Source: Candidatus Kuenenia stuttgartensis (GTDB lineage: Bacteria; Planctomycetota; Planctomycetia; Planctomycetales; Planctomycetaceae). From it: a DNA stretch of 64,000 nt. A program made the translations under genes and the position numbers. Below, piece by piece: positions 1 to 64,000 of this stretch (positions are counted from its first letter, which is position 1; every line of letters begins with the position of its first letter). The stretch spans positions 1 through 64,000 of the forward strand of contig CAMDPK010000018.1 of NCBI GenBank assembly GCA_945904015.1, written 5' to 3'. The notes beneath the pieces were generated by a model. That model was given only the letters and a program-made list of their open reading frames with translations. It was not told the DNA's origin and ran no database searches.

Positions 1-34
1 GCAACAAACCGACAAAGCCGCGTACAAGTTCCAT
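1..34 (-). CDS. Start of an unidentified gene, cut by the left window edge
   Basis: On the minus strand an ATG at 34-32 is preceded, six bases upstream, by a perfect AAGGAGG ribosome-binding site (rc of 40-46). The visible codons read M-E-L-V-R-G-F-V-G-L-L, a hydrophobic opening that could begin a signal peptide or membrane segment. Only 11 codons are inside the window, so no function can be given. It lies downstream of the glycoside-hydrolase-like gene on the same strand and may belong to the same cluster. The start call rests on the strong Shine-Dalgarno match. Confidence 0.55.
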   Translation of the reverse strand, partial: MELVRGFVGLL

Positions 35-191
35 CGTGAGCCTCCTTGCTCGATGCCTGAGAGTGATGTCCCAAGCATTGTCATCGAGGCTCACGCTACT
101 CACGCAGATCAGTTTTCAGCACTCTGAAAAGTGCAAAAGTCGAACTGAGAGCACACATCCTGCGTGACTGTTGAACCTCGGAGGGGCTCGA

Positions 192-2987
192 CTACGGACG
201 ACGCACTCGCGCGACGAAGTACGGTTGGCCGTCGAGGTAGGACGGAAATCGGCGGCCACCGTCGCTCGTCAGGACTTCGACGAAGTACTGAAAGTCGTCA
301 CGCGACAGGATGTCTTTGCTCGACACGTTGCCTTGAAACGACCCGTCCGCCGTCTTTTTCAGCGTGACCTGCTTCCAATCCAGCGTCTGATTCAGCGGCC
401 GGTAGTGCAGCACCACCGATCGCAGATTCGATTCGTTGCTGAGTTGCACGGCGAACGTCGCATCCGCCGCCGGATCGAGTTCCGTAGGTTGGGACTCCGT
501 CCCGACCTTGTGGTTCGCATCACTGAGCCGCAGGGCGCTAGCCCCGGTTGAACCGGACGCTAGCGCGTTCCGGCTGATTTGGTCGGCGTAAACATCAATC
601 TGATTCCTAAACCGACCGGACGTCACGGTCACCGACTCGACGCTCGGCACTGGCCCGGCCGGTTGCTCGCCAGGAAACCGTCGCGGTGGTTTCGCATCCG
701 GATGTTCGGCCACCAGTTTTTCCAAGGCGGTCACGTCCTCGCGCACTTCGGCCAGCCGGTCTTTCCAATGTCCCGAATGATGGTGCCCATTCTTCCGGCC
801 ATGCTGCGGCGAAAAGCCGAAGACGAGATTCGAGTGATACGTCCCCTCCGTCAGACGCACGATCTCTTCCCAAGCCGCCGCCGCGCCGCGAGCGTGCGGC
901 AGCGCGCGGGCCAGTCGGCCGGCTTCGTGAGTCAAATCAAAGAATGCCAGTTCCGTGGCCGCGAGCTTCTTCTCGGCGTGATACGTGCCGAGCGACGCCA
1001 GCACGCGCAGATCAAGTTCCGTCGCGCGGAACTCGGCCGAAATCGTGTAGGCGGGTTTCGCCGAAACCCGCTCTCCCGGCGTCGGCGACGCCGGGCCACG
1101 TTCAAAGGCCAGCTTCTCGCGAGCTTGTTGGATTTTCGAGAGCGTATTCGTCGCCAAGTCGCGCAGCCGTTGGCTGACTTCCAGAGGCGTTGTCTTGCCG
1201 CTCAGTCGGCCCGCGACCGCATCCTCGACGAAGCCGGGGATGTTGTTGTCCCATGTTTCGCTGCGCCAGCGCGGCGTCGGTTTCCACGAGCGGATCGCGT
1301 AGAACTGCGCGGTGTCGCCCGGAGGCGTGTGCATGTACTCGGTCAAACGGTCGCCCGTATCGATTTCCGGGCACCACATCCATTCGCCGGCGCTGAGCTG
1401 ATGCGTCGCGGTGACGAGCGGCAGAATTTGGCTGGCGCTGCGATACGCGGACTCGACTTCGTCGGCCGCAGGACCGAAGCGAGCACGGAATTCGCGCTTC
1501 CAGACTTCGGGATTCGCTTGCGGGTTGTAACCCAGCCGGCCGAACGCCAAGTAGAAGAACCAATACCGCTCGTGTTCCCAACGGTAATGTTCCAGCGACT
1601 TGTCGGCGAAGATGCGCCACTGCCCCGGCAGATTACCGAAGCCTTTGTCGGTCAGCGGCGCGTTGACCTCGAAGCCTTCACCGTCACCGAGCCGACAGCT
1701 TTCGGCGAACCGCGCGGCATACGTCGGATCGCCCCACAACAACAATCGCTGAGTGCCGACCGACCAAAGCTGATAGACGACTCGATAAGTGCGCGGATGA
1801 CTGAGCATCGCACCGAAGCTGTAGCGGCTCTCGCGATAGTGTGTGTCGGCGACGGTCGGGTGATACGGCAGCCCCATGTGCTCGCACCAGAACTTGGTCG
1901 AGACCGTCGCATCGAGCTTCATGTCGTTCGCGATTTGAATGGTCTCCGGCCGCAGTCCCTTGTAGCGCAGATCCACTCGCACGGGGTGGCCGCAATCGCG
2001 GATCGCTTGGAACAGCGGCCGGTAGAAATCGGTCTGCTGATCCTCGGACACGCCCGCCTCGGCGTTCATACGGAACTGCACCGCGTCGATGGCCGAGCAG
2101 GTCTCCAGAATCTTCCGCAGTCCCGCCGCGCAGTAATCCGCTGCCGCCAGTCCCGTCGGCAGATGCTCGACTCGAATCTCGCCCGGATACTTTTCGACCG
2201 GCAGTTGAGTCCAGATGCCGAGTGTGAAATCCAGCCCGCGCTCGTGAGCCAGCTCCGCGATCCGTTTCAGCATCGCGAGATTGCGTTCGCGATCCTGCGG
2301 CGTCAGTCCCTTCACGCTCACCTGCGGGAATCCGGGCACGTCCACCAAGAAGGCATAGAGCGGATTCAGGTAGTTCGTCTGATGCGAAAAGGTCAGTGTG
2401 AAGTTGTTGTACCGGCATTGAGCCAGCAGCCTGAAATACCCGGCCCAGAATTCTTCGTCGAAGTACCAGTCCACCTCCAAGTCCGCGTTGAAGAGTTGAA
2501 TCGTCATGCTTCGCACGCGGAGATACGGCGACTCGACCGCTTCCAGAATCGCCGTCAACGGAGTGGCCGACTGCGATGCGAGTTCAACCGCCCGCGCCGC
2601 ATCCAACAGCGCGTAGCTCAGGCCACGCTCGTCGGAGCCGGCGATCAGCAGTGTTGGGGTCTTGTCGGTCTTGAGCCTTTGAATGCACAGCGACTCGGCC
2701 TGCTTCGGAAGTTGGATGCGATGCTGGGCCAGCAAGCGGTCAACAAGTTGCGAGGTGCCCGCGATACCAACAACGATTTGCGATCCATCCTCCCTCAGTG
2801 TCCTGCGGCGTAGCGATTTGATGTCGCTCGTGTCCAAGGCGTTTTGCAATTCGGCGAGGGCCTTCAAGCTTGGATTCCCCAGCTTGGAATCGACGACGAT
2901 GTTGATCGTCTCTTTCGCGACAATCTCCGCAGCCAGCAACGTGAGCGCGACGAACGCCATCAGAATTCGCAATCGGAGTTGTGGCAT
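192..2987 (-). CDS. Secreted glycoside-hydrolase-like protein (alpha-glucuronidase/hexosaminidase-like fold)
   Basis: 931 residues. The start is the ATG at 2987, which has GAGGA seven bases upstream and opens a clear signal peptide (MPQLRLRILMAFVALTLLAA). The frame stays open further upstream, but that part only translates a spacer palindrome. Residues about 30-170 resemble the N-terminal alpha/beta domain of GH67/GH20-type enzymes (AGSDERGLSYALLDAAR), followed by a probable TIM barrel beginning near LRVRSMTIQLFNADLEVDW. The substrate is not readable; a uronate- or hexosamine-containing polysaccharide is an inference from fold and neighbours. It follows the beta-helix and sulfatase genes on the same strand, which suggests polysaccharide breakdown in the periplasm or outside the cell. 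Two repeat-derived segments lie in frame near the C-terminus (484-575). Confidence 0.75.
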   Translation of the reverse strand: MPQLRLRILMAFVALTLLAAEIVAKETINIVVDSKLGNPSLKALAELQNALDTSDIKSLRRRTLREDGSQIVVGIAGTSQLVDRLLAQHRIQLPKQAESLCIQRLKTDKTPTLLIAGSDERGLSYALLDAARAVELASQSATPLTAILEAVESPYLRVRSMTIQLFNADLEVDWYFDEEFWAGYFRLLAQCRYNNFTLTFSHQTNYLNPLYAFLVDVPGFPQVSVKGLTPQDRERNLAMLKRIAELAHERGLDFTLGIWTQLPVEKYPGEIRVEHLPTGLAAADYCAAGLRKILETCSAIDAVQFRMNAEAGVSEDQQTDFYRPLFQAIRDCGHPVRVDLRYKGLRPETIQIANDMKLDATVSTKFWCEHMGLPYHPTVADTHYRESRYSFGAMLSHPRTYRVVYQLWSVGTQRLLLWGDPTYAARFAESCRLGDGEGFEVNAPLTDKGFGNLPGQWRIFADKSLEHYRWEHERYWFFYLAFGRLGYNPQANPEVWKREFRARFGPAADEVESAYRSASQILPLVTATHQLSAGEWMWCPEIDTGDRLTEYMHTPPGDTAQFYAIRSWKPTPRWRSETWDNNIPGFVEDAVAGRLSGKTTPLEVSQRLRDLATNTLSKIQQAREKLAFERGPASPTPGERVSAKPAYTISAEFRATELDLRVLASLGTYHAEKKLAATELAFFDLTHEAGRLARALPHARGAAAAWEEIVRLTEGTYHSNLVFGFSPQHGRKNGHHHSGHWKDRLAEVREDVTALEKLVAEHPDAKPPRRFPGEQPAGPVPSVESVTVTSGRFRNQIDVYADQISRNALASGSTGASALRLSDANHKVGTESQPTELDPAADATFAVQLSNESNLRSVVLHYRPLNQTLDWKQVTLKKTADGSFQGNVSSKDILSRDDFQYFVEVLTSDGGRRFPSYLDGQPYFVARVRRP
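484..507. repeat. Single arm of GTAG palindrome family A, inside a CDS
   Basis: Begins GTAGGTTGGGACTCCGTCCC and matches the left arm of the complete intergenic element at 9183-9252. Only one arm is present. It lies in frame in the glycoside-hydrolase-like gene, where it is read as KVGTESQPTE, 18 bases from element B (526-575). Confidence 0.75.
526..575. repeat. Palindromic element, family B, in frame inside a CDS
   Basis: The left arm AGCCGCAGGGCGCTAGCCCC plus GGTT is followed after one base by an imperfect inverted copy (AACCGGACGCTAGCG...CCGGCT). The 24-base left arm is repeated exactly at 34371-34394 inside another gene. Here it is translated on the minus strand as SRNALASGSTGASALRL. Confidence 0.75.
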
Positions 2988-3020
2988 CCGCCGATCCTCT
3001 TTCAAGCTGTGGTGATCTGT

Positions 3021-3080
3021 GTGATCCGCGTCATCCGTGTTCTGCTCGTGGATTTGTGGAACGCGGATGATACGGATCGC
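3021..3080. repeat. Imperfect palindrome in the spacer between two secreted-enzyme genes
   Basis: The left arm 3021-3042 (GTGATCCGCGTCATCCGTGT...) pairs with 3059-3080 with four mismatches in 22. It fills most of the 110-base spacer between the beta-helix gene and the glycoside-hydrolase-like gene. There is no T-run, so it is not a convincing terminator. Confidence 0.65.
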
Positions 3081-3097
3081 GCGGGTCAGAGACGGAT

Positions 3098-5026
3098 TCA
3101 CGAACCGACTCGCAGCGGCTCGGCCCCCAACGGGAACGCGCCGAGATCTGGCTGGCCCTTGTCAAACTCGCGGAGCGTATCGGGCCACTCGGCCGGGATG
3201 GCAATGCCCGCGTCGATCGCCGGACTGCCGCTGCGCAGGCGAAAATCATTTTTGAGCGGAACCAAAAAATGTGGATCGGCGAGCCGATCGTTCGCCCCCC
3301 AGCCGGGCGGGTATTGTTTCTTGCTGGCTTCAAACAGCGGGGACTTTCGGAACTTCGCGAAGTAATCGGCGGTCTGAGTCGAACCGTCGTTCATGCCCCA
3401 CAGCAAGTTAGCGTCGGCTTGGAAGTCGTCGTCCGGTTTGAGTCCCGTGAAGTTCAGGCCGGGCAGCCCTTCGACCTGCACGAAGATGTTGTTGAAGACT
3501 CGCCGCGTCGTCATGCGCGATTGGCCACCCCAACAGAAAGCGTAGTAGTCGCGGAATGCCTTTTGGTGCAGCAAGAAGGTGTTGTGGTAGACGTAGTAGA
3601 CTGCGTGAACCGGGCTGCCGTGATCGTGACAGATGAGTTGTGTCGGCTCATTCAAGAACTTGCCGCTTGGGTCAGGTTCGGTCGGCGGACCTTTGTAGGT
3701 TCCCTGCCGCAGATCGACGACGTTGCGGAAGACGTACATACCGCTGCCGGGTTCGGAATCAATCGGAATAGGCTTGTTCCCGTGAGCCGTAAACGGATTC
3801 AGCGTGCGTGTGATGAGATTCTGATAGACAAGCGTCGTGCCGCGAGCTTTCTTCGGACCTGGCTCGATGCCGTCGTCGTTGAAGTTATCGACGAGGTTGT
3901 GGTGGAATCGCAGGCCGTCTAACCCGTGGAACGTGATGCAGTCGTGATGGTCGGTCAGTTCGCAGTGAGCGATCTCGAAATCCTTCCCCTCGGCGACGAT
4001 CAGGTATCCCGAACCGGCTCGATTCTTCACCGTGAACCGCGAATGCCACGGAGCCGAATGACCACGCAGCATCGAGTTCACGATTCGCAAGCGCTTCGTG
4101 TGACTGACGCGCAACGCCGAACCGCTGCCGTAGAGCGTCACGCCATCCAGTTCGATGTCTTCGGCTTCGTGGTCGATGTCCTCCTGATCGCGAGCGATCA
4201 GGACCGCCGATCGCTCGGCCCCGCGCACGACAATGTCTTGAATGCGCAGATGCCGTGCCCCTTCGATTCGCAGAGCGTACTCGTGACCGCTGATGACGAG
4301 CGGCAACTTTCTCGCATCGGCCTCGCCGCGATAGGCGTCCTTCCCCAACCCGGCCAGCAGCGTGTGCGACAGCCGGACGTGAATGCGGCCGGTCTCCGGA
4401 TCGCGCCGTGTTCCAGGTCCGCAGTAGATGCCCACCGGATCGTCCTGCCGATCGCTCAGGCCGACGTGGTAAAGCTCGTTGGCCGACCGCAGGTCCGTGA
4501 GATTCATGTAGCGATGAAACGGGATCATCGAGTCCGCGAAGTTTCCGAAGCCACCTCCAGACCGATACGTCCGGGTCGAACGAAACTCGTCCTTCGCTCC
4601 GTTGGGTGCCGGCTCCCACGCGCCGGCAGGATCTTCCAAGAACTCGCGCAGTCCAGCGTCGAGGATCGCAAGCTCGCCGGGAAACGCGCGGATCGTGATT
4701 GGCTTCTCGGCCGTTCCCACCGCGGTAATCGTCACGGATTCAAAATACGTTCCGCCGCGCAGGCAAAGCGTGTCGCCCGGCTTGAGTTGTCCAACCGCGT
4801 GATTGATCGTCTTCCACGGAGTTGGTTTCGTTCCGTCATTTCGATCCATGCCGTTCGCGGGATCAACATAAAACGTCGGCCCCGTGTTCAGCGGCCGATC
4901 GGACTTCGCCGGCAACGGACGCATCGGCTCGTGGGAGCGAATTGGTGACGGCTCGATGTTGTTCGCGCTCGTCGAACCGCAGAACAACAGGGTCACGAAG
5001 AGGGCTTTCCAGCAGAGCACTCGCAT
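3098..5026 (-). CDS. Secreted right-handed parallel beta-helix protein (pectate-lyase-like)
   Basis: 642 residues from the ATG at 5026, which has GGGAG upstream and opens a signal peptide (MRVLCWKALFVTLLFCGSTS). Near residue 55 the typical opening of planctomycete beta-helix proteins appears (YVDPANGMDRNDGTKPTPWK), followed by GDTLCLRGGTYFE. The middle has repeated short strands with the spacing of a parallel beta-helix (HLRIQDIVVRGAERSAVLIA; KDFEIAHCELTDHHDCITFH). The family contains polysaccharide lyases and hydrolases, but the catalytic residues cannot be assigned here. It sits between the sulfatase and the glycoside-hydrolase-like gene on the same strand and probably acts on the same polymer. 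Confidence 0.75.
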   Translation of the reverse strand: MRVLCWKALFVTLLFCGSTSANNIEPSPIRSHEPMRPLPAKSDRPLNTGPTFYVDPANGMDRNDGTKPTPWKTINHAVGQLKPGDTLCLRGGTYFESVTITAVGTAEKPITIRAFPGELAILDAGLREFLEDPAGAWEPAPNGAKDEFRSTRTYRSGGGFGNFADSMIPFHRYMNLTDLRSANELYHVGLSDRQDDPVGIYCGPGTRRDPETGRIHVRLSHTLLAGLGKDAYRGEADARKLPLVISGHEYALRIEGARHLRIQDIVVRGAERSAVLIARDQEDIDHEAEDIELDGVTLYGSGSALRVSHTKRLRIVNSMLRGHSAPWHSRFTVKNRAGSGYLIVAEGKDFEIAHCELTDHHDCITFHGLDGLRFHHNLVDNFNDDGIEPGPKKARGTTLVYQNLITRTLNPFTAHGNKPIPIDSEPGSGMYVFRNVVDLRQGTYKGPPTEPDPSGKFLNEPTQLICHDHGSPVHAVYYVYHNTFLLHQKAFRDYYAFCWGGQSRMTTRRVFNNIFVQVEGLPGLNFTGLKPDDDFQADANLLWGMNDGSTQTADYFAKFRKSPLFEASKKQYPPGWGANDRLADPHFLVPLKNDFRLRSGSPAIDAGIAIPAEWPDTLREFDKGQPDLGAFPLGAEPLRVGS

Positions 5027-5079
5027 TAGGTCGCTCCCGCGATATTCGAGGTTGGTGTGGAAAGGCAATTCCCAAACCT

Positions 5080-5151
5080 GTAGCCCAGGCCCTTGTGGCC
5101 TGGATGATTTCTCGGAATGGGGATCATCCGACCCACAAGGGGTCGGACTAC
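5080..5151. repeat. GTAG...CTAC palindromic element between the beta-helix and sulfatase genes
   Basis: Starts GTAGCCCAGGCCCTTGTGGC and ends ...CCACAAGGGGTCGGACTAC. The two halves are imperfect inverted copies. The terminal CTAC, read on the minus strand as GTAG, supplies the TAG stop codon (5150-5148) of the sulfatase gene. A possible half-copy (GTAGTCCCGCCTTGTGGCCG) occurs at 11358. Confidence 0.7.
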
Positions 5152-6518
5152 TTCGTGGCAGCCTTCTTCTTGTTCTTCTTGGCCGCTTTGTTTGCCGCTT
5201 TCGCGGGGGCGTCTGGGGCGCTGGGTTCGGCTTGTTCGGCGCTCCATTTGTTCCACAGAGTTTGCAGTTCTTTGGCTTTGTCCGGCTGTGTACTCGCGAG
5301 GTTCTTCGATTCCGCGAAGTCGGTCGCGAGGTTGTACAACTCCGGCTCGCCGCTGCCTCCTTTGGAGACGACCAGCTTCATATCGCCGTGACGAATGCCC
5401 CATTGCGGGCCGTAGCGCCAGTAAAGCGTCTCGTGCGGACGGGACTTGCTCGCACCGGTGAGGAATGGCATGAGATCAACGCCATCGAGCTTCCAGGCCG
5501 GGTCCACTTTGCCTCCGGCGGCGGTCACGATCGTGGGCAGGACATCAAGGTTCATCACTGGGAACTCAAACGTCTTGCCAGCCGGGAATCTTCCTTTCCA
5601 TTGAGCGATGAAGGGAACACGTGGGCCTCCTTCGAAGGTGGTCATCTTGAAACCGCGCAGCCCACCGTTCTGCGACGTCGTGCTCTGAGTCGGGCCGCCG
5701 TTATCGCCGATGAAGAAGTACAACGTGTTCTCTTCCTGACCAATCTCGCGGACCTTGGTCATGACTCGGCCAATGGCGTCATCCATCGCCGACATCATCG
5801 CGGCGAACAGTTTTCGCTTCTCGTCGGTGATGTTCGGGAACCGGTCGAGATATTTCTTGGGAGCTTCCAGGGGCGCGTGCTGAGCGTTGAACGGGAGGTA
5901 CAGGAACATCGGCTTCGACTTGTTTTTCTCGATCCAATCCACCGAGCGATCGGCGTAAGCGTCCGTCGTGTAGAACGAATCGTCGTCGATCTTCCGCACG
6001 TCGTCCGAGATTCGCGAATCAACGAAGTTGGTCGGATGGAAGAACGGCGTATTGGCCAACGTGCCAAAAAACTCATCGAACCCACGTTTCGTCGGCCGGT
6101 ATTCGGGACCGCCTCCCAGATGCCACTTGCCGACGGCGGCTGTCGCGAAGCCGAGGCTTTTCAGTCGGTCGGCGAGCGTTGTCTCTTTCAAATGCAGACC
6201 GGTCTTGTTGGCGACGCTGTTGAACTCGTGACCGAAGCGCGTCGGATAGCGACCGGTCATCAAACCGGCTCGCGACGGACTGCAATACGTCGCGGCGACG
6301 TACCCCTGCGTGAACTTCACGCCGTTCTTGGCAAGCGAGTCGATATGCGGCGTCGGAATGTCCTTGTTGCCAAACGCGCCGGTTTCGCCCCATCCGAGGT
6401 CATCGGCATAGAAGATGATCAAATTCGGCTTGTCTGCGGCGTTTGCTGTCAGTCCCGTCGAGCTGATCCAGATCGCAAACATTCCCGCCAAACAGAACAC
6501 AGTGCTAATCGGTCGCAT
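5148..6518 (-). CDS. Secreted arylsulfatase (sulfatase family, Cys-type)
   Basis: 456 residues with a signal peptide (MRPISTVFCLAGMFAIWISS...ANA). The first metal-binding pair is DD at about 39-40 (FYADDLGWGE). The sulfatase signature CSPSRAGLMTGRY starts at Cys79, the residue that a formylglycine-generating enzyme converts to the catalytic formylglycine. Further family motifs are GKWHLGGGPEYRPTKRGFDE and FFIGDNGGPT. The C-terminus ends in a Lys/Ala-rich tail (about the last 25 residues). It would remove sulfate esters from polysaccharides or other sulfated substrates outside the cytoplasm. It heads a run of same-strand secreted enzymes. The stop codon is contributed by the palindrome at 5080-5151. 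Confidence 0.9.
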   Translation of the reverse strand: MRPISTVFCLAGMFAIWISSTGLTANAADKPNLIIFYADDLGWGETGAFGNKDIPTPHIDSLAKNGVKFTQGYVAATYCSPSRAGLMTGRYPTRFGHEFNSVANKTGLHLKETTLADRLKSLGFATAAVGKWHLGGGPEYRPTKRGFDEFFGTLANTPFFHPTNFVDSRISDDVRKIDDDSFYTTDAYADRSVDWIEKNKSKPMFLYLPFNAQHAPLEAPKKYLDRFPNITDEKRKLFAAMMSAMDDAIGRVMTKVREIGQEENTLYFFIGDNGGPTQSTTSQNGGLRGFKMTTFEGGPRVPFIAQWKGRFPAGKTFEFPVMNLDVLPTIVTAAGGKVDPAWKLDGVDLMPFLTGASKSRPHETLYWRYGPQWGIRHGDMKLVVSKGGSGEPELYNLATDFAESKNLASTQPDKAKELQTLWNKWSAEQAEPSAPDAPAKAANKAAKKNKKKAATK

Positions 6519-6647
6519 GAAGAGCGTCTCCTCAACAGAGTTCAGAACACGAAAAGGACTGACTCACTCGATGCACGAGCGTCGCCAATTATTGTCCGAC
6601 AAGCAACGGCTGGGCCGACGCCGGCCGGCGGCGCGCGGCCGAACAGA

Positions 6648-7430
6648 TCAGTCATCCACTCGAGCGGTTTGCGTGCGACGCTTTTCCTTGACCGTCGTGC
6701 GGATGTTGAGGAACTCGACGAGCAGCGAAAATGTCATCGCGAAATAGATGTAGCCTTTGTTGAAGTGCGTCCCGATCCCCTCGGCCACCAGCATCACGCC
6801 GATCAGCAGTAAGAAACTCAGTGCGAGCATTTTCAACGTTGGATGCTTCTCAATGAACGAGCTAATGCGATTTGCGAAGACGAGCATCACGACAACGGCC
6901 AACATCACGGCGATGACCATGACTGTCAGGTGATTCGCCATGCCGATGGCCGTGATGACGGAATCCAGCGAGAAGACGATGTCCATCACGGCGATTTCAG
7001 CGATGACTCGCCGCAGCGTCGGCCTCGGACCAGTGGACGGGCCGTGATCGCGGCCTTCCATTTTGGCATGGATCTCATGCACGCTCTTGAAGATCAGGAA
7101 CAGCCCGCCGATCAGCAAAATGATGTCGCGGACGGAGACACCGTTAATCTCCGCGAAAGGATGTGCGTCTTCCGGAAACAGTTCGCGGGGAATCCCCAGC
7201 GAAGTCCACTCCCACAGCGGCGCGGTCATGTCTTTCAGCCAATTGAGCGTCAGCAGCAGGAGGATTCGCGAGACCATCGCGATGCCCAACCCCAGCCGTC
7301 GAGCCAGCGGTTGCTGCTCGTGCGGCAGCCGGTCGGTCAGGATCGCGATGAAGACGATATTGTCGATCCCCAGGACGATTTCCATCACCGTCAGCGTGAT
7401 GAGCGCGATCAGGGCTTCGAGGAGTTCCAT
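6648..7430 (-). CDS. TerC family integral membrane protein
   Basis: 260 residues from the ATG at 7430 (MELLEALIALITLTVMEIVL). The open frame runs upstream, but that part lacks family similarity. The two TerC hallmarks are present: an acidic residue in the first membrane helix (EIVLGIDNIVFIA) and the second half-repeat (DIVFSLDSVITAIGM). About seven hydrophobic segments are visible. TerC/Alx/YceF-like proteins are linked to manganese and other metal-ion homeostasis and to tellurite resistance; the substrate here is not known. It is transcribed on its own, divergently from the small gene at 7579. The C-terminal tail is basic. Confidence 0.88.
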   Translation of the reverse strand: MELLEALIALITLTVMEIVLGIDNIVFIAILTDRLPHEQQPLARRLGLGIAMVSRILLLLTLNWLKDMTAPLWEWTSLGIPRELFPEDAHPFAEINGVSVRDIILLIGGLFLIFKSVHEIHAKMEGRDHGPSTGPRPTLRRVIAEIAVMDIVFSLDSVITAIGMANHLTVMVIAVMLAVVVMLVFANRISSFIEKHPTLKMLALSFLLLIGVMLVAEGIGTHFNKGYIYFAMTFSLLVEFLNIRTTVKEKRRTQTARVDD

Positions 7431-7578
7431 ATCTCGAGATCCACGGTCAGCAGGTGGCACGGATTGTAGGGGCCGTGTGGAGGAGGGTTCACCCGTTTCG
7501 TTTCGGCCGCGAGCCAGTTCTTGACCTATACTTTTTTCGAATCGAGTTTCCTTCAACCGCCTCCGCGCTGCCCCGATC

Positions 7579-7740
7579 ATGAGCGAATTCTGGCGTCTCT
7601 GCTGTGAGTACGGTCGCTTCTACCAAGAAGGCACGATCTCCTTTTGGCGTTCGTTGCGGCCGGCGTCGTACACAGCAGTCTTGGCCGGCGTGTGGCTCAT
7701 CGGTTTTCTGCTGCTCAAGAGCGGGGCGCGACGGTCGTAG
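7579..7740 (+). CDS. Possible 53-residue single-span membrane protein
   Basis: ATG at 7579, TAG at 7738-7740. The peptide begins MSEFWRLCCEYGRFYQEGTI and has a hydrophobic stretch (TAVLAGVWLIGFLLL) followed by a basic end, the pattern of a small inner-membrane protein. No strong ribosome-binding site is visible. The stop codon lies in the GTAG that opens the palindrome at 7737, so the native C-terminus may have been longer. I do not recognise a family. It is reported because its composition is sensible and no other gene covers the stretch. Confidence 0.4.
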   Translation: MSEFWRLCCEYGRFYQEGTISFWRSLRPASYTAVLAGVWLIGFLLLKSGARRS

Positions 7741-7801
7741 GATGGGCACTCTTGCCCGTCCTACGCTTCACCGCACGGACGGGCAAGAGTGCCCATCCTA
7801 C
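7737..7801. repeat. Perfect 25-bp GTAG...CTAC palindrome, family E
   Basis: The left arm 7737-7761 (GTAGGATGGGCACTCTTGCC...) is a perfect inverted copy of 7777-7801, with a 15-base loop. It lies between the small gene and the sugar isomerase-like gene, and its first bases contain the small gene's stop codon. There is no T-run after either arm. Confidence 0.9.
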
Positions 7802-7807
7802 ATCTCG

Positions 7808-8668
7808 TCAGCCGATCTTCTTCACCGCGTCGCGAACCGCCTTGAGGCAGAGTTCGATGTCGGCGATGGGATTCTTCTCGTTCTCTTCGTACTCCAGCGA
7901 CAGCGAGTACTTGTAGTCGAGCTTCTTGAGAGCCTTGAGGCAGTCAACCAGTCGCAGATTCCCTTCGCCGAGAATCGTCGGCCGCTTGTCTTGTCCGGCC
8001 GGTCCCTTGAAGTCCTTGAGATGCACGCCGAAGACTCGCTTGCCGAGCTTCTCGATGACCTCGACCGGGTCTTCATCGCTGCGAAGATAGTGGCCGGTGT
8101 CGACGCAGGCTCCGATTTTCGGATGCCGATCCTTCACCCAAGTTTGCACGTCGGTGACTTTGTCGTAGCTCGCCTTCGGGCCGTGATTGTGGATCGCGAT
8201 GGCGATGTCGTACTCGGCCACCAGCTTGTCGAGCAGGTCGAACGTGGCCTTGTCCTTCTTTGGGTCGGCGCTGATCGACATCACGCCCATCGCCTTGGCG
8301 AAATCGAACGCCTTGCGAGCGGCTCCTTCGTTGTCGTTGAAGCCCTCGACACCGAATGCCAGCAGGGTGAGGCCGTGTTCCTTGAGCATCGCTTTGGCCG
8401 CCTCGACCTTTTCGGGAGCGGTGTCCATCGCGATGTGATTACGGAAGGACTCCCAATACTTCAGTCCCAATTTTTGCGAGTGCTGCATGGCGGTCTTCCC
8501 GTCGAAGCCGCGGAGCGAATAGCTCTGAATGCACATCTTGAATCCGCCGTATGGGTCGGGATCGGCAGCGAAACCGACGACTGGCGACAGCACCGCGACA
8601 CCTGCGGCGGCGGCCGTCCATTGCAGAAACTCGCGACGGGAACCAATCGACCGAGCGGCAGAATTCAT
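7808..8668 (-). CDS. Exported sugar phosphate isomerase/epimerase-like TIM-barrel protein
   Basis: 286 residues from the ATG at 8668, with AGGAG upstream. The N-terminus is a twin-arginine signal (SRREFLQWTAAAAGVAVLSP). The rest matches the AP-endonuclease-2/xylose-isomerase-like TIM barrel family (IolE/Hyi group): IAIHNHGPKA, GACVDTGHYLRSDEDPVEVI, VFGVHLKDFKG and LSLEYEENEKNP give the usual His, Asp and Glu metal ligands. Planctomycetes carry many exported members; the substrate is unknown, probably a sugar or cyclitol. The longer upstream frame is not convincing as protein. Confidence 0.88.
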   Translation of the reverse strand: MNSAARSIGSRREFLQWTAAAAGVAVLSPVVGFAADPDPYGGFKMCIQSYSLRGFDGKTAMQHSQKLGLKYWESFRNHIAMDTAPEKVEAAKAMLKEHGLTLLAFGVEGFNDNEGAARKAFDFAKAMGVMSISADPKKDKATFDLLDKLVAEYDIAIAIHNHGPKASYDKVTDVQTWVKDRHPKIGACVDTGHYLRSDEDPVEVIEKLGKRVFGVHLKDFKGPAGQDKRPTILGEGNLRLVDCLKALKKLDYKYSLSLEYEENEKNPIADIELCLKAVRDAVKKIG

Positions 8669-9148
8669 GGTGAAAGCTCCTGAGAATGGGGTTGAGGACA
8701 ATTCAGTGGGCGGGAGGATATCAACTTGCAAGGCTTGAGAAAAACTGGCGACGAACTGTGGCTTCGATCCAAGACGGAGCGGGTGCCCCGAACTCCACGG
8801 AGATTGAATTCCTCCGAAAACCGTTGTCACTGACAAAATCGGAGAGGACGGAGCGCAGCCGTTGCCGATGAATGCAGTGCTCTGTTGGAGACAGCCACAT
8901 GACCTGAATGAAGCAGATCGCACCTGCCTCAAGGTCAATCACACCATGTGAAAAAGCCGGTCGGCCAACGAGTTCCCAGCCTCAAAGATGGGACATGCCT
9001 GGTTCTCGTCAGTAATTCAGACGGAGGTGCCTAAAAAAACCGCGTGGGTCGAAACCATCCAAGGTACGTGCTTAAGTACGACCGGTTTCCGCTCGTTTCG
9101 CAAAGCGACTCCACCGTCGCAATTCAGTCACGAGAACAGGCACATTGG
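8669..9148. other. Gene-poor stretch, nothing recognised
   Basis: 480 bases between the sugar isomerase-like gene and a plus-strand terminator hairpin. No open frame here has convincing composition or a ribosome-binding site. It probably holds the promoter of the 8668 gene. A plus-strand transcript ending at the hairpin 9149-9182 would have to start in this region. Confidence 0.5.
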
Positions 9149-9182
9149 CCGCGGCTGTCGCAAGACTGACCGCGGTTTTTTT
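9149..9182 (+). terminator. Rho-independent terminator with no gene upstream
   Basis: The outer stem CCGCGG/CCGCGG (9149-9154 with 9170-9175) encloses an inner stem GTC-GCAA-GAC with a GNRA-type loop, and seven T's follow at 9176-9182. On the plus strand this is a textbook intrinsic terminator, yet no plus-strand gene precedes it. Confidence 0.6.
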
Positions 9183-9252
9183 GTAGGTTGGGACTCCGTC
9201 CCGACCGTGAAGAGACGGAGACCCGGCAGGTCGGGACGGAGTCCCAACTTAC
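9183..9252. repeat. GTAG palindromic element, family A (complete copy)
   Basis: The left arm 9183-9206 (GTAGGTTGGGACTCCGTCCC...) pairs with 9229-9252 with one mismatch in 24. The right end reads CTTAC instead of CTAC, and on the minus strand the resulting GTAA supplies the TAA stop of the RraA-like gene (9251-9249). Confidence 0.9.
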
Positions 9253-9983
9253 TTTCCGCTCAGCCGCTTCTCGACCGCCTTGATCATGGCTCCGCATTCG
9301 GAGCGGGCGGCGGTGAAATCCTTCGCGGTGAGGTTCGTGCCCCTGAGGTAATTCAGGATGATCGCCTCGGCGACGGCGACTTCCTGGCAGACGCCGCCGA
9401 CTTCCGAAGCAATCTCGACCGGAATCGAGCAGATGCCATTGCGATCGCCGTGCAGCAGCGCACCGGGATAGACCGTCATGCCGCCGACGGAGACCGGCAC
9501 ATTCAGCGACAGCATGTGGCAATAGCCGTGAGCACAGATCGTCCCGTTCGTGAAGGCCGGGAAGTTCAACGCCTCGACCTGATCGAGGTCGCGGCCCGTG
9601 CCCGACGTGATCAGGCCGGCGGCTCCGAAGGCTTTGTACGTCGAGCACATCACCTCACCAAATGTGGCCGAAGCACACGGCATGTCGAGGTCTTGAAACA
9701 CGACGACCGGCGGGCCAGGAAAGTCGGAGAACGCCTCAAGTTGCTGAGAAATTCCGGAATACGCATCGCCGCCACGCGGTGGTGCCATGCTGCGGAAAGT
9801 GGTCGTCAGCGCGAAACCGACCATCGGCGGCAGCTTCGGGTAGCAGGCCACGATGCTGCCATTCATGTAGCCCAAGTTGCGGGGATAACGATTCCACAAC
9901 TCGACCGCGTTCGCGATCGTTGGAGTGTCGTACTTGGCCAATTCCTTCAAAACTTCCGCCGAAACGCCGGGATACTTCGCCAT
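9249..9983 (-). CDS. RraA-like protein (HMG/CHA aldolase or demethylmenaquinone methyltransferase-like family)
   Basis: 244 residues starting [20 protein letters not shown]. The family core is complete: [22 protein letters not shown], and the signature [17 protein letters not shown] followed by the [13 protein letters not shown] loop. RraA-fold proteins are either RNase E regulators or divalent-metal aldolases acting on 4-hydroxy-4-methyl-2-oxoglutarate-type compounds. The G-x-G-R-D motif holds the Arg and Asp used by the aldolases, so an aldolase-type activity is plausible but not proven. It is monocistronic and flanked by two palindromes. Its stop codon lies in the repeat at 9183-9252. Confidence 0.85.
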
Positions 9984-10005
9984 GAGTTGCCTTTCGTGGT
10001 GATTT

Positions 10006-10085
10006 CGTGGGGCAGGTTTTCAACCTGCCTGGGAACAGTCGATGAGATTGCGATGCTGACGGGCAGGTTGAAAACCTGCCCCACG
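10006..10085. repeat. Perfect 24-bp palindrome, family F
   Basis: The left arm 10006-10029 (CGTGGGGCAGGTTTTCAACC...) is a perfect inverted copy of 10062-10085, and each arm contains its own small palindrome (CAGGTTTTCAACCTG). It sits just upstream of the RraA-like gene and in the divergent region with the DUF1569 gene, so it could affect both 5' regions. Confidence 0.88.
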
Positions 10086-10178
10086 GCGGGCGACTATAGC
10101 CCAATCGCCGCTCGCCTTCAAAAGCGGAGCAGGCTCCGCCAGAATGCCGCCGCATCACGGTCATCCACGGAGTCACTC

Positions 10179-10652
10179 ATGTCCGCCCGCCGTACGGTTC
10201 GCTATTCAACGCTGTCTGAAGTCGTTCAAGACGCCGAGCATTTGCTCGGCAACCACCACACCGTTGGGAAATGGTCGTTCGGGCAGAACTGCCAGCATCT
10301 CGCCAAGACGATGAATGCCTCGATCGACGGGTTTGGGTTTCAGGCCCCGTGGTGGGTCAGGTGGTTGGTCGTCCCCGTGATCAAGAATTCCATCCTGATT
10401 AAGCCGATGAAGGCTGGCTTCAACCTGCCGAAAAAAGCGAAATCGCTGCTGCCGGATGATTCGATCACAGCGGAAGAGGGCTTGAGACAACTGAAGGCGG
10501 CGGTCGAGCGACTTTCGCACGAGACACCAACGGCACCGCATCCCGCGTTCGGCGAAATGGCCAGTGAAGAGGTGATGCAATTGCATCTCCGTCACAGTGA
10601 ACTTCACATGAGCTTCATCGTTCCCGGCGAGAACGGTCAGCCGCCCGCGTGA
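10179..10652 (+). CDS. DUF1569 family protein
   Basis: 157 residues from the ATG at 10179 (MSARRTVRYSTLSEVVQDAE). The family features are an N-terminal segment with GKWSFGQNCQHLAKTMNASI, a hydrophobic turn WWVRWLVVPVIKN and a C-terminal HPAFGEMASEEVMQLHLRHS. DUF1569 belongs to the DinB-like four-helix superfamily, in which histidines often bind a metal; H in NCQH and the HLRH pair fit that pattern. The molecular function is not established. The next gene (SufE-like) begins 18 bases after the stop. An open frame extends upstream to 8988 but shows no family similarity. Confidence 0.82.
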   Translation: MSARRTVRYSTLSEVVQDAEHLLGNHHTVGKWSFGQNCQHLAKTMNASIDGFGFQAPWWVRWLVVPVIKNSILIKPMKAGFNLPKKAKSLLPDDSITAEEGLRQLKAAVERLSHETPTAPHPAFGEMASEEVMQLHLRHSELHMSFIVPGENGQPPA

Positions 10653-10669
10653 AGAGGTTCGATCGGTCG

Positions 10670-11095
10670 ATGAAACTTTCCGAATTGATTGCCGACTTCG
10701 AGGGCCTCGACGACGAGGAGAAGCTCGAATTGCTGGTCGAACTGTCCGACGACCTGCCGCCGACGTCGAACGGACGCACTGCCGGTTCACAAGCCGAGGG
10801 TTGTCGAGTCCAGGAGTGCCAGACGCCGGTCTACCTCTGGGTGGACGTGGTCGCGGGCCGAGTGCGACTGGAGGCGGACGTCCCCAAAAAATCACCGACC
10901 GTGCGGGGACTGGTCACTTTGATGGTGCAAGGACTGGCGGACGCCTCGCCGGAAGAGGTGGCTGGTATTCCCGACGACGTGATCGGATATCTCGGCCTGC
11001 AAAAAGCTCTGGGAATGCAGCGGCAGCAAGGGTTTCGGGGCGTGATTGCTCGCATCAAGCGCGAAGTCCGAAAGCTGGCGGACGCGGCAAATTAG
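10670..11095 (+). CDS. sufE: SufE-like cysteine desulfuration protein
   Basis: 141 residues from the ATG at 10670; a GTG at 10649 overlapping the previous stop is an alternative. The fold begins KLSELIADFEGLDDEEKLEL, as in SufE. The sulfur-accepting cysteine lies in CRVQECQTPVYLW (Cys50), matching the family pattern GCQS-x-VWL. SufE takes the persulfide from the cysteine desulfurase SufS and passes it to the SufBCD scaffold in Fe-S cluster assembly in the cytoplasm. No other suf gene is in the window, so it is a solitary copy behind DUF1569. The residue before Cys50 is Glu instead of Gly, a minor departure. Confidence 0.88.
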   Translation: MKLSELIADFEGLDDEEKLELLVELSDDLPPTSNGRTAGSQAEGCRVQECQTPVYLWVDVVAGRVRLEADVPKKSPTVRGLVTLMVQGLADASPEEVAGIPDDVIGYLGLQKALGMQRQQGFRGVIARIKREVRKLADAAN

Positions 11096-11428
11096 TCTGG
11101 CAAAAGCGGTTGTACGCGGGATCTATTCAATTCTGGTGGGGATTCCGAGAACCGATCTTCTCAATCGGAAATCGCCCGATATTCTGTGCCACTCGCGAGG
11201 GGCAGCACCCGTGCGAGCCCCACCGACCGCTGCGACGGTCATGATTCATGCCACCGCTGCCGGTTGCGAAATCCGCATTGGCCCTGCCTTCCGAAGAAAC
11301 CAGAAACCTCCTGCAATCCCGATTTTTTGTTTGACCCGATTCCCTGGGCTGAGTCTGGTAGTCCCGCCTTGTGGCCGGAAACACTCCGCCCCTGATCAAC
11401 CCGCTTGATACGAATGGAGACCCGACGG
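11096..11428. other. Intergenic stretch without a recognisable gene
   Basis: 333 bases between sufE and the DUF309 gene. No convincing open frame. A half-copy resembling the GTAG element of 5080 begins at 11358 (GTAGTCCCGCCTTGTGGCCG). The promoter of the DUF309 gene is presumably here. Confidence 0.45.
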
Positions 11429-12007
11429 ATGCCCGCCGCGACCGCCGAAATTGATGTGATTGAAGTCAAGGTTGTGAAACTCTTGCCCGGCGTTCTGCCG
11501 GCCTACACCTACATTCCTGGATCGTCCACGCCGCACCCGATCCGCCATCCGAGCGGGCACAGCTACGGTCGCAAGAACCGTTCGGTGAAGCCGCTGTCCG
11601 CCGAGAACTGGCAAGAGAACCGCAGCTTCCTGCTGGCCGTCGATCTCTTCAATCACGGCTACTACTGGGAAGCTCACGAAGAGTGGGATCGCCTGCTGCG
11701 AGCGTCCGGCAATGAGTCGATCGTCGGCCGATTCCTCAAGGGACTCGTCAAGATGGCGGCCGCCGGAGTGAAGGTCCGCGAACACAGCATCCACGGCGTA
11801 CGTCGTCATGCCGCCTCGGCTGGCGAAGTCTTCGCCGACGTCGCGGCCGAGACCGATGACGAACGCTTCTGCGGACTCGAACTGACACACCTGCAATTCG
11901 CCGCCGACCGCGCCGCGCAACTCGCTTACAAGGAGCGTCACGCTGCTGGCAAAGCGGTTCGCGTATTCCCGTTCTCGCTCGAGCCGCATCCGCTGCCGTT
12001 CGCGTAG
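11429..12007 (+). CDS. DUF309 family protein
   Basis: 192 residues from the ATG at 11429, which has GGAG nine bases upstream; ATG 11414 and TTG 11405 are in-frame alternatives. The diagnostic DUF309 motif is present: [20 protein letters not shown], followed by [19 protein letters not shown]. Family members are all-helical proteins of unknown role with conserved acidic and histidine residues in the EAHEEWD segment, seen in bacteria, archaea and plastids. This copy has about 60 extra N-terminal residues. The TAG stop is followed by a good terminator. Confidence 0.85.
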
Positions 12008-12031
12008 TTGTTCGTTGATCGTCAATTTCAT

Positions 12032-12062
12032 GAGCCGTACGCCGTTCGCGTGCGGCTCTTTT
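12032..12062 (+). terminator. Rho-independent terminator after the DUF309 gene
   Basis: The stem GAGCCGTACGC/GCGTGCGGCTC (11 pairs with one G-T) has a five-base loop and is followed by TTTT. It lies 25 bases after the DUF309 stop and touches the convergent DUF1080 gene's stop codon. Confidence 0.7.
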
Positions 12063-12754
12063 CATTTCAGCGGCAGCAGTTTGATGTTCTTGTACCAGCA
12101 GTCGCTGCCGTGGTCTTGCAGTCCGATGTGGCCATGACGTGGGTGAGTCTTGTAGGCCACGTCGAACTTGTGAGCCGAGCCATCCGAGCGTTTGTTCTTT
12201 TCGGGCCACTCGTCGAAGTTCATTCGTGAGACCTGTTCGCCATTGACTTCAACGACGAGCAAATTGCGATCGCTGGTGATGACGATGTGGTTCCATTCGC
12301 CCGCGGGTTTCATCGCATTCTTGGTCGGTTTGACGAGATCGTAGATCGCGCCGGTGTCGTGGAAGTCGGCCGTCTTTGTGTCGTCGATGGCGATCTCGAT
12401 GCCGTTAAAACCAACATCCTTGCCGGGCCGAGGCATCAGCGGAAACGTCCGCACGAAAATTCCGCTGTTGCACTTGGGGCTGATCTTGAAGTCGAGCGAC
12501 AGCTTGTAGTTTTCCCAAGCCTTCTCCGACGTGAGCATGTAGTCGCACGGATGCGGGTTGAGGCTGCCGTCCTGAACGTGCTTGTCCGGCAGCGGCTTTT
12601 CTTTGGGCGACATCCAACCCTTCATCGTCTGACCGTCGAAGAGCAGTAGCCAGCCGTCCTTTTTTTCTTGGTCAGTCAGCGTGTTATCGGCCGCGAAAGC
12701 CCATGCAGACGCGAACATCAGGATGACAACAGCGAGCAGCGTTGAGCGATTCAT
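12062..12754 (-). CDS. Secreted DUF1080 protein (3-keto-disaccharide hydrolase family)
   Basis: 230 residues. The start ATG (12754-12752) overlaps the TGA of the upstream oxidoreductase gene as ATGA, which implies translational coupling. The signal peptide is MNRSTLLAVVILMFASAWAF. Family motifs are GWLLLFDGQTMKGW near residue 35, YKLSLDFKISPKCNSGIFVR and GHIGLQDHGSDCWYKNIKL, defining a concanavalin-like beta-sandwich. Characterised relatives hydrolyse 3-keto-glycosides made by Gfo/Idh-type glycoside oxidoreductases, which fits its coupling to the next gene. This pairing is common in Planctomycetes and Bacteroidetes. Confidence 0.9.
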   Translation of the reverse strand: MNRSTLLAVVILMFASAWAFAADNTLTDQEKKDGWLLLFDGQTMKGWMSPKEKPLPDKHVQDGSLNPHPCDYMLTSEKAWENYKLSLDFKISPKCNSGIFVRTFPLMPRPGKDVGFNGIEIAIDDTKTADFHDTGAIYDLVKPTKNAMKPAGEWNHIVITSDRNLLVVEVNGEQVSRMNFDEWPEKNKRSDGSAHKFDVAYKTHPRHGHIGLQDHGSDCWYKNIKLLPLK

Positions 12755-14127
12755 AGTGTCCAACCTTTGCGGTAGTCGATGTGAATGAACTCATTGACGT
12801 TCGGAGCATTCTTGACCTTCAGATTCTGGCTGTCCCATTCGAGCCGCGTGCCGGGACTGCGCATCGAGAGAACTCCGAGCAGCACCGTTTCAGTCATCGG
12901 GCCGGAGTAGTTGAAGTTGTCGACTGGCGGTTTGCCTCCTTTGCAGGCTTGATACCACTCCTCGTAGTGGCCGGGTGAGCGATCCATCGTCTTCGGCACG
13001 GCCTTGCCTTGTTCCTGCGACTCGGCCGGCAGAAGTTGAGGCATCCCGCCGTGCGAGCCGTGATACATCTTTCCCTTGCTGCCGACGTAGAGCACTCCGT
13101 TGCTTGGCAGTCGTTGGCCGCCCGTCATCTCGGTCGGAGTCGGTGGCATCAAGCCCCCCTCGTACCAGGTCATGGTCACCGGAGGCAGCTTCTTGCCAGA
13201 GTGCTCCCGTGCCGGGAATTGGTATGTGACGAGCGCGGAGATCGGGAACATCTCAAAGTTGAGTTTGTTGTCCGGCAAGAGCGTGCCATCGTGAGTCGTC
13301 GTCGATTCGACGGACGTTGGTGCTCCGAGATTCAACGCCCACACCGGATGGTCGATGATATGGCAGCCCATGTCGCCGAGTGCTCCAGTGCCGAAGTCCC
13401 ACCAGCCGCGCCATGCGAACGGCGCGTAGGCTGAGTGATACGGCCGCTCTTTGACCGGCCCCAGCCACAGATCCCAGTCGAGCGTGGCAGGGCAGGGGGG
13501 TGTATCGGTTGGCCGTCCGAGGCCTTGTTTCCACAAGCGGCCCGCGCGGTCGGACCAGACATGAACCTCGTGGACGTCGCCGATCACACCGGCTTGAATC
13601 CACTCGTTCGTCAGCCGCGAGCCTTCGCTGGCGTGGCCTTGATTACCCATCGACGTGACGACCTTCGCCGCGCGAGCCGCTTTGGTCAGCTCGCGGCATT
13701 CGTGCAGGGTGTGCGTCAGCGGCTTCTGCACGTAGACGTGTTTGCCCGCCTTGATCGCGGCCATCGCGGCGACGGCGTGAATGTGGTCGGGCGTCCCGAC
13801 CGTGACCGCGTCGATGTTCTTGGCCTCCTTGTCGATCATCTGGCGAAAATCTTTGTACCGCGTCGCCTTCGGATGCGCATTGAACGTCCCGGCCCCACGA
13901 GCGTCATCGACATCGCACAACGCGACGAAGTTTGCTCCGAGCTTCGTGATCGTCGCGATGTCACCGCCTCCCATGCCGCCGCAGCCGATCCCAGCGACGT
14001 TCAGCCGTTCGCTCGGCGGAGTCTGGCCCTGACCGCCGAGAACGTGTCGCGGGATGATCGTGAAGCTGAAGGCGGATGCGGCGCTAGTCGCCAGAAACGC
14101 CCGACGCGAAGTCATTGATTTGGTCAT
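12751..14127 (-). CDS. Tat-exported Gfo/Idh/MocA family oxidoreductase
   Basis: 458 residues from the ATG at 14127 (AGGAG six bases upstream). The twin-arginine signal reads SRRAFLATSAASAFSF. The NAD(P)-binding Rossmann motif is LNVAGIGCGGMGGGDIAT, and the family's catalytic EKP is replaced by QKP in KHVYVQKPLTHTLHECREL. The C-terminal part carries the usual planctomycete segment WDLWLGPVKERPYHSAYAPF and GCHIIDHPVWAL. The likely reaction is oxidation of a sugar or glycoside to its 3-keto form in the periplasm, the DUF1080 partner then cleaving the product. The substrate is unknown. Confidence 0.9.
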   Translation of the reverse strand: MTKSMTSRRAFLATSAASAFSFTIIPRHVLGGQGQTPPSERLNVAGIGCGGMGGGDIATITKLGANFVALCDVDDARGAGTFNAHPKATRYKDFRQMIDKEAKNIDAVTVGTPDHIHAVAAMAAIKAGKHVYVQKPLTHTLHECRELTKAARAAKVVTSMGNQGHASEGSRLTNEWIQAGVIGDVHEVHVWSDRAGRLWKQGLGRPTDTPPCPATLDWDLWLGPVKERPYHSAYAPFAWRGWWDFGTGALGDMGCHIIDHPVWALNLGAPTSVESTTTHDGTLLPDNKLNFEMFPISALVTYQFPAREHSGKKLPPVTMTWYEGGLMPPTPTEMTGGQRLPSNGVLYVGSKGKMYHGSHGGMPQLLPAESQEQGKAVPKTMDRSPGHYEEWYQACKGGKPPVDNFNYSGPMTETVLLGVLSMRSPGTRLEWDSQNLKVKNAPNVNEFIHIDYRKGWTL

Positions 14128-14168
14128 GGCTGCTCCTGCATGGAAAGAGGATTTTGCGGGACGACGAT

Positions 14169-15341
14169 TCAATCGTAGAGGCGGCAAGTTGCCGTGCGGT
14201 TCCACCACGCCGCTTCATCGAGCGTGGCCAGAGTTGCGATGTCTGTCGGTGACAACGGCGTGTCCGAGGCCATTCGTTCTCGCAATCGAGCTGATCCAAA
14301 CAAAATGTCGATCGGCATTTTGTTCTGCTCGTACTCGTACGGGGGTGACAGCCATGCGAACTCGCGGGGGTGGAGTTTACGAACTACGACCAACAGAGCC
14401 AGCGTCGTGGTGACGGATCGCACGGCTTGCGGTTCTGTGATGTGCAGTGCGAGGCCGCCGCAACTTTGGCCGCGCCACTTGTCGAATGTCGGCACGAACC
14501 GAATTGGGCGGAGCTTCAATCCCGGCAACTCGAACGTGGCAAGTTCACGCACGGTTTGATGAGGATCGAGAAATGGAGCGCCGACCACCTCGAAGGGCAG
14601 CGTCGTGCCGCGTCCTTCGGAAAGACAGGTTCCTTCAAGCAGCACTTGTCCCGGATACAACAGGGTCGATTCGATGCGCGGCATGTTTGGCGACGGAGCG
14701 ACCCAGGCTCGCCCCGTCTCCGCGAAAAGCATCTCGCGTCGCCAACCGGACATCGCCACCACATGCAGGTCGGCACCGATTTGTAGCTCGTGATTCAGGA
14801 GCCGCGCGAGTTCGCCGAGCGTCAATCCATGCCGCAATGGAATCGACGCGCCACCGACAAAGCTCTGAAAGCCCGACTCCAGCAGCGGTCCTTCCGCAAC
14901 GACGCCTCCCAGCGGATTCGGTCGATCCAGCACGACGACCGGAATCTTCGCTGCGGCGCAGGCCCGCAGCGCGTTGAGCATCGTCCAGGCGAAGGTGTAG
15001 ACCCGAGTGCCAACATCCTGCAGGTCGATGACCAGGCAGTCGATCTCGCGCAGCATGTCATCGGTCGGCTGTCGTGTCTCGCTGTAGAGACTGTAGACCG
15101 TCACGCCGAGCGGCTCATAGCGGCCGTGAGGCGATTCGATCATGTTGGCCTGCTGCTCACCCCACAGCCCGTGCTGCGGCGAAAAGATCGCCTTGAGCTG
15201 TCCCGGGAATCGCACGGCGAGCACATCGCAGGAGTAACGGAACTCCTCGTCCACCGACGCCTGATTCATCAACAATCCGAACCGCGCACCGCGAAGCATG
15301 TTGGGCGGATTGTCGAGGCAAACTTCCAGGCCGATCCGCAC
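14169..15341 (-). CDS. NamZ-like exo-beta-N-acetylmuramidase (DUF1343), cytosolic copy
   Basis: 390 residues from the GTG at 15341-15339, chosen because GAGGG lies seven bases upstream and the family begins here; the frame runs further up through a repeat. DUF1343 motifs are complete: FGLLMNQASV, IFSPQHGLWGEQ, VIDLQDVGTRVYTFAWTM, VVVLDRPNPLGG, LRHGLTLGELARL and VAPSPNMPRIES. DUF1343 is the NamZ family (GH171); the Bacillus subtilis enzyme removes terminal MurNAc residues from peptidoglycan chains. No signal peptide is visible, so this copy is predicted to act in the cytoplasm, unlike the secreted fusion upstream. It lies downstream of that fusion on the same strand. Confidence 0.88.
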   Translation of the reverse strand: MRIGLEVCLDNPPNMLRGARFGLLMNQASVDEEFRYSCDVLAVRFPGQLKAIFSPQHGLWGEQQANMIESPHGRYEPLGVTVYSLYSETRQPTDDMLREIDCLVIDLQDVGTRVYTFAWTMLNALRACAAAKIPVVVLDRPNPLGGVVAEGPLLESGFQSFVGGASIPLRHGLTLGELARLLNHELQIGADLHVVAMSGWRREMLFAETGRAWVAPSPNMPRIESTLLYPGQVLLEGTCLSEGRGTTLPFEVVGAPFLDPHQTVRELATFELPGLKLRPIRFVPTFDKWRGQSCGGLALHITEPQAVRSVTTTLALLVVVRKLHPREFAWLSPPYEYEQNKMPIDILFGSARLRERMASDTPLSPTDIATLATLDEAAWWNRTATCRLYD

Positions 15342-15370
15342 GATCAAACCCTCGAAATCATTTTTGCTGG

Positions 15371-15398
15371 CTTCGTGCCTTTGTGTCTTTGTGGTGAA
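15371..15398. repeat. Interspersed repeat of the TTCACCACAAAGACACAAAG type
   Basis: The minus strand reads TTCACCACAAAGACACAAAG followed by GCACGAAG, in the 64-base spacer between the two DUF1343 genes. From memory, sequences of this kind recur as boilerplate spacer repeats in many environmental bacterial genomes. It is a single, non-palindromic unit here. Confidence 0.5.
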
Positions 15399-15405
15399 CT
15401 TCCAA

Positions 15406-17721
15406 TTACTCGTACAACAAAAATGTCGCTCGCCGTCGCAGAAAGTCGGAGACACCTTCTCTGGCGATTTCCTGGATGTCTGCCACCGAGCGTCCCTCCA
15501 AGACGGCTTTGAGCGTCCGCTCGTTCGAAAGCAGTCGGTCGTACGCTTTCGGATCCCAGTCGTTGGGGGACAGCCGACGCAGTGCGGCCGCGATCTCGAA
15601 CCCGACTCGCAGCGGTTCAAAGCGATTGCGGTCGGCGATGATGATGTTCACGCCGCCGCATTTCTTGTTTTCAAACTTGCTCGAGACAGGGGTGAATTGA
15701 ATCGCAACGAAGCGAGTCCCCGGAATACCGCGTGCATTCAGCTCCACCGCGAGCTTGCGGCCGTCGAGCCACGGAGCGCCGACGACCTCGAAGGGTGTGT
15801 CTGTGCCGCGGCCGACCGACACGTTCGTTGTCTCCAGCAATCCGATGCCAGGATACAGGAACGCTTCGGTCAAGCTCCGCATGTTGGGGGACGGATTGAC
15901 CCATGTCAGCCCGGTTGCGTCCCACGCGTCGCCGCGACGCCAGCCTTCGCACGGGACGATCTGCAAATCCAGATCGAGCTTGAGTTCCGCCTTGAACATC
16001 GTCGCAAGCTCACCGCTTGTCATCCCGTGCCGCACGGGCAGGCGATGAAAACCGACGAACGACTCCTTGCCGGCATCCAGCATCGGGCCGGCGACGTCCA
16101 CGCCATTGATTGGATTGGGTCGGTCGAGCACCACGAAGCGGCGCTTGTGTTCCGCACACGCCTTCATTGCTTCGCCCATCGTCGAGTTGTACGTGTAGAA
16201 ACGGCAGTCGATGTCTTGAATGTCGAAGACGACCGTGTCGATCGACTCCAGCATCGCAGCGGTCGGCTTGCGTGTCTCGCCGTACAAGCTGAAGACCTTC
16301 AGCCCCGTCGTGGCATCATTGCTGTCGCCGACTTTTGAGATGTCCAGCTTGCCTTCGTAGCCATGTTCCGGGCTGAAGATCGCAGCCAGTTGCAGATTCT
16401 TCGCCCCGGAGAGCAGCTTCACAGTGCTGGCATCGTCGCGATTCCGCCCGGTGTGATTTGTGATGAGCCCCACTTTGCGGCCGGCGAGCTGTCGAAAACC
16501 GTCACGTTGCAGCACGTCGATGCCTGTCAGGACTTCGCGCGGCGTTGCGGCGCGATCGCCCGGTTGTTCGACGTCGCGAACTGCCGACGCCACAACGCTG
16601 GCGATACGACCGGCCAACGGATTCACCAGCCCTTTGCCGTTGGGATGTACGCGGTTGCTCAGGAACACGAAAAATAAGTCGAGATCCGGATCGATCCACA
16701 ACACCGTCCCTGTGAACCCGCCGTGTCCAAACGCCGAATCCGACAGCAAGTCGCCGCGGTTGATCGAATAGCCCGTGCGTTTGTCCCAGCCAAGTCCGCG
16801 CAGCCCGTTCGACACGCGATCGCCGCGCGTCATTCTCGCGACCGTCGTCGGTGCGAGCACACGCACACCGCCGAAGTCGCCTCGGCGAAGCATCATCTGA
16901 GAATAATTGGCAATATCTTCGGCGGTCGAAAACAACCCCGCGTGTCCCGCGACGCCTCCAAGCTTGAACGCTCGCGGATCGTGGACTTCACCCTGCATCC
17001 AGTGCCCGTCGCGCTGCTCGGTGGGAGCGGCTTTCGCGCAGAGCTCGGCGTTGGGCAAATAGCCGGTCGCCAACATTTCCAGCGGGGCAAAAATGTTGTC
17101 TCGCGAGAATTCATGCACCGTCTTGCCGCTGACTCGGCGAATGATCTCGCCCAGCAGGATGTAGTTCACGTCCGAGTAAATGAACTTCGTCCCGGTGGGA
17201 GCCTGCAACGTCAGTTCGCAGATCTTGCGCAGCGCCGTCTCTGCTCCATCCTGATAGTCGGCGATGGCGTTGTCCGGAAGCAGTCCGCTGTGATGAATCA
17301 GCAGGTCGTGAATCGTAATCGGCTCTTTGTCGTTCGCGGCGAATTCTGGGATCAGCGACGCCACCTTGTCGCTCAACCGCAGTTGGCCCCGTTCAATCAG
17401 CAGCATGACGCTGGTGGCTGTCGCCACTGGTTTCGTGATCGAGGCCATGTCGAAGACCGTGTCGGTGGTCATCGGCATCTCGCTGGGCTGAAGCTGCTTC
17501 TGGCCGTAGGCCTTCAGGAATGCAATCTTGCCATGCCGACCGACACACACGACACAGCCCGGCATTTTTTTCTCGGCCAATCCTTCCGCGACGATCTCGT
17601 CGATTCGCTGTAACCGTTGAGCATCGAGGCCGACTGCCTCCGGCTCGGAGCGCGGCAAACCAGCAGCGACAGGTTTCGCAATGAGCAGACACAAGACGAC
17701 AAGTAGGGTGGGTCGAGTCAT
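15406..17721 (-). CDS. Secreted fusion of an AmiE-like serine hydrolase and a NamZ-like muramidase
   Basis: 771 residues. The start ATG is 17721-17719; it opens a signal peptide (MTRPTLLVVLCLLIAKPVAA) and lies inside palindrome 17703-17780. Residues about 25-375 are a class C beta-lactamase-type hydrolase with SITK (Ser94, Lys97), YSDVNY and HGGFTG. From about residue 395 a complete DUF1343 domain follows (KVGLITNHTGRN, IFSPEHGYEG, DIQDIDCRFYTYNST, VLDRPNPINGVD, VRHGMTSGELA, VNPSPNMRSLT). In B. subtilis the separate proteins AmiE (MurNAc-L-Ala amidase) and NamZ (exo-muramidase) come from one peptidoglycan-recycling operon; here the two activities appear fused. AmiE identity of the first domain is inferred from context, since the fold also includes esterases and peptidases. 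Confidence 0.87.
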   Translation of the reverse strand: MTRPTLLVVLCLLIAKPVAAGLPRSEPEAVGLDAQRLQRIDEIVAEGLAEKKMPGCVVCVGRHGKIAFLKAYGQKQLQPSEMPMTTDTVFDMASITKPVATATSVMLLIERGQLRLSDKVASLIPEFAANDKEPITIHDLLIHHSGLLPDNAIADYQDGAETALRKICELTLQAPTGTKFIYSDVNYILLGEIIRRVSGKTVHEFSRDNIFAPLEMLATGYLPNAELCAKAAPTEQRDGHWMQGEVHDPRAFKLGGVAGHAGLFSTAEDIANYSQMMLRRGDFGGVRVLAPTTVARMTRGDRVSNGLRGLGWDKRTGYSINRGDLLSDSAFGHGGFTGTVLWIDPDLDLFFVFLSNRVHPNGKGLVNPLAGRIASVVASAVRDVEQPGDRAATPREVLTGIDVLQRDGFRQLAGRKVGLITNHTGRNRDDASTVKLLSGAKNLQLAAIFSPEHGYEGKLDISKVGDSNDATTGLKVFSLYGETRKPTAAMLESIDTVVFDIQDIDCRFYTYNSTMGEAMKACAEHKRRFVVLDRPNPINGVDVAGPMLDAGKESFVGFHRLPVRHGMTSGELATMFKAELKLDLDLQIVPCEGWRRGDAWDATGLTWVNPSPNMRSLTEAFLYPGIGLLETTNVSVGRGTDTPFEVVGAPWLDGRKLAVELNARGIPGTRFVAIQFTPVSSKFENKKCGGVNIIIADRNRFEPLRVGFEIAAALRRLSPNDWDPKAYDRLLSNERTLKAVLEGRSVADIQEIAREGVSDFLRRRATFLLYE

Positions 17722-17780
17722 CGAGACCCACCACAAACCGCGATCATTTTGGTGGGTCTCGATGACTCGACCCACCCTAC
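17703..17780. repeat. Perfect 30-bp GTAG...CTAC palindrome spanning a start codon, family H
   Basis: The left arm 17703-17732 (GTAGGGTGGGTCGAGTCATC...) is a perfect inverted copy of 17751-17780. The ATG and the first six codons of the AmiE-NamZ fusion gene lie in one arm, so in the mRNA the start codon would be in the 3' half of a 30-bp stem. Confidence 0.92.
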
Positions 17781-17798
17781 GGCTACGGCTGAAAGAAT

Positions 17799-19271
17799 TC
17801 ACGATGCGGCTCCTGGAGGTGTTTGTTGCGGGACGAACAGCGAGACGAGCCAACCGACTCCAAACGTCGTGCTCGCTCCGATCAGTGCGAGCCACGGGAA
17901 AGCGATCGCTACGCCGTGCGAGGGCAGCACGAATTTGACGGCCACCAACACGGTCAGCCCAGCCGCTCCGCCGACGAGGGCCGATGTCTGACTGGCACGG
18001 CGCGTGAGGACTCCCAACGCGAACACGCCCAGCAACAGGCCGGCCGAAAAACCGGCGATGGTGAGGGCGTTCTTAACCACGGTGTTGTCGAGGTACTGCG
18101 CTCCGATGCCGATGGCGACCTGGACCACTCCGAATACAATCGTCAGGCCGCGCGTGACACCGAACAGATGCTCGGACGACGGCAGCGTCTTGCGCGACGG
18201 GACATAAAAGTCGTTGACCAGCGCAGCGGCTGACGCGCTCAGCGAACTCGAAAGCGTCGATGACAAGATCGCAGCCAGCATCAGCCCCACGAGTCCAGTA
18301 TTGCGCGGGAAGACCTTCACGATGAAGTCCGCGAACACCGCGTCCTGCTTCAACGCCGGTCCTGGGTGCTGAGCGTAGTAGCACGCGAGTTCGATCCCGA
18401 TAAACAAGAACAGAGCGAATTGCAGAAACACGACCAAGCTGCTGAGCAGGATTGCTCGACTCGCGTCCGCCTGGCTGCGAGCGCTCAGGTACCGCTGGAC
18501 CATCGAGTGGTCGGTGCCGTGAGTGCCGATCGTCAGCACGGCACCTCCGATCAATCCGGCCCAAATCGTGTAGTCCTGGCTGAGCGACAGGCTGAAATCG
18601 AAAATGCGGAACTTGTCGTGCTCGGCCGCAAAACGGAACAGCTCCGGCCAACCGCCGGAAATGTGGCTGACAATCACGAAGACCGCCGCCACTCCACCGA
18701 GCATGTAGACGACGAATTGAATGCAGTCATTCCAGACGACCGACCGCATCCCGCCGCAGAACGTGTAGGCGGTCGAGATGACTCCCATGATCACGACGCT
18801 CCAGGCCAGCGGCACGTCGGCCAACCGATTCAAAACGATCGCCGCCAGAAATAACCGCAGCCCATCACCTAAATTGCGAGTCACCAGAAACACCATCGAG
18901 GCCGCTTGCCGAGTCGTCCCGCCGAAGCGCTGCTGGAGCACTTCATAAGCGGTGAGAAGCTGACCTCGAAAGTACAACGGGAGCAGGAGTCGGACGATGA
19001 TCGCACGCCCCACGATGTACCCGATCGCCAGTTGCAGAAACTTCATGCCGGTCGAGCCGTAAGCTTCGCCGGGCACACTGAGCACCGTCGCCGCGCTGGT
19101 TTCTGTGGCGACAATCGAACCCAGGATCGCCCACCAGGCGAGATCACGGTCCCCCAGCAAGTACGATTCAAGGCTCTTGGATTTCCCGCTAACCTTCAGG
19201 CCAACGCCGATCGCCACGACGAGGTAGGCTCCGAGGACGGCGATGTCGATGGGCCCTAAAGCTGAAGTCAT
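17799..19271 (-). CDS. Sodium/solute symporter (SSS family)
   Basis: 490 residues from the ATG at 19271. About 13 hydrophobic segments are visible, starting IDIAVLGAYLVVAIGVGLKV. SSS-family motifs include the early loop KSLESYLLGDRDLAWWAILG with the following TETSAATVLSVPGEAYG segment, and the later sodium-site region LMLAAILSSTLSSSLSASAA. The transported solute cannot be read from sequence. Its place between the muramidase genes and murQ suggests uptake of MurNAc, GlcNAc or a muropeptide, taking the part that the PTS protein MurP plays in other bacteria. It is read divergently from murQ, 148 bases apart. Confidence 0.88.
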   Translation of the reverse strand: MTSALGPIDIAVLGAYLVVAIGVGLKVSGKSKSLESYLLGDRDLAWWAILGSIVATETSAATVLSVPGEAYGSTGMKFLQLAIGYIVGRAIIVRLLLPLYFRGQLLTAYEVLQQRFGGTTRQAASMVFLVTRNLGDGLRLFLAAIVLNRLADVPLAWSVVIMGVISTAYTFCGGMRSVVWNDCIQFVVYMLGGVAAVFVIVSHISGGWPELFRFAAEHDKFRIFDFSLSLSQDYTIWAGLIGGAVLTIGTHGTDHSMVQRYLSARSQADASRAILLSSLVVFLQFALFLFIGIELACYYAQHPGPALKQDAVFADFIVKVFPRNTGLVGLMLAAILSSTLSSSLSASAAALVNDFYVPSRKTLPSSEHLFGVTRGLTIVFGVVQVAIGIGAQYLDNTVVKNALTIAGFSAGLLLGVFALGVLTRRASQTSALVGGAAGLTVLVAVKFVLPSHGVAIAFPWLALIGASTTFGVGWLVSLFVPQQTPPGAAS

Positions 19272-19419
19272 GGAGTTTCCGTGGGATGCGTTGGGGGCCG
19301 ATCTGTGCATCGTCCAATGAGCAGGCCGCAACCTGCGGCACGAACAATCGGGCATTCGTGAGGCTGGGCATTAGAATCTCCCGCTGCGAAAAGTGGAAAC
19401 TCACGCCGAGAACCCGCGC
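19272..19419. promoter_or_regulatory. Divergent promoter region of the salvage cluster
   Basis: The 148-base spacer separates the symporter gene (minus) from murQ (plus) and must contain both promoters. No clear -35/-10 pair or operator palindrome could be identified by eye. The assignment is by position only. Confidence 0.4.
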
Positions 19420-20310
19420 ATGACCAAAATGACGACCGAAGCTCGCAACCCAGCTTCGGAACAGATCGACACGCTTTCGCCGCTGGAGATCGTCCGGCTG
19501 ATGAATGCCGAAGACGCGACGGTCTCCGAGTCGGTCGGCCGCGAAGCCGACGCGATCGCACGCGCCATCGAAGTGATCGCCGATCGATTGGGTCGCGGTG
19601 GGCGACTGGTGTACCTCGGAGCCGGTACGTCCGGCCGGCTGGGGGTGCTCGACGCGACCGAATGTCCTCCGACGTTCAGCACGCCACCGGAAATGGTGGT
19701 CGGTCTGATCGCCGGGGGACCGACCGCGCTGACTCGCGCGGTGGAAGGGGCGGAGGATCATCCGGAATTCGCCGTCGAGGATTTGCGTCGGATCAACTTC
19801 TCCCCAGCCGACGTCGTCGTCGGCATCGCGACAAGCGGACGGACACCGTATGTCCTCGGCGGCCTGCAGTACGCTCGAGGACTCGGCGCCTTCGCCATCG
19901 GTTTTGCCTGCAATGCCGATTCGCCGCTCGGGGCGGTCGCGGATTTGATGATTGCTCCCATCGTCGGCCCGGAAATTATCAGCGGCTCGACGCGACTCAA
20001 AGCAGGGACTGCCACCAAGATGGTGCTCAACATGCTGACCACCGGCGCGATGGTGCGACTCGGCAAGACCTACGGCAATCGTATGGTCGATCTCAAAGCC
20101 ACGAATACCAAGCTGGTGGTGCGCATGCGCCGCATTGTCGCCGATCTGACGGGACTGACGGAGGAGCAAGCCGAAGTGCAATTGGCAAAGTGTGACGGCG
20201 AACTCAAGACCGCAGTGGTGGCTCACAAGCACGAAGTCTCAGCGGACATTGCTCGGCAACTGTTGCTGCGTGCGAATGGTCAACTGCGAGCCGCGTTGGA
20301 GTTGACATGA
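19420..20310 (+). CDS. murQ: N-acetylmuramic acid 6-phosphate etherase
   Basis: 296 residues from the ATG at 19420; a GTG at 19393 is possible. Family signatures are all present: EARNPASEQIDTLSPLEIVR, the SIS-domain sugar-phosphate loop VYLGAGTSGRLGVLDATECP, GLIAGGPTALTRAVEGAEDH and TRLKAGTATKMVLNMLTTGA. MurQ cleaves the D-lactyl ether of MurNAc-6-phosphate to give GlcNAc-6-phosphate in the cytoplasm and feeds amino-sugar metabolism. The kinase gene overlaps its stop by ATGA. The presence of murQ next to two NamZ-type enzymes makes this a peptidoglycan salvage locus. Confidence 0.95.
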   Translation: MTKMTTEARNPASEQIDTLSPLEIVRLMNAEDATVSESVGREADAIARAIEVIADRLGRGGRLVYLGAGTSGRLGVLDATECPPTFSTPPEMVVGLIAGGPTALTRAVEGAEDHPEFAVEDLRRINFSPADVVVGIATSGRTPYVLGGLQYARGLGAFAIGFACNADSPLGAVADLMIAPIVGPEIISGSTRLKAGTATKMVLNMLTTGAMVRLGKTYGNRMVDLKATNTKLVVRMRRIVADLTGLTEEQAEVQLAKCDGELKTAVVAHKHEVSADIARQLLLRANGQLRAALELT

Positions 20311-21254
20311 CAGTCGCGTCGGACTTGGTGATTGGAGTTGACGGCGGTGGAACGAAGACCGACGCCTGGCTAGCGCCATTGCAAGATGACGGAACGGGGA
20401 TCGTGCTGGGACGAGGCCGAGCCGGTCCGGGCAATCCCCGAGCGGCCGGATTTGAGGTCGCTCAAGCCAGCATCGACGCCGCGATCGAAGCGGCCTTCGC
20501 AGACGCGAAGTTGCCACGGGATCGAGTGACCGCCGCGTGTTTGTGCCTTTCTGGAGCAGGTCGTCCCGCCGAACAAATTCGTCTGTCGCAATGGGCCGAT
20601 GCACGCGGCGTTGCACAATTCACACAGGTCACTGGCGACGCCGAGCCGATTCTGGCCGCCGCCTCGCCGGAGAACTGCGGCATCGCGCTCATCAGCGGCA
20701 CAGGCTCTTTGGCTTGGGGCCGCAATCGAGCCGGCGAGGTCGCTCGCAACGGCGGATGGGGCTACCTGCTGGGCGACCAGGGGAGCGCGTACGCGATTGC
20801 TCTCGCTGGCCTGCGTCACGCTGTGCTCGCCGCCGATGATCGCGGTCCGGCGACCGAATTGCTGGCGGCGTTTCAGCGACAACTCGACGCCGCCACTCCG
20901 GCCGACTTGATTGATCGAATCTATAGCGCCGAGATGACTCGCGAGCGGTTGGCGTCACTGGCAGTTGTCGTCTTTGACACGGCCCCGCACGACGAGACGG
21001 CCGAATTCCTCATCGAGTCGGCCGCACGCCAATTGTATTTTCTGGTGGATGCTCTGGCACGGCGGTTGAATTTGCCGACGGGCGATTATCCGCTGGCGAT
21101 CTCCGGAAGCGTGCTGCTGAACCAAGAGCCGTTGCGAGCACTTCTCGCTTCGATGTTGAGCGAAGCGGAATCAACGCCGCGTGAAATGATTGTTGTCGAG
21201 CAACCGGCTCGTGGCGCGGTGGCGCTGGCCAGAATTGCTGCCACGACGAGATAG
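20307..21254 (+). CDS. BadF/BadG/BcrA-type sugar kinase (GlcNAc/MurNAc kinase-like)
   Basis: 315 residues. The ATG overlaps the murQ stop (ATGA). The ASKHA phosphate-1 motif is VIGVDGGGTKTDAWL and the phosphate-2 region is GIALISGTGSLAWGRN, followed by GGWGYLLGDQGSAYAIA, the pattern of human-type GlcNAc kinase and of MurK, which phosphorylates MurNAc and GlcNAc in Clostridium. Directly behind murQ the obvious role is phosphorylation of imported MurNAc to the MurQ substrate. This would be needed if uptake is by the sodium symporter, which, unlike a PTS, does not phosphorylate. Confidence 0.87.
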   Translation: MTVASDLVIGVDGGGTKTDAWLAPLQDDGTGIVLGRGRAGPGNPRAAGFEVAQASIDAAIEAAFADAKLPRDRVTAACLCLSGAGRPAEQIRLSQWADARGVAQFTQVTGDAEPILAAASPENCGIALISGTGSLAWGRNRAGEVARNGGWGYLLGDQGSAYAIALAGLRHAVLAADDRGPATELLAAFQRQLDAATPADLIDRIYSAEMTRERLASLAVVVFDTAPHDETAEFLIESAARQLYFLVDALARRLNLPTGDYPLAISGSVLLNQEPLRALLASMLSEAESTPREMIVVEQPARGAVALARIAATTR

Positions 21255-21271
21255 CGCTGCAATTGCCGAAT

Positions 21272-22873
21272 TCACTTGGCCGCTGGCGGAGCAGCCACCG
21301 TCAGCCACAAGTCCGAGACCGACGTGCTGAACGCAGTCAAAGTCGCCGAGGCTGTCTTCTCGATCGGTGGTTCGACTTTGACTCGGCCTCGAATGTGGAT
21401 CAGTCCGGAAAAGGTGACTCCCGCTTCAGCTTTCAGCACAAGCTTGATCGACTTGGCGGAGTCACCCGCTTTTGCGGAGACGACTGACTCGGCCGTGACT
21501 TTTTCCGGCAGATCGGTCGCGACCACTTCAATGTCTTGAGCGAATCCTCGCTGACGATCGACCGTCACGGGAATTTCAAGCGGCTTGTCGGGAGCCAGTA
21601 CGAAGGAGTCCGCGGCGACTTTCAACTCGAAGTCCGGCTGCGAGGGGAGGGCGGTCAGCCGATAAAAAAATCGCGGCCCTCCCAATCCAAACCGATCGGT
21701 GATCGCGACACGGTACTCTCCCTCGGCCGGAGCCGTGAAGTTGGCGTCGGGATCGAAGTCACCCTTCGAGCCGTCATCGACTTCCTGCAACTGCGAACCA
21801 TCCGCTTTCAAAATCCGCAGCAGCGGATCGAGCGGCGAACCGGCCGAGCGAGCGTCCGTCCGAATGACAATCGCCTGCTTTGCCGTCAGTTTCATGCGAA
21901 AGAGATCGACCTCGCCCGGCTTACCAATCACACCGGTCAGCGACGATGGCAGCACGATTTCTTGCGGCTCCGGAGGCCGTTCGGTCAATTCGACGACTGA
22001 CGGATGAGGCTCAACCGGCAACGACAACGTGTTGCCAAGCAGCGCGTGTCGCACAATGAACGAGCCTTCCGCCGCCTCGGCCGGAACCTCAGCCAACTCC
22101 GGCGGCAGATTCCAGCCATGCAACCGCAACTTCGTCGATTGACCACGCGGCACCGACATCGGCTGAGCGTGATCCACAAACGCCCCAGTCGTCAGCGTCA
22201 ACCGATAAATGAAATTCGCACCGCCCGCGAACGCGATGCTTGAATTCGCCGTCTCCGGAAACGCGAACAAGCGCACGCCGTAGTCGCCGTCAATCGGAGC
22301 CGTGAACACGATCTGCGGATCGAAGCCGTGATCGTCATCGTTGTGCTCCATCACGAACCCGCGCGGGCCGAGCACTTGCAGCACACCATCCATCGGCGAA
22401 CCGAGCGTCCCCTTCGCCATCAGCGACGCGACCAACGTCTGCCCCGCTTTCAACGAGACCGCAAACGTATCGACATCGCCCCCTTTGTCCAACACCCCGT
22501 TGACGACGACCTGACTCGATTCGAGCTTCTGTGCTTCCTTCGCCGAATTGTTCGGCTCCTTCTCCGCGACTTCCGCGAGTGTTCCGATCACAAACGGTCG
22601 CAGCGGCGACGCTCCTTCGGCATTGAAAACTCGAATCCAACACAACCCCGGAGCGGCATTTTCGGCGACCGTCACTTTGAACTTGTTGCCGGTCTCGGCG
22701 AATTCAATCTTCAAGCCCTCGCGGCTGGTCCACGCTTGCGGCTTCTCACCGACCGAACCCTGCGCCGCGACCTCCACCGATTGACCAATCTGACAACCGG
22801 AAGGAACTAACGCGGTGACATTCGGTGGTGCAGCAATGACAGTCGCGGCAAGCAGAAGCAGCGCTGACGTCAC
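21272..22873 (-). CDS. Secreted protein with PPC (bacterial pre-peptidase C-terminal) domains
   Basis: 533 residues. The GTG start (22873-22871) overlaps the TGA of the DUF1501 gene as GTGA, and gives a signal peptide (MTSALLLLAATVIAAPPNVT). At least two PPC-like beta-sandwich domains are visible: AEKEPNNSAKEAQKLESSQV with GDVDTFAVSLKAGQTL, and GEVDLFRMKLTAKQAIVIRT with YRVAITDRFGLGG. PPC domains are found beside proteases and other secreted enzymes, but no enzyme domain is present. The coupling to DUF1501 is a common planctomycete arrangement of unknown purpose. Confidence 0.82.
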   Translation of the reverse strand: MTSALLLLAATVIAAPPNVTALVPSGCQIGQSVEVAAQGSVGEKPQAWTSREGLKIEFAETGNKFKVTVAENAAPGLCWIRVFNAEGASPLRPFVIGTLAEVAEKEPNNSAKEAQKLESSQVVVNGVLDKGGDVDTFAVSLKAGQTLVASLMAKGTLGSPMDGVLQVLGPRGFVMEHNDDDHGFDPQIVFTAPIDGDYGVRLFAFPETANSSIAFAGGANFIYRLTLTTGAFVDHAQPMSVPRGQSTKLRLHGWNLPPELAEVPAEAAEGSFIVRHALLGNTLSLPVEPHPSVVELTERPPEPQEIVLPSSLTGVIGKPGEVDLFRMKLTAKQAIVIRTDARSAGSPLDPLLRILKADGSQLQEVDDGSKGDFDPDANFTAPAEGEYRVAITDRFGLGGPRFFYRLTALPSQPDFELKVAADSFVLAPDKPLEIPVTVDRQRGFAQDIEVVATDLPEKVTAESVVSAKAGDSAKSIKLVLKAEAGVTFSGLIHIRGRVKVEPPIEKTASATLTAFSTSVSDLWLTVAAPPAAK

Positions 22874-24204
22874 GACATCAACTCCGGGATCGGAGATGGA
22901 TTGCTGACCAAGTGCGACGGCCGGCCTTGTGGCGTGTAGACGACCTTGTCCGGATTGATGCCCAGCTTTGTGTAAATCGTCGAGACGAAATTTTCCGGCG
23001 AGCAAACACGTTCGACGGCCGAGTAGCCATGTTTGTCGGTCGCACCGACGACGACTCCGCCGGGCGTCCCGCCGCCGGCCATCAGAACGGACATTGCACT
23101 CGACCAATGGTCACGGCCTGACTTGGCTGAGCCAGGAAGTATGGAAAGTTTCGGCGTGCGCCCGAACTCGCCGAGTGCCGTGACGATTGTCGTGTCCAAT
23201 AACCCGCGCTCGCTGAGGTCTTCGATCAGCGTCGCCACAGAATTGTCCCATCCGGGCAGACGCTTCGAGCAGGCACTGAAGAGGTCCGCGTGATGATCCC
23301 AGCCTCCGTCATTCACGGTGACGAACGGCACTCCCGCCTCGATCAATCGCCGAGCCAACAGCAGTCGCTGGCCGAATGAATTCCGGCCGTAGCGCTCACG
23401 AATAGCTTCTGGTTCCTTGTGGATGTCGAATGCAGCTTGAGCCAGCGGCGAAGTCACCAAATCGAAACCTTGTTTGTAGTAGTCGTCGAGCGCCAGCGCC
23501 GGATCGCCTGCCGCCTTCTCGTTCAAGCGTGGCAACGTGTCGACCAGTTTTCGCAGATCGCCGCGTCGATGAAATTTGTCCTCGGTCAGTCCCTTCGGCA
23601 ACGCGACGTCACGAACTCGGAAGCCGGTACCGTTTGGATCATCGCCGACAACAAACGGCGCGTGCTTGGCTCCGAGAAAATTCGGACCACCGGAACGGGT
23701 CATCGACGGAATCGAAAAGTACGCGGGGAGTCCGTTCGGCTTGCCCAGCTCATGCGAGACGACCGCACCCATGCTCGGATGAAAACTGACGAACGCGCCG
23801 CAGCCGACTGGGATACGAGTCGGTGCGCCGGTCATCATGTAATGGTTGCCGGCTCCGTGATTGTTCTGATCGTGCCGGATCGAGCGGATCATCGTGAACT
23901 TGTCGAGGATGCTCGCCAGCCGAGTCATGTGCTCGGAGAAATGAACGCCGGGAATCTTCGTCGCGATTGGCTCGTACTCGCCCCGAATTTCTGCGGGAGC
24001 GGCCGGCTTCGGATCGAAAGTCTCGAAGTGCGTTGGCCCACCATCCATCCAAATCAGGATGCAGCCTTTGGCCTTCGGCGCATCGTCCGCTGCACTTGCT
24101 CGTGCGGCCAGGGCGGAAACGAAGCCTGTTCCCAGCCAGCCTCCGAGTCCGAGCTTCAGGCAATCACGTCGCGCGAACCCTTCGCAGTTCAGTCGGCGAG
24201 CCAT
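22870..24204 (-). CDS. DUF1501 family exported protein (sulfatase-like fold)
   Basis: 444 residues from the ATG at 24204 (AAGGA seven bases upstream). The Tat-type signal is FARRDCLKLGLGGWLGTGFV. Family motifs are CILIWMDGGPTHFETFDPKP, the conserved RSIRHDQNNHGAGNHYM segment, WDHHADLFSACSKRLPGWD and ALGEFGRTPKLSI. DUF1501 is a sulfatase/alkaline-phosphatase-like domain very abundant in Planctomycetes, usually next to a PSCyt/PSD1 or PPC protein; its biochemical role is not established. It is coupled to the PPC protein gene downstream. Confidence 0.9.
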   Translation of the reverse strand: MARRLNCEGFARRDCLKLGLGGWLGTGFVSALAARASAADDAPKAKGCILIWMDGGPTHFETFDPKPAAPAEIRGEYEPIATKIPGVHFSEHMTRLASILDKFTMIRSIRHDQNNHGAGNHYMMTGAPTRIPVGCGAFVSFHPSMGAVVSHELGKPNGLPAYFSIPSMTRSGGPNFLGAKHAPFVVGDDPNGTGFRVRDVALPKGLTEDKFHRRGDLRKLVDTLPRLNEKAAGDPALALDDYYKQGFDLVTSPLAQAAFDIHKEPEAIRERYGRNSFGQRLLLARRLIEAGVPFVTVNDGGWDHHADLFSACSKRLPGWDNSVATLIEDLSERGLLDTTIVTALGEFGRTPKLSILPGSAKSGRDHWSSAMSVLMAGGGTPGGVVVGATDKHGYSAVERVCSPENFVSTIYTKLGINPDKVVYTPQGRPSHLVSNPSPIPELMS

Positions 24205-24323
24205 CGAATGTTCCTTTTTTCGGCGGGGCGAAGTCAGGCAGGGGGGACAGAATAACCGGGAAATCGGCGACGCAACAGGCAAACTTGATGGTTTTCGCGT
24301 GGCGCACGCGGCTCGCGTGCGAC

Positions 24324-25262
24324 TCATTCCGTCAAGCGACAGGAATAGAGGTCAAACCCACCGTCGCGATTCGACACAAATCCGATCCGCCCATCCGAAG
24401 TCCATGCCGGAAAGTTGTCGATCGCCTCGTTGCGAGTGACGTTCTTCGCCGGGCCATCGAGTGTCTGCACATAGATTTCCAAATTGCCATCGCGGTTCGA
24501 CGTGAACGCGACATGCCGGCCATCAGGCGACCAAGCCGGATAATCATCCAGTCCCTTGCTCTGAGTCAGCCGACGCAGATTCGAGCCGTCAGGATTGATG
24601 AGCGCGATTTCTAAATCACCCCAACGATTCGTCGCGAAGGCAATCGTCTTGCTGTCCGGCGACCAACTCGGATGCGCGTCGATCGCCGTGTCGGATGTCA
24701 GCCGCTGCCACTCTCCGCCCATCACGTCGGCGACGTACAACTCTTGGTTGCCATGCCGAGTCGACGTGAACGCGAACCGTTTTCCGTCGGGCGACCAACA
24801 CGGTGACTCCTCGTGCGAGAGTGCTCCTTGAGTCGTCGCGAGCGGCATCAACTTTCGATCCGCAAGCGTCAGCCGATAGACCTCGATGTCCCCTTGCCCC
24901 GGTGAGGTCTTGTCGAACGACAGCAGCAAGCTCATGCCGTCCGGCGAGAAGACCGCGTCGAACTCCGCCGAGGTGTGTGTCGTCAACCGCTCTTCCTGAC
25001 CAGTCTTCAAGTCACGCAGGAACAGAAAGATCGTCGCTCCCTGATGCCTCGCAAACACGATCTGCTTCCCGTCAGGAGACCAACACGGCCGCTGCTTGAG
25101 ATGCCCATCGTTCGTGAGCCGCACGGCATCCGATTCCGCAGCGGTGACTTTTGAGATGCCCGCCGGAATCGAAGGGAATGGAAAATGAGAAATGAAAAAT
25201 GAAAAGTGCAAAATGAACACATCAAAGATTCGGCTTCTCAATTTGCATTTTTCATTTTTCAT
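24324..25262 (-). CDS. TolB/PD40-type beta-propeller protein with repeat-derived N-terminus
   Basis: 312 residues. Five or more PD40 repeats of the form CWSPDGKQIVFARHQG, SWSPDSKTIAFATNRWG, AWSPDGRHVAFTSNRDGN are present, forming a TolB-like six-bladed propeller. The N-terminal 36 residues (MKNEKCKLRS...ILHFSFFISHFPFPS) are translated straight from the AT-rich palindrome 25177-25277. They look like a signal peptide: a basic start and a phenylalanine/isoleucine-rich core. No alternative ATG or GTG exists before the first propeller blade, so the palindrome may supply a real export signal, or the native start may have been lost. It follows the DUF1501 gene at 25306. Confidence 0.75.
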   Translation of the reverse strand: MKNEKCKLRSRIFDVFILHFSFFISHFPFPSIPAGISKVTAAESDAVRLTNDGHLKQRPCWSPDGKQIVFARHQGATIFLFLRDLKTGQEERLTTHTSAEFDAVFSPDGMSLLLSFDKTSPGQGDIEVYRLTLADRKLMPLATTQGALSHEESPCWSPDGKRFAFTSTRHGNQELYVADVMGGEWQRLTSDTAIDAHPSWSPDSKTIAFATNRWGDLEIALINPDGSNLRRLTQSKGLDDYPAWSPDGRHVAFTSNRDGNLEIYVQTLDGPAKNVTRNEAIDNFPAWTSDGRIGFVSNRDGGFDLYSCRLTE

Positions 25263-25277
25263 TTCTCATTTTCCATT
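25177..25277. repeat. AT-rich 38-bp palindrome that forms the 5' end of the beta-propeller gene
   Basis: The left arm 25177-25216 (AATGGAAAATGAGAAATGAA...) pairs with 25240-25277 with about three mismatches in 38. It is strongly AT-rich against GC-rich surroundings. The ATG at 25262 and roughly the first 28 codons of the propeller gene lie within it. Confidence 0.92.
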
Positions 25278-25305
25278 GCGTCGGCATTCGATCGGCCGTC
25301 CGGCA

Positions 25306-26676
25306 TCACACCAACTCTTCGATCAGATTTCCCTGAGGCAGCAATCCGTTCGTCGTCAGCGTCGTCGTGTCGATGCCCATTTGACCGAGCACTGTCGCGA
25401 ACAAATCTGCCGACGTCACCGGCCGAGCCGCCGGATATTCGCCGAGGCGATCACTGGCTCCGATGATTTGACCGGCTCGCAACCCGCCTCCAGCGACGAG
25501 GCCGGAATAGCAGTGCTCCCAGTGATCGCGGCCGGCGCGGTTGTTGATTTTCGGAGTGCGACCGAATTCGCCCACGACGACGACGGCCGTTTCGGCCAAC
25601 AAGCCGCGTTCGTCGAGATCATCCAGCAGCGCGGACAACGCCTGGTCGAGCATCCAAGCGTGCCGGTCCTGATACTGCTGAAAGTGGCGATCGTGCATGT
25701 CCCAGCCGCCGTCGCCGAGATCCTCGACCGGCTCGACGTGCGAGCTCCAATTGACCTGCACGAACCGAGCACCCGCCTCGACCAACCGCCGTGCCAACAG
25801 ACAGCACTGGCCAAATCGAAAGCGCCCGAACCGTCGCCGCGAAGAGTCGGATTCGCGATCCAAGTCAAAGACCTCGCGCGAGCCGGCCTTCGTCAGCAGT
25901 GAAATCGCTTGCTGGTAAAACGCATCGAGCCGGCTCATTTCCACAGACCGATCGACTCGCTGAGCGAGTTGGTCAAACTCCGCCAGCAACCGATCGCGCG
26001 AGTCGATGCCGCTGGCAGTCAAGCCGTCCAACAATTTCAAATGCGGAATCTCGATGCCGCGTTCCGGATGAAAGTCCAACCGAAACGGATCGTGCATCGG
26101 CCCCAGCGCCGCGCCTCCTTCGCCGGTGATCGGCCGCTTGCCTTGATGCAGATGCCCGCCGACCGCCACGAACCGCGGCATCCCCGGCGAGAACCCCAGC
26201 ACCTTCGACACGATCGAACCATGCGTCGGTTTCACCGCACCCGACAACACTTGTCCGCTAAGACTCGCGGCTCCCGTGCTGCTGCCCGTCAACCCAATCG
26301 TCCCAGCAATGCCATGATCGTTCGATGTCCCGCGCAGTGACCGAATGACCGAATACTTTTTCGCTCGCCGAGCAAGCTGCGGCAACAACTCGCAGACATC
26401 GAATCCCGACACACTGCTGGCGATTCCCGAATACGGACCACGGTACTCGACCGGTGCTTTCGGCTTCAGATCAAACGAATCGAGATGACTCGGCCCACCC
26501 CACAGCCACAACAGAATCACGGACTTCGCCGGAGCCTTCCGCTCGCCCTCGGCCGCATCGGTACGCAGCACGTCCGCCAGATTCACGCCGACTGCCGACA
26601 ACATCCCTGCGTGAAGCAACTCTCGCCGAGTCCAACCTCGGCATTCGCGAGTTCGCATTCGGCCGATGCTCAGCAT
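25306..26676 (-). CDS. DUF1501 family exported protein
   Basis: 456 residues from the ATG at 26676; ATG 26658 is possible. The signal has the RR of Tat substrates (WTRRELLHAGMLSAVGVNLA). Family motifs are VILLWLWGGPSHLDSFDLKP, YSVIRSLRGTSNDHGIAGTI, GDGGWDMHDRHFQQYQDRHA and VVVGEFGRTPKINNRAGRDH. It lies directly downstream of the PSCyt/PSD1 gene 26750-28942 with only the C1 palindrome between, the classic planctomycete PSD1-DUF1501 tandem. The function of the pair is unknown; a membrane-surface or periplasmic complex with a cytochrome-like domain is an inference. Confidence 0.9.
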   Translation of the reverse strand: MLSIGRMRTRECRGWTRRELLHAGMLSAVGVNLADVLRTDAAEGERKAPAKSVILLWLWGGPSHLDSFDLKPKAPVEYRGPYSGIASSVSGFDVCELLPQLARRAKKYSVIRSLRGTSNDHGIAGTIGLTGSSTGAASLSGQVLSGAVKPTHGSIVSKVLGFSPGMPRFVAVGGHLHQGKRPITGEGGAALGPMHDPFRLDFHPERGIEIPHLKLLDGLTASGIDSRDRLLAEFDQLAQRVDRSVEMSRLDAFYQQAISLLTKAGSREVFDLDRESDSSRRRFGRFRFGQCCLLARRLVEAGARFVQVNWSSHVEPVEDLGDGGWDMHDRHFQQYQDRHAWMLDQALSALLDDLDERGLLAETAVVVVGEFGRTPKINNRAGRDHWEHCYSGLVAGGGLRAGQIIGASDRLGEYPAARPVTSADLFATVLGQMGIDTTTLTTNGLLPQGNLIEELV

Positions 26677-26693
26677 GGCTGTGTTCTCGATGC

Positions 26694-26747
26694 GTAGCCC
26701 GGACGCCTACGTCCGGGGTGATGTTCGGACGTAGGCGTCCGAACTAC
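26694..26747. repeat. GTAG...CTAC palindromic element, family C (intergenic copy)
   Basis: The left arm GTAGCCCGGACGCCTACGTC (26694 on) pairs with 26725-26747, with a short loop. The core ACGTAGGCGTCC recurs in frame at 35936-35999 and 47894-47943. It lies three bases from the stop of the PSCyt/PSD1 gene. Confidence 0.88.
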
Positions 26748-26749
26748 TT

Positions 26750-28942
26750 TCAATCCTTGAACACGAACTCCGGAGTGTTGAGCAACGCCCACATCAAGTC
26801 TTCGATGACTTGTCTGCGGACGGCTCCTTCAGCCTCGAAGAGCGCGACAGCGGTTTTGGATTCCGCTTCGGTCGGGCGGCGCGAGTAGATCGTCAGGTAC
26901 AGGCTTTCGACAACCGCCACCGGTGTGAGTTCGGTCTTTGCCAACTGAGCCGCGACGCCGTTATCGGTCGTCACTTTCGAGTACAGATTCTCCGAGTTCA
27001 TCAGATGCAGAACTTGCACAACGGTCGGTTCGGACGTCCGTTCGCAGGGTGGGTCTTGGTTCTCGTCGGGGCGGCCGAAGGCGTCGAGGAACAGCGACTC
27101 GATGCGCACGGTCCAGAGTTCTTTGGCTCGTGTGCCGGGAGCGGCGGCGGCGAACGTGTCCGTCGTGCCGGTAATCTGACTAATCGAATCGAGCAGCACT
27201 TCGCCGCGCAGTCGCTGGCGGTAATGCCGCGAATAGTTTCGCGTGTCGGAGGTGTTGCGATCGTTCGGAACGCTGCTCAGCCCGTAAACGTGCGAGGTGG
27301 TGATGCGGCGGATCAGCTTCTTGATGTCGTAGCCGTTGTCGCGAAAGTCGGCGGCCAGAGCCTCCAGCAGCGGGCCGTTGCTCGGCGGGTTGGAGGCTCG
27401 CAGGTCATCCACTGGCTCGACGAGTCCGCGCTCCATCAGGTCTGTCCAGATTCGGTTGACCATCACCTGCGCGAAGAACGAGTTGTCGCGCGACGTGATC
27501 CACGCGGCCAGGACGTCGCGCGGATCGGTCTCCGGTGGCAGGGCAGGGGAGTTGCCGAACAGCGGACGCGGCTCCATCGCCTTCTGAGTCTGCGGATGCG
27601 TGACCGGTCGGTCTTTGCCGCCTGTGAAGATGAACTCTTCCGAGCCGCTGATCGGGGCCGAGATGCCGGTCCCTTTGCGGCCGATGCGGCTGAAGTACGC
27701 GGCGAAAGAATAGAAATCGTCCTGCGCCCATTTCTCGAACGGGTGGTGATGACACTTCGCGCACTCCAGCCGGATGCCGAGGAACAACTGGCTGACGATC
27801 GTGGTCAACTCTTCCGGTTGCCGTTTGTCGCGGAACATATTCGTGCTGCCGTTCCGCCAAGTGCCGCCCTTCGCGGAGACCAGTTCGCGGACGAATTGGT
27901 CATACGGCTTGTTCTTGCGGAAGGCGTCCCGAATCCAAGCGTCGTAGTTCAGCACCGACTTGATGCCGACGTGATACGGATTCGGCCGCAGCAAGTCCGC
28001 CCACTTGTTCGCCCAATGCTCGGCGTAGTCTGGTTGAACCAACAGGTGATCGACGAGAGCCTCACGCTTGTTCGGTGACGGATCGTCGAGGAACTGTTTG
28101 GCTTCGTCAGCGGTCGGCGCTCGGCCAATGATGTCGATGAAGACTCGCCGCAGGAACGTGTGGTCGGGCGCGGGTTCAGACGGCGTGAGACGCAGGCGCG
28201 CGAGCTTCTGCCAGACCTGTTCGTCGATCAGATTCTTGCGAGGGAGTTTTTCATAAGTCTCCTTCGACACTTCGTTCGCCAACGGCATCGAGACCGTGCA
28301 GACCGCGATCATGTTCATGTACCGAGCCATCACCGCCGACTCGCCGGTGATGGTGTTTGTCGAGATCATGCCGCTGTCGTTGACTGCCGCGATGGCCGAC
28401 TCGTTCGACTGAAACTGCGACAGCCGAGTCACCTCGCGCGTCGTCCCGTTGGAATAGTGAGCCACCACCTTCAGCGGCTTCTGGCTGTTCGCGCCGAGCA
28501 CCGCGTCGCTCGGTTCGACGCTGATCCGCTCCAGCTTGGGAGCGTTCGCAATCGCTCGCGGAGTCCCCGCCAGAACCCAATTCCGCAACGTCGCGAAGTC
28601 CGCTCCGCTTGGCTCCAACCGCTTGCCTCCGCCATGCGGGACGGCCCCGATCGGCTTGAGCAACAACAAACTTTGCTCAGGTTGTGACTGCGACAACCGC
28701 CGACCACGCGATTCCTTGGTCAGCGTGTCGAAGTCGAAATCTGGATCGAACGCCAACAGCGACAACTGAAATCCATTCTGCCCACGTTGCTTGCCGTGAC
28801 ATGCTCCGGCGTTGCAGCCGAACTTCGTGAAGATCGGCTGGACGTCGAGCTCAAAGTCAACCGTCGGTGACTCCGCAACCGCCAAACTGAACGGCGACAG
28901 GAGAAGACCGACAAGAACCAACAACCGCGACGGACGAAACAT
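26750..28942 (-). CDS. Planctomycete cytochrome-like PSCyt/DUF1549-DUF1553 protein
   Basis: 730 residues from the ATG at 28942, with a signal peptide (MFRPSRLLVLVGLLLSPFSL). The haem-type motif is CNAGACHGK (Cys43, Cys48, His49), the CX4CH form usual in this subgroup, followed by NGFQLSLLAFDPDFDFD. A Big2-like Ig domain is suggested at NGTTREVTRLSQFQSNESAI. DUF1549 follows (RRVFIDIIGRAPTADEAKQF, YAEHWANKWADLLRPN, CAKCHHHPFEKW), then DUF1553 (QVMVNRIWTDLMERGLVEPV, PTVVQVLHLMNSENLYSKVT). It is paired with a DUF1501 gene downstream. The family is abundant in Planctomycetes and its biochemical role is unproven. Confidence 0.9.
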   Translation of the reverse strand: MFRPSRLLVLVGLLLSPFSLAVAESPTVDFELDVQPIFTKFGCNAGACHGKQRGQNGFQLSLLAFDPDFDFDTLTKESRGRRLSQSQPEQSLLLLKPIGAVPHGGGKRLEPSGADFATLRNWVLAGTPRAIANAPKLERISVEPSDAVLGANSQKPLKVVAHYSNGTTREVTRLSQFQSNESAIAAVNDSGMISTNTITGESAVMARYMNMIAVCTVSMPLANEVSKETYEKLPRKNLIDEQVWQKLARLRLTPSEPAPDHTFLRRVFIDIIGRAPTADEAKQFLDDPSPNKREALVDHLLVQPDYAEHWANKWADLLRPNPYHVGIKSVLNYDAWIRDAFRKNKPYDQFVRELVSAKGGTWRNGSTNMFRDKRQPEELTTIVSQLFLGIRLECAKCHHHPFEKWAQDDFYSFAAYFSRIGRKGTGISAPISGSEEFIFTGGKDRPVTHPQTQKAMEPRPLFGNSPALPPETDPRDVLAAWITSRDNSFFAQVMVNRIWTDLMERGLVEPVDDLRASNPPSNGPLLEALAADFRDNGYDIKKLIRRITTSHVYGLSSVPNDRNTSDTRNYSRHYRQRLRGEVLLDSISQITGTTDTFAAAAPGTRAKELWTVRIESLFLDAFGRPDENQDPPCERTSEPTVVQVLHLMNSENLYSKVTTDNGVAAQLAKTELTPVAVVESLYLTIYSRRPTEAESKTAVALFEAEGAVRRQVIEDLMWALLNTPEFVFKD

Positions 28943-29028
28943 GAGCGACACCTCAAGCCAATCAACGGACCTCAACCGAGACGGCGTCAAGATATCACCC
29001 AACAACACCCAAAGCGAAGCCCGTTGTC

Positions 29029-29090
29029 CCAGCACGACGCGCCAGCGAGTGGTTGCTTCGCGAAGACCACTCGCTGGCGCGTCGTGCTGG
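29029..29090. repeat. Perfect 25-bp palindrome, family G (copy 1)
   Basis: The left arm 29029-29053 (CCAGCACGACGCGCCAGCGA...) is a perfect inverted copy of 29066-29090. It occupies the divergent spacer between the PSCyt/PSD1 gene and the enolase-superfamily gene. The same arm sequence recurs at 44686-44749. Confidence 0.92.
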
Positions 29091-29169
29091 CGACACCAAC
29101 GAGACTTGCGAATCGCTCACGGTTTGAGGAACTTGGAACAACCACATTCACCTTCCTGAGGAGCCGCTG

Positions 29170-30294
29170 ATGAAGATCACTGAAATTGTCTGCCAAGTTT
29201 TGCGCTGCGAGTCCGTCGTGGCGAAGACCGCTAGTTGTCAAGATGTCGTGCTCGTGCGAGTTCGCACGGACGACGGACTCGAAGGGATCGGCGAGGCAGA
29301 TTCATCGCCGGAAGTCGTGAAGGCAATCATCGACGCGCCGTTCAGTCACAATATCGCGTGCGGACTGCGGCAGATTTTGATTGGCGAGAATCCGCTCGAA
29401 GCCGAGCGGCTGTGGCAGAAGATGAATCGCAAAACGATGTATTTCGGACGCACGAGCGTCACGGTCTCGGCGATGGCTGCCGTGGATATGGCGTTGTGGG
29501 ACTTGAAAGGCAAAGCCTTCGGCCAGCCGATTCACCGACTGCTCGGCGGAGCGTTTCACAAAGAGATCCCGGCATACGCCTCGATCCTGTTCGGCCGCGA
29601 CGGCGAGGCGACGGCCGACATCGGCCGCCGCTGGATCGAAACGGGTTATCGCGCCGTCAAATTCGGATGGGAACCGATGGGGACATCCGAAGCGGTCGAT
29701 ATCGACCTCGTGCGTGGCGCTCGCAAAGGACTGGGTGACGGCGCGACATTGCTGATCGACGCGGGATGCGTGTGGGATGCTCGCACTGCGTTGCGACGTG
29801 CTCACAAGTTCGCTGATTACAACATCGAGTGGCTTGAAGAACCGCTGCGTCAAGCGGACGTCGAAGGCTATCGCTGGCTGCGCGACCGCTCGCCGGTGCC
29901 GATCGCCGCCGGGGAAGGGGAGTGCGGCCGCGAATCGTTTCGCCCGCTCATCGATCAGCACGCGCTCGACGTGTACCAAGTCGATCTCTCGCGCAACGGC
30001 TTCACCGACGCCAGCTACATCCGCCAACGCGTCGAAGAAATCGGAGCACGACTTTGCAATCACTGTTACACCAGCCCGCTGACCGTCGCCGCCAGCCTGC
30101 ACTGGCTGAGCACCTGCCGTGACGCGTTCATCTTCGAGGACTGCGTCGAAGACGTCCCCATGCGGAACGACTTGACGCTCGAACGAGTCCAAGCCGACAA
30201 GGACGGCCTCATCCGAGTCCCCGACCGCCCCGGCCTCGGCGTCACGCTCAACGAGGAATTTGTGAAGCGGTACCTGATCGCCGAGTCGTGTTGA
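29170..30294 (+). CDS. Enolase-superfamily enzyme (mandelate racemase/muconate-lactonizing type)
   Basis: 374 residues from the ATG at 29170 (GAGGAG upstream). The N-terminal capping domain reads MKITEIVCQVLRCESVVAKT, and the barrel begins AMAAVDMALWDLKGKAFGQP. Metal ligands are recognisable at the ends of barrel strands: Asp in LLIDAGCVWD, Glu in IEWLEEPLRQ and Glu in PIAAGEGECG. A candidate catalytic lysine is in YRAVKFGWE. Members dehydrate or racemise sugar acids or amino-acid derivatives. The substrate is not predictable by eye. It is likely the first gene of a plus-strand run, with the basic protein gene 32 bases downstream. Confidence 0.88.
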   Translation: MKITEIVCQVLRCESVVAKTASCQDVVLVRVRTDDGLEGIGEADSSPEVVKAIIDAPFSHNIACGLRQILIGENPLEAERLWQKMNRKTMYFGRTSVTVSAMAAVDMALWDLKGKAFGQPIHRLLGGAFHKEIPAYASILFGRDGEATADIGRRWIETGYRAVKFGWEPMGTSEAVDIDLVRGARKGLGDGATLLIDAGCVWDARTALRRAHKFADYNIEWLEEPLRQADVEGYRWLRDRSPVPIAAGEGECGRESFRPLIDQHALDVYQVDLSRNGFTDASYIRQRVEEIGARLCNHCYTSPLTVAASLHWLSTCRDAFIFEDCVEDVPMRNDLTLERVQADKDGLIRVPDRPGLGVTLNEEFVKRYLIAESC

Positions 30295-30326
30295 GTTGAT
30301 TCATTCCGAAGTTGAAAGGGTCTGAC

Positions 30327-30752
30327 ATGGCCAAGAAGAAAATATCCGCCAAGAAACCCAAGCCCAAAGTCCCCGCGAAGTCCGTGAAGTACAAAAAGGC
30401 GATCAAGGGCAAAGCCGCTCCCAAGAAATTGCCCGCGACCAAGAAACCAGTAGCACGCAAAGCTGTGAAGGTGCCGGAAGTTTCGCTTGGCCGGCCGCTG
30501 GTCACACAGGAAGAGAAGCTCTACATGCTCTTCAAGGACGACTATCACGCTCGGCAGATCTTCGAGTTCCTGCGAGTCAACACGCTCAAGGAATTGGAAG
30601 AGTTCAGTCCGCAACAAATCGTTCGCCGCGTCTCGAAGCCGGTGTTCGACACGGTCGATCGCATCCGCCACACGTTGGCTGAGATGAAACGCTCGCTGCG
30701 CGACGACGAAGCGTATGCCAAAGAGTATCGGGACCACACGAAAGACAAGTGA
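30327..30752 (+). CDS. Small basic protein with histone-H1-like lysine-rich N-terminus
   Basis: 141 residues from the ATG at 30327 (GAAAGG upstream). Residues 1-55 are almost only Lys, Ala and Pro (KKKISAKKPKPKVPAKSVKY), like histone H1 tails and bacterial Hc1-type proteins. Residues about 60-141 form a predicted helical domain (EEKLYMLFKDDYHARQIFEF, NTLKELEEFSPQQIVRRVSK). The helical part has a helix-hairpin-helix flavour (FSPQQIVRRVS). A nucleic-acid-binding role is likely from composition, but I do not recognise the family. Confidence 0.75.
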   Translation: MAKKKISAKKPKPKVPAKSVKYKKAIKGKAAPKKLPATKKPVARKAVKVPEVSLGRPLVTQEEKLYMLFKDDYHARQIFEFLRVNTLKELEEFSPQQIVRRVSKPVFDTVDRIRHTLAEMKRSLRDDEAYAKEYRDHTKDK

Positions 30753-30813
30753 TGCTCACTCCGAATGCACTGTTCCAATTCGCCCCTCGTCACTAACAAC
30801 TTGCCATTCCCCC

Positions 30814-32190
30814 ATGTCTCGCATCGCCATCATCGGAGCTGGCCCGATCGGACTTGAAGCCGCGTTGCTCGCGAGGCAACTCGGCCACGAAGTGCAGGTC
30901 TTCGAGAAAGGCCGCGTCGCCGAGAACATCCTCGATTGGGGACACGTCCGGCTCTTCAGCCCGTTCGGCATGAACTCATCCGAGTGGGGCAGGGCGTCGC
31001 TGGCGAATTGGCTCGGCCCCGATGCGTTGCCGTGTGACAATGTACTGCTCACCGGGCGTGAGTTCGCCGACGAGTATTTGATTCCGCTGAGCCAGCTTCC
31101 CGAACTTGCGGGTCGGATTCACGAGCAAAGCCAAGTGCGATCCATCAGCCGCCGACACTTTCGGAAGTCCGACGGCATCGGGGCACCGGATCGAGGTGCG
31201 GAGCCGTTTCAACTGCTGATTGAACGACGCACATTTTCGCACTCCGTCATCAGCGATCCCTTTGCGGACGGCACGCACAACATCGATGACGAGTCTACCC
31301 AAGCGGTGCGAGTGCGACACGAACTCGAAACTCATCACCTCGACGAGCAGGTCGTGCTGGCGGACGTGGTGCTCGACTGCTCGGGCACTTACCCGCATCA
31401 CAATTGGTTCGGCAACGGAGGGATGCCGTGCCAGGGAGAGCGTGACGGATTGACGGAGGCCCATTACCGTCTGCCAGTGATTCGCGCGGACGAATTTGGC
31501 AATCTCATCACGTTGGTCGTTGGCTCTGGATTCTCCGCCGCGACCAGCGTCGTAGCCTTGGCAGAGCTTGCCCGGCAGGCTCCTCGGACGAAGGTGCTGT
31601 GGTTGGCGAACTCACCGCCGAATCCAATCGAGTCGTCCGGGCCAATTGCGCGAGTTCCCAACGATCCGCTCATCGAGCGAGATCTGCTCGCCACGAAGGC
31701 CAACGAGTTGGCGGCGATCGGGCATTTCACGAGGGCGTCCTCACTAGAGGCCAGGAATCATCCGGTCGTGTGGTTTTCCGACGTTTCGATCAAGAGCCTG
31801 CGGCCCATTCAATCCTGCCGCGACGTCGACGGTTTCGAGATCGAACTCGACTGGTCACGAGCGGCGGGGCAGGGGAGCAATCGACCTTCGGGACTCACCG
31901 TCGATCGCATCATCGCGACCGTCGGCTATCGTCCCGATCGCTCGATCTACGAAGAACTGCACGTCCATGAGTGCTACGCGACTCAGGGGCCAATCAAGCT
32001 GGCGGCAAAGTTGCTGGGCGAGACTTCGTTCGATTGTTTAGCTCAGACGAGTCACGGATGCGACGTGCTCAAGAACCCGGAGCCGAACTTTTTTATCCTC
32101 GGTTCGAAGAGCTACGGCCGGAATTCCAACTTCCTGTTGCGTGTCGGCATCGAGCAAGTGCGTGAGGTGCTCACTTCAATGAATCGATAG
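30814..32190 (+). CDS. FAD-dependent oxidoreductase, flavin monooxygenase-like
   Basis: 458 residues from the ATG at 30814; the frame is open upstream without similarity. The FAD-binding Rossmann motif is IAIIGAGPIGLEAALLARQL at the N-terminus with the acidic end of strand 2 (VQVFEKG). A second dinucleotide-binding loop is LVVGSGFSAATSVVALAELA in the middle, as in flavin-containing monooxygenases and thioredoxin-reductase-like enzymes. The C-terminal FAD segment is IATVGYRPDRSIYEE with NFFILGSKSYGRNSNFLLRV. The substrate is unknown. Radical SAM, DUF2238 and phosphoesterase genes follow on the same strand. Confidence 0.83.
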   Translation: MSRIAIIGAGPIGLEAALLARQLGHEVQVFEKGRVAENILDWGHVRLFSPFGMNSSEWGRASLANWLGPDALPCDNVLLTGREFADEYLIPLSQLPELAGRIHEQSQVRSISRRHFRKSDGIGAPDRGAEPFQLLIERRTFSHSVISDPFADGTHNIDDESTQAVRVRHELETHHLDEQVVLADVVLDCSGTYPHHNWFGNGGMPCQGERDGLTEAHYRLPVIRADEFGNLITLVVGSGFSAATSVVALAELARQAPRTKVLWLANSPPNPIESSGPIARVPNDPLIERDLLATKANELAAIGHFTRASSLEARNHPVVWFSDVSIKSLRPIQSCRDVDGFEIELDWSRAAGQGSNRPSGLTVDRIIATVGYRPDRSIYEELHVHECYATQGPIKLAAKLLGETSFDCLAQTSHGCDVLKNPEPNFFILGSKSYGRNSNFLLRVGIEQVREVLTSMNR

Positions 32191-32253
32191 CCGTACCGCG
32201 ACCGTCAGGGAGCGGCCCTTGCAGATGGCCGCTCTCTGACGGTCGCGGTACGG
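32191..32253. repeat. 27-bp palindrome, family D (intergenic copy)
   Basis: The left arm 32191-32217 (CCGTACCGCGACCGTCAGGG...) pairs with 32227-32253 with one mismatch. It starts one base after the flavoprotein stop codon and ends 15 bases before the radical SAM start. The arms recur in frame at 47156-47220. Confidence 0.92.
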
Positions 32254-32268
32254 ATGAGGGCAGGACGA

Positions 32269-33168
32269 ATGCACCCGGTTACAAATGCCGAAAGACTGCC
32301 GATTGTGAAACTCGGCTCGCTGGACGAGTTGTGGTTTCAGGTGGCCGGCACGCGCTGCAATCTGACTTGCACGCATTGCTTCATCTCGTGCAGTCCGCAC
32401 AACGATTCGTTTGGATTCCTGTCGTTCGACGAAGTCGAGCGGCGGTTGCTCGAATCGGTTGAGTGGGGCGTCAAAGAGTTCTACTTCACCGGCGGCGAGC
32501 CGTTCCTGAATCCCGACTTGGTGACAATCCTCGAACGGACGCTCGACTTCGGCCCGGCGACGGTGCTGACGAACGGGACCGTCTTGAAACCCGAATGGCT
32601 CGAACGGCTGCGGGCGGCGGAGCAGGGGAGTCTCTACTCGCTGGAGTTCCGCGTCTCGATCGACGGTCCGACGGCAGAATTGAACGATCCAATTCGCGGT
32701 TCGCGCACGTTTGAACGAGCAATGCAAGGCGTTGAGCTGCTCGTGGAGTTCGGCTTCCTGCCGATCATCACGATGACTCGCGTCTGGGACGAATCTGAAG
32801 ACGGAGCGGTGCTCGGCCAGTTCCGTGGCGTGCTGCATCAACACGGCTACGACCGGCCGCGATTGAAAGTGCTCCCGCGATTGCTGCTCGGAGCGGAAGC
32901 GAATCGGACCTGCGGCTACGCGGCGTCGGATCGGGTGACCTCGGAAATGCTTGTAGGCTTCGACACGTCGCAGCTCATCTGCCAACACAGCCGCGTCGTG
33001 ACTGACCGAGGCATCGCGGTCTGCCCGATCTTGATCGACTCGCCCGCTGCGATCCTGGGTGATTCGTTGCTCGACGCTCAGCAGGGCTTCGCACTGTCGC
33101 ACGGAGCGTGCATGACCTGCTATCAATACGGAGCGATCTGTACGAATCACTCAGCCGCAGGAGTCTGA
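32269..33168 (+). CDS. Radical SAM protein with C-terminal cysteine cluster
   Basis: 299 residues from the ATG at 32269, which has GAGGG eight bases upstream; ATG 32254 abuts a palindrome and is less likely. The 4Fe-4S/SAM site is RCNLTCTHCFISC (Cys30, Cys34, Cys37), followed by the SAM motif EFYFTGGEPFLNPDL. The C-terminus has extra cysteines (QLICQHSRV, AVCPILID, GACMTCYQYGAIC), as in SPASM/Twitch auxiliary-cluster enzymes that modify peptides or cofactors. The nearest peptide-like gene is the Lys-rich protein at 30327, but no precursor peptide is evident. The reaction is unknown. Confidence 0.88.
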   Translation: MHPVTNAERLPIVKLGSLDELWFQVAGTRCNLTCTHCFISCSPHNDSFGFLSFDEVERRLLESVEWGVKEFYFTGGEPFLNPDLVTILERTLDFGPATVLTNGTVLKPEWLERLRAAEQGSLYSLEFRVSIDGPTAELNDPIRGSRTFERAMQGVELLVEFGFLPIITMTRVWDESEDGAVLGQFRGVLHQHGYDRPRLKVLPRLLLGAEANRTCGYAASDRVTSEMLVGFDTSQLICQHSRVVTDRGIAVCPILIDSPAAILGDSLLDAQQGFALSHGACMTCYQYGAICTNHSAAGV

Positions 33169-33177
33169 TTTTTGGAA

Positions 33178-33807
33178 ATGTTTTCCGAGCGATTGATGTT
33201 GGTGCTGCTGACGATTGTGGCTCTCGTGGTGTCTGGCGTTCATCCGCACGACGAACTGACGTGGTGGCTGGAAGTGTCATGGGTGCTGCTCGGCCTGCCG
33301 CTGTTGGTGACGACGCGGCAGGCGTTTCCACTCACGCCGCTGCTGTACCGCTTGCTGTTCCTGCACGCGCTGATTTTGATTCTCGGCGGGCATTACACGT
33401 ACGCTCGCGTGCCGGTCGGCCAGTGGGTGCAAGACTTGTTCGATCTGTCGCGAAATCACTACGACCGCCTGGGCCACTTCGTGCAAGGCTTTGTGCCAGC
33501 GATCCTGGTACGCGAGGTCTTGCTTCGCAGCAGCCCGCTGGTGGCCGGACGCTGGCTTTTCTTTCTGGTCGTCTGCGCGTGCCTCGCGTTCAGCTCGTTC
33601 TTCGAGATGATCGAATGGTGGTCCGCCATCGCGCTGGGTTCCGCCGCCGATGCGTTTCTGGCCACACAAGGCGACCAGTGGGACACACATTGGGATATGT
33701 TCCTGGCGTTGGTCGGGGCGATCACCTCACAGAGTTTGTTGGTAACACTCCACGATCGGCATTTGCGATCGCTGTTACCGGCCATGCCTCACGCCGAACG
33801 TGAATGA
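33178..33807 (+). CDS. DUF2238 (YjdF-like) integral membrane protein
   Basis: 209 residues from the ATG at 33178; a TTG at 33172 is possible. About six membrane segments. The DUF2238 signature is nearly complete: GGHYTYARVPVGQWVQDLFD, RNHYDRLGHFVQGFVPAILV, FEMIEWWSAIALG and FLATQGDQWDTHWDMFLALV. Conserved His, Asp and Glu residues facing the membrane suggest an enzyme or transporter, but no role is known for the family. It is followed by the phosphoesterase gene with an ATGA overlap and preceded by the radical SAM gene at 9 bases, so the three are probably one operon. Confidence 0.88.
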   Translation: MFSERLMLVLLTIVALVVSGVHPHDELTWWLEVSWVLLGLPLLVTTRQAFPLTPLLYRLLFLHALILILGGHYTYARVPVGQWVQDLFDLSRNHYDRLGHFVQGFVPAILVREVLLRSSPLVAGRWLFFLVVCACLAFSSFFEMIEWWSAIALGSAADAFLATQGDQWDTHWDMFLALVGAITSQSLLVTLHDRHLRSLLPAMPHAERE

Positions 33808-34694
33808 AAGACGAAAGACCTCGCCCGATGCGAATCGCATTCTTCGGAGGCATCTACAACAACCACATCGCACTGGCGGCTGCCATCGCCGACGCGCGGA
33901 GCAGGAGCGTCGATGCCATGTGGTGCCTCGGCGATCTCGGCGCGTTCGGTCCGCATCCCGATCGCACTTGCGAAGTGATTCGCAACAACAACATTTCGGT
34001 CGTGCAGGGCAACTACGATCACAGCATCGGCCACGGCATGAACGACTGCCAGTGCGGCTACACCGATCCGCGAGACAACTATTTCGCGCAGCTCAGCTAC
34101 GACTACACGCTGGCTCACACGAGCGACGAGCATCGCGCATGGATGCGCTCGCTACCGTCTCAGCAGCGATTGGAGATTGACGGCGTGCGATTGTTGCTGT
34201 GTCACGGCAGCCCGCGGCGCACGAATGAGTTCCTCTGGCAATCGACGACGAGCACTCAGTTCCTCGCGAAGCTGTGCGACGACTTCGAGTGCGATGTGAT
34301 CTTGGGAACTCACACGGGGCTGCATTGGCAACGAACATGGGATGCTAGGAACTGTTCCGCAAATCGGATCAGCCGCAGGGCGCTAGCCCCGGTTCGAGCA
34401 ATCCCAACTTTTTCAAGCAATCGCGCGTTCATCAACGTCGGCGTGCTCGGTCGGCCGGAAAACGATGGGACGACGAACGTCTGGTACACATTTTTGAGAA
34501 CTGGTAGAGCAGGGCGATCTCCACTGCCCTGGGAAGTGGAGTTCGTGCCGGTGGCCTGCGATCACGAACGACTTGCTCGCGAGATGCGCGACGAACGCTT
34601 GCCGGACGAGTTCATCGAGACGATCCTCACCGGCTGGTGGACGACGTGTTTGGAAGTTCTGCCCGCGAAAGAGCGGCGTCGAGGGCGTTGGTAA
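33804..34694 (+). CDS. Calcineurin-like metallophosphoesterase with palindrome-derived insertion
   Basis: 296 residues from the ATG at 33804, which overlaps the previous stop (ATGA); ATG 33828 (MRIAFFGGIYNNHIAL) is the conserved family start. Metal-site motifs are WCLGDLGAFGPHP, VVQGNYDHS, LLLCHGSPR and ILGTHTGLHW, the YfcE-like/YtkD-type two-metal phosphodiesterase pattern. Between TGLHW and the last conserved strand (RAFINVGVLGRPENDGTTNV) there is an extra segment of about 25 residues, including the family B repeat (ISRRALAPV). A second short repeat-like part may lie at RTGRAGRSPLPW. Substrate unknown. Confidence 0.85.
   Translation: MKDERPRPMRIAFFGGIYNNHIALAAAIADARSRSVDAMWCLGDLGAFGPHPDRTCEVIRNNNISVVQGNYDHSIGHGMNDCQCGYTDPRDNYFAQLSYDYTLAHTSDEHRAWMRSLPSQQRLEIDGVRLLLCHGSPRRTNEFLWQSTTSTQFLAKLCDDFECDVILGTHTGLHWQRTWDARNCSANRISRRALAPVRAIPTFSSNRAFINVGVLGRPENDGTTNVWYTFLRTGRAGRSPLPWEVEFVPVACDHERLAREMRDERLPDEFIETILTGWWTTCLEVLPAKERRRGRW
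34371..34394. repeat. Family B repeat arm, in frame in the metallophosphoesterase gene
   Basis: AGCCGCAGGGCGCTAGCCCC plus GGTT is identical over 24 bases to 526-549. Here the gene reads the plus strand (ISRRALAPV); in the first gene the minus strand is read. It lies near the metal site at the protein's C-terminal half. Confidence 0.82.
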
Positions 34695-34706
34695 TCGAGG
34701 CATATT

Positions 34707-35156
34707 ATGCGAGCAGTCGTGCAGCGAGTTTCCCGCACGTCGGTGACGGTGGCTGGCGAAGTTGTCGGCCGGATCGAGCGCGGATTCTTGGTGCTTCTCG
34801 GAGTCGAAGACGGCGACGGCCAGGACGAAGTCGTTTTCATGGCTCAGAAGATTTCGGGGCTGCGAATCTTTGAGGATGCTGATGGCAAAATGAATCTGGG
34901 CTTAGCTGAGGTTGGCGGCGCGATGCTGGTTGTCAGCCAATTCACTTTGCTGGGCGACTGCCGCAAGGGCCGGCGGCCGAGTTTCATCCAGGCTGCTCGG
35001 CCGGAATTGGCGGACGAGTTGTACCGGGCCTTCTGCGCTGAGGTGCGCGGCCAAGGGATCGAAGTTCAGACCGGGCGGTTTCAAACTCACATGGATGTCG
35101 AGTTGGTCAACGACGGGCCGGTGACGTTGCTGATCGACAGCCACAAGCAGTTTTGA
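34707..35156 (+). CDS. dtd: D-aminoacyl-tRNA deacylase
   Basis: 149 residues, the normal length of the bacterial enzyme. Conserved motifs are [28 protein letters not shown], the catalytic loop [19 protein letters not shown] and the cross-subunit [10 protein letters not shown] near the C-terminus, which together form the chiral proof-reading pocket. Dtd hydrolyses D-amino acids (and Gly mischarged on tRNA-Ala) from tRNA in the cytoplasm. It starts 12 bases after the phosphoesterase gene and probably shares its transcript. Confidence 0.95.
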
Positions 35157-35350
35157 ACTCGGTGACTTGCGTAGGGCAGAGGGTGAGATAACGGCTGTCG
35201 GCTTAAGACAATCAGCCTTCGGCCGAACGAAAACAGCCGATTTCCCGGCGTTTTCCGTAGGCGAATTTCAACATAACAGACATTATCGGACGTTGCTGAT
35301 ATCGCAGGGATTCGCGGGGGAGTTGGGTTGGAGACCGTCGGTCAGCTTCA

Positions 35351-35417
35351 GCGGCGAGGTCAGGAGACCTGCGCCGAGCGCAGTGATCCTTGGCCACCGA
35401 CCTCGGCGACGGGCTAC
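35351..35417. repeat. Probable GTAG-ended palindromic element
   Basis: On the minus strand it opens with GTAG (35417-35414), whose TAG is the stop codon of the PLP-enzyme gene. Partial arms GCGAGGTC/GACCTCGG and an inner perfect hairpin CTGCGC-CGA-GCGCAG (35369-35383) are visible. The outer pairing is imperfect, so the boundary is uncertain. Confidence 0.45.
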
Positions 35418-36685
35418 TTCGCCGCCGCTCGCAAAGCTTGATCGAGGTCTGCGAAGAGATCGTCCGAGTCTTCGATCCCGACTGACAGGCGGAGCAAGTC
35501 GGGTGGACATGGCGAGCCGACACCTTCGATGCTGGCTCGATGTTCGAGCAGGCTTTCAACGCCACCCAGCGACGTCGCCCGCTTCCAAAGTTGGACCTTG
35601 GCGGCGGTGGCGATGGTGTTGAGTTCTCCGCCTTTGACGCGGATCGAGAGCATCGCTCCGAAACCGCCGCGCATCTGCCGGCAAGCGACTTCGTGGCCAG
35701 CGAAACTTGGCAGGCCCGGATACAGGACTTCGGCGACGGCGGGATGTTCGGCGAGTCGCTCGGCGAGACTTTGAGCGGACGCGGCGGCCCAGCGGACTCG
35801 CGGGTGGAGCGTTCGCAGGCCGCGCATCAGCAGCCAGGCCTCGAACGAGCCGAGCACTCCGCCACCTTGCGAGCGGATCGTGCGGATGCGTTTCCAATAG
35901 CTGTCGGGTTCGGCGGCGAGGCGGGCGAAGAGGTTCGTAGGCCGGACGCCTACGTCCGGACAACTGTTGGGCTGACCGGACGTGGGCGTCCGGTCTACGT
36001 TCAGCGTGTGTCCGGCGGCGCAGAGCGTCGGGCCGGCGATGAGTGCTCCGGCGACGAGGTCGGAGTGGCCGTTGAGGTATTTCGTCGCGGCGTGCATGAC
36101 GAGGTCGGCTCCCAGCGACAGCGGCTGTGTGAAGACGGACGCGGCGACAGTCGAATCGATGGCCAACAACGCTCCGACTTGATGCGCGATCTCGGCAGCC
36201 GCGGCGATGTCAGTCACATGCCAGAGTGGATTCGACGGGGTCTCCAACCAAACGAGTTTCGTTTTGTTTGGCCGGATCGCCGCGCGGAGTTCGTCGAGGT
36301 TGGTCGTATCGACCAATGACACTTCGAGTCCCCAGCGCTGGGCGAACGTCATCAGCCAGTTGCGGAGTGCCCAGTACATGACCGTCGGAGCAATGACGTG
36401 GTCGCCGGGGTCGAGTGCTTGGAAGCAGGCGGTCGCGGCGGCCATGCCGGAGGCGAAAACGAGGGCGTCGGTCCCCTGCTCCAGCGCGGCCAGTGTCGCC
36501 TCAACTTGGTCGAACGTCGGATTGTCGGCTCGCGAATAACAGCGGCCAGAGGAATACTCGTTGTCGGCATCTCGCTCGAACGTTGTCGAGACGTGGATCG
36601 GTTGCACGACGGCTTTCGTGACCGGCTCGATCAGGCCGAGTCCTTGGGCCGCGAGCGTTGCAGGAGCGAGTCGTTGGTCGGACAT
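35414..36685 (-). CDS. PLP-dependent transsulfuration enzyme (cystathionine synthase/lyase family)
   Basis: 423 residues from the ATG at 36685, 8 bases after the accA stop. Family hallmarks: VQPIHVSTTFERD, CYSRADNPTFDQVEATLAAL, ALVFASGMAAATACFQALDP, VWLETPSNPLWHVTDI, and the PLP lysine in HAATKYLNGHSDLVAGALI. The end has FGAMLSIRVKGGELNT and SLGGVESLLEHRASIEG. It could be cystathionine gamma-synthase, gamma-lyase or O-acylhomoserine sulfhydrylase; sequence alone does not decide. After the lysine domain an extra loop (NVDRTPTSGQPNSC and following) is translated from palindrome C2. The stop codon comes from another GTAG element. Confidence 0.88.
   Translation of the reverse strand: MSDQRLAPATLAAQGLGLIEPVTKAVVQPIHVSTTFERDADNEYSSGRCYSRADNPTFDQVEATLAALEQGTDALVFASGMAAATACFQALDPGDHVIAPTVMYWALRNWLMTFAQRWGLEVSLVDTTNLDELRAAIRPNKTKLVWLETPSNPLWHVTDIAAAAEIAHQVGALLAIDSTVAASVFTQPLSLGADLVMHAATKYLNGHSDLVAGALIAGPTLCAAGHTLNVDRTPTSGQPNSCPDVGVRPTNLFARLAAEPDSYWKRIRTIRSQGGGVLGSFEAWLLMRGLRTLHPRVRWAAASAQSLAERLAEHPAVAEVLYPGLPSFAGHEVACRQMRGGFGAMLSIRVKGGELNTIATAAKVQLWKRATSLGGVESLLEHRASIEGVGSPCPPDLLRLSVGIEDSDDLFADLDQALRAAAK
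35936..35999. repeat. Family C palindrome in frame inside the PLP-enzyme gene
   Basis: The left arm 35936-35959 (CGTAGGCCGGACGCCTACGT...) pairs with 35976-35999 with about one mismatch. It is translated as NVDRTPTSGQPNSCPDVGVRP-like loop sequence without a frame break. Confidence 0.9.
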
Positions 36686-36693
36686 GGGATTGC

Positions 36694-37752
36694 TCACGCC
36701 GTGGCGGCTTCTTCGAACTGGCCCATCTTGCGGAACTTGTCGTAGCGGCGCTGAGTGATCTGGTCGCGTGGGACCGACTCCAGTTGGCGAAGCGCGCGGA
36801 GCAGCGACATCTTCAGCGTCATGGCCATGCGGCGATGGTCGCGATGTGCTCCGCCGAGCGGTTCGGGGATGATCTCGTCGATGACACCCAAACCGAGCAG
36901 ATCTTTGGACGTGAACCGCAAGGCTCGCGCGGCAAGGGGGGCGTGCTTGGAATTTTTCCAGAGGATGCCGGCGCAGCCTTCGGGGCTGATGACCGAGTAG
37001 TACGCAAACTGCAACATCGCGATGTAGTCGCCGATCGCGATGCCGAGCGCTCCGCCGGAGCCACCCTCCCCGATCACCGTGCAGACGATCGGCGTGTTGA
37101 TGCGAGCCATCTCGCGGAGGTTGTAGGCGATGGCGTAGGACTGACCTCGCTCTTCGGCTTCGGGTCCGGGCCATGCTCCGCCGGTGTCGATGAAACTGAT
37201 GATCGGCATTTTGTATTTGGCGGCGAGCTGCATCTTTTGCAGCGCCTTGCGATAGCCCTCCGGGTGCGCCATGCCGTAGTTGTGCTCGGTGCGTTCCTTG
37301 AGGTTTCGCCCCTTCTGCTGGCCGACGAACATCACTTTTTGGTCGTCGATCTTGGCGAAGCCGGTGAGGATGGCTCGATCGTCGCGGTAGGCGTGATCGC
37401 CGTGCAGTTCGATGAATTCGTCGAAGATCAGCTCGAGGTAGTCGAGCGTCTGCGGCCGGTGACTGTCACGGGCCAGCTTGACGACGTCGGCGGGGTCGAG
37501 GTGGCTGAAAATTTCACGAGTGAGCCGCGCGATCTCCAGCCGCAGACTGCGAATCGCCTCTTTGATATTTGGCGGCGGATTCGGCTGCGATTCCAGCTTC
37601 GCAAGTTGTTGCTCGAGTTCGACGATCGGCTTCTCGAACGGATGCGGGATGCGGTTCGTGGGGTTCGGGCGATTGCTCTCCGACGGCAAGTACTCGTCAC
37701 CCGCCGGAGTTTGGTCATCGTCGCTGGAGTTGTTCGCGTTGTCCGCAGACAT
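36694..37752 (-). CDS. accA: Acetyl-CoA carboxylase carboxyltransferase subunit alpha
   Basis: 352 residues from the ATG at 37752 (AGAGG six bases upstream). After a poorly conserved, Asn/Asp-rich N-terminus, the AccA sequence is typical: FEKPIVELEQQLAKLES, ARDSHRPQTLDYLELIFDEF, HGDHAYRDDRAILTGFAKID, HNYGMAHPEGYRKALQKMQL, FIDTGGAWPGPEAEERGQSY and IGEGGSGGALGIAIGD. With AccD it transfers the carboxyl from biotin to acetyl-CoA to make malonyl-CoA in the first step of fatty acid synthesis. accD is not nearby, as is usual. Confidence 0.96.
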   Translation of the reverse strand: MSADNANNSSDDDQTPAGDEYLPSESNRPNPTNRIPHPFEKPIVELEQQLAKLESQPNPPPNIKEAIRSLRLEIARLTREIFSHLDPADVVKLARDSHRPQTLDYLELIFDEFIELHGDHAYRDDRAILTGFAKIDDQKVMFVGQQKGRNLKERTEHNYGMAHPEGYRKALQKMQLAAKYKMPIISFIDTGGAWPGPEAEERGQSYAIAYNLREMARINTPIVCTVIGEGGSGGALGIAIGDYIAMLQFAYYSVISPEGCAGILWKNSKHAPLAARALRFTSKDLLGLGVIDEIIPEPLGGAHRDHRRMAMTLKMSLLRALRQLESVPRDQITQRRYDKFRKMGQFEEAATA

Positions 37753-37854
37753 GGGTGCCTCTGAAGTGATGCTCGCGAAGGAAGGCGGGACGGTCGCAAA
37801 CTCGTTTTCGTTTTGCAAGGCGAAGCTCACGTTGAGTCGCGAAGCGCGCAAGTC

Positions 37855-39405
37855 TCACAGGACGTCCGGCAACTCTTCCATCATCGGCAAGTCATCCACG
37901 TCTTTCGCAGACGGTGGCGGCTCTGGCCTTTGACCGGGATGCAGGAATGATCCGGGAATGAGGCGTGCCGGAGCTGGTGCTGGTGCCGTTGGTTGTCCCG
38001 GATCCGGCTGTGGCTGGTTCGGCGGAGCCATCTGCGGCGGCATCATCTGCTGTGGAACGCCGGGCATTCCGGGCATCGGCATTCCCTGTTGCGGCATCAT
38101 GGCGGCCGGGTGCATCGGCATGGGCATCATGCCCGGCATCATCCCTGCCCCGGGCGGATAGCCCGGCATCTGTTGCGGCATCCCCGGATAGCCATAACCC
38201 GGCATCGGTGCGAACTGACCGGGCATCATTTGTGGCATGGGCATGAACGGCATCTGCGGCGCGAATCCGGGAGCCATCGGAATGGGCATCGACGGTTGAG
38301 GGACGGCTGGGGCAGGTTGTGGCTTGGCGGCCAGCTTGGACTTCACGGGTTCGGGCTTGCCGGACTTTGGTTGTGGCGGGGTGTTTGCCGCGGCGGCGGA
38401 GGCGGCGACTTGTTTGGCGAATTCCGGATCGACCTTGGCCTTTTCGGATCGCGTGTGATCGGTGCGGCTGTCGAGCCGTTTGCCGAGACTCTGTTGGCCT
38501 TCTGACGCTTTTTCCTCGGCGAGTCTCTGATCGCGCAGCTTTTCGGGGTCTTCTTTGAAGGGCTGAACGTTCCGAAACTCGGACATCACCTCCTGCATAT
38601 TCTTTTGCCGGTCCTTCGTCTTCTTGGCGAGCATTCGCAACACCATGCGGTCCATCTCTGGAGTGACATTCTTGTTGAGATCGGAAGGCGGAACGGGGAC
38701 CGCCGTCAGGTGTTTCATCAGCAAATCTTTGGGCGTGCTTCCCTTGAACGGAATCGTGCCGGTCAGGCATTCGTAGAGCGTGATGCCCAGACTGTAGATA
38801 TCGGTCGCGGGCGACGGTGCTTCCTTGCGGATTGTCTCCGGAGCGATGTACGTCAGCGTGCCGCCGATGTCCTTCTTTCCGCCGAACATCTTTCCCAACG
38901 CGCCTTTGATTCTTTCGGAAAGCGAGAAATCAATGACTCTCACTTCCGAGGCGCGGCTCATCAGAATGTTGTCCGGCTTCACATCGAGATGCACCCAACC
39001 CCTCTCGTGCATGTGGTTCAGGGCTTGGCAGGTACATTCAATGAGTTTGCGCAGCCGGGTGTGCACGCCCACGATGTCCATCAGGATGTTGGACTTGAGG
39101 TTCGGAGATTTGAAGAGTTCCAGAATCAGATAGATGTTGGTCTTGCGATTCACCGTCGCGAACCACTTGATGAGGTTGGGATGGTCCAGCGACTGCGCGA
39201 CCTTGCCCTCGTACTTCAAGATCGCAACTTGTTCGGGATCCTTCATCGCTTCGGACAGCAGCACCTTCATGGCGAAGCGGTTCGTGGTGTTCTCTTCCTG
39301 AACCTCCAAGACCTGGGCGTGCTTGCCCATCGCGATCGTCCCCAGCCGGACATAGTGGTCGATCTTGTTGTCTTCGGCGGCGGGTGTTTTTTTGTCGTCG
39401 GCCAC
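37855..39405 (-). CDS. Serine/threonine protein kinase, atypical, with Pro/Met/Gly-rich tail
   Basis: 516 residues from the GTG at 39405-39403, chosen because GGAGAG lies six bases upstream. The kinase domain (about 15-285) keeps the ATP lysine (RFAMKVLLSEA), the catalytic loop as HLDVKPDNILM instead of HRD, and DFS (VIDFSLSERI) in place of DFG. An APE motif is present (TYIAPETIRKEAPSPATDIY). From about residue 350 the protein is low-complexity, first Lys/Ala/Pro, then many repeats of Pro, Met, Gly and Gln (MPGYPPGAGMMPGMMPM). No transmembrane segment is visible, so it is probably cytoplasmic. It precedes accA by 102 bases on the same strand. The target is unknown. Confidence 0.85.
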   Translation of the reverse strand: MADDKKTPAAEDNKIDHYVRLGTIAMGKHAQVLEVQEENTTNRFAMKVLLSEAMKDPEQVAILKYEGKVAQSLDHPNLIKWFATVNRKTNIYLILELFKSPNLKSNILMDIVGVHTRLRKLIECTCQALNHMHERGWVHLDVKPDNILMSRASEVRVIDFSLSERIKGALGKMFGGKKDIGGTLTYIAPETIRKEAPSPATDIYSLGITLYECLTGTIPFKGSTPKDLLMKHLTAVPVPPSDLNKNVTPEMDRMVLRMLAKKTKDRQKNMQEVMSEFRNVQPFKEDPEKLRDQRLAEEKASEGQQSLGKRLDSRTDHTRSEKAKVDPEFAKQVAASAAAANTPPQPKSGKPEPVKSKLAAKPQPAPAVPQPSMPIPMAPGFAPQMPFMPMPQMMPGQFAPMPGYGYPGMPQQMPGYPPGAGMMPGMMPMPMHPAAMMPQQGMPMPGMPGVPQQMMPPQMAPPNQPQPDPGQPTAPAPAPARLIPGSFLHPGQRPEPPPSAKDVDDLPMMEELPDVL

Positions 39406-39552
39406 GATGAACTCTCCGGACGTGCGTTCGGTGGGAGGCAATTTGCGATGTGCCCCCCTGCTCTGTTCGTCACAAGGTATGGTTGCCCCTTCTGCTACCG
39501 CAAGTTGGCAGCTTGTGACTCGGCAGGTCAACCGCAACAATCCGCGACCACC

Positions 39553-39612
39553 GTAGAGCAGGCGGCTCGCCTGCTGGCCTTCTAGACATCACAGGCGAAC
39601 CGCCTGTGCCAC
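39553..39612. repeat. GTAG-type repeat with two small hairpins
   Basis: Begins GTAGAGCAGGCGGCTCGCCT and contains AGCAGGCG-GCT-CGCCTGCT and ACAGGCG-AAC-CGCCTGT, which are related to each other. It lies in the divergent spacer just before the redoxin-like gene. Confidence 0.6.
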
Positions 39613-39629
39613 GAACTCAGGAGTTCGCC

Positions 39630-40994
39630 GTGCTTGCTGTCAGCCAATTGATGCTCGTGACCGCGTTGCTGTCTTCGGGAGCCGATGTGCTCGGCGACGC
39701 ACCGGGAATGGAACTGCGATACACCGGCACGCTGGCGCGAGTGACTCGCACCGCGACCGAGCAGCCGTACAAGAAATTCACGCTCTTGGCCGTCGCTTCC
39801 CGGCAGGCCGAGGGGACGAAGGTCACGTACATGACCGATGAACGGGGCGGTGGAAGCTGGGCGTGGCCGGAACGATTTGGCATGCTGGAGCTCAACGCCA
39901 AAAACAAGCCGGCCAATGACGCGACGATCCGGTTGCTCGCCGAGCACGAAGGGCACCTGAACCCGATCGCGATTCGGCAGCCTTTCTTCGAGCATCCCGA
40001 ACAACTCAGCGAAGATGCCGACGGCGATTGGGTCTCCGGCCAGCACTCCTACGAGTTGGCTGAAGGGACAAAAAAGATCAAGGATCGCGAGTGCCTCGTG
40101 GTGCGCGTCTCAACGAACAACGGCCGCAAGCAACGGCTGTGGATCTCGAAGGCAGACCACACGCTGTTGGTCGCCGCCGAGCAGCAAGTCTTCATGGGCC
40201 GTGGCGACGAGTTCCAATTGAAGCTCGAACTGGAATCCGTCAAGCCACTGGACGCCGCCGCCTTGGCCAAGATTCAAAAGCCGTTTGAAACTCTGGTCGC
40301 CTTGAAATCTCAGATGAACCGTCCGGACGGTGAGACCAAGGCTGAGTTGAGCGACACTCAAATCGCCGCCGCAAAGAAGGTGATCGACTCGTTGCAAACA
40401 TCTGCCGAAGGGACGCCGCTCGCACCGCTGGCCGCCGTCATCAGCCGCGATGTGAAATCTCAAACGCAACGAGCCGACGACGTCTCGAACGTCTCGAAAA
40501 AGTTCGTCGGCCAGCCCTCCCCTGCCTTTGAATTGACGACGCTGGAAAAGAAAACGATCAACTCAAAAGACCTCGCCGGCAAGATCGTCGTGCTGCACTT
40601 CTGGGACTACGACAGCGATCCGCTCACCGAACCCTACGGCCAAGTCGGCTATCTCGACTTCTTGTCGAACAAGCGTAAGCGATACGGCATCGAGGTCATC
40701 GGCGTCGCGACGAACGAATCGTTCGCTGATCCCGCCAAGACGACCGGCGCGCTCCGTTCGGTTCGCAAGCTGCGTGAGTTCATGAACCTCGGCTACCCGA
40801 TCGCGACCGACGACGGCACGCTCGTCACCAAGTTCGGCGACCCGCGTAAGCTGGGAGCCAAACTCCCGCTGTGGGTCGTCATCGGCCCTGACGGCAAGAT
40901 CGCCCACTACCACGTCGGCTTCTACGCCATCAAACCGGACGAGGGCCTGCGACCGCTCGACGAAGCGGTGATGAAGCAGATCAAAACGAAGTAG
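39630..40994 (+). CDS. Secreted redoxin/TlpA-like protein lacking the catalytic cysteines
   Basis: 454 residues from the GTG at 39630, which has AGGAG six bases upstream; the N-terminus MLAVSQLMLVTALLSSGADV is a signal peptide. Residues about 30-280 are a domain of unknown type. From about 300 a thioredoxin-like AhpC/TSA domain follows (VGQPSPAFELTTLEKKTINS, GKIVVLHFWDYDSDPLTEPY, YGIEVIGVATNES, PLWVVIGPDGKIAHYHVGFY). Where TlpA proteins have the redox motif W-C-x-x-C after the FW, this protein has FWDYDSD with no cysteine, so it cannot do thiol-disulfide exchange at that site. A binding or structural role is more likely. Its TAG stop lies in the repeat at 40991. Confidence 0.82.
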   Translation: MLAVSQLMLVTALLSSGADVLGDAPGMELRYTGTLARVTRTATEQPYKKFTLLAVASRQAEGTKVTYMTDERGGGSWAWPERFGMLELNAKNKPANDATIRLLAEHEGHLNPIAIRQPFFEHPEQLSEDADGDWVSGQHSYELAEGTKKIKDRECLVVRVSTNNGRKQRLWISKADHTLLVAAEQQVFMGRGDEFQLKLELESVKPLDAAALAKIQKPFETLVALKSQMNRPDGETKAELSDTQIAAAKKVIDSLQTSAEGTPLAPLAAVISRDVKSQTQRADDVSNVSKKFVGQPSPAFELTTLEKKTINSKDLAGKIVVLHFWDYDSDPLTEPYGQVGYLDFLSNKRKRYGIEVIGVATNESFADPAKTTGALRSVRKLREFMNLGYPIATDDGTLVTKFGDPRKLGAKLPLWVVIGPDGKIAHYHVGFYAIKPDEGLRPLDEAVMKQIKTK

Positions 40995-41020
40995 GGCCGG
41001 CTCCTGCCGGCCAATGCTAC
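40991..41020. repeat. Short GTAG...CTAC palindrome
   Basis: GTAG at 40991, core GGCCGGCTCCTGCCGGCC, CTAC at 41017-41020. The TAG of the GTAG is the stop codon of the redoxin-like gene (40992-40994). Confidence 0.72.
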
Positions 41021-41132
41021 TCAAGTTCCCAACGAAGTTCGGGGCATTGTGACCGGCTTGTTAGCTTCAAATTTACTTGCAAGGAAGATATTTGTTACAT
41101 CGCAGGTTAACTCTCGATCAAAGGGTAACAGC

Positions 41133-41627
41133 GTGCCGACACTTCACATTGCAAAAGACGGCCACTGTTTTGTCCGTGAAGGATGTTCGCCAATCAGTGA
41201 CTCGCTGTTTGATGAAATTGGTTGGTTTGATGATGGAACTCGGCCGAACACTTGGCAAGTACATCCTTATGGTGAAGATTGGCTCTACACCAATAGAGCC
41301 GAAATTCGAGAAATGGGGCGTGAACAATGGATCGAAATTGACGACGAGTTGGTTGAGAAGCTGACCAAATCCGGATGGTTAGAAACGATCGATGGAGTCA
41401 GACGAAAAGGAAACGATGGCATTCGCCACCGCACTTCTGAGGAGCTTCAAGAACGCGCCGAGTTATTGCGTCGTGCGATTGACTCTGTATTGTTGGTTGG
41501 CCACAAGCAAAATACGGCTCGCAAAAAAAAGCCGATGGTCACATGTGATGTCTGCGGAGTTCTTGTTCGCCGTGGTAGAATCGGCAAGCACAAGCAAAAA
41601 GTGCATAGCAACAAGAAACCGCGATAG
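41133..41627 (+). CDS. Hypothetical protein with a C-terminal C2H2-like zinc finger
   Basis: 164 residues from the GTG at 41133, which has AAAGGG upstream; an upstream GTG at 41049 is less likely. The N-terminal 110 residues are acidic and match nothing I know (VPTLHIAKDGHCFVREGCSP). The C-terminus has VTCDVCGVLVRRGRIGKHKQ followed by KVH, a C-x2-C-x12-H-x4-H spacing that would bind zinc, in a strongly basic setting. Such fingers bind nucleic acid or protein. The gene is visibly AT-richer than its neighbours, as is the next gene, which suggests acquisition from elsewhere. Confidence 0.68.
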   Translation: MPTLHIAKDGHCFVREGCSPISDSLFDEIGWFDDGTRPNTWQVHPYGEDWLYTNRAEIREMGREQWIEIDDELVEKLTKSGWLETIDGVRRKGNDGIRHRTSEELQERAELLRRAIDSVLLVGHKQNTARKKKPMVTCDVCGVLVRRGRIGKHKQKVHSNKKPR

Positions 41628-41736
41628 CTGCTTGCCAATCGAACAGAACCGATACTGAGTATATTTAATCGGTATCAGTCATGGAGTTCGCAGGTGATAA
41701 CGAAAATCAAAACGAAATAGCGGCGAACGACCAAAT

Positions 41737-42330
41737 TCACTTGCTGGAGTCGCCTGCAAGATTGCACGGTCGCATCCACTCAAAGTAGTAGTGCTTTTCG
41801 GCTTCACGCGAACGTGAGCCGATTCGTCCCACACGACTGCCGAGCATCTCAGCAACTTTGGGCGGAAGATGGTCTTTCACGACGCGGCATTCAGTCGGAT
41901 ACAGTTTCGACTCATCACTTTCGTTGTCTCTAAATGCCTCCACATAAGCGTCCCCACAGACAGGCGCTTTCTCAATTCCCTGGATTTCAATACGTTGACG
42001 GTACGAGAAATCACCCCACGCAACAGAGGTTGTCAACAAGACTGCTCGCTCGAAACAAAATTTGTTCAATTGCTCAATTACGGTTAAGAGAGACTCTAAT
42101 TTCGCTAACTCGTCGCAGCCATCACGCACGAAAAGAACTCCGCAGTCAGAAACGAAAAGTCCTTCGACATGTGGGGTGTCCAGTTCCTGATCCTTAATGG
42201 CCCGATAGCCGGAAGAATACAAAGCGTCCAGCGATTCTGGCCCTCTTTGTTTGTCTTTCATCATCGACTTGAACCCGGCGATATCGGCGAACGCAACGAA
42301 GGTCTTACCGTTGAAATCTTGAATCGCCAT
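41737..42330 (-). CDS. Cyclase-like (class III nucleotidyl cyclase fold) hypothetical protein
   Basis: 197 residues from the ATG at 42330. The opening GKTFVAFADIAGFKSMMKDK resembles the first metal-binding strand of class III adenylate/guanylate cyclases (D-I-x-G-F), and LFVSDCGVLFVRDG resembles the hairpin carrying the second metal-binding Asp. Later AWGDFSYRQRIEIQGIEKAP and VCGDAYVEAFRDNE are typical of a cyclase-like subfamily whose members are mostly uncharacterised. Both metal-binding Asp positions appear kept, so nucleotide cyclase or oligonucleotide-producing activity is possible. The gene is AT-richer than the region. It is convergent with the zinc-finger gene. Confidence 0.62.
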   Translation of the reverse strand: MAIQDFNGKTFVAFADIAGFKSMMKDKQRGPESLDALYSSGYRAIKDQELDTPHVEGLFVSDCGVLFVRDGCDELAKLESLLTVIEQLNKFCFERAVLLTTSVAWGDFSYRQRIEIQGIEKAPVCGDAYVEAFRDNESDESKLYPTECRVVKDHLPPKVAEMLGSRVGRIGSRSREAEKHYYFEWMRPCNLAGDSSK

Positions 42331-42629
42331 TGTCGGAAACCTTTGAGACCTAACAGGTACTCGACAGAATATGTACGGCAGATGTTTGCCGAAGTGTTGC
42401 AATGCTGCGAGTCACGCTATCGGACGAGCATGTTTCTCGCAATCAGTGGCTGCCTACGCTTGGCACATGTCTCCTGGCTTTGCCGCGTAGGTTTCCCTTG
42501 ATCAGCGATATTTTGAGCGATTGATACAGATTGATGAGACTGTCGGTCTTGTAGCGGAGTGATCGGAAGACCCGCGCCGAGCCAACACGATTGACTTTTG
42601 ATTCCGTCGCGGCGAGATAAGATGTCGGC

Positions 42630-44669
42630 ATGGCTACCGCGGACACACTCGCACAACTCAAGTCGCGCATCCTGTCGCACTTCTCGATGATGTTTCTCTC
42701 GACGTGGGAGGAAGAGCGTTGGGAGGCGGAGTTGGCGGCGCTGGCGACTGAGATGGATCGCGGGTTAGTGACGTGGACGGTGACTCGTGGGGCGCAGCCG
42801 TCGCTCAATGGGAATGCGTCGGCGATGATCGACGCGGCGGAGTTTCTGCGGCATGTGCCCGACTTCGCGAGCGAGCAGTTGTTCTTGCTCAAAGATTTTC
42901 ATCCGCATCTGGTTGATCCGCACATCGTGCGGCAGTTGCGGGATCTGGTGCCGGTGCTCATCGAGCAGAACAAGACGCTGCTGTTCATGGGGCCGGAGAC
43001 GGAGATTCCGGTCGAGTTGCAAAAAGATGCGTTGAAGTTTGATTTACCGCTGCCGGGTCTCGACGAACTGCACACGGAATTGAAAGGGGTGCTGGCGTCC
43101 GATAACGCGCACCGCCCTGCCCCACTGTCGGTCACTCCGGAACAGGAAGAGCGACTGGTCCGCACGATGCTGGGGCTGACGGCGGCTCAGGCGAGGAAGT
43201 CTTTCCAACGAGCGTTTCTCGGCCGGAGCGAGATCGACGAGGAGATTTACTCGCAGCTCATCGGCGAGAAGAAGGTCATGGTGCAAGGCTCGGAGATGCT
43301 CGAATTTCAAGAGCTGACCGAGGGAGTCAAAGACATCGGCGGGCTGGACGGCTTGAAGGATTGGGTCGCGAAGAGATCGCTGGCGTTCAGTGAAACGGCG
43401 AGGAAGAAAGGGATTCCGGCTCCGAAGGGAGTGTTGCTGTTGGGCGTGCAAGGTTGCGGCAAGAGTCTCACGGCGCGAGCGATCGCCAAGATGCTGGCGT
43501 TTCCGCTGGTGCGACTGGATGTCGCGACGCTGCTCAGCGGCGACAAGGGGCAGTCCGAGAAAAACATGCGCGACGTGCTGGCACTGATGGAGATGATCGC
43601 GCCCGCCGTGCTCTGGCTCGACGAAATCGAAAAGGGCTTCGCGGGTGCGAATGGCGAGGCGGGATCGGACTCGACGATGGTCCGCATCATGGGCCGCTTC
43701 CTGACCTGGATGCAGGAGAACCCGGCTCCGGTGTTCGTCGTCGCGACGGCCAACAGCGTGACTGGCCTGCCTCCCGAAATGTTGCGGCGCGGTCGCTTCG
43801 ATGAACTCTTCTTCGTCGATCTGCCGAACTACCACGAACGCAAGCAGATTTTGGAGATTCATCTCCGCAAGCGTGCATTCGATCCGGCAGCGTTCGACAT
43901 CGCGAAGCTCGCGGAACGAAGCGAAGGCTACAGCGGTGCCGAGCTGGAACAGGTCGTCCTGGCCGCGATGGTCGAGACCTACGGCAGCACCGACGGCATC
44001 ACGCAGGCGGCGTTGGAAAAAGCTCGCGAGGAAACCGTACCGCTGTCGGTCACGATGGAAGAGAAGATTTTCCAGCTTCGCGAATGGGCAAAAGGCCGCT
44101 GCCGACCGGCGACACCCGATAGCCGCGTACTGCAAATGCTGGAAGCCGAGCAGCGGCAGAAAGCCGAAGCCGCCGGCGACGAGCATTCCCTTGAGGACAA
44201 GCCGTTCGCATTCGATCCGACCGAATTGGAACCGGAGGAAACCAATGAGGAATGGAAAATTCCCGCCCAGAACGGTGACGTGCCGGCGGCACTGCTCGAA
44301 TACGTCCGGACTCACGACGGCGTGACGATCCCGCAATTGCAGTCGGACTTCGCGGAGTTCGTCGCGACGACGGGCGAGCAAGGTCTCGCGCTGCGTTCCG
44401 ATCCGAATCTGATCCTCTGGCTGGGCCTGAGCGCCGAGTTCGCTGGAGAACTCTCGAAACTCATCAGCAACAAACGCTTGTTTTTGCGAATCACCGATGC
44501 GTCGGACTTCGGAGATTCGGAGACCGAGATCAAACTTCCGAAGTTGACCGCTCTGCCCGACAACAAGGTTTCGAAACCTGCGTGGTTGCCGACGTGCCTG
44601 ACCGACCTGGCTCCCGACGAACCGGATTCACGATTGGAGCGAGTCGCTCGCATGATGCTCGCCAAATGA
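42630..44669 (+). CDS. Ycf46-like AAA+ ATPase
   Basis: 679 residues from the ATG at 42630. Residues 1-230 are the N-terminal domain usual in Ycf46-type proteins ([40 protein letters not shown]). The AAA core has Walker [21 protein letters not shown], Walker [16 protein letters not shown], sensor [20 protein letters not shown] and an arginine-finger region [12 protein letters not shown]. About 200 extra C-terminal residues are present, acidic in the first part ([14 protein letters not shown]). Ycf46 of cyanobacteria and plastids is linked to photosynthesis regulation, but relatives in other bacteria have no known role. The next gene starts within its stop codon (ATGA). Confidence 0.88.
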
Positions 44670-45589
44670 TCCCCCGACACCTTATCCCAGCACGACGCGC
44701 CAGCGAGTGGTCATCCACGAAAGACCACTCGCTGACGCGTCGTGCTAGGTTTGGCAGCCACCGATACAAAATTCGCAGACCGACAAATTGGCCAGCCGTG
44801 TTGCTGTTGCTGAGTTGGTTTGTTGTTGGCGAACTCCATGTCGGTTTTTGCGAGCAGCCCAATGCGCTCACGGACAAGACGCCAGCCTCCACGACGCGCG
44901 AGCCAATTTCGGACGACGACGCGCCGACGGAACTCAAGCGATTGATCGCCGACGGCAAAGTCAAAGTCGTCTACGACTCCGACCCGGAGTTCGTGAAGGC
45001 CGCGCGAGGTTGGGCCGACTTCCATGTGCGGCTGGAGCACACGTTCAAATACGGCCTGGTGAAGTCGCGAAAGAACGACCGCTGGCAAGTGAGGCTCACT
45101 GTCGCGAAGTTGGAACAGAAGATTGAGCTGACGCACTTGATCCGGCTGCCGGCTTCGTTCAAGTCACCGGACGTCTGGCAAGGCTCAATTCTGCGACACG
45201 AGTTCGATCATGTCGCCGTGAGCCTGGACCCGCGAGCGATGCTGCTGCTTCACCATTTGCTCAAGCACTTGCCGGTGATCGAACGGACTCTGGAGCCGCA
45301 GGAAGAGCCGTCGAACGAACGACTCAAACAGATCATCACTGAGGAAATCGACCGCCGTCACAAAGCGGTGATCGAGTTGATGCGGCAGAACAATGTGCTG
45401 CTCGACAAAGTGGGCAACCACGGGGCACGATCGGTGCCTGACCGAGCCGCCTTCTTCGCCAAGCTCTACACGAAGGAGCATCTCGCCGAGCAGAAGTTCC
45501 CGTTTGTGGATCAAGTGCTCAAACTGCTGGAGACGAAGGAATACCAAAACGCCGAATTGCGTTTCGTGCCGCGTGATCCGACCGAGTAA
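44666..45589 (+). CDS. Membrane-anchored or secreted putative metalloprotease-like protein (HEFDH)
   Basis: 307 residues if it starts at the ATG 44666, which overlaps the AAA gene's stop (ATGA). In that case residues about 8-30 (LIPARRASEWSSTKDHSLTR) are translated from palindrome G2. A GTG at 44798 would begin instead at the hydrophobic segment VLLLLSWFVVGELHVGF. The mature part contains ILRHEFDHVAVSLDPRAMLL, an H-E-x-x-H zinc-protease-like motif, and helical repeats afterwards (SNERLKQIITEEIDRRHKAV). It may relate to DUF922-type putative metalloproteases; that is uncertain. Confidence 0.62.
   Translation: MIPRHLIPARRASEWSSTKDHSLTRRARFGSHRYKIRRPTNWPAVLLLLSWFVVGELHVGFCEQPNALTDKTPASTTREPISDDDAPTELKRLIADGKVKVVYDSDPEFVKAARGWADFHVRLEHTFKYGLVKSRKNDRWQVRLTVAKLEQKIELTHLIRLPASFKSPDVWQGSILRHEFDHVAVSLDPRAMLLLHHLLKHLPVIERTLEPQEEPSNERLKQIITEEIDRRHKAVIELMRQNNVLLDKVGNHGARSVPDRAAFFAKLYTKEHLAEQKFPFVDQVLKLLETKEYQNAELRFVPRDPTE
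44686..44749. repeat. Family G palindrome (copy 2) at a gene junction
   Basis: The left arm 44686-44711 pairs with 44724-44749 with about two mismatches. The arms share AGCACGACGCGCCAGCGAGT with copy 1 at 29029. It lies just after the AAA gene's stop and is read through in frame if the next gene starts at 44666. Confidence 0.9.
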
Positions 45590-45670
45590 TCTTGGCAAGC
45601 GGTATTCCGCGTTCGAAGTCCGAGTTACACTGCCGCTCCGCCGAACCCACCCTGCCCGCGAGGCCCTGCG

Positions 45671-48600
45671 ATGCGAATTCTGCTCTGCTCCGCGTCGTTG
45701 TTGTGTGGACTCGCCGTGACGGCCGAAGCCGCAGAGATCGATTACCTCACAGAAGTGAAACCGCTGCTGGCCGCCAAGTGCGTGGCCTGTCATGGCGGCT
45801 TGCGACAGCGGGGCAACTTCCGGCTCGACACAGCAAAGTTCGCGCTCAAAGGGGGTGACAGCGGCCCAGCCATCGTGGTCGGCGACAGCGCCAAGAGCGT
45901 GTTGATCGAAGCCATCCTCGGCGAGAACGGCCGCACGAAGATGCCCGTCGAAGGCGAACCGCTCAAGCCGGAGCAGATTGAAATCCTCCGCCGCTGGATC
46001 GACGCCGGAGCGAAAGCCCCCGCTGACGAACCCGTCGCCGACCCACGCGACCACTGGGCGTTCAAGAAGCCCGTGAAATCCCAAATTCCAAATCTCAAAT
46101 CTCAAATCTCAAATTCCTCCGCTCTAATCGAAAATCAAAAATCAAAAATCGAAAATCCGATCGACCTGTTTACCGTCGCCGAACAGCAATCGCGCGACCT
46201 CACACCCCTGCCCGAAGCCGACAAGGCGACGTTGCTGCGGCGAGTCTTCATCGACCTCATCGGCCTGCCGCCAACATCTGCGGAGTTGCATGATTTCTTG
46301 AATGATGACGAACCCGACGCTTACGAGCGTGTCGTCGATCGACTACTCGAATCTCCGGAGCACGCACGACGCTGGGCTCGGCATTGGATGGACATCTGGC
46401 GGTACAGCGATTGGTACGGCAGCCGCGGCGGCAACGAACTCCGCAACTCGCGCCGGCACATCTGGCGCTGGCGTGACTGGATCATCGAGTCGCTTGCCGC
46501 CGACAAGGGCTATGACCGCATGATCGTCGAGATGCTCGCGGCGGACGAGATCGCTCCCGGCAATCGCGACATCGGCCGAGCCACCGGCTTCCTCGGCCGC
46601 AACTACTACGTCTTCAATCGCAACGTCTGGCTACACGACACCGTCGAGTTCACGAGCGCGGCGTTTCTCGGTCTGACCTTCAAGTGCTGCCGCTGCCACG
46701 ACCACAAGTACGACCCGCTGGCTCAAGAAGAGTACTTTCGTCTGCGAGCATTCTTCGAGCCGCTCAACGTCCGCACCGATCAACTCGCCGGCAAGAGCGA
46801 CCTAATTACCGGCAATTGGCCGGCCGGTGCGCCGCCCGGACACAAGCTGAAAGACGGCGACGATTTCGTCTTCGACGCCGATCTCGCCGTGCCGACGTAT
46901 CTCCTGGATCGCGGCAACGAAAAGAATCCCGTGACCGACAAGCCGCTCGCTCCCGGTGTGCCGAGCGTCTTGAATCTGCCGCTGTCACCCATCGAACCGA
47001 TCACGCTTCCGCTCGAAGCGTTCTACCCCGATCTTCGCGCAGACCGCCGACAGGAGTTGATCGACAACGCGAAGACCGCCATCACGCAAGCGGAAGCGGA
47101 TGTCGCCAAGAAACAAGCCGCCGTCGAAACTGCCAAGAAGAAGTTGGAGTCAGCAGTACCACGACCGTTAGGGAGTGGCCAGGGCGACACAACGGGGCCG
47201 CTCCCTAACGGTCGCGGTACGGATACGGTGACGCCGTTTCTCGACGACATTTTCGCCACGCACAACAAAGAGGTCTGGAAAATCCTCAGCGGTGATTGGA
47301 CGTTCGAAGATCAGAAGCTCAAGCTGAAATCGCCCGGCCATTTCGTCACGATCGCGACGCTGAGGAATCATCCGCAGGATTTCAAAGCGACTCTGAAATA
47401 CCGCACGCTGCTGGGTGGTTCGATCGGATCGGTCGGTTTGTTCTTCGACATGGTCGAACTCAAAGACGCACAAGCCGTCTACACGTCCCTTGGTACCGGC
47501 AACTCCGCCGTGCAAGCGTTTCACCGCCGCAACGGAGCCGAAGCCTATCCCAACGCCGGCATCGTTCCGGCGGTCGTGAAGGTCAACGAAGACACGACCC
47601 TGGAAATCACCGCTCGCGGCCAAGAGTTGAAGATCTGGCTCAACGGCGAGTTGAAGCTGACCTACGCGATGCCGACGCCTCGCCAACCTGGGCGTTTCGC
47701 GCTGTGGTGTCACGCGGGCGTCGCTGAGTTTCATTCCTTGAAGATCGTCCCGTTTGAGCCAACCGACGAAGAGCTACGACTTGCCTTGCGAACGGCGGAA
47801 TCGGAAGCTGCGCTTGCGGCGAAGTCGATCGAGGTTGCTCGTGCGGAAGCAGTGGCCATCGAAGCGCGAGTCGCCGCCGACGTCGAGAAGCATGTAGCTC
47901 GGACGCCTACGTCCGAGAGACCGGACGTAGGCGTCCGGTCTACTGCGGCCAGCCGCGCCGAACGACTCGTCACGCTCGCGAAAGCGGAACTCGAGGCGCT
48001 GCGTGCCGAACAACAACTCGGCAACGTCCAATTTGAAATCTCAAATTTGAAATCTCAAATCTCAAACTCCAAATCCGAAGAAGCCCGCAAAGCCGCCGAG
48101 TCCAAACTCACCGCTGCTCGCGCCGCAGTCGATGCCGCGAAAACCAACGCCGCGAAAGACGACACGACCTACACGCCGCTCGGCCCGACCTATCCCATCA
48201 CCAGCACAGGCCGACGACTCGCGCTGGCCAATTGGCTAACGAACAAAGACAACCCGCTCACCGCTCGCGTCGCCGTCAATCATGTTTGGAAACGCCACTT
48301 CGGCTCGGCCCTCGTGCCGAGCGTTGCCAACTTCGGACTCAACGGGAAACCGCCAACGCACCCTGCCCTGCTCGATTGGCTGGCCGTCGAATTCATCGAA
48401 TCCGGCTGGAGCATGAAGCAACTGCATCGCCTGATTGTCACCAGCGCGACGTATCGCAGGTCGAGTGGCGAGGGACGAGGGGCGAGGGGCGAGCAAGACA
48501 GGAGTCCCGATCTCTCGCCCCTCGCCACTCACCCCTCGCCCCTCTCCTCCGATCCCGACAACCGTTTCTACTGGCGATCCAACGTGCGCCGCATGGAAGC

Positions 48601-49156
48601 CGAGGTCGTGCGCGACACGTTGTGGTCTCTGACTGAGGGACTCGACCGATCGTTCGGCGGCGTCGAACTCGAACCGGCGGCGGCCGACACGACGCCGCGC
48701 CGCAGTCTTTATTTCCGACACACGCCTGACGATCAGGCCACGATGCTGGAACTCTTTGACGGTCCCTCGGCCGCCGAGTGCTTCGAGCGAACCGACAGCA
48801 TCATGCCTCAGCAGGCGCTGGCGCTTGCCAACAGTTCGCTCGCGCTGATGCAGTCGCGCAATCTGGCTCGGACTTTGTCACAGGCTCAGGCCGGCACGGC
48901 GCTGACCAGCGATGCCGACTTCTTGCGTTCCGCATTTGAACGCGTTCTCAGCCGAAGTCCGAATGCCGATGAACTGGCGAAGACTGAAGCATTCTTGCAG
49001 AGGCAGACCGCAGCGCTGGCTGATCCGGCCAAACAGACGCGGACGACAACGGGGTTGAACAGCTCGCTCGCTCCGGCGACAGACCCGCGATTGCGTGCCC
49101 GCGAGAACCTCGTGCATGTCCTGCTGAACTATCACGAGTTCGTGACGATTCGCTGA
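45671..49156 (+). CDS. Very large PSCyt1-PSCyt2-PSD1 protein with multiple repeat-derived insertions
   Basis: 1161 residues with a signal peptide (MRILLCSASLLCGLAVTAEA). The haem motif is KCVACHGG (Cys37, Cys40, His41; PSCyt1). DUF1549/PSCyt2 follows (RRVFIDLIGLPPTSAELHDF, ARHWMDIWRYSDWYG, CCRCHDHKYDP). The middle has a DUF1080-like lectin/beta-sandwich (WTFEDQKLKLKSPGHFVTIA ... LTYAMPTPRQPGRFALWCHA) between coiled-coil stretches. DUF1553/PSD1 closes it (AVNHVWKRHFGSALVPSVAN, FDGPSAAECFERTDSIMPQQ). Five segments are translated from repeats at 46078, 47156, 47894, 48030 and 48463, without breaking the frame. No DUF1501 partner is adjacent. Function unknown. Confidence 0.9.
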   Translation: MRILLCSASLLCGLAVTAEAAEIDYLTEVKPLLAAKCVACHGGLRQRGNFRLDTAKFALKGGDSGPAIVVGDSAKSVLIEAILGENGRTKMPVEGEPLKPEQIEILRRWIDAGAKAPADEPVADPRDHWAFKKPVKSQIPNLKSQISNSSALIENQKSKIENPIDLFTVAEQQSRDLTPLPEADKATLLRRVFIDLIGLPPTSAELHDFLNDDEPDAYERVVDRLLESPEHARRWARHWMDIWRYSDWYGSRGGNELRNSRRHIWRWRDWIIESLAADKGYDRMIVEMLAADEIAPGNRDIGRATGFLGRNYYVFNRNVWLHDTVEFTSAAFLGLTFKCCRCHDHKYDPLAQEEYFRLRAFFEPLNVRTDQLAGKSDLITGNWPAGAPPGHKLKDGDDFVFDADLAVPTYLLDRGNEKNPVTDKPLAPGVPSVLNLPLSPIEPITLPLEAFYPDLRADRRQELIDNAKTAITQAEADVAKKQAAVETAKKKLESAVPRPLGSGQGDTTGPLPNGRGTDTVTPFLDDIFATHNKEVWKILSGDWTFEDQKLKLKSPGHFVTIATLRNHPQDFKATLKYRTLLGGSIGSVGLFFDMVELKDAQAVYTSLGTGNSAVQAFHRRNGAEAYPNAGIVPAVVKVNEDTTLEITARGQELKIWLNGELKLTYAMPTPRQPGRFALWCHAGVAEFHSLKIVPFEPTDEELRLALRTAESEAALAAKSIEVARAEAVAIEARVAADVEKHVARTPTSERPDVGVRSTAASRAERLVTLAKAELEALRAEQQLGNVQFEISNLKSQISNSKSEEARKAAESKLTAARAAVDAAKTNAAKDDTTYTPLGPTYPITSTGRRLALANWLTNKDNPLTARVAVNHVWKRHFGSALVPSVANFGLNGKPPTHPALLDWLAVEFIESGWSMKQLHRLIVTSATYRRSSGEGRGARGEQDRSPDLSPLATHPSPLSSDPDNRFYWRSNVRRMEAEVVRDTLWSLTEGLDRSFGGVELEPAAADTTPRRSLYFRHTPDDQATMLELFDGPSAAECFERTDSIMPQQALALANSSLALMQSRNLARTLSQAQAGTALTSDADFLRSAFERVLSRSPNADELAKTEAFLQRQTAALADPAKQTRTTTGLNSSLAPATDPRLRARENLVHVLLNYHEFVTIR
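46078..46157. repeat. AT-rich tandem repeat in frame in the PSCyt/PSD1 gene
   Basis: Repeats of CTCAAAT (CAAATCTCAAATCTCAAATC) are followed by repeats of AAAATC. Translated as SQIPNLKSQISNSS and IENQKSKIENP. Located between PSCyt1 and PSCyt2, in a linker. Confidence 0.82.
47156..47220. repeat. Family D palindrome in frame in the PSCyt/PSD1 gene
   Basis: The left arm 47156-47180 (GTACCACGACCGTTAGGGAG...) pairs with 47196-47220 with two mismatches. Related to 32191-32253. Translated as AVPRPLGSGQGDTTGPLPNG, in the linker before the beta-sandwich. Confidence 0.9.
47894..47943. repeat. Family C palindrome in frame in the PSCyt/PSD1 gene
   Basis: GTAGCTCGGACGCCTACGTC... pairs with 47921-47943. 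The GTAG is read as GTA-G so the embedded TAG is out of frame. Translated as VARTPTSERPDVGVRST, in a coiled-coil linker. Confidence 0.88.
48030..48075. repeat. AT-rich CAAATCTCAAATTTGAAATC-type repeat in frame
   Basis: Short units of CAAATCTCAAA and its reverse, translated as FEISNLKSQISNSKS. The peptide NLKSQISNS also occurs at the repeat at 46078 in the same protein. Confidence 0.8.
48463..48544. repeat. Imperfect GC-rich palindrome in frame in the PSCyt/PSD1 gene
   Basis: GAGTGGCGAGGGACGAGGGG... pairs imperfectly with 48513-48544 (CTCGCCCCTCGCCACTCACC...). Translated as SSGEGRGARGEQDRSPDLSP and LATHPSPLSS, inside DUF1553 between two conserved blocks. Confidence 0.8.
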
Positions 49157-49157
49157 C

Positions 49158-49787
49158 CTACCTTTCCGACCACGAAACTTGCAGAGCTTCCGCCAGTTGT
49201 TCGATGACCGGTGTCAGTTTCGATCGCATCGCGTGTTGGTCATCCCGGACGAACTCGGTCTGCAGCAGGATGTAGGTTTTGCGTCCCGCGTGGATCAGGA
49301 TGCGAGCGGCATAGGTCACCGAGGGATTGTCCTCCGCTTCGGGATCTTTCGGTTTCGGGTTTGGCTTCTCGATGGTCAGCGACATTTCGTAAACCTTTTC
49401 GAGCGAATAATCGCGAGTGACCCAGCCAACTTGCGTGTGAAAGCGTCCGCGTTCCCAGTCGATCACGGAGTCGCGGCGGCGACCGTCAAGCCCCGTCCAG
49501 ATTGCCAGTCCAAGCCCCAGCGTTCCGGAGACCACCAGGTAAATCGGGAAGAAAAAACGCTCCGCCTCCTCTCCAAAGATCATAAACGCCGGAATCAAGC
49601 CGAAGATCACCCCCATGACCAATCCCGCAATCACCGATCCAAAGATGACTTTGAAAATTCCCATTGGATCGCGGTGCAAGTGAATACGTTGCCCCGGTTG
49701 CCATTCCAGGAACCGTTCGCGAAACACCAGGCCGAATCGTCCACGGTCGGTCGTTGCGTCACGTTGTTGGTTGGTTTTGGTCTTCAT
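49158..49787 (-). CDS. Hypothetical membrane protein with two membrane segments
   Basis: 209 residues. The N-terminus has a basic/aromatic segment (RFGLVFRERFLEWQPGQRIH), then two hydrophobic helices (IFKVIFGSVIAGLVMGVIFG and FFFPIYLVVSGTLGLGLAIW), then a soluble C-terminal domain of about 110 residues with beta-strand character (DSVIDWERGRFHTQVGWVTR, ILIHAGRKTYILLQTEFVRD). I do not recognise a family; the layout resembles small PH-like or SHOCT-less membrane sensors. The ATG overlaps the stop of the 68-residue membrane protein upstream (ATGA), so the two are probably translated together. Confidence 0.75.
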   Translation of the reverse strand: MKTKTNQQRDATTDRGRFGLVFRERFLEWQPGQRIHLHRDPMGIFKVIFGSVIAGLVMGVIFGLIPAFMIFGEEAERFFFPIYLVVSGTLGLGLAIWTGLDGRRRDSVIDWERGRFHTQVGWVTRDYSLEKVYEMSLTIEKPNPKPKDPEAEDNPSVTYAARILIHAGRKTYILLQTEFVRDDQHAMRSKLTPVIEQLAEALQVSWSER

Positions 49788-49990
49788 TTTGCCCGGACGA
49801 AGGTGACGACCGCGAACAGCAGACCGGTGAGCGGGCCGACGACGAACGCCCCCGTCATCGCCGCCTCCATCGAACGATCATGTTGGTTGCTCGACAAGAG
49901 GCTCACCAAACCGAGGCCGCCGAATAGTCCGACCACATAACCCACGAGGCCCAATCCGAACGACAACAGCAATCGCTTTCCAACCGACAT
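49784..49990 (-). CDS. Small membrane protein of 68 residues
   Basis: ATG at 49990 (GGAG six bases upstream). It consists of two hydrophobic helices (LLLSFGLGLVGYVVGLFGGL and FVVGPLTGLLFAVVTFVRAK) with a short charged linker. Its stop overlaps the ATG of the 209-residue membrane protein. The longer upstream frame is antisense to the sigma factor promoter region and is not convincing. Function unknown. Confidence 0.65.
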   Translation of the reverse strand: MSVGKRLLLSFGLGLVGYVVGLFGGLGLVSLLSSNQHDRSMEAAMTGAFVVGPLTGLLFAVVTFVRAK

Positions 49991-50273
49991 GACAGGCTCC
50001 AACCTCGGCAATGATCCAACAGAACGACAGCGGCGCGTCGACCAGGTCGTCTCGCGGCACGGGTTTGACAGGTCTAACGCAACTGCGGCACGAGTCGCAC
50101 AAAGATTCCGAAAAAGTTTTCGTTTTCGCCGTTTGATCCGAACAACGGAGCGTTCCATCGGACGGAAACCGTTCCAAGTGGTCGATTCGCCGCCTGGCAA
50201 CGATTAGACTCGGCCGCTGCTTTCGCGGGAGATTATTGCAGCTCAATGGATGGCAATGGCCGGAGGCAATCGG

Positions 50274-50870
50274 ATGAGTGCGACACCTGTTGGAGAAATG
50301 CTCAGCCGTGTTCGTGGCGGAGACGCGGCGGCCGCCGAGGAGTTGGTGCGGACCTACGAACCGGAACTCCGGCGAGCGATCCGCGTCCGCCTGACGGATG
50401 CTCGGCTGCGACGGCTCGTTGACTCGATCGACATCTGCCAGTCGGTGCTGGCGGGTTTTTTTGTGCGCACCGCCGCCGGGCAGTACGACATTCAAACTCC
50501 CGAAGAGCTGCTCAAGCTGTTGGTCACGATGGCTCGCAACCGTGTGATCGACTGGGCTCGGCGTTCGCAGGCGGATCGGCGTGACGGCCGGCGCGACGTG
50601 TCGATCGAAGGGGAGGACGGCCAGCAAATGCAGTTCGCCTCGAATGAACCGGGGCCCGCCTCCGTTTTGATCAGCCGCGAACTGCTCGATCAGGTCCGCA
50701 GCCGACTGGCTCCCGAAGAATTGAAACTGATGGAACAGCGAGCCGAAGGTCTCGACTGGAATCAAATCGCGGCCGAGACCGGCGACCAAGCCAACGCCGT
50801 CCGCATGAGGCTCACGCGGGCGCTCGATCGAGTCGCCGAGGAGCTTGGACTGGAGCAGTCGCATGTCTGA
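50274..50870 (+). CDS. ECF-type RNA polymerase sigma factor
   Basis: 198 residues from the ATG at 50274 (GGAGG eight bases upstream). Region 2 shows LVRTYEPELRRAIRVRLTDA and DICQSVLAGFFVR, ending in MARNRVIDWARRSQADRR; region 4 has LAPEELKLMEQRAEGLDWNQ and AVRMRLTRALDRVAEELGL. This is the planctomycete ECF type that is encoded beside serine/threonine kinases. No anti-sigma factor is seen; the overlapping kinase gene takes that place, so activation by phosphorylation or by kinase-bound sequestration is plausible. The promoter it recognises is unknown. Confidence 0.9.
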   Translation: MSATPVGEMLSRVRGGDAAAAEELVRTYEPELRRAIRVRLTDARLRRLVDSIDICQSVLAGFFVRTAAGQYDIQTPEELLKLLVTMARNRVIDWARRSQADRRDGRRDVSIEGEDGQQMQFASNEPGPASVLISRELLDQVRSRLAPEELKLMEQRAEGLDWNQIAAETGDQANAVRMRLTRALDRVAEELGLEQSHV

Positions 50871-53800
50871 CTCACACTCCCCTTCCCCAACACCGTCGCA
50901 GCCGATCGTCATTCGCGAGAACATCGACAGCTTGTCGGCGTCACTGTCCGACCAGATCGAGATGCTCGCCGGTGAGTTGCGAACGCGCTGGAAGAGCGGC
51001 AAACGCATCGGCGTTGAACAACTCGGTTCCGCTTTCGAGCAACTCGCGAAGAACGAAGAGCAACTGCTCGACCTGATCTACCACGAGGTACTGATCCGCG
51101 AAGAGTTCGGCGAGAAGCCGAAGCTGGAGGATTTCACCGCGCGATTTCCGCAGCATGTCGATCGGCTGCAACGACTGTTCGCGGTTCACGGCGCGATCGA
51201 GGACGATGGCTGGGACGAAGAACTCGATTCGGCATTCGCGGATCAAGCGCGGACGATGACGGGCGAAGACGGGCAAGAGCGTCCGGCTCCGTCGTCCACC
51301 GATCTGGGGGACAGCGGCGAGCGGAAAAAGTCGCATTGGCCACGAAAGTCGCGTGACTCGCGGCCGGTCGAGCCGCCACCTGGTTACGAGTTGCTCGAAG
51401 AGATCGGCCGCGGCGGCATGGCGGTCGTGTTCCGTGCGAAGCAGCAAATCCTGAATCGGGTCGTCGCGCTGAAGATGCTGTTGGCCGGTGGTGTCGCCAG
51501 CAAAGAGGTGCTCGCCCGCGTCCAGCAGGAAGCTCGTGCGGTCGCGCAGTTGCAGCATCCAGGGATCGTGCAGATTCACGAAGTCGGCGAGCATCGCGGA
51601 CTGCCATTTCTCTCGCTGGAATACGTCGCCGGCGGCACGCTGCATGAGTGGCTCAACGGTCGCCCGCTCCCCCCGCTGGAAGCCGCGCGAATCATCGAGC
51701 AACTCGCACGCACGACGCAGTACGCGCACGAGCGAGGCGTCGTGCATCGCGATCTCAAGCCAGCGAACGTGCTGTTGACCGAACGGCCGGTGAGCATGCA
51801 ATCGAGCACGACGATCCCTGTCGGCGAGATCACGCCGCCGAGCATCGCCACGCTCGCCAGAGCGGGGGACAGCGATCCATCCAACCCACGCTCTGGCGAG
51901 CGTGGCTACGAACCGCAAACCAAGATCAGTGACTTTGGTCTCGCGCGCGTGCTTGGCAGCCGGAGTGATCTGACGGCGACCGGCCAAGTCATCGGCACGC
52001 CGAGCTACATGGCTCCCGAACAGGCCGCCGGGACCGTCGATGATGTCAGTCCGGCTCAGGATATTTATTCGCTCGGCGCGATCTTGTACGAACTGCTGAC
52101 CGGCCGGCCGCCATTCCGAGGTTCGTCGTTGTTCGACACGCTCGAACAAGTCCGCACGACTGAGGCAGTCCCGCCGAGACAACTGCAGCCGCGCGTGCCA
52201 CGCGACATCGAAACGATCTGCTTGAAATGTTTGGAGAAGCTCCCCGATCGCCGCTATCCGACCGCCGCCGCGCTGGCGGATGACCTGCGACGAGTGCAAG
52301 ACGGTGACACGATCACCGCTCGCCCAGCCGGGTCGTTTGAGCGTGGCTGGAAATGGGTCCGTCGCTATCCGGCCGTCTCGTCGCTGTCGTTGCTCACCGT
52401 GCTGCTGACTGTTGTCGGAGCGGTCGGCATCTTGCGAGAAGCGCAACGCGCGAATCAGAACGAAGCGTCCGCGATCATCGACAGCCAGCGAGCCGATCAT
52501 CAACGCCGATTTGCCGAGACTCAACAGATCAAAGCGGAAGAGCAGGCGAAGATCGCGCTCCAGGAGCGTTTGAACGCCGAGGAACAACGAACGCTGGCCG
52601 AGGAAGCTCAGAGGAATGCGGAGCAGCAACGGCAAGTCGCCGAAGCGGAACGAACGCGGGCCGTCCAAGCTCAGGCCCAAGCCGAAGCCAGTTTTGATCG
52701 GACCATGACCACCATTAAATCGCTGGCGGACCTCGGCACGTCGCTCCGCAGCCAACCGGGCCAGCAAGCCACCAGCAAACGACTGCTGGACGAAACGCTC
52801 CGGCTGTATGACGAGCTGGCTAAAGAGCAAGGGACGAATTCGACGTTGCGTCGGCGACGGATCTCGGCGTTGGTGAGTGCGGGTGAGATTCGCAAGAGCC
52901 TGCGTGAGTACGACGAGTCCGAGAAGCTGCTGAAACAATCCGCCGAATTGGTGGAGTCGGAGATTCAATTGAGTCCCAGCGACCCCGATCTGAATTACCG
53001 AGCGACCACCGTCTACTGGAATCTGGCTATCCTCTACAAAGACAGCGACCGACCAAACGAATCCTTGGAGTCGCTGCGGCGGTACGCGGTTGCCATCGAT
53101 GCCGTGCTGGAAAAGTACCCCGGCAATTCCGGGATATTGACCAGCAAGGCGAATGCTCTCACCAATGAGTGCATCATCCTGATCCACTTGGGGCGACCGC
53201 TCGACGCGCTGGTTCGCTATGACGAGGCGATCACCATTCTTCGCGACGTCCTGAAGAGGTTGCCTGACCACCTGGGTGCGCAAAACGAACTGGCGCTGGT
53301 ACTGCACGACTATTCGACGCTGCTGCGCCGACTGGGGCGCGTCGAACCGGCCGAAGCCGCGTTTCGCGAAGCGTTCGCACTTCGCAAGGCACTCTTTCAA
53401 AAGTTTCCGAAAGATGTCTTCCATCGTTCGTTCTTGGCCCGGCTCCACACCAGCCAAGGGGAAATCGAACGGGCGGCCAAGCACTATGACGAAGCCATTG
53501 CTCAGCATCAGCAAGCGGTGACACTCACGCAGTCGCTGGCGGACGACTTCCCGGACATCTACGAGTACCAGCGAATTACCATCGGAGCCATGATCGAACA
53601 ATTGAACGTCTGCCTGGCCGCGAACAACACGGAGATTGGCAAACCTTTGCAGCAACGCCTGGCGGCACGTCTGCAGATCGCGTTTCAGAAATTTCCAAAA
53701 GACCAGTACGTCGTCGACAAGGTCGCGGACTGGCTCGATCACTGTGCCGCTCAACTCTGGGAGGATGGCCAGAAGGCTCAAGCCACATCGCTGGCCAAAT

Positions 53801-54372
53801 CGGCGCTGCAAGCCGCCGTCGCCGCGTTGACGCTCACCACAGCGCTGAAACCGGACGAGGAGGCACGTCTCCTGAACGGCGCCGCCTGGAAGTTGACCGT
53901 CATTGCCGACCCGTCGCTTCGCGATCACAAGAAGTCCGTCAGCCTGGCTCGGCGAGCGGTCGAGCTTGTTCCCGAGCACCCGTACTACGCTCACACGCTG
54001 GGGACCGCGCTGTACTATGCGGGTGAATTCGCGGCGGCTCGCGAACACTTGCTGAGGGCGATTCAACTGGAACAGGCGACCGAAAAACGTGGCACGCTCG
54101 ATCAACTGGCGTTGGCCTTCAAGGCCCTGCCGAAAGATGCGGCTGCCGCTCGCAAAGAATTGGACGTCGCGTTCGGTCTGAAGAAGAGACCGCCCGAAGT
54201 GATGTCGATCTATTACTCGATGCTGGCCATGACGCTGTGGCAACTCGACGAGAAAGAGGCCGCTCGCAGCGTGCTTCGCTTGGTCGTTGATCCGCCCAAT
54301 GACTTCTCCAAAGACGGCCCGGAACTGCGACGAATGATTGCCGAAGCTCGAGCGCTGGTCGGTGCGGAGTAG
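50863..54372 (+). CDS. Transmembrane serine/threonine protein kinase with TPR-like sensor domain
   Basis: 1169 residues from the ATG at 50863, overlapping the sigma factor by 8 bases. An N-terminal helical segment of about 170 residues precedes the kinase domain: glycine loop LLEEIGRGGMAVVFRAKQ, ATP lysine VVALKML, catalytic HRDLKPANVLL near residue 295, DFGLAR near 356, APE as SYMAPEQAAG. The catalytic-loop-to-DFG spacing is about 40 residues longer than usual and about 20 of these come from palindrome K. A single membrane helix lies near residues 505-525, followed by a Glu/Gln/Arg-rich coiled coil and many TPR-like repeats to the end. The extracytoplasmic TPR part is the probable sensor; the sigma factor is the probable target. 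Confidence 0.9.
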   Translation: MSDSHSPSPTPSQPIVIRENIDSLSASLSDQIEMLAGELRTRWKSGKRIGVEQLGSAFEQLAKNEEQLLDLIYHEVLIREEFGEKPKLEDFTARFPQHVDRLQRLFAVHGAIEDDGWDEELDSAFADQARTMTGEDGQERPAPSSTDLGDSGERKKSHWPRKSRDSRPVEPPPGYELLEEIGRGGMAVVFRAKQQILNRVVALKMLLAGGVASKEVLARVQQEARAVAQLQHPGIVQIHEVGEHRGLPFLSLEYVAGGTLHEWLNGRPLPPLEAARIIEQLARTTQYAHERGVVHRDLKPANVLLTERPVSMQSSTTIPVGEITPPSIATLARAGDSDPSNPRSGERGYEPQTKISDFGLARVLGSRSDLTATGQVIGTPSYMAPEQAAGTVDDVSPAQDIYSLGAILYELLTGRPPFRGSSLFDTLEQVRTTEAVPPRQLQPRVPRDIETICLKCLEKLPDRRYPTAAALADDLRRVQDGDTITARPAGSFERGWKWVRRYPAVSSLSLLTVLLTVVGAVGILREAQRANQNEASAIIDSQRADHQRRFAETQQIKAEEQAKIALQERLNAEEQRTLAEEAQRNAEQQRQVAEAERTRAVQAQAQAEASFDRTMTTIKSLADLGTSLRSQPGQQATSKRLLDETLRLYDELAKEQGTNSTLRRRRISALVSAGEIRKSLREYDESEKLLKQSAELVESEIQLSPSDPDLNYRATTVYWNLAILYKDSDRPNESLESLRRYAVAIDAVLEKYPGNSGILTSKANALTNECIILIHLGRPLDALVRYDEAITILRDVLKRLPDHLGAQNELALVLHDYSTLLRRLGRVEPAEAAFREAFALRKALFQKFPKDVFHRSFLARLHTSQGEIERAAKHYDEAIAQHQQAVTLTQSLADDFPDIYEYQRITIGAMIEQLNVCLAANNTEIGKPLQQRLAARLQIAFQKFPKDQYVVDKVADWLDHCAAQLWEDGQKAQATSLAKSALQAAVAALTLTTALKPDEEARLLNGAAWKLTVIADPSLRDHKKSVSLARRAVELVPEHPYYAHTLGTALYYAGEFAAAREHLLRAIQLEQATEKRGTLDQLALAFKALPKDAAAARKELDVAFGLKKRPPEVMSIYYSMLAMTLWQLDEKEAARSVLRLVVDPPNDFSKDGPELRRMIAEARALVGAE
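51847..51909. repeat. Perfect 18-bp palindrome, family K, in frame in the kinase domain
   Basis: GCCACGCTCGCCAGAGCG (51847-51864) is a perfect inverted copy of 51889-51906, followed by CTAC overlap at 51906-51909. Translated as ATLARAGDSDPSNPRSGERG, between the HRD catalytic loop and the DFG motif. Confidence 0.9.
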
Positions 54373-54448
54373 GCTCTGACCCGCCATCGTACATCAGCCA
54401 TTCAGGCTGACTCGATCAACCACCGACCCGATGTTGCCAATCCGTTGC

Positions 54449-54805
54449 CTAATTCATCGACAGTTCCAGCAACGTCCCGTCCGCGTCCTCCGGATTCGGA
54501 TCGAGCCAGTCGAAGGCTTCGTCTTGCGACGCGAAGACCTGCAACCGGTCTTGCAAATGTCCCGGCATCGTGTCGGCGAACTGATCCGCGTCCTGTGCAA
54601 CGATCGCGAACCGGCCGGGCAATTCACGGATGCTGAGGCACGCAAACGTCAGCCGTTCCATCCGACGAATCATCGGAGCATCGCAGATCAGCACGACGTT
54701 GCGGCCGCGTGACAGAGCTTCGCGGATGCGTCGATGCATCTTCTGAGCTTGCTCGATTTCGACTTTCGTGAAGTGAATGACGGCGAGATTTCGTGGAGCG
54801 TTCAT
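54449..54805 (-). CDS. STAS-like small cytoplasmic protein
   Basis: 118 residues from the ATG at 54805 (AAGGGATC upstream). Sequence order resembles a STAS/SpoIIAA-type alpha/beta domain: KMHRRIREALSRGRNVVLIC, RRMERLTFACLSIRELPGRF, AIVAQDADQFADTMPGHLQD and VFASQDEAFDWLDP, the last matching the FxxxEEAL end of STAS domains. The phosphorylatable serine cannot be placed with confidence. STAS proteins act in partner-switch regulation of sigma factors or transporters, and a sigma/kinase pair lies next door on the opposite strand. The family call is by eye only. Confidence 0.55.
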   Translation of the reverse strand: MNAPRNLAVIHFTKVEIEQAQKMHRRIREALSRGRNVVLICDAPMIRRMERLTFACLSIRELPGRFAIVAQDADQFADTMPGHLQDRLQVFASQDEAFDWLDPNPEDADGTLLELSMN

Positions 54806-55236
54806 GGCATGATCCCTTTTGAGGCTGATGGTTGGTTGGGTCGGTCGTTTTCGCCAGCCAGGTCGAATCGACCTGCGAGCCACTTGTTGGTGTCTCGCGT
54901 CGTTGTGTCTCACACCTCTATCAACGCAGCCCCTCCGCGAGTCGCACAAAGAATTTGAATTTTCGATCAAGCGACGAAGCCGCAGCCAATTTGGTGAGCT
55001 GGGCGGCGTCAGCCCCCGGACAGTTCGGATCACATTCGTCCGGGGGCTGACGCCGCCCGGCTCACCGAAGCACACGCGAAAAACAGACGTCGTTCGAGCA
55101 AAGACTCGATTCCGCCGCCAGAAACTCACCACATCGGCCGCCAGAAATCCGACTTGTGTCACCGGTGCAACGAGCTAACCTCACTCCCCTGCCCTTTCCC
55201 GCCCAGCAAATTCAGAGACCAATCAGGAGCCTGACT
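54806..55236. other. Divergent spacer without a gene, holding one palindrome
   Basis: 431 bases between the STAS-like gene and the DUF1501 gene. Apart from element L (54993-55066), nothing is recognised. It must hold the promoters of both flanking genes. Confidence 0.5.
54993..55066. repeat. 28-bp palindrome, family L
   Basis: The left arm 54993-55020 (GGTGAGCTGGGCGGCGTCAG...) pairs with 55039-55066 with one mismatch in 28. There is no T-run. Confidence 0.92.
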
Positions 55237-56721
55237 GTGCCCACGACTCGCGATCCCTTCCCCTGCCGTCGGACTCGCCGCAGCGTTCTGGCCGATTGCG
55301 GCCTCGGCTTCACCGGCCTGGCGATGGGAGCCATGCTGCACCGCGATGGTGTCGTTCGCGCGAACGACGCTTCTGCGAAAGAAGTCATCGACGGTCGGCC
55401 GCACCGTCAGCCGAAAGCCAAGAGCGTCATTTGGCTCTTCATGGGCGGAGGGGTGAGTCACGTCGAGTCGTTCGACCCAAAACCAGCACTCAATAAATAC
55501 GCGGGACTGACGATCGAAGAGTCACCGGCCGCCGATGCGGTGCTGAAGTCCCCCTTCTACCGGAAGAACGTGCGCGACTTCGCGGGCGGGCCACGCAAGT
55601 TGATGGCCAAGATTTATCCGATGCAGATCGGCTATCGGCCGCACGGCGAGAGCGGCATCGAGATCAGCGACTGGTGGCCGCACGTCGGTTCGATGATCGA
55701 CGACATCGCCGTCGTCCGCTCGTGCTGGTGTACCGACAACGATCACGCCGCGCAGTACGAGATGCACACCGGGCATCACATCTTCGACGGCTATCATCCC
55801 AGCGTCGGCTCGTGGGCGCATTACGGCTTGGGTTCGCTCAACGACGAACTGCCGAGCTTTGTCGCGATCGGCGATCCTCCCGGAGTCTGCTGCGGCGGCA
55901 AGGGTGCTCAGAACGGGGCGTATCTCGGCCCGGAGCACAACGCCGTGCATCTGAAGTTCGACGCGAACCTCCCCCTGCCCTACGCCTCGCCAGGCCCGGA
56001 AGTCTTTCAAGAAGAGCAAGCCGCCGAGTTCGAGTTGCTCCGCGAGCTCAACGGCTTGTCCGCCGCGAAACATCCCGAAGACACGGCCGTGCGAGCGCGG
56101 ATGAAATCGTATGAACTCGCCTTCCGCATGCAGACGTCGATCCCCGAAGTCTTCAAGCTGTCTGGCGAGACCGCGTCAACAAGTGACCTCTACGGTTTGA
56201 ACAACCCGGTCTCGAAACCGTTCGGGGAAACCTGTCTGCTCGCGCGGCGGTTGGTCGAACGCGGCGTCCGCTTCGTGCAGCTTTATCACGGCGGCGGAGG
56301 TGGCGGCTCGTGGGACGCGCACGCCAACTTGAAGGACAACCACGGCAAGCTCAGCCCGATGGTCGATCAACCGATCGGCGGCCTGCTGCGCGACCTCAAG
56401 CAGCGCGGCCTGCTCGACGAAACCATCGTCGTCTGGGCCACCGAATTCGGCCGCACTCCCGGCGAAGAAGGCGCAAAAGGCCGCGACCATCACCCCTACG
56501 GCTTCTCCTGTTGGCTCGCCGGCGGCGGCCTGAAAGGGGGCCTCGCTCACGGAGCTACCGACGAAATCGGCTTCCACGCCGCCGAACACCGCCACTACGT
56601 CACCGACATCCACGCCACCGTGCTCACCCAACTCGGCCTCAACCCACACACGCTCGAAGTGCCCGGCCATAAGCGGCTGGAGATCGAGTTTGGGAAACCA
56701 ATTGGCGAAATCATCGCGTAG
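55237..56721 (+). CDS. DUF1501 family exported protein
   Basis: 494 residues from the GTG at 55237, which has AGGAG seven bases upstream; upstream in-frame codons lack a signal. The Tat-like leader is RRTRRSVLADCGLGFTGLAM. Family motifs are VIWLFMGGGVSHVESFDPKP, VVRSCWCTDNDHAAQYEMHT, FVQLYHGGGGGGSWDAHANL and VWATEFGRTPGEEGAKGRDH. It ends [20 protein letters not shown]...EIIA, a tail that is duplicated at 57475-57625. The TAG stop is the TAG of the GTAG that begins repeat O; in the duplicated tail the same position is TGA. No PSCyt partner is adjacent. Confidence 0.9.
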   Translation: MPTTRDPFPCRRTRRSVLADCGLGFTGLAMGAMLHRDGVVRANDASAKEVIDGRPHRQPKAKSVIWLFMGGGVSHVESFDPKPALNKYAGLTIEESPAADAVLKSPFYRKNVRDFAGGPRKLMAKIYPMQIGYRPHGESGIEISDWWPHVGSMIDDIAVVRSCWCTDNDHAAQYEMHTGHHIFDGYHPSVGSWAHYGLGSLNDELPSFVAIGDPPGVCCGGKGAQNGAYLGPEHNAVHLKFDANLPLPYASPGPEVFQEEQAAEFELLRELNGLSAAKHPEDTAVRARMKSYELAFRMQTSIPEVFKLSGETASTSDLYGLNNPVSKPFGETCLLARRLVERGVRFVQLYHGGGGGGSWDAHANLKDNHGKLSPMVDQPIGGLLRDLKQRGLLDETIVVWATEFGRTPGEEGAKGRDHHPYGFSCWLAGGGLKGGLAHGATDEIGFHAAEHRHYVTDIHATVLTQLGLNPHTLEVPGHKRLEIEFGKPIGEIIA

Positions 56722-56828
56722 TATGTCGCCGTCATCGCTCCGCGTGACGAGTCGATCGTCGTTTGATATCAACCGACAAAAGACTGTCGAATGACGTTCG
56801 GCTCATCACGCGGAGCGATGATGGCTAC
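56718..56828. repeat. GTAG...CTAC palindromic element at a stop codon, family O
   Basis: Starts GTAGTATGTCGCCGTCATCG at 56718 and ends ...CGATGATGGCTAC at 56828. The outer arms of about 33 bases pair imperfectly (shared CATCGCTCCGCGTGA). Its GTAG carries the DUF1501 stop codon. Confidence 0.8.
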
Positions 56829-56860
56829 ATAAAATCAGCTCGCAACAACGGAGACCAATC

Positions 56861-57112
56861 ATGGCTGAAGTCTTGGAAATTGAAGAGATCGCCCGTCAAG
56901 CGAAAGAGTTCTACGAATCGGAACTTCGGCAGACATTAGAGGCCGACCATCGAGACGAATTTGTCGCCATCGAGCCAATTTCGCGGACGTACTACCTGGG
57001 GCTGACCATGGTCGATGCGAGTCGGCAAGCGAGAGCGATGCAACCCGGCCGCCGCAGCTACCTCATGCGGGTCGGCCACAAGTCCGCAATGCAGATTGGC
57101 TGGTTCGAATGA
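56861..57112 (+). CDS. Small hypothetical protein paired with an aspartic protease-like protein
   Basis: 83 residues from the ATG at 56861 (GGAG seven bases upstream). Acidic helical start (MAEVLEIEEIARQAKEFYES), then VAIEPISRTYYLGLTMVDAS and a basic end ([20 protein letters not shown]). I do not recognise the family. Its stop overlaps the start of the retropepsin-like gene (ATGATGA), so the two are probably a translational pair, perhaps a substrate or partner of the protease. Confidence 0.72.
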   Translation: MAEVLEIEEIARQAKEFYESELRQTLEADHRDEFVAIEPISRTYYLGLTMVDASRQARAMQPGRRSYLMRVGHKSAMQIGWFE

Positions 57113-57474
57113 TGAACGGTGTCGTCGATTCACACGGCCGTGCGTTGTTGCCGATTGACGTTCGCAATGCGCCCGACGGTTCTGCAACTCGGATCAACGT
57201 CTGGGTAGATACTGGCTTTACGGGCGACTTGGTTCTGCCCAGAGATCAAATTCATCACCTTGGGCTCCGTGAATCTGCCGTCATCCAAACGACTCTGGCC
57301 GATGGCCGTGAAGCCGAAATCGAAAGTTTCATCGCCTGGCTCGATTGGTTCGGCGAACTTCAAGAAGTCGAAGTCTGCGCCAGTTCCGGCCAGAACATCT
57401 TGTTGGGAGTCCGGCTGATGCTGGGGCGACGATTGGTGGTGGATTATGACGCGATGAACTTGACGTTAGAGTGA
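57109..57474 (+). CDS. Clan AA retropepsin-like aspartic protease
   Basis: 121 residues from the ATG at 57109 (or 57112), inside the previous gene's stop. The catalytic motif is [14 protein letters not shown] (Asp34-Thr-Gly), followed by the flap-like [18 protein letters not shown] and the second hydrophobic-glycine motif [18 protein letters not shown]. Single-domain members of this clan act as dimers. Bacterial relatives occur as solitary genes with small upstream partners and have no agreed function. The gene ends exactly where homology to the DUF1501 3' end begins. Confidence 0.82.
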
Positions 57475-57625
57475 CTTCCATGCCGCCGACCACCGCCACG
57501 ACGTCACCGACATCCACACCACCGTGCTGACTCAACTCGGCCTCAACCCACACTCGCTCCAAGTGCCGGGCCACAAGCGGTTGGAGATTGAGTTCGGTAA
57601 TCTGATTCGCGAGATCATCGCGTGA
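57475..57625 (+). pseudogene. Duplicated 3' fragment of a DUF1501 gene
   Basis: The translation [20 protein letters not shown]...[16 protein letters not shown], ending in TGA, aligns with the last 49 residues of the DUF1501 protein at 55237-56721 (FHAAEHRHYVTDIHATVLTQ...EIIA). The DNA is clearly similar but diverged. It has no start codon or signal of its own. It lies directly behind the protease stop codon, so the protease pair sits between two copies of the same gene end. Confidence 0.88.
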
Positions 57626-57635
57626 AGGTGTTACT

Positions 57636-57950
57636 GTGCTTTCATCATGGCAACTTCTGGTCGGTCTCTTTGTCGTTTGGATGCTGTGGGCAGTCGCAGC
57701 AATGATGGAACGTGCCGCTGAAGATGTCCGAAAGGGTATTCCAAGAGAGCAAAGAGGCCATGTAAGCGTTGTTCCGGTGATCCCGCTCTTTCCATTATTC
57801 TTTTGGGGCTTCGCGTCCTTGCTTGATCTTTTCGTTAAGCATTTAGGAACCGTACTCGTCGTTGGTGGACATGGTGTGCTCTCCGTTTGTTTGATTGTTT
57901 CGATTTGCCGTGACTGGAACCGCCTCCGATCAATCGACGACCAACCATGA
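57636..57950 (+). CDS. Small hypothetical membrane protein
   Basis: 104 residues from the GTG at 57636 (GAAGG upstream). Three hydrophobic segments: LLVGLFVVWMLWAVAAMM, VVPVIPLFPLFFWGFASLLD and VLVVGGHGVLSVCLIVSICR, with a charged end (DWNRLRSIDDQP). It is somewhat AT-richer than nearby genes. I do not recognise the family. It begins 10 bases after the DUF1501 fragment. Confidence 0.6.
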   Translation: MLSSWQLLVGLFVVWMLWAVAAMMERAAEDVRKGIPREQRGHVSVVPVIPLFPLFFWGFASLLDLFVKHLGTVLVVGGHGVLSVCLIVSICRDWNRLRSIDDQP

Positions 57951-58241
57951 ACGCGATGTATCGGATGGCCGCCCTCGGCCGTCCTGCGATTCGCGTTTCT
58001 TCGTTCCCGAACACGGAGGACAGGAGCCGGCCCTCCGTGAAGAGTTCGGCGACTCGGCATTCAAATCCCGGCAGGACATCCTCGCCGGAGAGTCGCGCGT
58101 CTTCGCAGAGCAGTCGGCCGTTGTCTGGCCATCCATTCAGAAATGTGATTGGCTTGGGCGGGAACTCGCCGACTATTATGGAACGAGTTCAGGCCAGCTT
58201 CCCGCAGTGGGCAGGCCAACCACGACAGAAACGGTGTGAGC
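57951..58241. other. Unassigned stretch before the toxin-antitoxin pair
   Basis: About 290 bases in which all three plus-strand frames are partly open but none has convincing composition or a ribosome-binding site. It may be decayed coding sequence. Nothing else is recognised. Confidence 0.4.
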
Positions 58242-58469
58242 ATGGTGACGATTGAATTGGATCCCGCGCGTGAGCGGCACCTCGACGAGTTGGCTCGGAG
58301 TCAAGGCGAGGATGCGGCGTTGTTGGCCCAGCGGATTCTGTCGGACTACCTCGATTTCTTCGCGCTGCCTGAGACGGAAGATGACGACGCCTGGGCGGAA
58401 GCCTCGGTGAAGATGGCCGCAACGGCGTTTGATGCGGAAGATTGGAACGCCGAGGATCAGAAACCATGA
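58242..58469 (+). CDS. Putative antitoxin of a PemK/MazF-type module
   Basis: 75 residues from the ATG at 58242. The N-terminus MVTIELDPARERHLDELARS followed by AALLAQRILSDYLDFFALPE fits a ribbon-helix-helix DNA-binding domain: a short strand and two helices. The acidic C-terminus (PETEDDDAWAEASVKMAATA) would wrap the toxin. Its stop overlaps the toxin's start codon. Antitoxins of this type neutralise the toxin and repress their own promoter. The assignment rests mostly on the adjacent toxin gene. Confidence 0.72.
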   Translation: MVTIELDPARERHLDELARSQGEDAALLAQRILSDYLDFFALPETEDDDAWAEASVKMAATAFDAEDWNAEDQKP

Positions 58470-58780
58470 CGCGCGGCGAAGTCTGGTGGGCGGATTTGGA
58501 GCAGCCAATTGGCACACGCCCGGTGTTGATCATCACTCGTTCGGCGGCTGTTACCGCACGGAATCAACTCGTCGTCGCTCAAATCACTCGGACAGCACGA
58601 GGCATCGCGAGCGAAGTCCCGCTCACTCCCGCCGACGGGATGCCAAAGAGCTGCGTCATCAACTGCGACGTGCTCATCACCGTTCCGAAAAATCTCTTCC
58701 GCAGTCGCATCACCACGCTCTCTTCGACGAAACTGGTTGATGTCGAGCAAGCTCTCAAATTTGCTCTTGAACTCCAATAA
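58466..58780 (+). CDS. PemK/MazF-family endoribonuclease toxin
   Basis: 104 residues from the ATG at 58466 (ATGA overlap with the antitoxin stop). Family motifs: RGEVWWADLEQPIGTRPVLI at the N-terminus, the RNase loop VVAQITRTARGIASEVPL, and GMPKSCVINCDVLITVPKNL followed by the C-terminal helix KLVDVEQALKFALEL. MazF-type toxins cleave mRNA at short sequence motifs when the antitoxin is degraded. The catalytic Arg and Thr/Ser positions (T-R-P early and T-R-T) are present, so the toxin looks intact. Confidence 0.88.
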   Translation: MTRGEVWWADLEQPIGTRPVLIITRSAAVTARNQLVVAQITRTARGIASEVPLTPADGMPKSCVINCDVLITVPKNLFRSRITTLSSTKLVDVEQALKFALELQ

Positions 58781-58802
58781 CGCGAACGAAGTGAGATCAT
58801 TG

Positions 58803-59951
58803 ATGGCACAGCATTGCAAATTCGTCGCGATCATTGCGATGTCGATCGTTTCGTTCACGCGAATGACCGCTGCCGACCAACCGCAAGACGTCTCCGAGTT
58901 GCTCATGCCGTTGGTCGAGAAGCACAAGGTTCCGGCGTTGGCGGCAGCGGTAATTGAAGGGGAGCGGCTGACAAAGTTGGGGGCGGCAGGGATTCGGGCG
59001 CGCGGGGACGAGGCGAAGGTCGAGTTGGATGATCTGTGGCATCTCGGTTCGTGTACGAAGGCGATGACGGCGACGCTGTGTGCTCGGTTGGTCGAGCAAG
59101 GGAAGTTGAAGTGGGACTCGAAGGTTGGCGACGTCTTCACGGATCAGGCCGAGCCGATTCATGCCGAATGGCGTGACGTGACTTTGGTGCAACTGTTGTC
59201 GCATCGCGCGAGCTTGCCGTCGATTCCTCCGTTGCCGCTGTGGTTGAAGTTGGTGGGGCATGACGGGAGCCGAGACGCTCGTGAGATGTTGCTGAGCGGT
59301 GGGTGGCTCAAGTCGGCACCGGCTGCGGCTCCTGGATCGAAGTGGGAATACTCGAATGCCGGTTTCATGCTGGCCGGGCTGATGGCCGAACGAGCGGCCA
59401 ACAAGGATTGGGAAACGCTGATGCGCGAACTGCTCTTCGAGCCGCTCGGAATGAAGTCGGCCGGCTTTGGAGCACCCGGCTCGGCCGACAAAGTCGATCA
59501 GCCTCGCGGGCACAACGCGTTTGGGTTCGCGATGAAGCCGGGCAAAGGAGCCGACAACCCGCGCGGTCTTGGTCCGGCGGGGACCGTGCATTGCTCGTTG
59601 CGTGATTGGTCAAAGTTCATCGCGCTGCACCTGCAAGCGGCTCGTGGCGACTGCAAGTTGCTCACAGCCGAGTCCTTTCATCGACTGCATGCACCGCAGC
59701 CGATCGACGACAAGACGGGCTACGCTCTGGGTTGGATCATTCTCGAACGCCCTTGGGCGGACGGCTCGGTGTTGATGCACAACGGCAGCAACACGATGTG
59801 GTACTCGGTTGTTTGGATCGCCCCCAAACGAGGCTTCGCGGTCATGGCCGTCACGAATCTTGCCGGTCTCGGCGCGAAAGACGGAGCCGCAGCGACCGAC
59901 GCAGTGGCATCGCTGTTGATCCAAAAGCAAGCGAAGCCCGCGAAAGAGTGA
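58803..59951 (+). CDS. Secreted class C beta-lactamase-type serine hydrolase
   Basis: 382 residues from the ATG at 58803, 22 bases after the toxin gene. The signal peptide is MAQHCKFVAIIAMSIVSFTR. Catalytic motifs are SCTK (in HLGSCTKAMTATLCARLVEQ), YSNAGF (Y-x-N) and, near the end, HNGSNTMWYS in place of the K-T-G triad. This fold includes beta-lactamases, D-Ala-D-Ala carboxypeptidases, esterases and amidases such as AmiE. The real substrate is not readable. It is convergent with the DUF1501 gene at 60082. Confidence 0.87.
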   Translation: MAQHCKFVAIIAMSIVSFTRMTAADQPQDVSELLMPLVEKHKVPALAAAVIEGERLTKLGAAGIRARGDEAKVELDDLWHLGSCTKAMTATLCARLVEQGKLKWDSKVGDVFTDQAEPIHAEWRDVTLVQLLSHRASLPSIPPLPLWLKLVGHDGSRDAREMLLSGGWLKSAPAAAPGSKWEYSNAGFMLAGLMAERAANKDWETLMRELLFEPLGMKSAGFGAPGSADKVDQPRGHNAFGFAMKPGKGADNPRGLGPAGTVHCSLRDWSKFIALHLQAARGDCKLLTAESFHRLHAPQPIDDKTGYALGWIILERPWADGSVLMHNGSNTMWYSVVWIAPKRGFAVMAVTNLAGLGAKDGAAATDAVASLLIQKQAKPAKE

Positions 59952-59952
59952 T

Positions 59953-60050
59953 TCACCAAAGGCCGTGCAGTGAGCCGTTGTTGGCGAACAGCGCATCGAC
60001 TCGGCGCGGGTGGCGTACCGTCGACCGGCCTGTGATCGGCGGCTCTTCGA
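59953..60050 (-). pseudogene. Duplicated 3' fragment of the UbiD-like gene
   Basis: On the minus strand this reads EPPITGRSTVRHPRRVDALF and ANNGSLHGLW, then TGA, matching the end of the UbiD-like protein (PPLIEDPDVTRKVDALFANN, then GPLRGM). A stretch of 27 bases around CCGTTGTTGGCGAACAGCGC is identical in both places (59975-60001 and 61637-61663). It has no start of its own. It lies just downstream of the DUF1501 gene that follows ubiD-like. Confidence 0.85.
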
Positions 60051-60081
60051 ACTTGAACTCGGATGGCGGGAGGCGGCCGTC

Positions 60082-61473
60082 CTACGAGCGGGTCAATTCT
60101 GGAATCGGTCGGCCGGTTTGGAGGATGGGAATGGGGCGGCCAGAGAAGTCTTGCAGGGAGATGTTTTGGGCGTCGATGCCGAGGTGTTGGTAGAGCGTGG
60201 CGACGAAATCTTGGACGCCAACTCGGCGGTCGGTGGCGTGTTCGCCGCGGAGGTCGGTGGCTCCGATGACTTGGCCGGGGGTGATGCCGCCGCCGCTGAA
60301 GACGAAGGACATGGCGTTGGGCCAATGATCTCGTCCCGGCTGCATGGTTCCGGTGGGACCGCTCGCGATTCCGCCGCCGGAGCTGGCGGCGTAGCTTATC
60401 TTCGGAGTGCGGCCGAAGTCGCCGCCGATTACGACCATCACACGGCGGTCGAGACTTCGCTCGTGCAGGTCTTCGATCAATGCGGTGGCGGCTTGATCGA
60501 AGAACGGCGTGCGGTACTTCATGCCGTCGAAGACATGATGGTTCACGGCGTGGTCATCCCAATTTTGGACTCGGCCACACAGCTCGCCGTTGAGCGTCAC
60601 GCCGACCAGCTCGACGCCCGATTCCACCAATCGCCGGGCCATCAGGCACTGTTGTCCCCAATGGTTGCGGCCATAACGATCGCGGCAGGCGTCGGACTCC
60701 TTCGAGAGATCGAACGCGAGGGCGGTGTCCGGTCGCGTGAGCAGGTTCCAAGCTTGCGTCTCAAAGGTATCCATCGCCGCCATATTGCCGATCTTGTCGA
60801 GGTCGCGGCGGAGGTTGTCGAAGCTGCGACGAAGGTCGATCCGTCCGGCCAATCGAGCTTGCTGAGCCTGATCCTTCAGCCCAATGTTAGGAACCTCGAA
60901 CTTCGGCGTGTTCGGATCGCCATGCACGGCGAAGGGGCCGTAAGCCGGTCCCAGGTAGGCCGATCCCAAGTACGGAATCGGACCGACACCGACATAGTTG
61001 GGGATCGTTCGCGTCGGATCGCGGCGGAGGTAGTTCGCGATCGTCAGCAGGTCTGGGTGATCCGGTGCCAGTCGTCGCCCCTGAAACGGATGCCCCGTGA
61101 AAATCTGCTGCGGCCCGTCGTCATGGCACGAGCCGGTGTGAACCAGTGACTTCAGCACCACGCACTTGTCGGCAATCGCCGCTTGCCGAGGGAGCAACTC
61201 GGAATACTGCAAGCCGGGGACGCTGGTGGCGATCGGCGAGTACGGCCCGCGATACTCGCTGGGCGCCAGCGGTTTTGGATCGTACGTCTCTAAATGACTC
61301 GCGCCTCCGTGCAGCCAGACAACAATGAGAGCCGTTCGCTCGCCGGTCTGGTCATCAGCGGCATCGGCTCGCAACCGGTACAAAGCCGGGAGCGTCAAAC
61401 CCGCGAAGCCGGTCAGCCCGAAGCGAAGAAACTCGCGCCGGCGCATCGGTCCTGAACAAGTGGCGGACGGCAT
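60082..61473 (-). CDS. DUF1501 family exported protein
   Basis: 463 residues from the ATG at 61473 (GAGGTG upstream); ATG at MRRREFLRFG is a close alternative. The twin-arginine leader is MRRREFLRFGLTGFAGLTLP. Family motifs are LIVVWLHGGASHLETYDPKP, CVVLKSLVHTGSCHDDGPQQ, NWDDHAVNHHVFDGMKYRTP and VVIGGDFGRTPKISYAASSG. It is transcribed behind the UbiD-like gene with a 144-base spacer. There is no PSCyt neighbour. Function unknown, as for the whole family. Confidence 0.9.
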   Translation of the reverse strand: MPSATCSGPMRRREFLRFGLTGFAGLTLPALYRLRADAADDQTGERTALIVVWLHGGASHLETYDPKPLAPSEYRGPYSPIATSVPGLQYSELLPRQAAIADKCVVLKSLVHTGSCHDDGPQQIFTGHPFQGRRLAPDHPDLLTIANYLRRDPTRTIPNYVGVGPIPYLGSAYLGPAYGPFAVHGDPNTPKFEVPNIGLKDQAQQARLAGRIDLRRSFDNLRRDLDKIGNMAAMDTFETQAWNLLTRPDTALAFDLSKESDACRDRYGRNHWGQQCLMARRLVESGVELVGVTLNGELCGRVQNWDDHAVNHHVFDGMKYRTPFFDQAATALIEDLHERSLDRRVMVVIGGDFGRTPKISYAASSGGGIASGPTGTMQPGRDHWPNAMSFVFSGGGITPGQVIGATDLRGEHATDRRVGVQDFVATLYQHLGIDAQNISLQDFSGRPIPILQTGRPIPELTRS

Positions 61474-61617
61474 CAAGCACCTCTCAGACTCGGAAACGGG
61501 AGTTCGGAAATCCTGTTCCATCGAGCGTTTGATTTCAAGGTGACTCTTTGGTGCGAACAGCCCCACGCGAGCGCATTTTCCGAGTCAAGTGCTTCATTCA
61601 GTGACGATCAACCAGCA

Positions 61618-63468
61618 TCACATCCCTCGCAGCGGGCCGTTGTTGGCGAACAGCGCATCGACTTTGCGAGTGACGTCCGGGTCTTCGATCAGTGGCGGGG
61701 CGTGATGCGGCTTGCTGCGGGCGTCGATGATGAGCGAGCCTCGGCAGCCCCAATGCTTTTGATGCACGAACGCGCCGAGTCCGGTGATGTCAGCGGCCGG
61801 GTTCGAGCGAGTGAATGTCGTCCACAGCCAGTTGTTGATCGTCCGCGCGGAGAACTCGCTGTCATCGACCAACGTGATGAGCGGGAAGGCGTTGATCGGC
61901 GAGTTGACGTCGAAGTGTCGAAGGAACTGACCGATGGATCGCTCTTGCTCTCCGTCACTCGCGCCGAATCGCGTGTCGAATGTGGGAGCGGCGATCACCA
62001 GCACGCCGGGCATGGCGAAGCGCGGGTCGCGGAAGCCGTTCGGCAATGACAATTCAGTGGGGACGGCGGTCGGCAACTCGCGACGTGACGGCCCCGCCGC
62101 AGCGATCACCAGCTTTGAACCGGCGTTGAAGCCGTGGCCGGTGTAGTCGAGCGTGTCGATCGTCGTCTGCGTTTGGAAATGCAGATCGGTGCGCCAATCG
62201 ACGCGCTCCAACAGGTGGCGAAGGAACCGCGGGATGTCGTGGATGTCGAGCTGTGGATCGTCCTCGCCCGCCACGATGCAGAGATACTTTGCCAGCGACA
62301 ATTGCCCTTGGCCGAGGATTGCGTTGGCACACGTCAATAACTCTTGCGGCTTGCGAACCGAGGCATACGGGACGTATCGCTCGCTGCCGATCGCGAGCAA
62401 CAACGGATGCACTCCGGCGGCGTCGACGGCGTGGACGGCTTTCACTCCGGCAATGACCGTCGGGATGATCGGGCCGGTGATCTCGTGAATGATCGCGCCG
62501 AAGCTCGTGTCTTCTTGAGGCGGTCGGCCAACGACCGTGAACGGCCAGATCGCACCGTCGCGGTGAAAGACCTTTTCAACTCGCAAAACGGGGAAGTCGT
62601 GCGCCAGGCTGTAGTACCCCAGATGATCGCCGAATGGGCCTTCCGGCTTGAGACCGTTCGGATCGACGGTACCGACGATGCAGAAGTCGGCTTCGGCAGC
62701 GATTGGCAGCCCCCCTGCCCTGCGAATCATTCGTACTCGTCGGCCGCCGAGTGCGCCAGCGAATGTGAGTTCGCTCATCCGTTCCGGCAACGGCATGACA
62801 GCAGACAGTGTCATCGCCGGCGGACCGCCGACGAAGATATTGACTCGGAATGGCTCGCCTCGGCGGATCGCGGCAGCGTGATGGACACCGATGCTGCGAT
62901 GAATTTGGTAGTGCAGGCCGATCTCTTGGTTGGGCTGATATTGTCCGCCGGAGAGTTGAACGCGATACATGCCGAGGTTGGAGTGCTGCCAGCCGGGTCG
63001 GTCGGCGGCTTCGGTGTAGACCTGCGGCAGCGTGATGAATGCTCCGCCGTCGTTCGGCCAGTTGACGATCTGGGGCAGTTGGTCAATCGTCGTCTCGTTG
63101 GCGAGCACCGGGCCGCGCGAGACGAACTTCGGCAGCGTGTGCAACGCGGTGAATGGTGCTCCGCGATAGCGCCACGGATGCTTGGCAAACGCCATCGGGT
63201 CGATTTTCAGCTCGACCAGTCGCCGCACGGCATCGAGTGTGTCTCGAAACAGGAAGCGAGTTCGTTCGATCGAGCCAAACAAATTTGCGAGCAGCGGGAA
63301 GCGAGAGCCTTTCGCGCGTGTGAAAAGCAGCGCTGGGCCGCCGGCTTGATAAACGCGACGTTGAATTTCGGCGACTTCCAAACGCGGATCGACTTCAGCG
63401 TCGATCCGAATGAGTTGTTTCGATCGCTCAAGGTCGGCGACACATGCTTGGAGATTGCGATAGCCCAT
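61618..63468 (-). CDS. UbiD-family decarboxylase (prenylated-FMN dependent)
   Basis: 616 residues from the ATG at 63468 (MGYRNLQACVADLERSKQLI), the conserved family start; an ATG at 63522 lies in a palindrome. UbiD motifs include QRRVYQAGGPALLFTRAKGS, NEIGLHYQIHRSIGVHHA-like substrate-domain sequence (EIGLHYQIHRSIGVHHAAAI), EADFCIVGTVDPNGLKPEGP with FGDHLGYYS, and FTVVGRPPQEDTSFGAIIHE. The catalytic Glu-Arg-Glu triad region is in PNGLKPEGPFGDH-type sequence. UbiD enzymes decarboxylate aromatic or unsaturated acids and need prenyl-FMN from UbiX, which is not in the window. A fragment of its 3' end is duplicated at 59953-60050. Confidence 0.9.
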   Translation of the reverse strand: MGYRNLQACVADLERSKQLIRIDAEVDPRLEVAEIQRRVYQAGGPALLFTRAKGSRFPLLANLFGSIERTRFLFRDTLDAVRRLVELKIDPMAFAKHPWRYRGAPFTALHTLPKFVSRGPVLANETTIDQLPQIVNWPNDGGAFITLPQVYTEAADRPGWQHSNLGMYRVQLSGGQYQPNQEIGLHYQIHRSIGVHHAAAIRRGEPFRVNIFVGGPPAMTLSAVMPLPERMSELTFAGALGGRRVRMIRRAGGLPIAAEADFCIVGTVDPNGLKPEGPFGDHLGYYSLAHDFPVLRVEKVFHRDGAIWPFTVVGRPPQEDTSFGAIIHEITGPIIPTVIAGVKAVHAVDAAGVHPLLLAIGSERYVPYASVRKPQELLTCANAILGQGQLSLAKYLCIVAGEDDPQLDIHDIPRFLRHLLERVDWRTDLHFQTQTTIDTLDYTGHGFNAGSKLVIAAAGPSRRELPTAVPTELSLPNGFRDPRFAMPGVLVIAAPTFDTRFGASDGEQERSIGQFLRHFDVNSPINAFPLITLVDDSEFSARTINNWLWTTFTRSNPAADITGLGAFVHQKHWGCRGSLIIDARSKPHHAPPLIEDPDVTRKVDALFANNGPLRGM

Positions 63469-63520
63469 GCGGTGGTTTGTCTTCGGTCGGTCGCCGTTTG
63501 CCAAGGACAATAGGAGCTGC

Positions 63521-63597
63521 ATTGGTGATTGGTCGTTGGCTATTGGCTATTGATGATTCTTCGCGGATAGCCAATGACCAATAGCCAATCATCAATC
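63521..63597. repeat. Imperfect palindrome upstream of the UbiD-like gene
   Basis: ATTGGTGATTGGTCGTTGGC... (63521-63550) pairs imperfectly with 63568-63597 (ATAGCCAATGACCAATAGCC...). AT-richer than its surroundings. It covers the 5' region of the UbiD-like gene and an alternative upstream ATG. Confidence 0.75.
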
Positions 63598-63608
63598 TGC
63601 TGTTCGCC

Positions 63609-63642
63609 AAAACAAAAAGACCCCCGGATTGCTCCGGGGGTC
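63609..63642 (-). terminator. Rho-independent terminator of the HEAT-repeat protein gene
   Basis: The stem GACCCCCGGA/TCCGGGGGTC (63619-63642) with a four-base loop is followed on the minus strand by TTTTTGTTTT (63618-63609). It lies about 50 bases after the stop of the minus-strand gene at 63692. Confidence 0.9.
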
Positions 63643-63691
63643 ATGAAAACCGAGTTGTCAGGTGAGCCTGCCTTGAAGCCGGCTCGTCAGG

Positions 63692-64000
63692 TTAGCTACG
63701 CAGTCCAAACAGGTTGCCGAGCTTGCTGGTCTTCTTCGACGTCGGGTTGTTCAAACGGGACGGGAAGTAGGCCTTGGGTTCGGTCGGAGGAGCCGGGGCC
63801 GGAGCCGGGGCAGCCTCAGGAGCCGGAGCCGGAGCCGCACCGGTAGCACCGCAGGCGTTCGCACCGCAACCAGTGTTGCAGCAGCCTTTGTCACCACAGC
63901 AGCCATCGACCACTTGATAGCCACAAGCACGCAGACCCTCTTCCGCTTGACGACGAACGCCACGGTCGCAATCGCCCAAGGCAGCCGTCAACGCGGTGAC
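63692..64000 (-). CDS. C-terminal part of a HEAT-repeat-type protein with Cys-rich segment, cut by the right edge
   Basis: 103 codons are visible, open to the window end. The first part, LTAALGDCDRGVRRQAEEGL, is typical of HEAT-like repeats. Then comes a Cys/Gly-rich stretch (GCCGDKGCCNTGCGANACG) with eight cysteines, a Pro/Ala repeat (APAPAPEAAPAPAPAP) and a basic tail ending KLGNLFGLRS. Proteins combining HEAT repeats with such a Cys-rich and Pro/Ala tail occur in Planctomycetes and may be structural. A strong terminator follows. The function is unknown. Confidence 0.78.
   Translation of the reverse strand, partial: VTALTAALGDCDRGVRRQAEEGLRACGYQVVDGCCGDKGCCNTGCGANACGATGAAPAPAPEAAPAPAPAPPTEPKAYFPSRLNNPTSKKTSKLGNLFGLRS

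Follow-up and report, generated by a model that had tools for sequence, protein, structure and literature searches.

The palindromes scattered through the window (the whole 64-kb stretch of DNA that was analyzed) are, with a probability of about 0.92 on sequence comparison, REPINs spread by Y1 (HUH single-tyrosine) transposases of the RAYT/TnpA-REP kind. A REPIN would here be a small non-autonomous element made of two REPs in inverted orientation, short hairpins that each have a GTAG (or GTGG) foot, and every core family would have a transposase lineage of its own, with the gene of that lineage lying amid copies of that hairpin. The evidence lies in the anatomy of the palindromes, the pairing of families with Y1 lineages, the copy numbers, and an occupancy of sites that varies between species. 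The system is of a known kind (Bertels and Rainey, 2011; Di Nocera et al., 2013; Quentin et al., 2018), and this example is unusually rich, with about nine footed families within a single 64-kb window.

The sequence-only reading had described GTAG/CTAC-ended palindromes at eight sites and a ninth ending in TTAC, and the sequence that it gave is present at all nine coordinates. The ends are as described in six in-register double palindromes (5080, 7737, 17703, 26694, 35936, and 47894, the GTAG of 35936 actually starting at 35937), but two sites, 40991 and 56718, are less exact. The GTAG doublet at 5080..5151 has arms unlike each other: the right-arm core flanks the Y1 gene L224, which carries an in-frame stop, the left arm has no match in the flanks of 91 Y1 genes, and the right foot supplies the TAG stop of ORF 5148-6518. 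The GTAG doublets at 7737..7801 (family C, GTAGGATGGGCACTCTTGCCC) and 17703..17780 (GTAGGGTGGGTCGAGTCATCGAGACCCACC) have the partner RAYTs L202 and L220, respectively, and three more, at 26694..26747 (CGGACGCCTACGTCCG core), 35937..35998, and 47894..47943, belong to family D, the last lying in frame within ORF 45671-49156. Family B (GTAGGTTGGGACTCCGTCCCGACC), for which a two-sided partner lineage is known, occurs as a single GTAG REP at 484..507 (forward strand), where positions 192-517 of the window match, at 96% identity, DNA flanking a family-B RAYT of genome G004, and as a doublet at 9183..9252 (partner RAYTs L198/L208), whose right foot is indeed TTAC and forms the TAA stop of ORF 9249-9983. 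At 40991..41020 (forward strand; partner RAYT L140) there is a single GTAG REP with its CTAC out of register by four bases, and a TAG within its foot is the stop of ORF 39606-40994. The decayed doublet at 56718..56831 lies directly 3' of the stop of ORF 55156-56721; the GTAG at 56718 is the stop-codon end of that ORF and falls outside the palindrome, whose arms (56722-56766 and 56787-56831) have a GTCG left foot and a GTAG right foot, and no partner gene for this family was found in the flanks of the 91 Y1 genes. The doublet at 51844..51909 (decayed left foot, GTAG right foot) has one one-sided Y1 match, L241, and the same flank search gave no two-sided partner for its family (51847). A further doublet with a GTGG foot lies at 10006..10085 (GTGGGGCAGGTTTTCAACCTGCC), and six copies of this unit flank L272, an open RAYT of the host. 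A search of the whole window with Rfam at gathering scores returned no matches.

Cores differ between families under common ends, as had been proposed, and each doublet consists of two inverted units, every arm with its own small hairpin and GTAG foot. In 128 double palindromes the two arms differ at 56 of their 1022 stem pairs; in 34 of these both bases have changed and pairing within the arm is kept, in 7 one base has changed and a pair remains, and the rest are 6 G-T pairs and 9 broken ones. Foot statistics were drawn from a host sample of 81 stretches, the window among them (1,650,525 bases out of 7.43 Mb); seven of the stretches (L069-L075) had been picked for holding a Y1 gene. GTAG/CTAC ends were present in 93 of 376 palindromes in this 1.65-Mb sample, ranking first of 256 tetramers (median 4, mean 9; GTGG second with 69), and the predicted enrichment over chance was thus borne out. 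Both arms had a foot and a perfect hairpin in 98 of the 376. The foot is kept within families (B, 28/30; D, 32/34; GTGG family, 90/93), and family C has a GGAG foot in 15 of 45 host copies, as do the copies that flank its partner L202. The base before the GTAG foot shows a mild bias, being C in 92 of 174 units (53%, vs. 43% for GTAG throughout the sample) and G in 8 of 174 (vs. 18%). The base before the GTGG foot is C in 89 of 122 units, and this C is probably part of the element itself.

Y1 transposase matches were found in the host and 10 of 11 congeners (n = 91, four of them under the Pfam cut-off), with none in G011. The host genome holds RAYT-like genes, as the sequence-only reading required: eight PF01797 matches and, by profile, one further RAYT, L272. 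Among the 91 Y1 genes, seven window families have flank matches on one Y1 lineage each, on either side of the gene; these are the GTAG-footed families B, C, 17703, 5080 right arm, and 40991, and the footless 29029/44686 and 32191/47156. Together with the 10006 family and L272, they agree with the earlier suggestion of several co-existing subfamilies moved by related Y1 transposases, and the search that it proposed, for Y1/RAYT genes flanked by the same hairpins, found them mostly in sister species: seven of eight partner genes were located there and not in the host, whose assembly is 91.7% complete. Family D and 54990 have one-sided partners only; a family-D doublet adjoins the RAYT fragment L265 at a contig end, and no two-sided flank match for this family was found among the 91 genes. 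The HUH motif, catalytic tyrosine, and WQ region were recognized in partners L140, L198, L199, L201, L207, L220, and L272 by motif patterns that missed many other Y1 rows, and the HUH motif varies (SHLH in L272, NHCH in L202). Profile A1 matches a solved TnpA-REP (4er8, E 2e-5) and, about equally, an IS200-type transposase (2xm3, E 2.1e-5). Selenocysteine was considered for L007 and rejected; its in-frame TGA falls where conservation is poor, and the relative L206 has three other stops, so that both look like decayed genes.

Comparison of orthologous sites gave the same family in 33, another palindrome in 20, and none in 26 of 79 comparisons, and families differ among species even in the linkers within a single gene. 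Hairpins fill linkers of a conserved protein, in which the reading frame stays open. The 20 sites with another palindrome would fit a single RAYT that exchanges cores in place, the shared feet serving as recombination points and sites being recycled between families. However, 51 of 99 variable stretches of the compared loci contain a palindrome, a rate comparable to that of non-matching sites (20/46), so that reuse of permissive sites is enough and in-place exchange is no better supported; one Y1 lineage per family also argues against a shared enzyme, and we consider such exchange improbable. The comparison of empty sites that had been proposed yielded few clean ones, since the relatives are too distant. 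At the G011 gene end orthologous to 9183 the right-hand CTAC is present and the palindrome absent, and this pointed to insertion behind a GTAG stop of the host; palindrome-free sites without GTAG (26694 in G003, G009, and G011; 35937 in G004) led us not to claim GTAG as an insertion target.

The footless palindromes would form a parallel set, tied likewise to a class-3-like Y1 lineage. Those at 29029..29090 (CCAGCACGACGCGCCAGCGAGTGG) and 44686..44749 are of one family, with the class-3-like partners L210/L211; those at 32191..32253 (CCGTACCGCGACCGTCAGGGAGCGGCC) and 47156..47220, the latter in frame within ORF 45671-49156, are of another, with the partner L213; and that at 54990..55069 (GGGCGGCGTCAGCCCCCGG) has a one-sided match at L215. 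These footless palindromes (29029, 32191, 44686, 47156, 54990) and the GTGG family (10006) had been overlooked in the first reading. L210 and L211 each have both the NHVH and Y----Q motifs, and their call as class 3 comes from these motifs and our own tree, outside the published tree. By pattern, L213 has DHVH without Y----Q and L215 has neither motif; both group with L006 and L211 in the tree. Class 3 occurs in Planctomycetes with atypical high-copy repeats (Quentin et al., 2018, PMC6006769). Its CnGA foot was seen, by eye, in the CCCGAAGCG family only, and is absent from the 29029 and 32191 families.

Among footed lineages, 9 of the 12 subclass-2.4-like genes that have 300 bp or more on each side show a same-core GT[AG]G hairpin on either side; the figure is 0 of 19 for subclass-2.1-like genes and 1 of 1500 for random placements. 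When the decoy feet GA[AT]G and CT[AG]G were used, none of the 12 2.4-like genes was flanked, and two-sided same-core hairpins also occur in 23 of 63 tested named relatives. The perfect-hairpin test found one of five subclass-2.2-like genes flanked and missed the family-B genes L198 and L208. It is very unlikely that ordinary IS200/IS605 or DDE insertion sequences, rather than RAYTs, move the palindromes as MITE-like elements. Subclass-1.2-like Y1 genes are the largest group (27 of 88 rows), many have flanking inverted repeats, and two (L132, L134) have same-core GTAG hairpins on either side, but the two-sided partners of window families fall in 2.2/2.4-like and class-3-like lineages and not among the 1.2-like, by motifs and our own tree, from which L224 was left out as too short. 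Nor do the partner genes show the IS200/IS605 trait of several near-identical gene copies per genome: among the matches found, each occurs once in its genome, apart from family B, which has two in G004.

In the RAYT reading, a family would expand in genomes that have a working cognate gene and decay once that gene is lost, and copy numbers partly support this. Genome-wide pattern matches in the host number 113 for family B, 245 for C, 189 for D, 42 for the 17703 family, and 388 for the GTGG (10006) family; reversed patterns gave none in the host and one (G008, family B) over 12 genomes and five patterns. The peak coincides with an open cognate gene in three of the five families counted: B in G004 (265), 17703 in G007 (143), and GTGG in the host, G000. 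Families C and D break the rule that copies are most numerous in the genome with the cognate gene: both are commonest in the host, where no cognate Y1 for them was found; their partners are in G001 (120 copies) and G008 (10 copies), respectively. Across the 12 genomes, Y1 density and REP density gave a Spearman coefficient of 0.54 (p 0.07). Over the five families, G011, which has no Y1 matches, carries 23 copies per Mb, more than G003 (1 Y1; 13) or G008 (4 Y1; 10), and G001 has 15 Y1 yet only 22. In the PF01797 set, some families show a modest density near Y1 genes; for family D it is 0 vs. 0.5 per 10 kb in the control, and for the 10006 family 0.22 vs. 0.41. That the palindromes are instead intrinsic terminators or RNA processing hairpins kept for expression, with incidental shared ends, is suggested by the stop codons at 5080, 9183, 40991, and 56718 but made highly improbable by tens to hundreds of near-identical host copies per family with a conserved foot, in-frame copies within a conserved gene, identical cores on either side of Y1 genes of one lineage per family, and presence or absence that differs among species.

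Foot variants accompany particular RAYTs. A GTGG foot lies beside L272 and L274, which group together (95/95), and L273, not firmly placed in the tree, is flanked by three GTGG and one GTAG. It is conceivable, if rather doubtful, that in natural RAYTs of one planctomycete genus the guide foot has changed together with the enzyme (GTAG mostly; GTGG; GGAG); no residue separating GTAG from GTGG enzymes was seen in the WQ...D[RH] region. The natural GTGG families parallel an engineered GTGG substrate which, in the portion of that study available (PMC8266576), Marinomonas TnpA-REP cut at CC, with CA still cut too, and the GTGG swap failed with the E. coli and Stenotrophomonas enzymes. Should the foot guide cleavage, the GTGG and GGAG enzymes would be natural cases of retargeting, on which the guide rule could be tested directly.

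The GTAG REPs of Di Nocera et al. (2013; PMC3733652), whose listed genomes include the planctomycete R. baltica, share with these families, compared by description, hairpins on a GTAG foot, dimers arranged head to head, several families in each genome, a GTGG variant, TAG stops for neighboring genes, in-gene copies, and family-specific partner genes; what differs here is the roughly nine footed families per 64 kb and a family-to-gene map over 12 species. As in the REPINs of Bertels and Rainey (2011; PMC3116915), in the parts of that paper available, the inverted doublet is the unit and is tied to specific RAYTs; P. fluorescens SBW25 has three groups, and the host more families. Common to TnpA-Y1 subclasses 2.2 and 2.4 and class 3 (Quentin et al., 2018) are the HUH and Y motif signatures and one REP family per tnpA-REP, our assignments using motifs and our own tree only. 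The TnpA-REPs of E. coli, S. maltophilia, and Marinomonas, as far as the available text describes them (PMC8266576), share the foot and hairpin anatomy, with A1 matching 4er8; the host system is known from sequence alone. From the biochemistry of the E. coli, Stenotrophomonas, and Marinomonas enzymes we infer cleavage, strand transfer, and a guide role of the foot: the transposase most likely recognizes the single-stranded REP via foot and hairpin, and would then cleave beside the REP and join it elsewhere.

One planctomycete genus thus allows many REP families, foot variants, and transposases to be compared between 12 species, some of whose genomes have few Y1 matches or none. In this genus it can be tested whether the expansion of REPs hinges on their cognate RAYT and whether the site of cleavage is set by the tetranucleotide of the foot.

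The palindromes of the window are best read as REPINs, that is, as REP doublets of RAYT-type Y1 transposases, to which we assign a probability of about 0.92. Their anatomy, their pairing with Y1 lineages, and their variable copy number and occupancy were observed. The palindromes lie where the sequence-only reading had placed them, and its claim of GTAG and CTAC ends at eight sites holds in part: six sites are exact double palindromes, but 40991 is a single unit and 56718 is not GTAG-footed at the left, where the GTAG belongs to the neighboring stop codon and the foot of the palindrome is GTCG. The enrichment of GTAG at palindrome ends was borne out in 81 host stretches (1.65 Mb; seven were picked for their Y1 genes), in which GTAG is the top end tetramer, at 93 of 376 palindromes vs. 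a median of 4, and GTGG the second commonest (69). A foot plus a perfect hairpin on both arms occurs in 98 of the 376 (53 GTAG/GTAG, 42 GTGG/GTGG, and 3 mixed).

Each arm, rather than the long palindrome as a whole, forms the structural unit. Across 128 double palindromes, 56 of 1022 stem pairs differ from arm to arm (for example, GTAGGTCAGGC..GCCTGAC opposite GTAGGTCAGCC..GGCTGAC), and 34 of these are double changes, in which the arm's own pair is kept and the arm-to-arm pairing is broken; the others are broken pairs (9), single changes that leave a pair (7), and G-T pairs (6). With up to three mismatches tolerated, feet in the host sample are GTAG in 28 of 30 copies of family B (sites 484 and 9183) and 32 of 34 of family D, GTGG in 90 of 93 of the GTGG family (site 10006), and mixed in family C (site 7737; GTAG 28/45, GGAG 15/45). 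Family-C matches in the congener G011 carry a GGAG foot in 21 of 32 cases. Inverted repeats of other, simple-repeat-like kinds lie at 25177-25277, 48463-48544, and 63521-63597, and AGTGCAAAGTGAAGAGTGCA-type palindromes are also present elsewhere in the host.

The transposase genes that this reading calls for are present: a PF01797 search returned 91 matches (4 below the Pfam cut-off) in 11 of 12 genomes, with 8 in the host and none in G011. The genomes are the host and eleven congeners, which share about 72-91% identity with the window in their main matches. From all 91 places, the 88 proteins that reach 110 aa entered a tree which, together with the motif table of Quentin et al. (2018), gave 1.2-like (27 rows, weakly supported), 2.1-like (25), 2.2-like (6), 2.4-like (10), and class-3-like (9) groups, with 11 rows outside. 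The sole 2.4-like host gene found by PF01797, L007, contains an in-frame TGA. A profile built from eight 2.4-like proteins (A1) found additional genes, including L265 in G008 and L272 in the host (G000:C229:5518-6159), whose open frame of 241 aa matches nothing in Pfam at E 0.01. As PF01797 misses this open host RAYT, counting these genes through Pfam gives too few. The host class-3-like gene at 1330-1977 of stretch L006 has a C-terminus with repeated TRSVSEGERSP, for which copies of the gene's own flanking repeat seem to supply the coding sequence.

The sequence-only reading had also proposed several co-existing families moved by related Y1 enzymes, and for most families a pairing with a transposase lineage was found when window arms were compared with the 500-bp flanks of all 91 Y1 genes. 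Flank matches are confined to the sister genes L198 and L208 for family B, to L202 for family C (the flanking copies have a GGAG foot), to L220 for 17703, to L140 for 40991, to L224 (a 61-aa frame with a stop, outside the tree) for the 5080 right arm, to the sister genes L210 and L211 for the footless 29029/44686, and to L213 for the footless 32191/47156. All are two-sided except at L210, where a contig end cuts the upstream flank. One-sided matches link 54990 to L215, 10006 to L201, and 51847 to L241; family D, 56718, and the 5080 left arm have no match in these flanks. Relative to 441 kb of control congener DNA, family B is denser near Y1 genes (1.23 vs. 0.29 per 10 kb) and family C more modestly so (0.45 vs. 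0.23), whereas family D and 10006 show no excess near the PF01797 set. Six 10006 units lie around L272. The gene fragment L265, cut off by the end of its contig, adjoins a family-D doublet and groups with the family-C gene L202 (94/83), a congener gene whose closest named relatives, at 54-56% identity, are from Pirellulaceae and Planctomycetia. These relatives, and the PSCyt1/PSCyt2/PSD1 gene in the window, indicate that the host is a planctomycete. The host assembly comprises 7.43 Mb in 286 contigs (91.7% complete). The window's contig (64,912 bases) starts within a dispersed repeat some 150 bp long (1-150; 88-90% matches on G005, G009, and G011 contigs, several at contig ends), adjoining sequence that flanks a family-B RAYT in G004 and G007.

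Where each flank of the gene spans 300 bp or more, same-core GT[AG]G hairpins on both sides mark 9 of 12 2.4-like genes (15 listed, five of them via profile A1), 1 of 5 2.2-like, 2 of 25 1.2-like, 0 of 6 class-3-like, and 0 of 19 2.1-like genes, vs. 1 of 1500 random placements. The decoy feet GA[AT]G and CT[AG]G (3 and 0 of 1500 at random) gave none in every group but the 1.2-like, with 2 of 25 each, so that the GT[AG]G figure for that group alone says little. Two 1.2-like genes, L132 and L134, have GTAG hairpins on both sides; subclass 1.2 is given as without REP in PMC6006769. Named relatives show two-sided hairpins in 23 of the 63 loci of at least 3,300 bases (80 loci in all).

Palindrome-free sites in relatives were found in 26 of 79 orthologous comparisons over 17 window sites (three of these sites allowed no comparison; cases with at least 260 bases between flanks were excluded), while 33 have the same family and 20 a different palindrome. 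This sorting is rough, as four "same" assignments lie at the 75% threshold and some weakly paired cases were scored none despite a visible repeat (e.g., G003 at 7737, G005 at 47156). The differing palindromes might suggest replacement in place, which these comparisons do not show; reuse of permissive stretches suffices for the occupancy pattern. Unaligned stretches of 25-300 bp at these loci contain a palindrome in 51 of 99 cases, and random segments of matched lengths in 55 of 2760. The PSCyt1/PSCyt2/PSD1 gene (45671-49156), with an open counterpart in 10 relatives, has poorly conserved linkers (about residues 495-520, 742-757, and 932-955) whose in-frame repeats differ from species to species.

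Copy numbers, from patterns derived from host sequences and hence biased towards the host, are highest in a genome that yielded an open partner for family B (G004 265, host 113, G011 7), the 17703 family (G007 143, host 42, G001 0), and the GTGG family (host 388, G010 and G004 246 each, G008 8), but not for families C (host 245) and D (host 189). Y1 and REP densities across the 12 genomes are only suggestively correlated (Spearman 0.54, p 0.07). G011 has no Y1 match but still retains REP copies in low number, at 23 per Mb, above G003 (13) and G008 (10), and G001 has 15 Y1 matches yet 22 copies per Mb; the figures for G003, G008, and G001 slightly reduce our confidence in the REPIN/RAYT reading.

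By analogy with E. coli, Stenotrophomonas, and Marinomonas enzymes, the Y1 proteins would cleave single-stranded REP and then join it elsewhere (PMC8266576). In that study, foot importance varies among the three enzymes; the Marinomonas enzyme cuts a GTGG substrate at CC, and less well at CA, and an attempt with a GTGG substrate was unsuccessful with the other two, which makes the natural GTGG families convenient material for a test of uncertain outcome. L272 and L274, each accompanied by GTGG units, cluster together (95/95), and L273 has no clear grouping with them. That the guide foot was altered in nature along with its RAYT, from GTAG to GTGG, seems rather unlikely, the more so given that L273 does not group with the remaining GTGG genes.

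Much of this has precedent in earlier work: several GTAG families per genome, dimers, a GTGG variant, foot-supplied stop codons, intragenic copies, and partner genes (Di Nocera et al., 2013; PMC3733652), REPINs (Bertels and Rainey, 2011; PMC3116915), and the TnpA-Y1 subclass map (Quentin et al., 2018; PMC6006769). Titles and abstract openings on planctomycete REP, REPIN/RAYT, and orthologous-site REPINs, mostly outside subscription journals, yielded no genus-level map of this sort. The system is thus of a known sort, and its diversity here is unusual.
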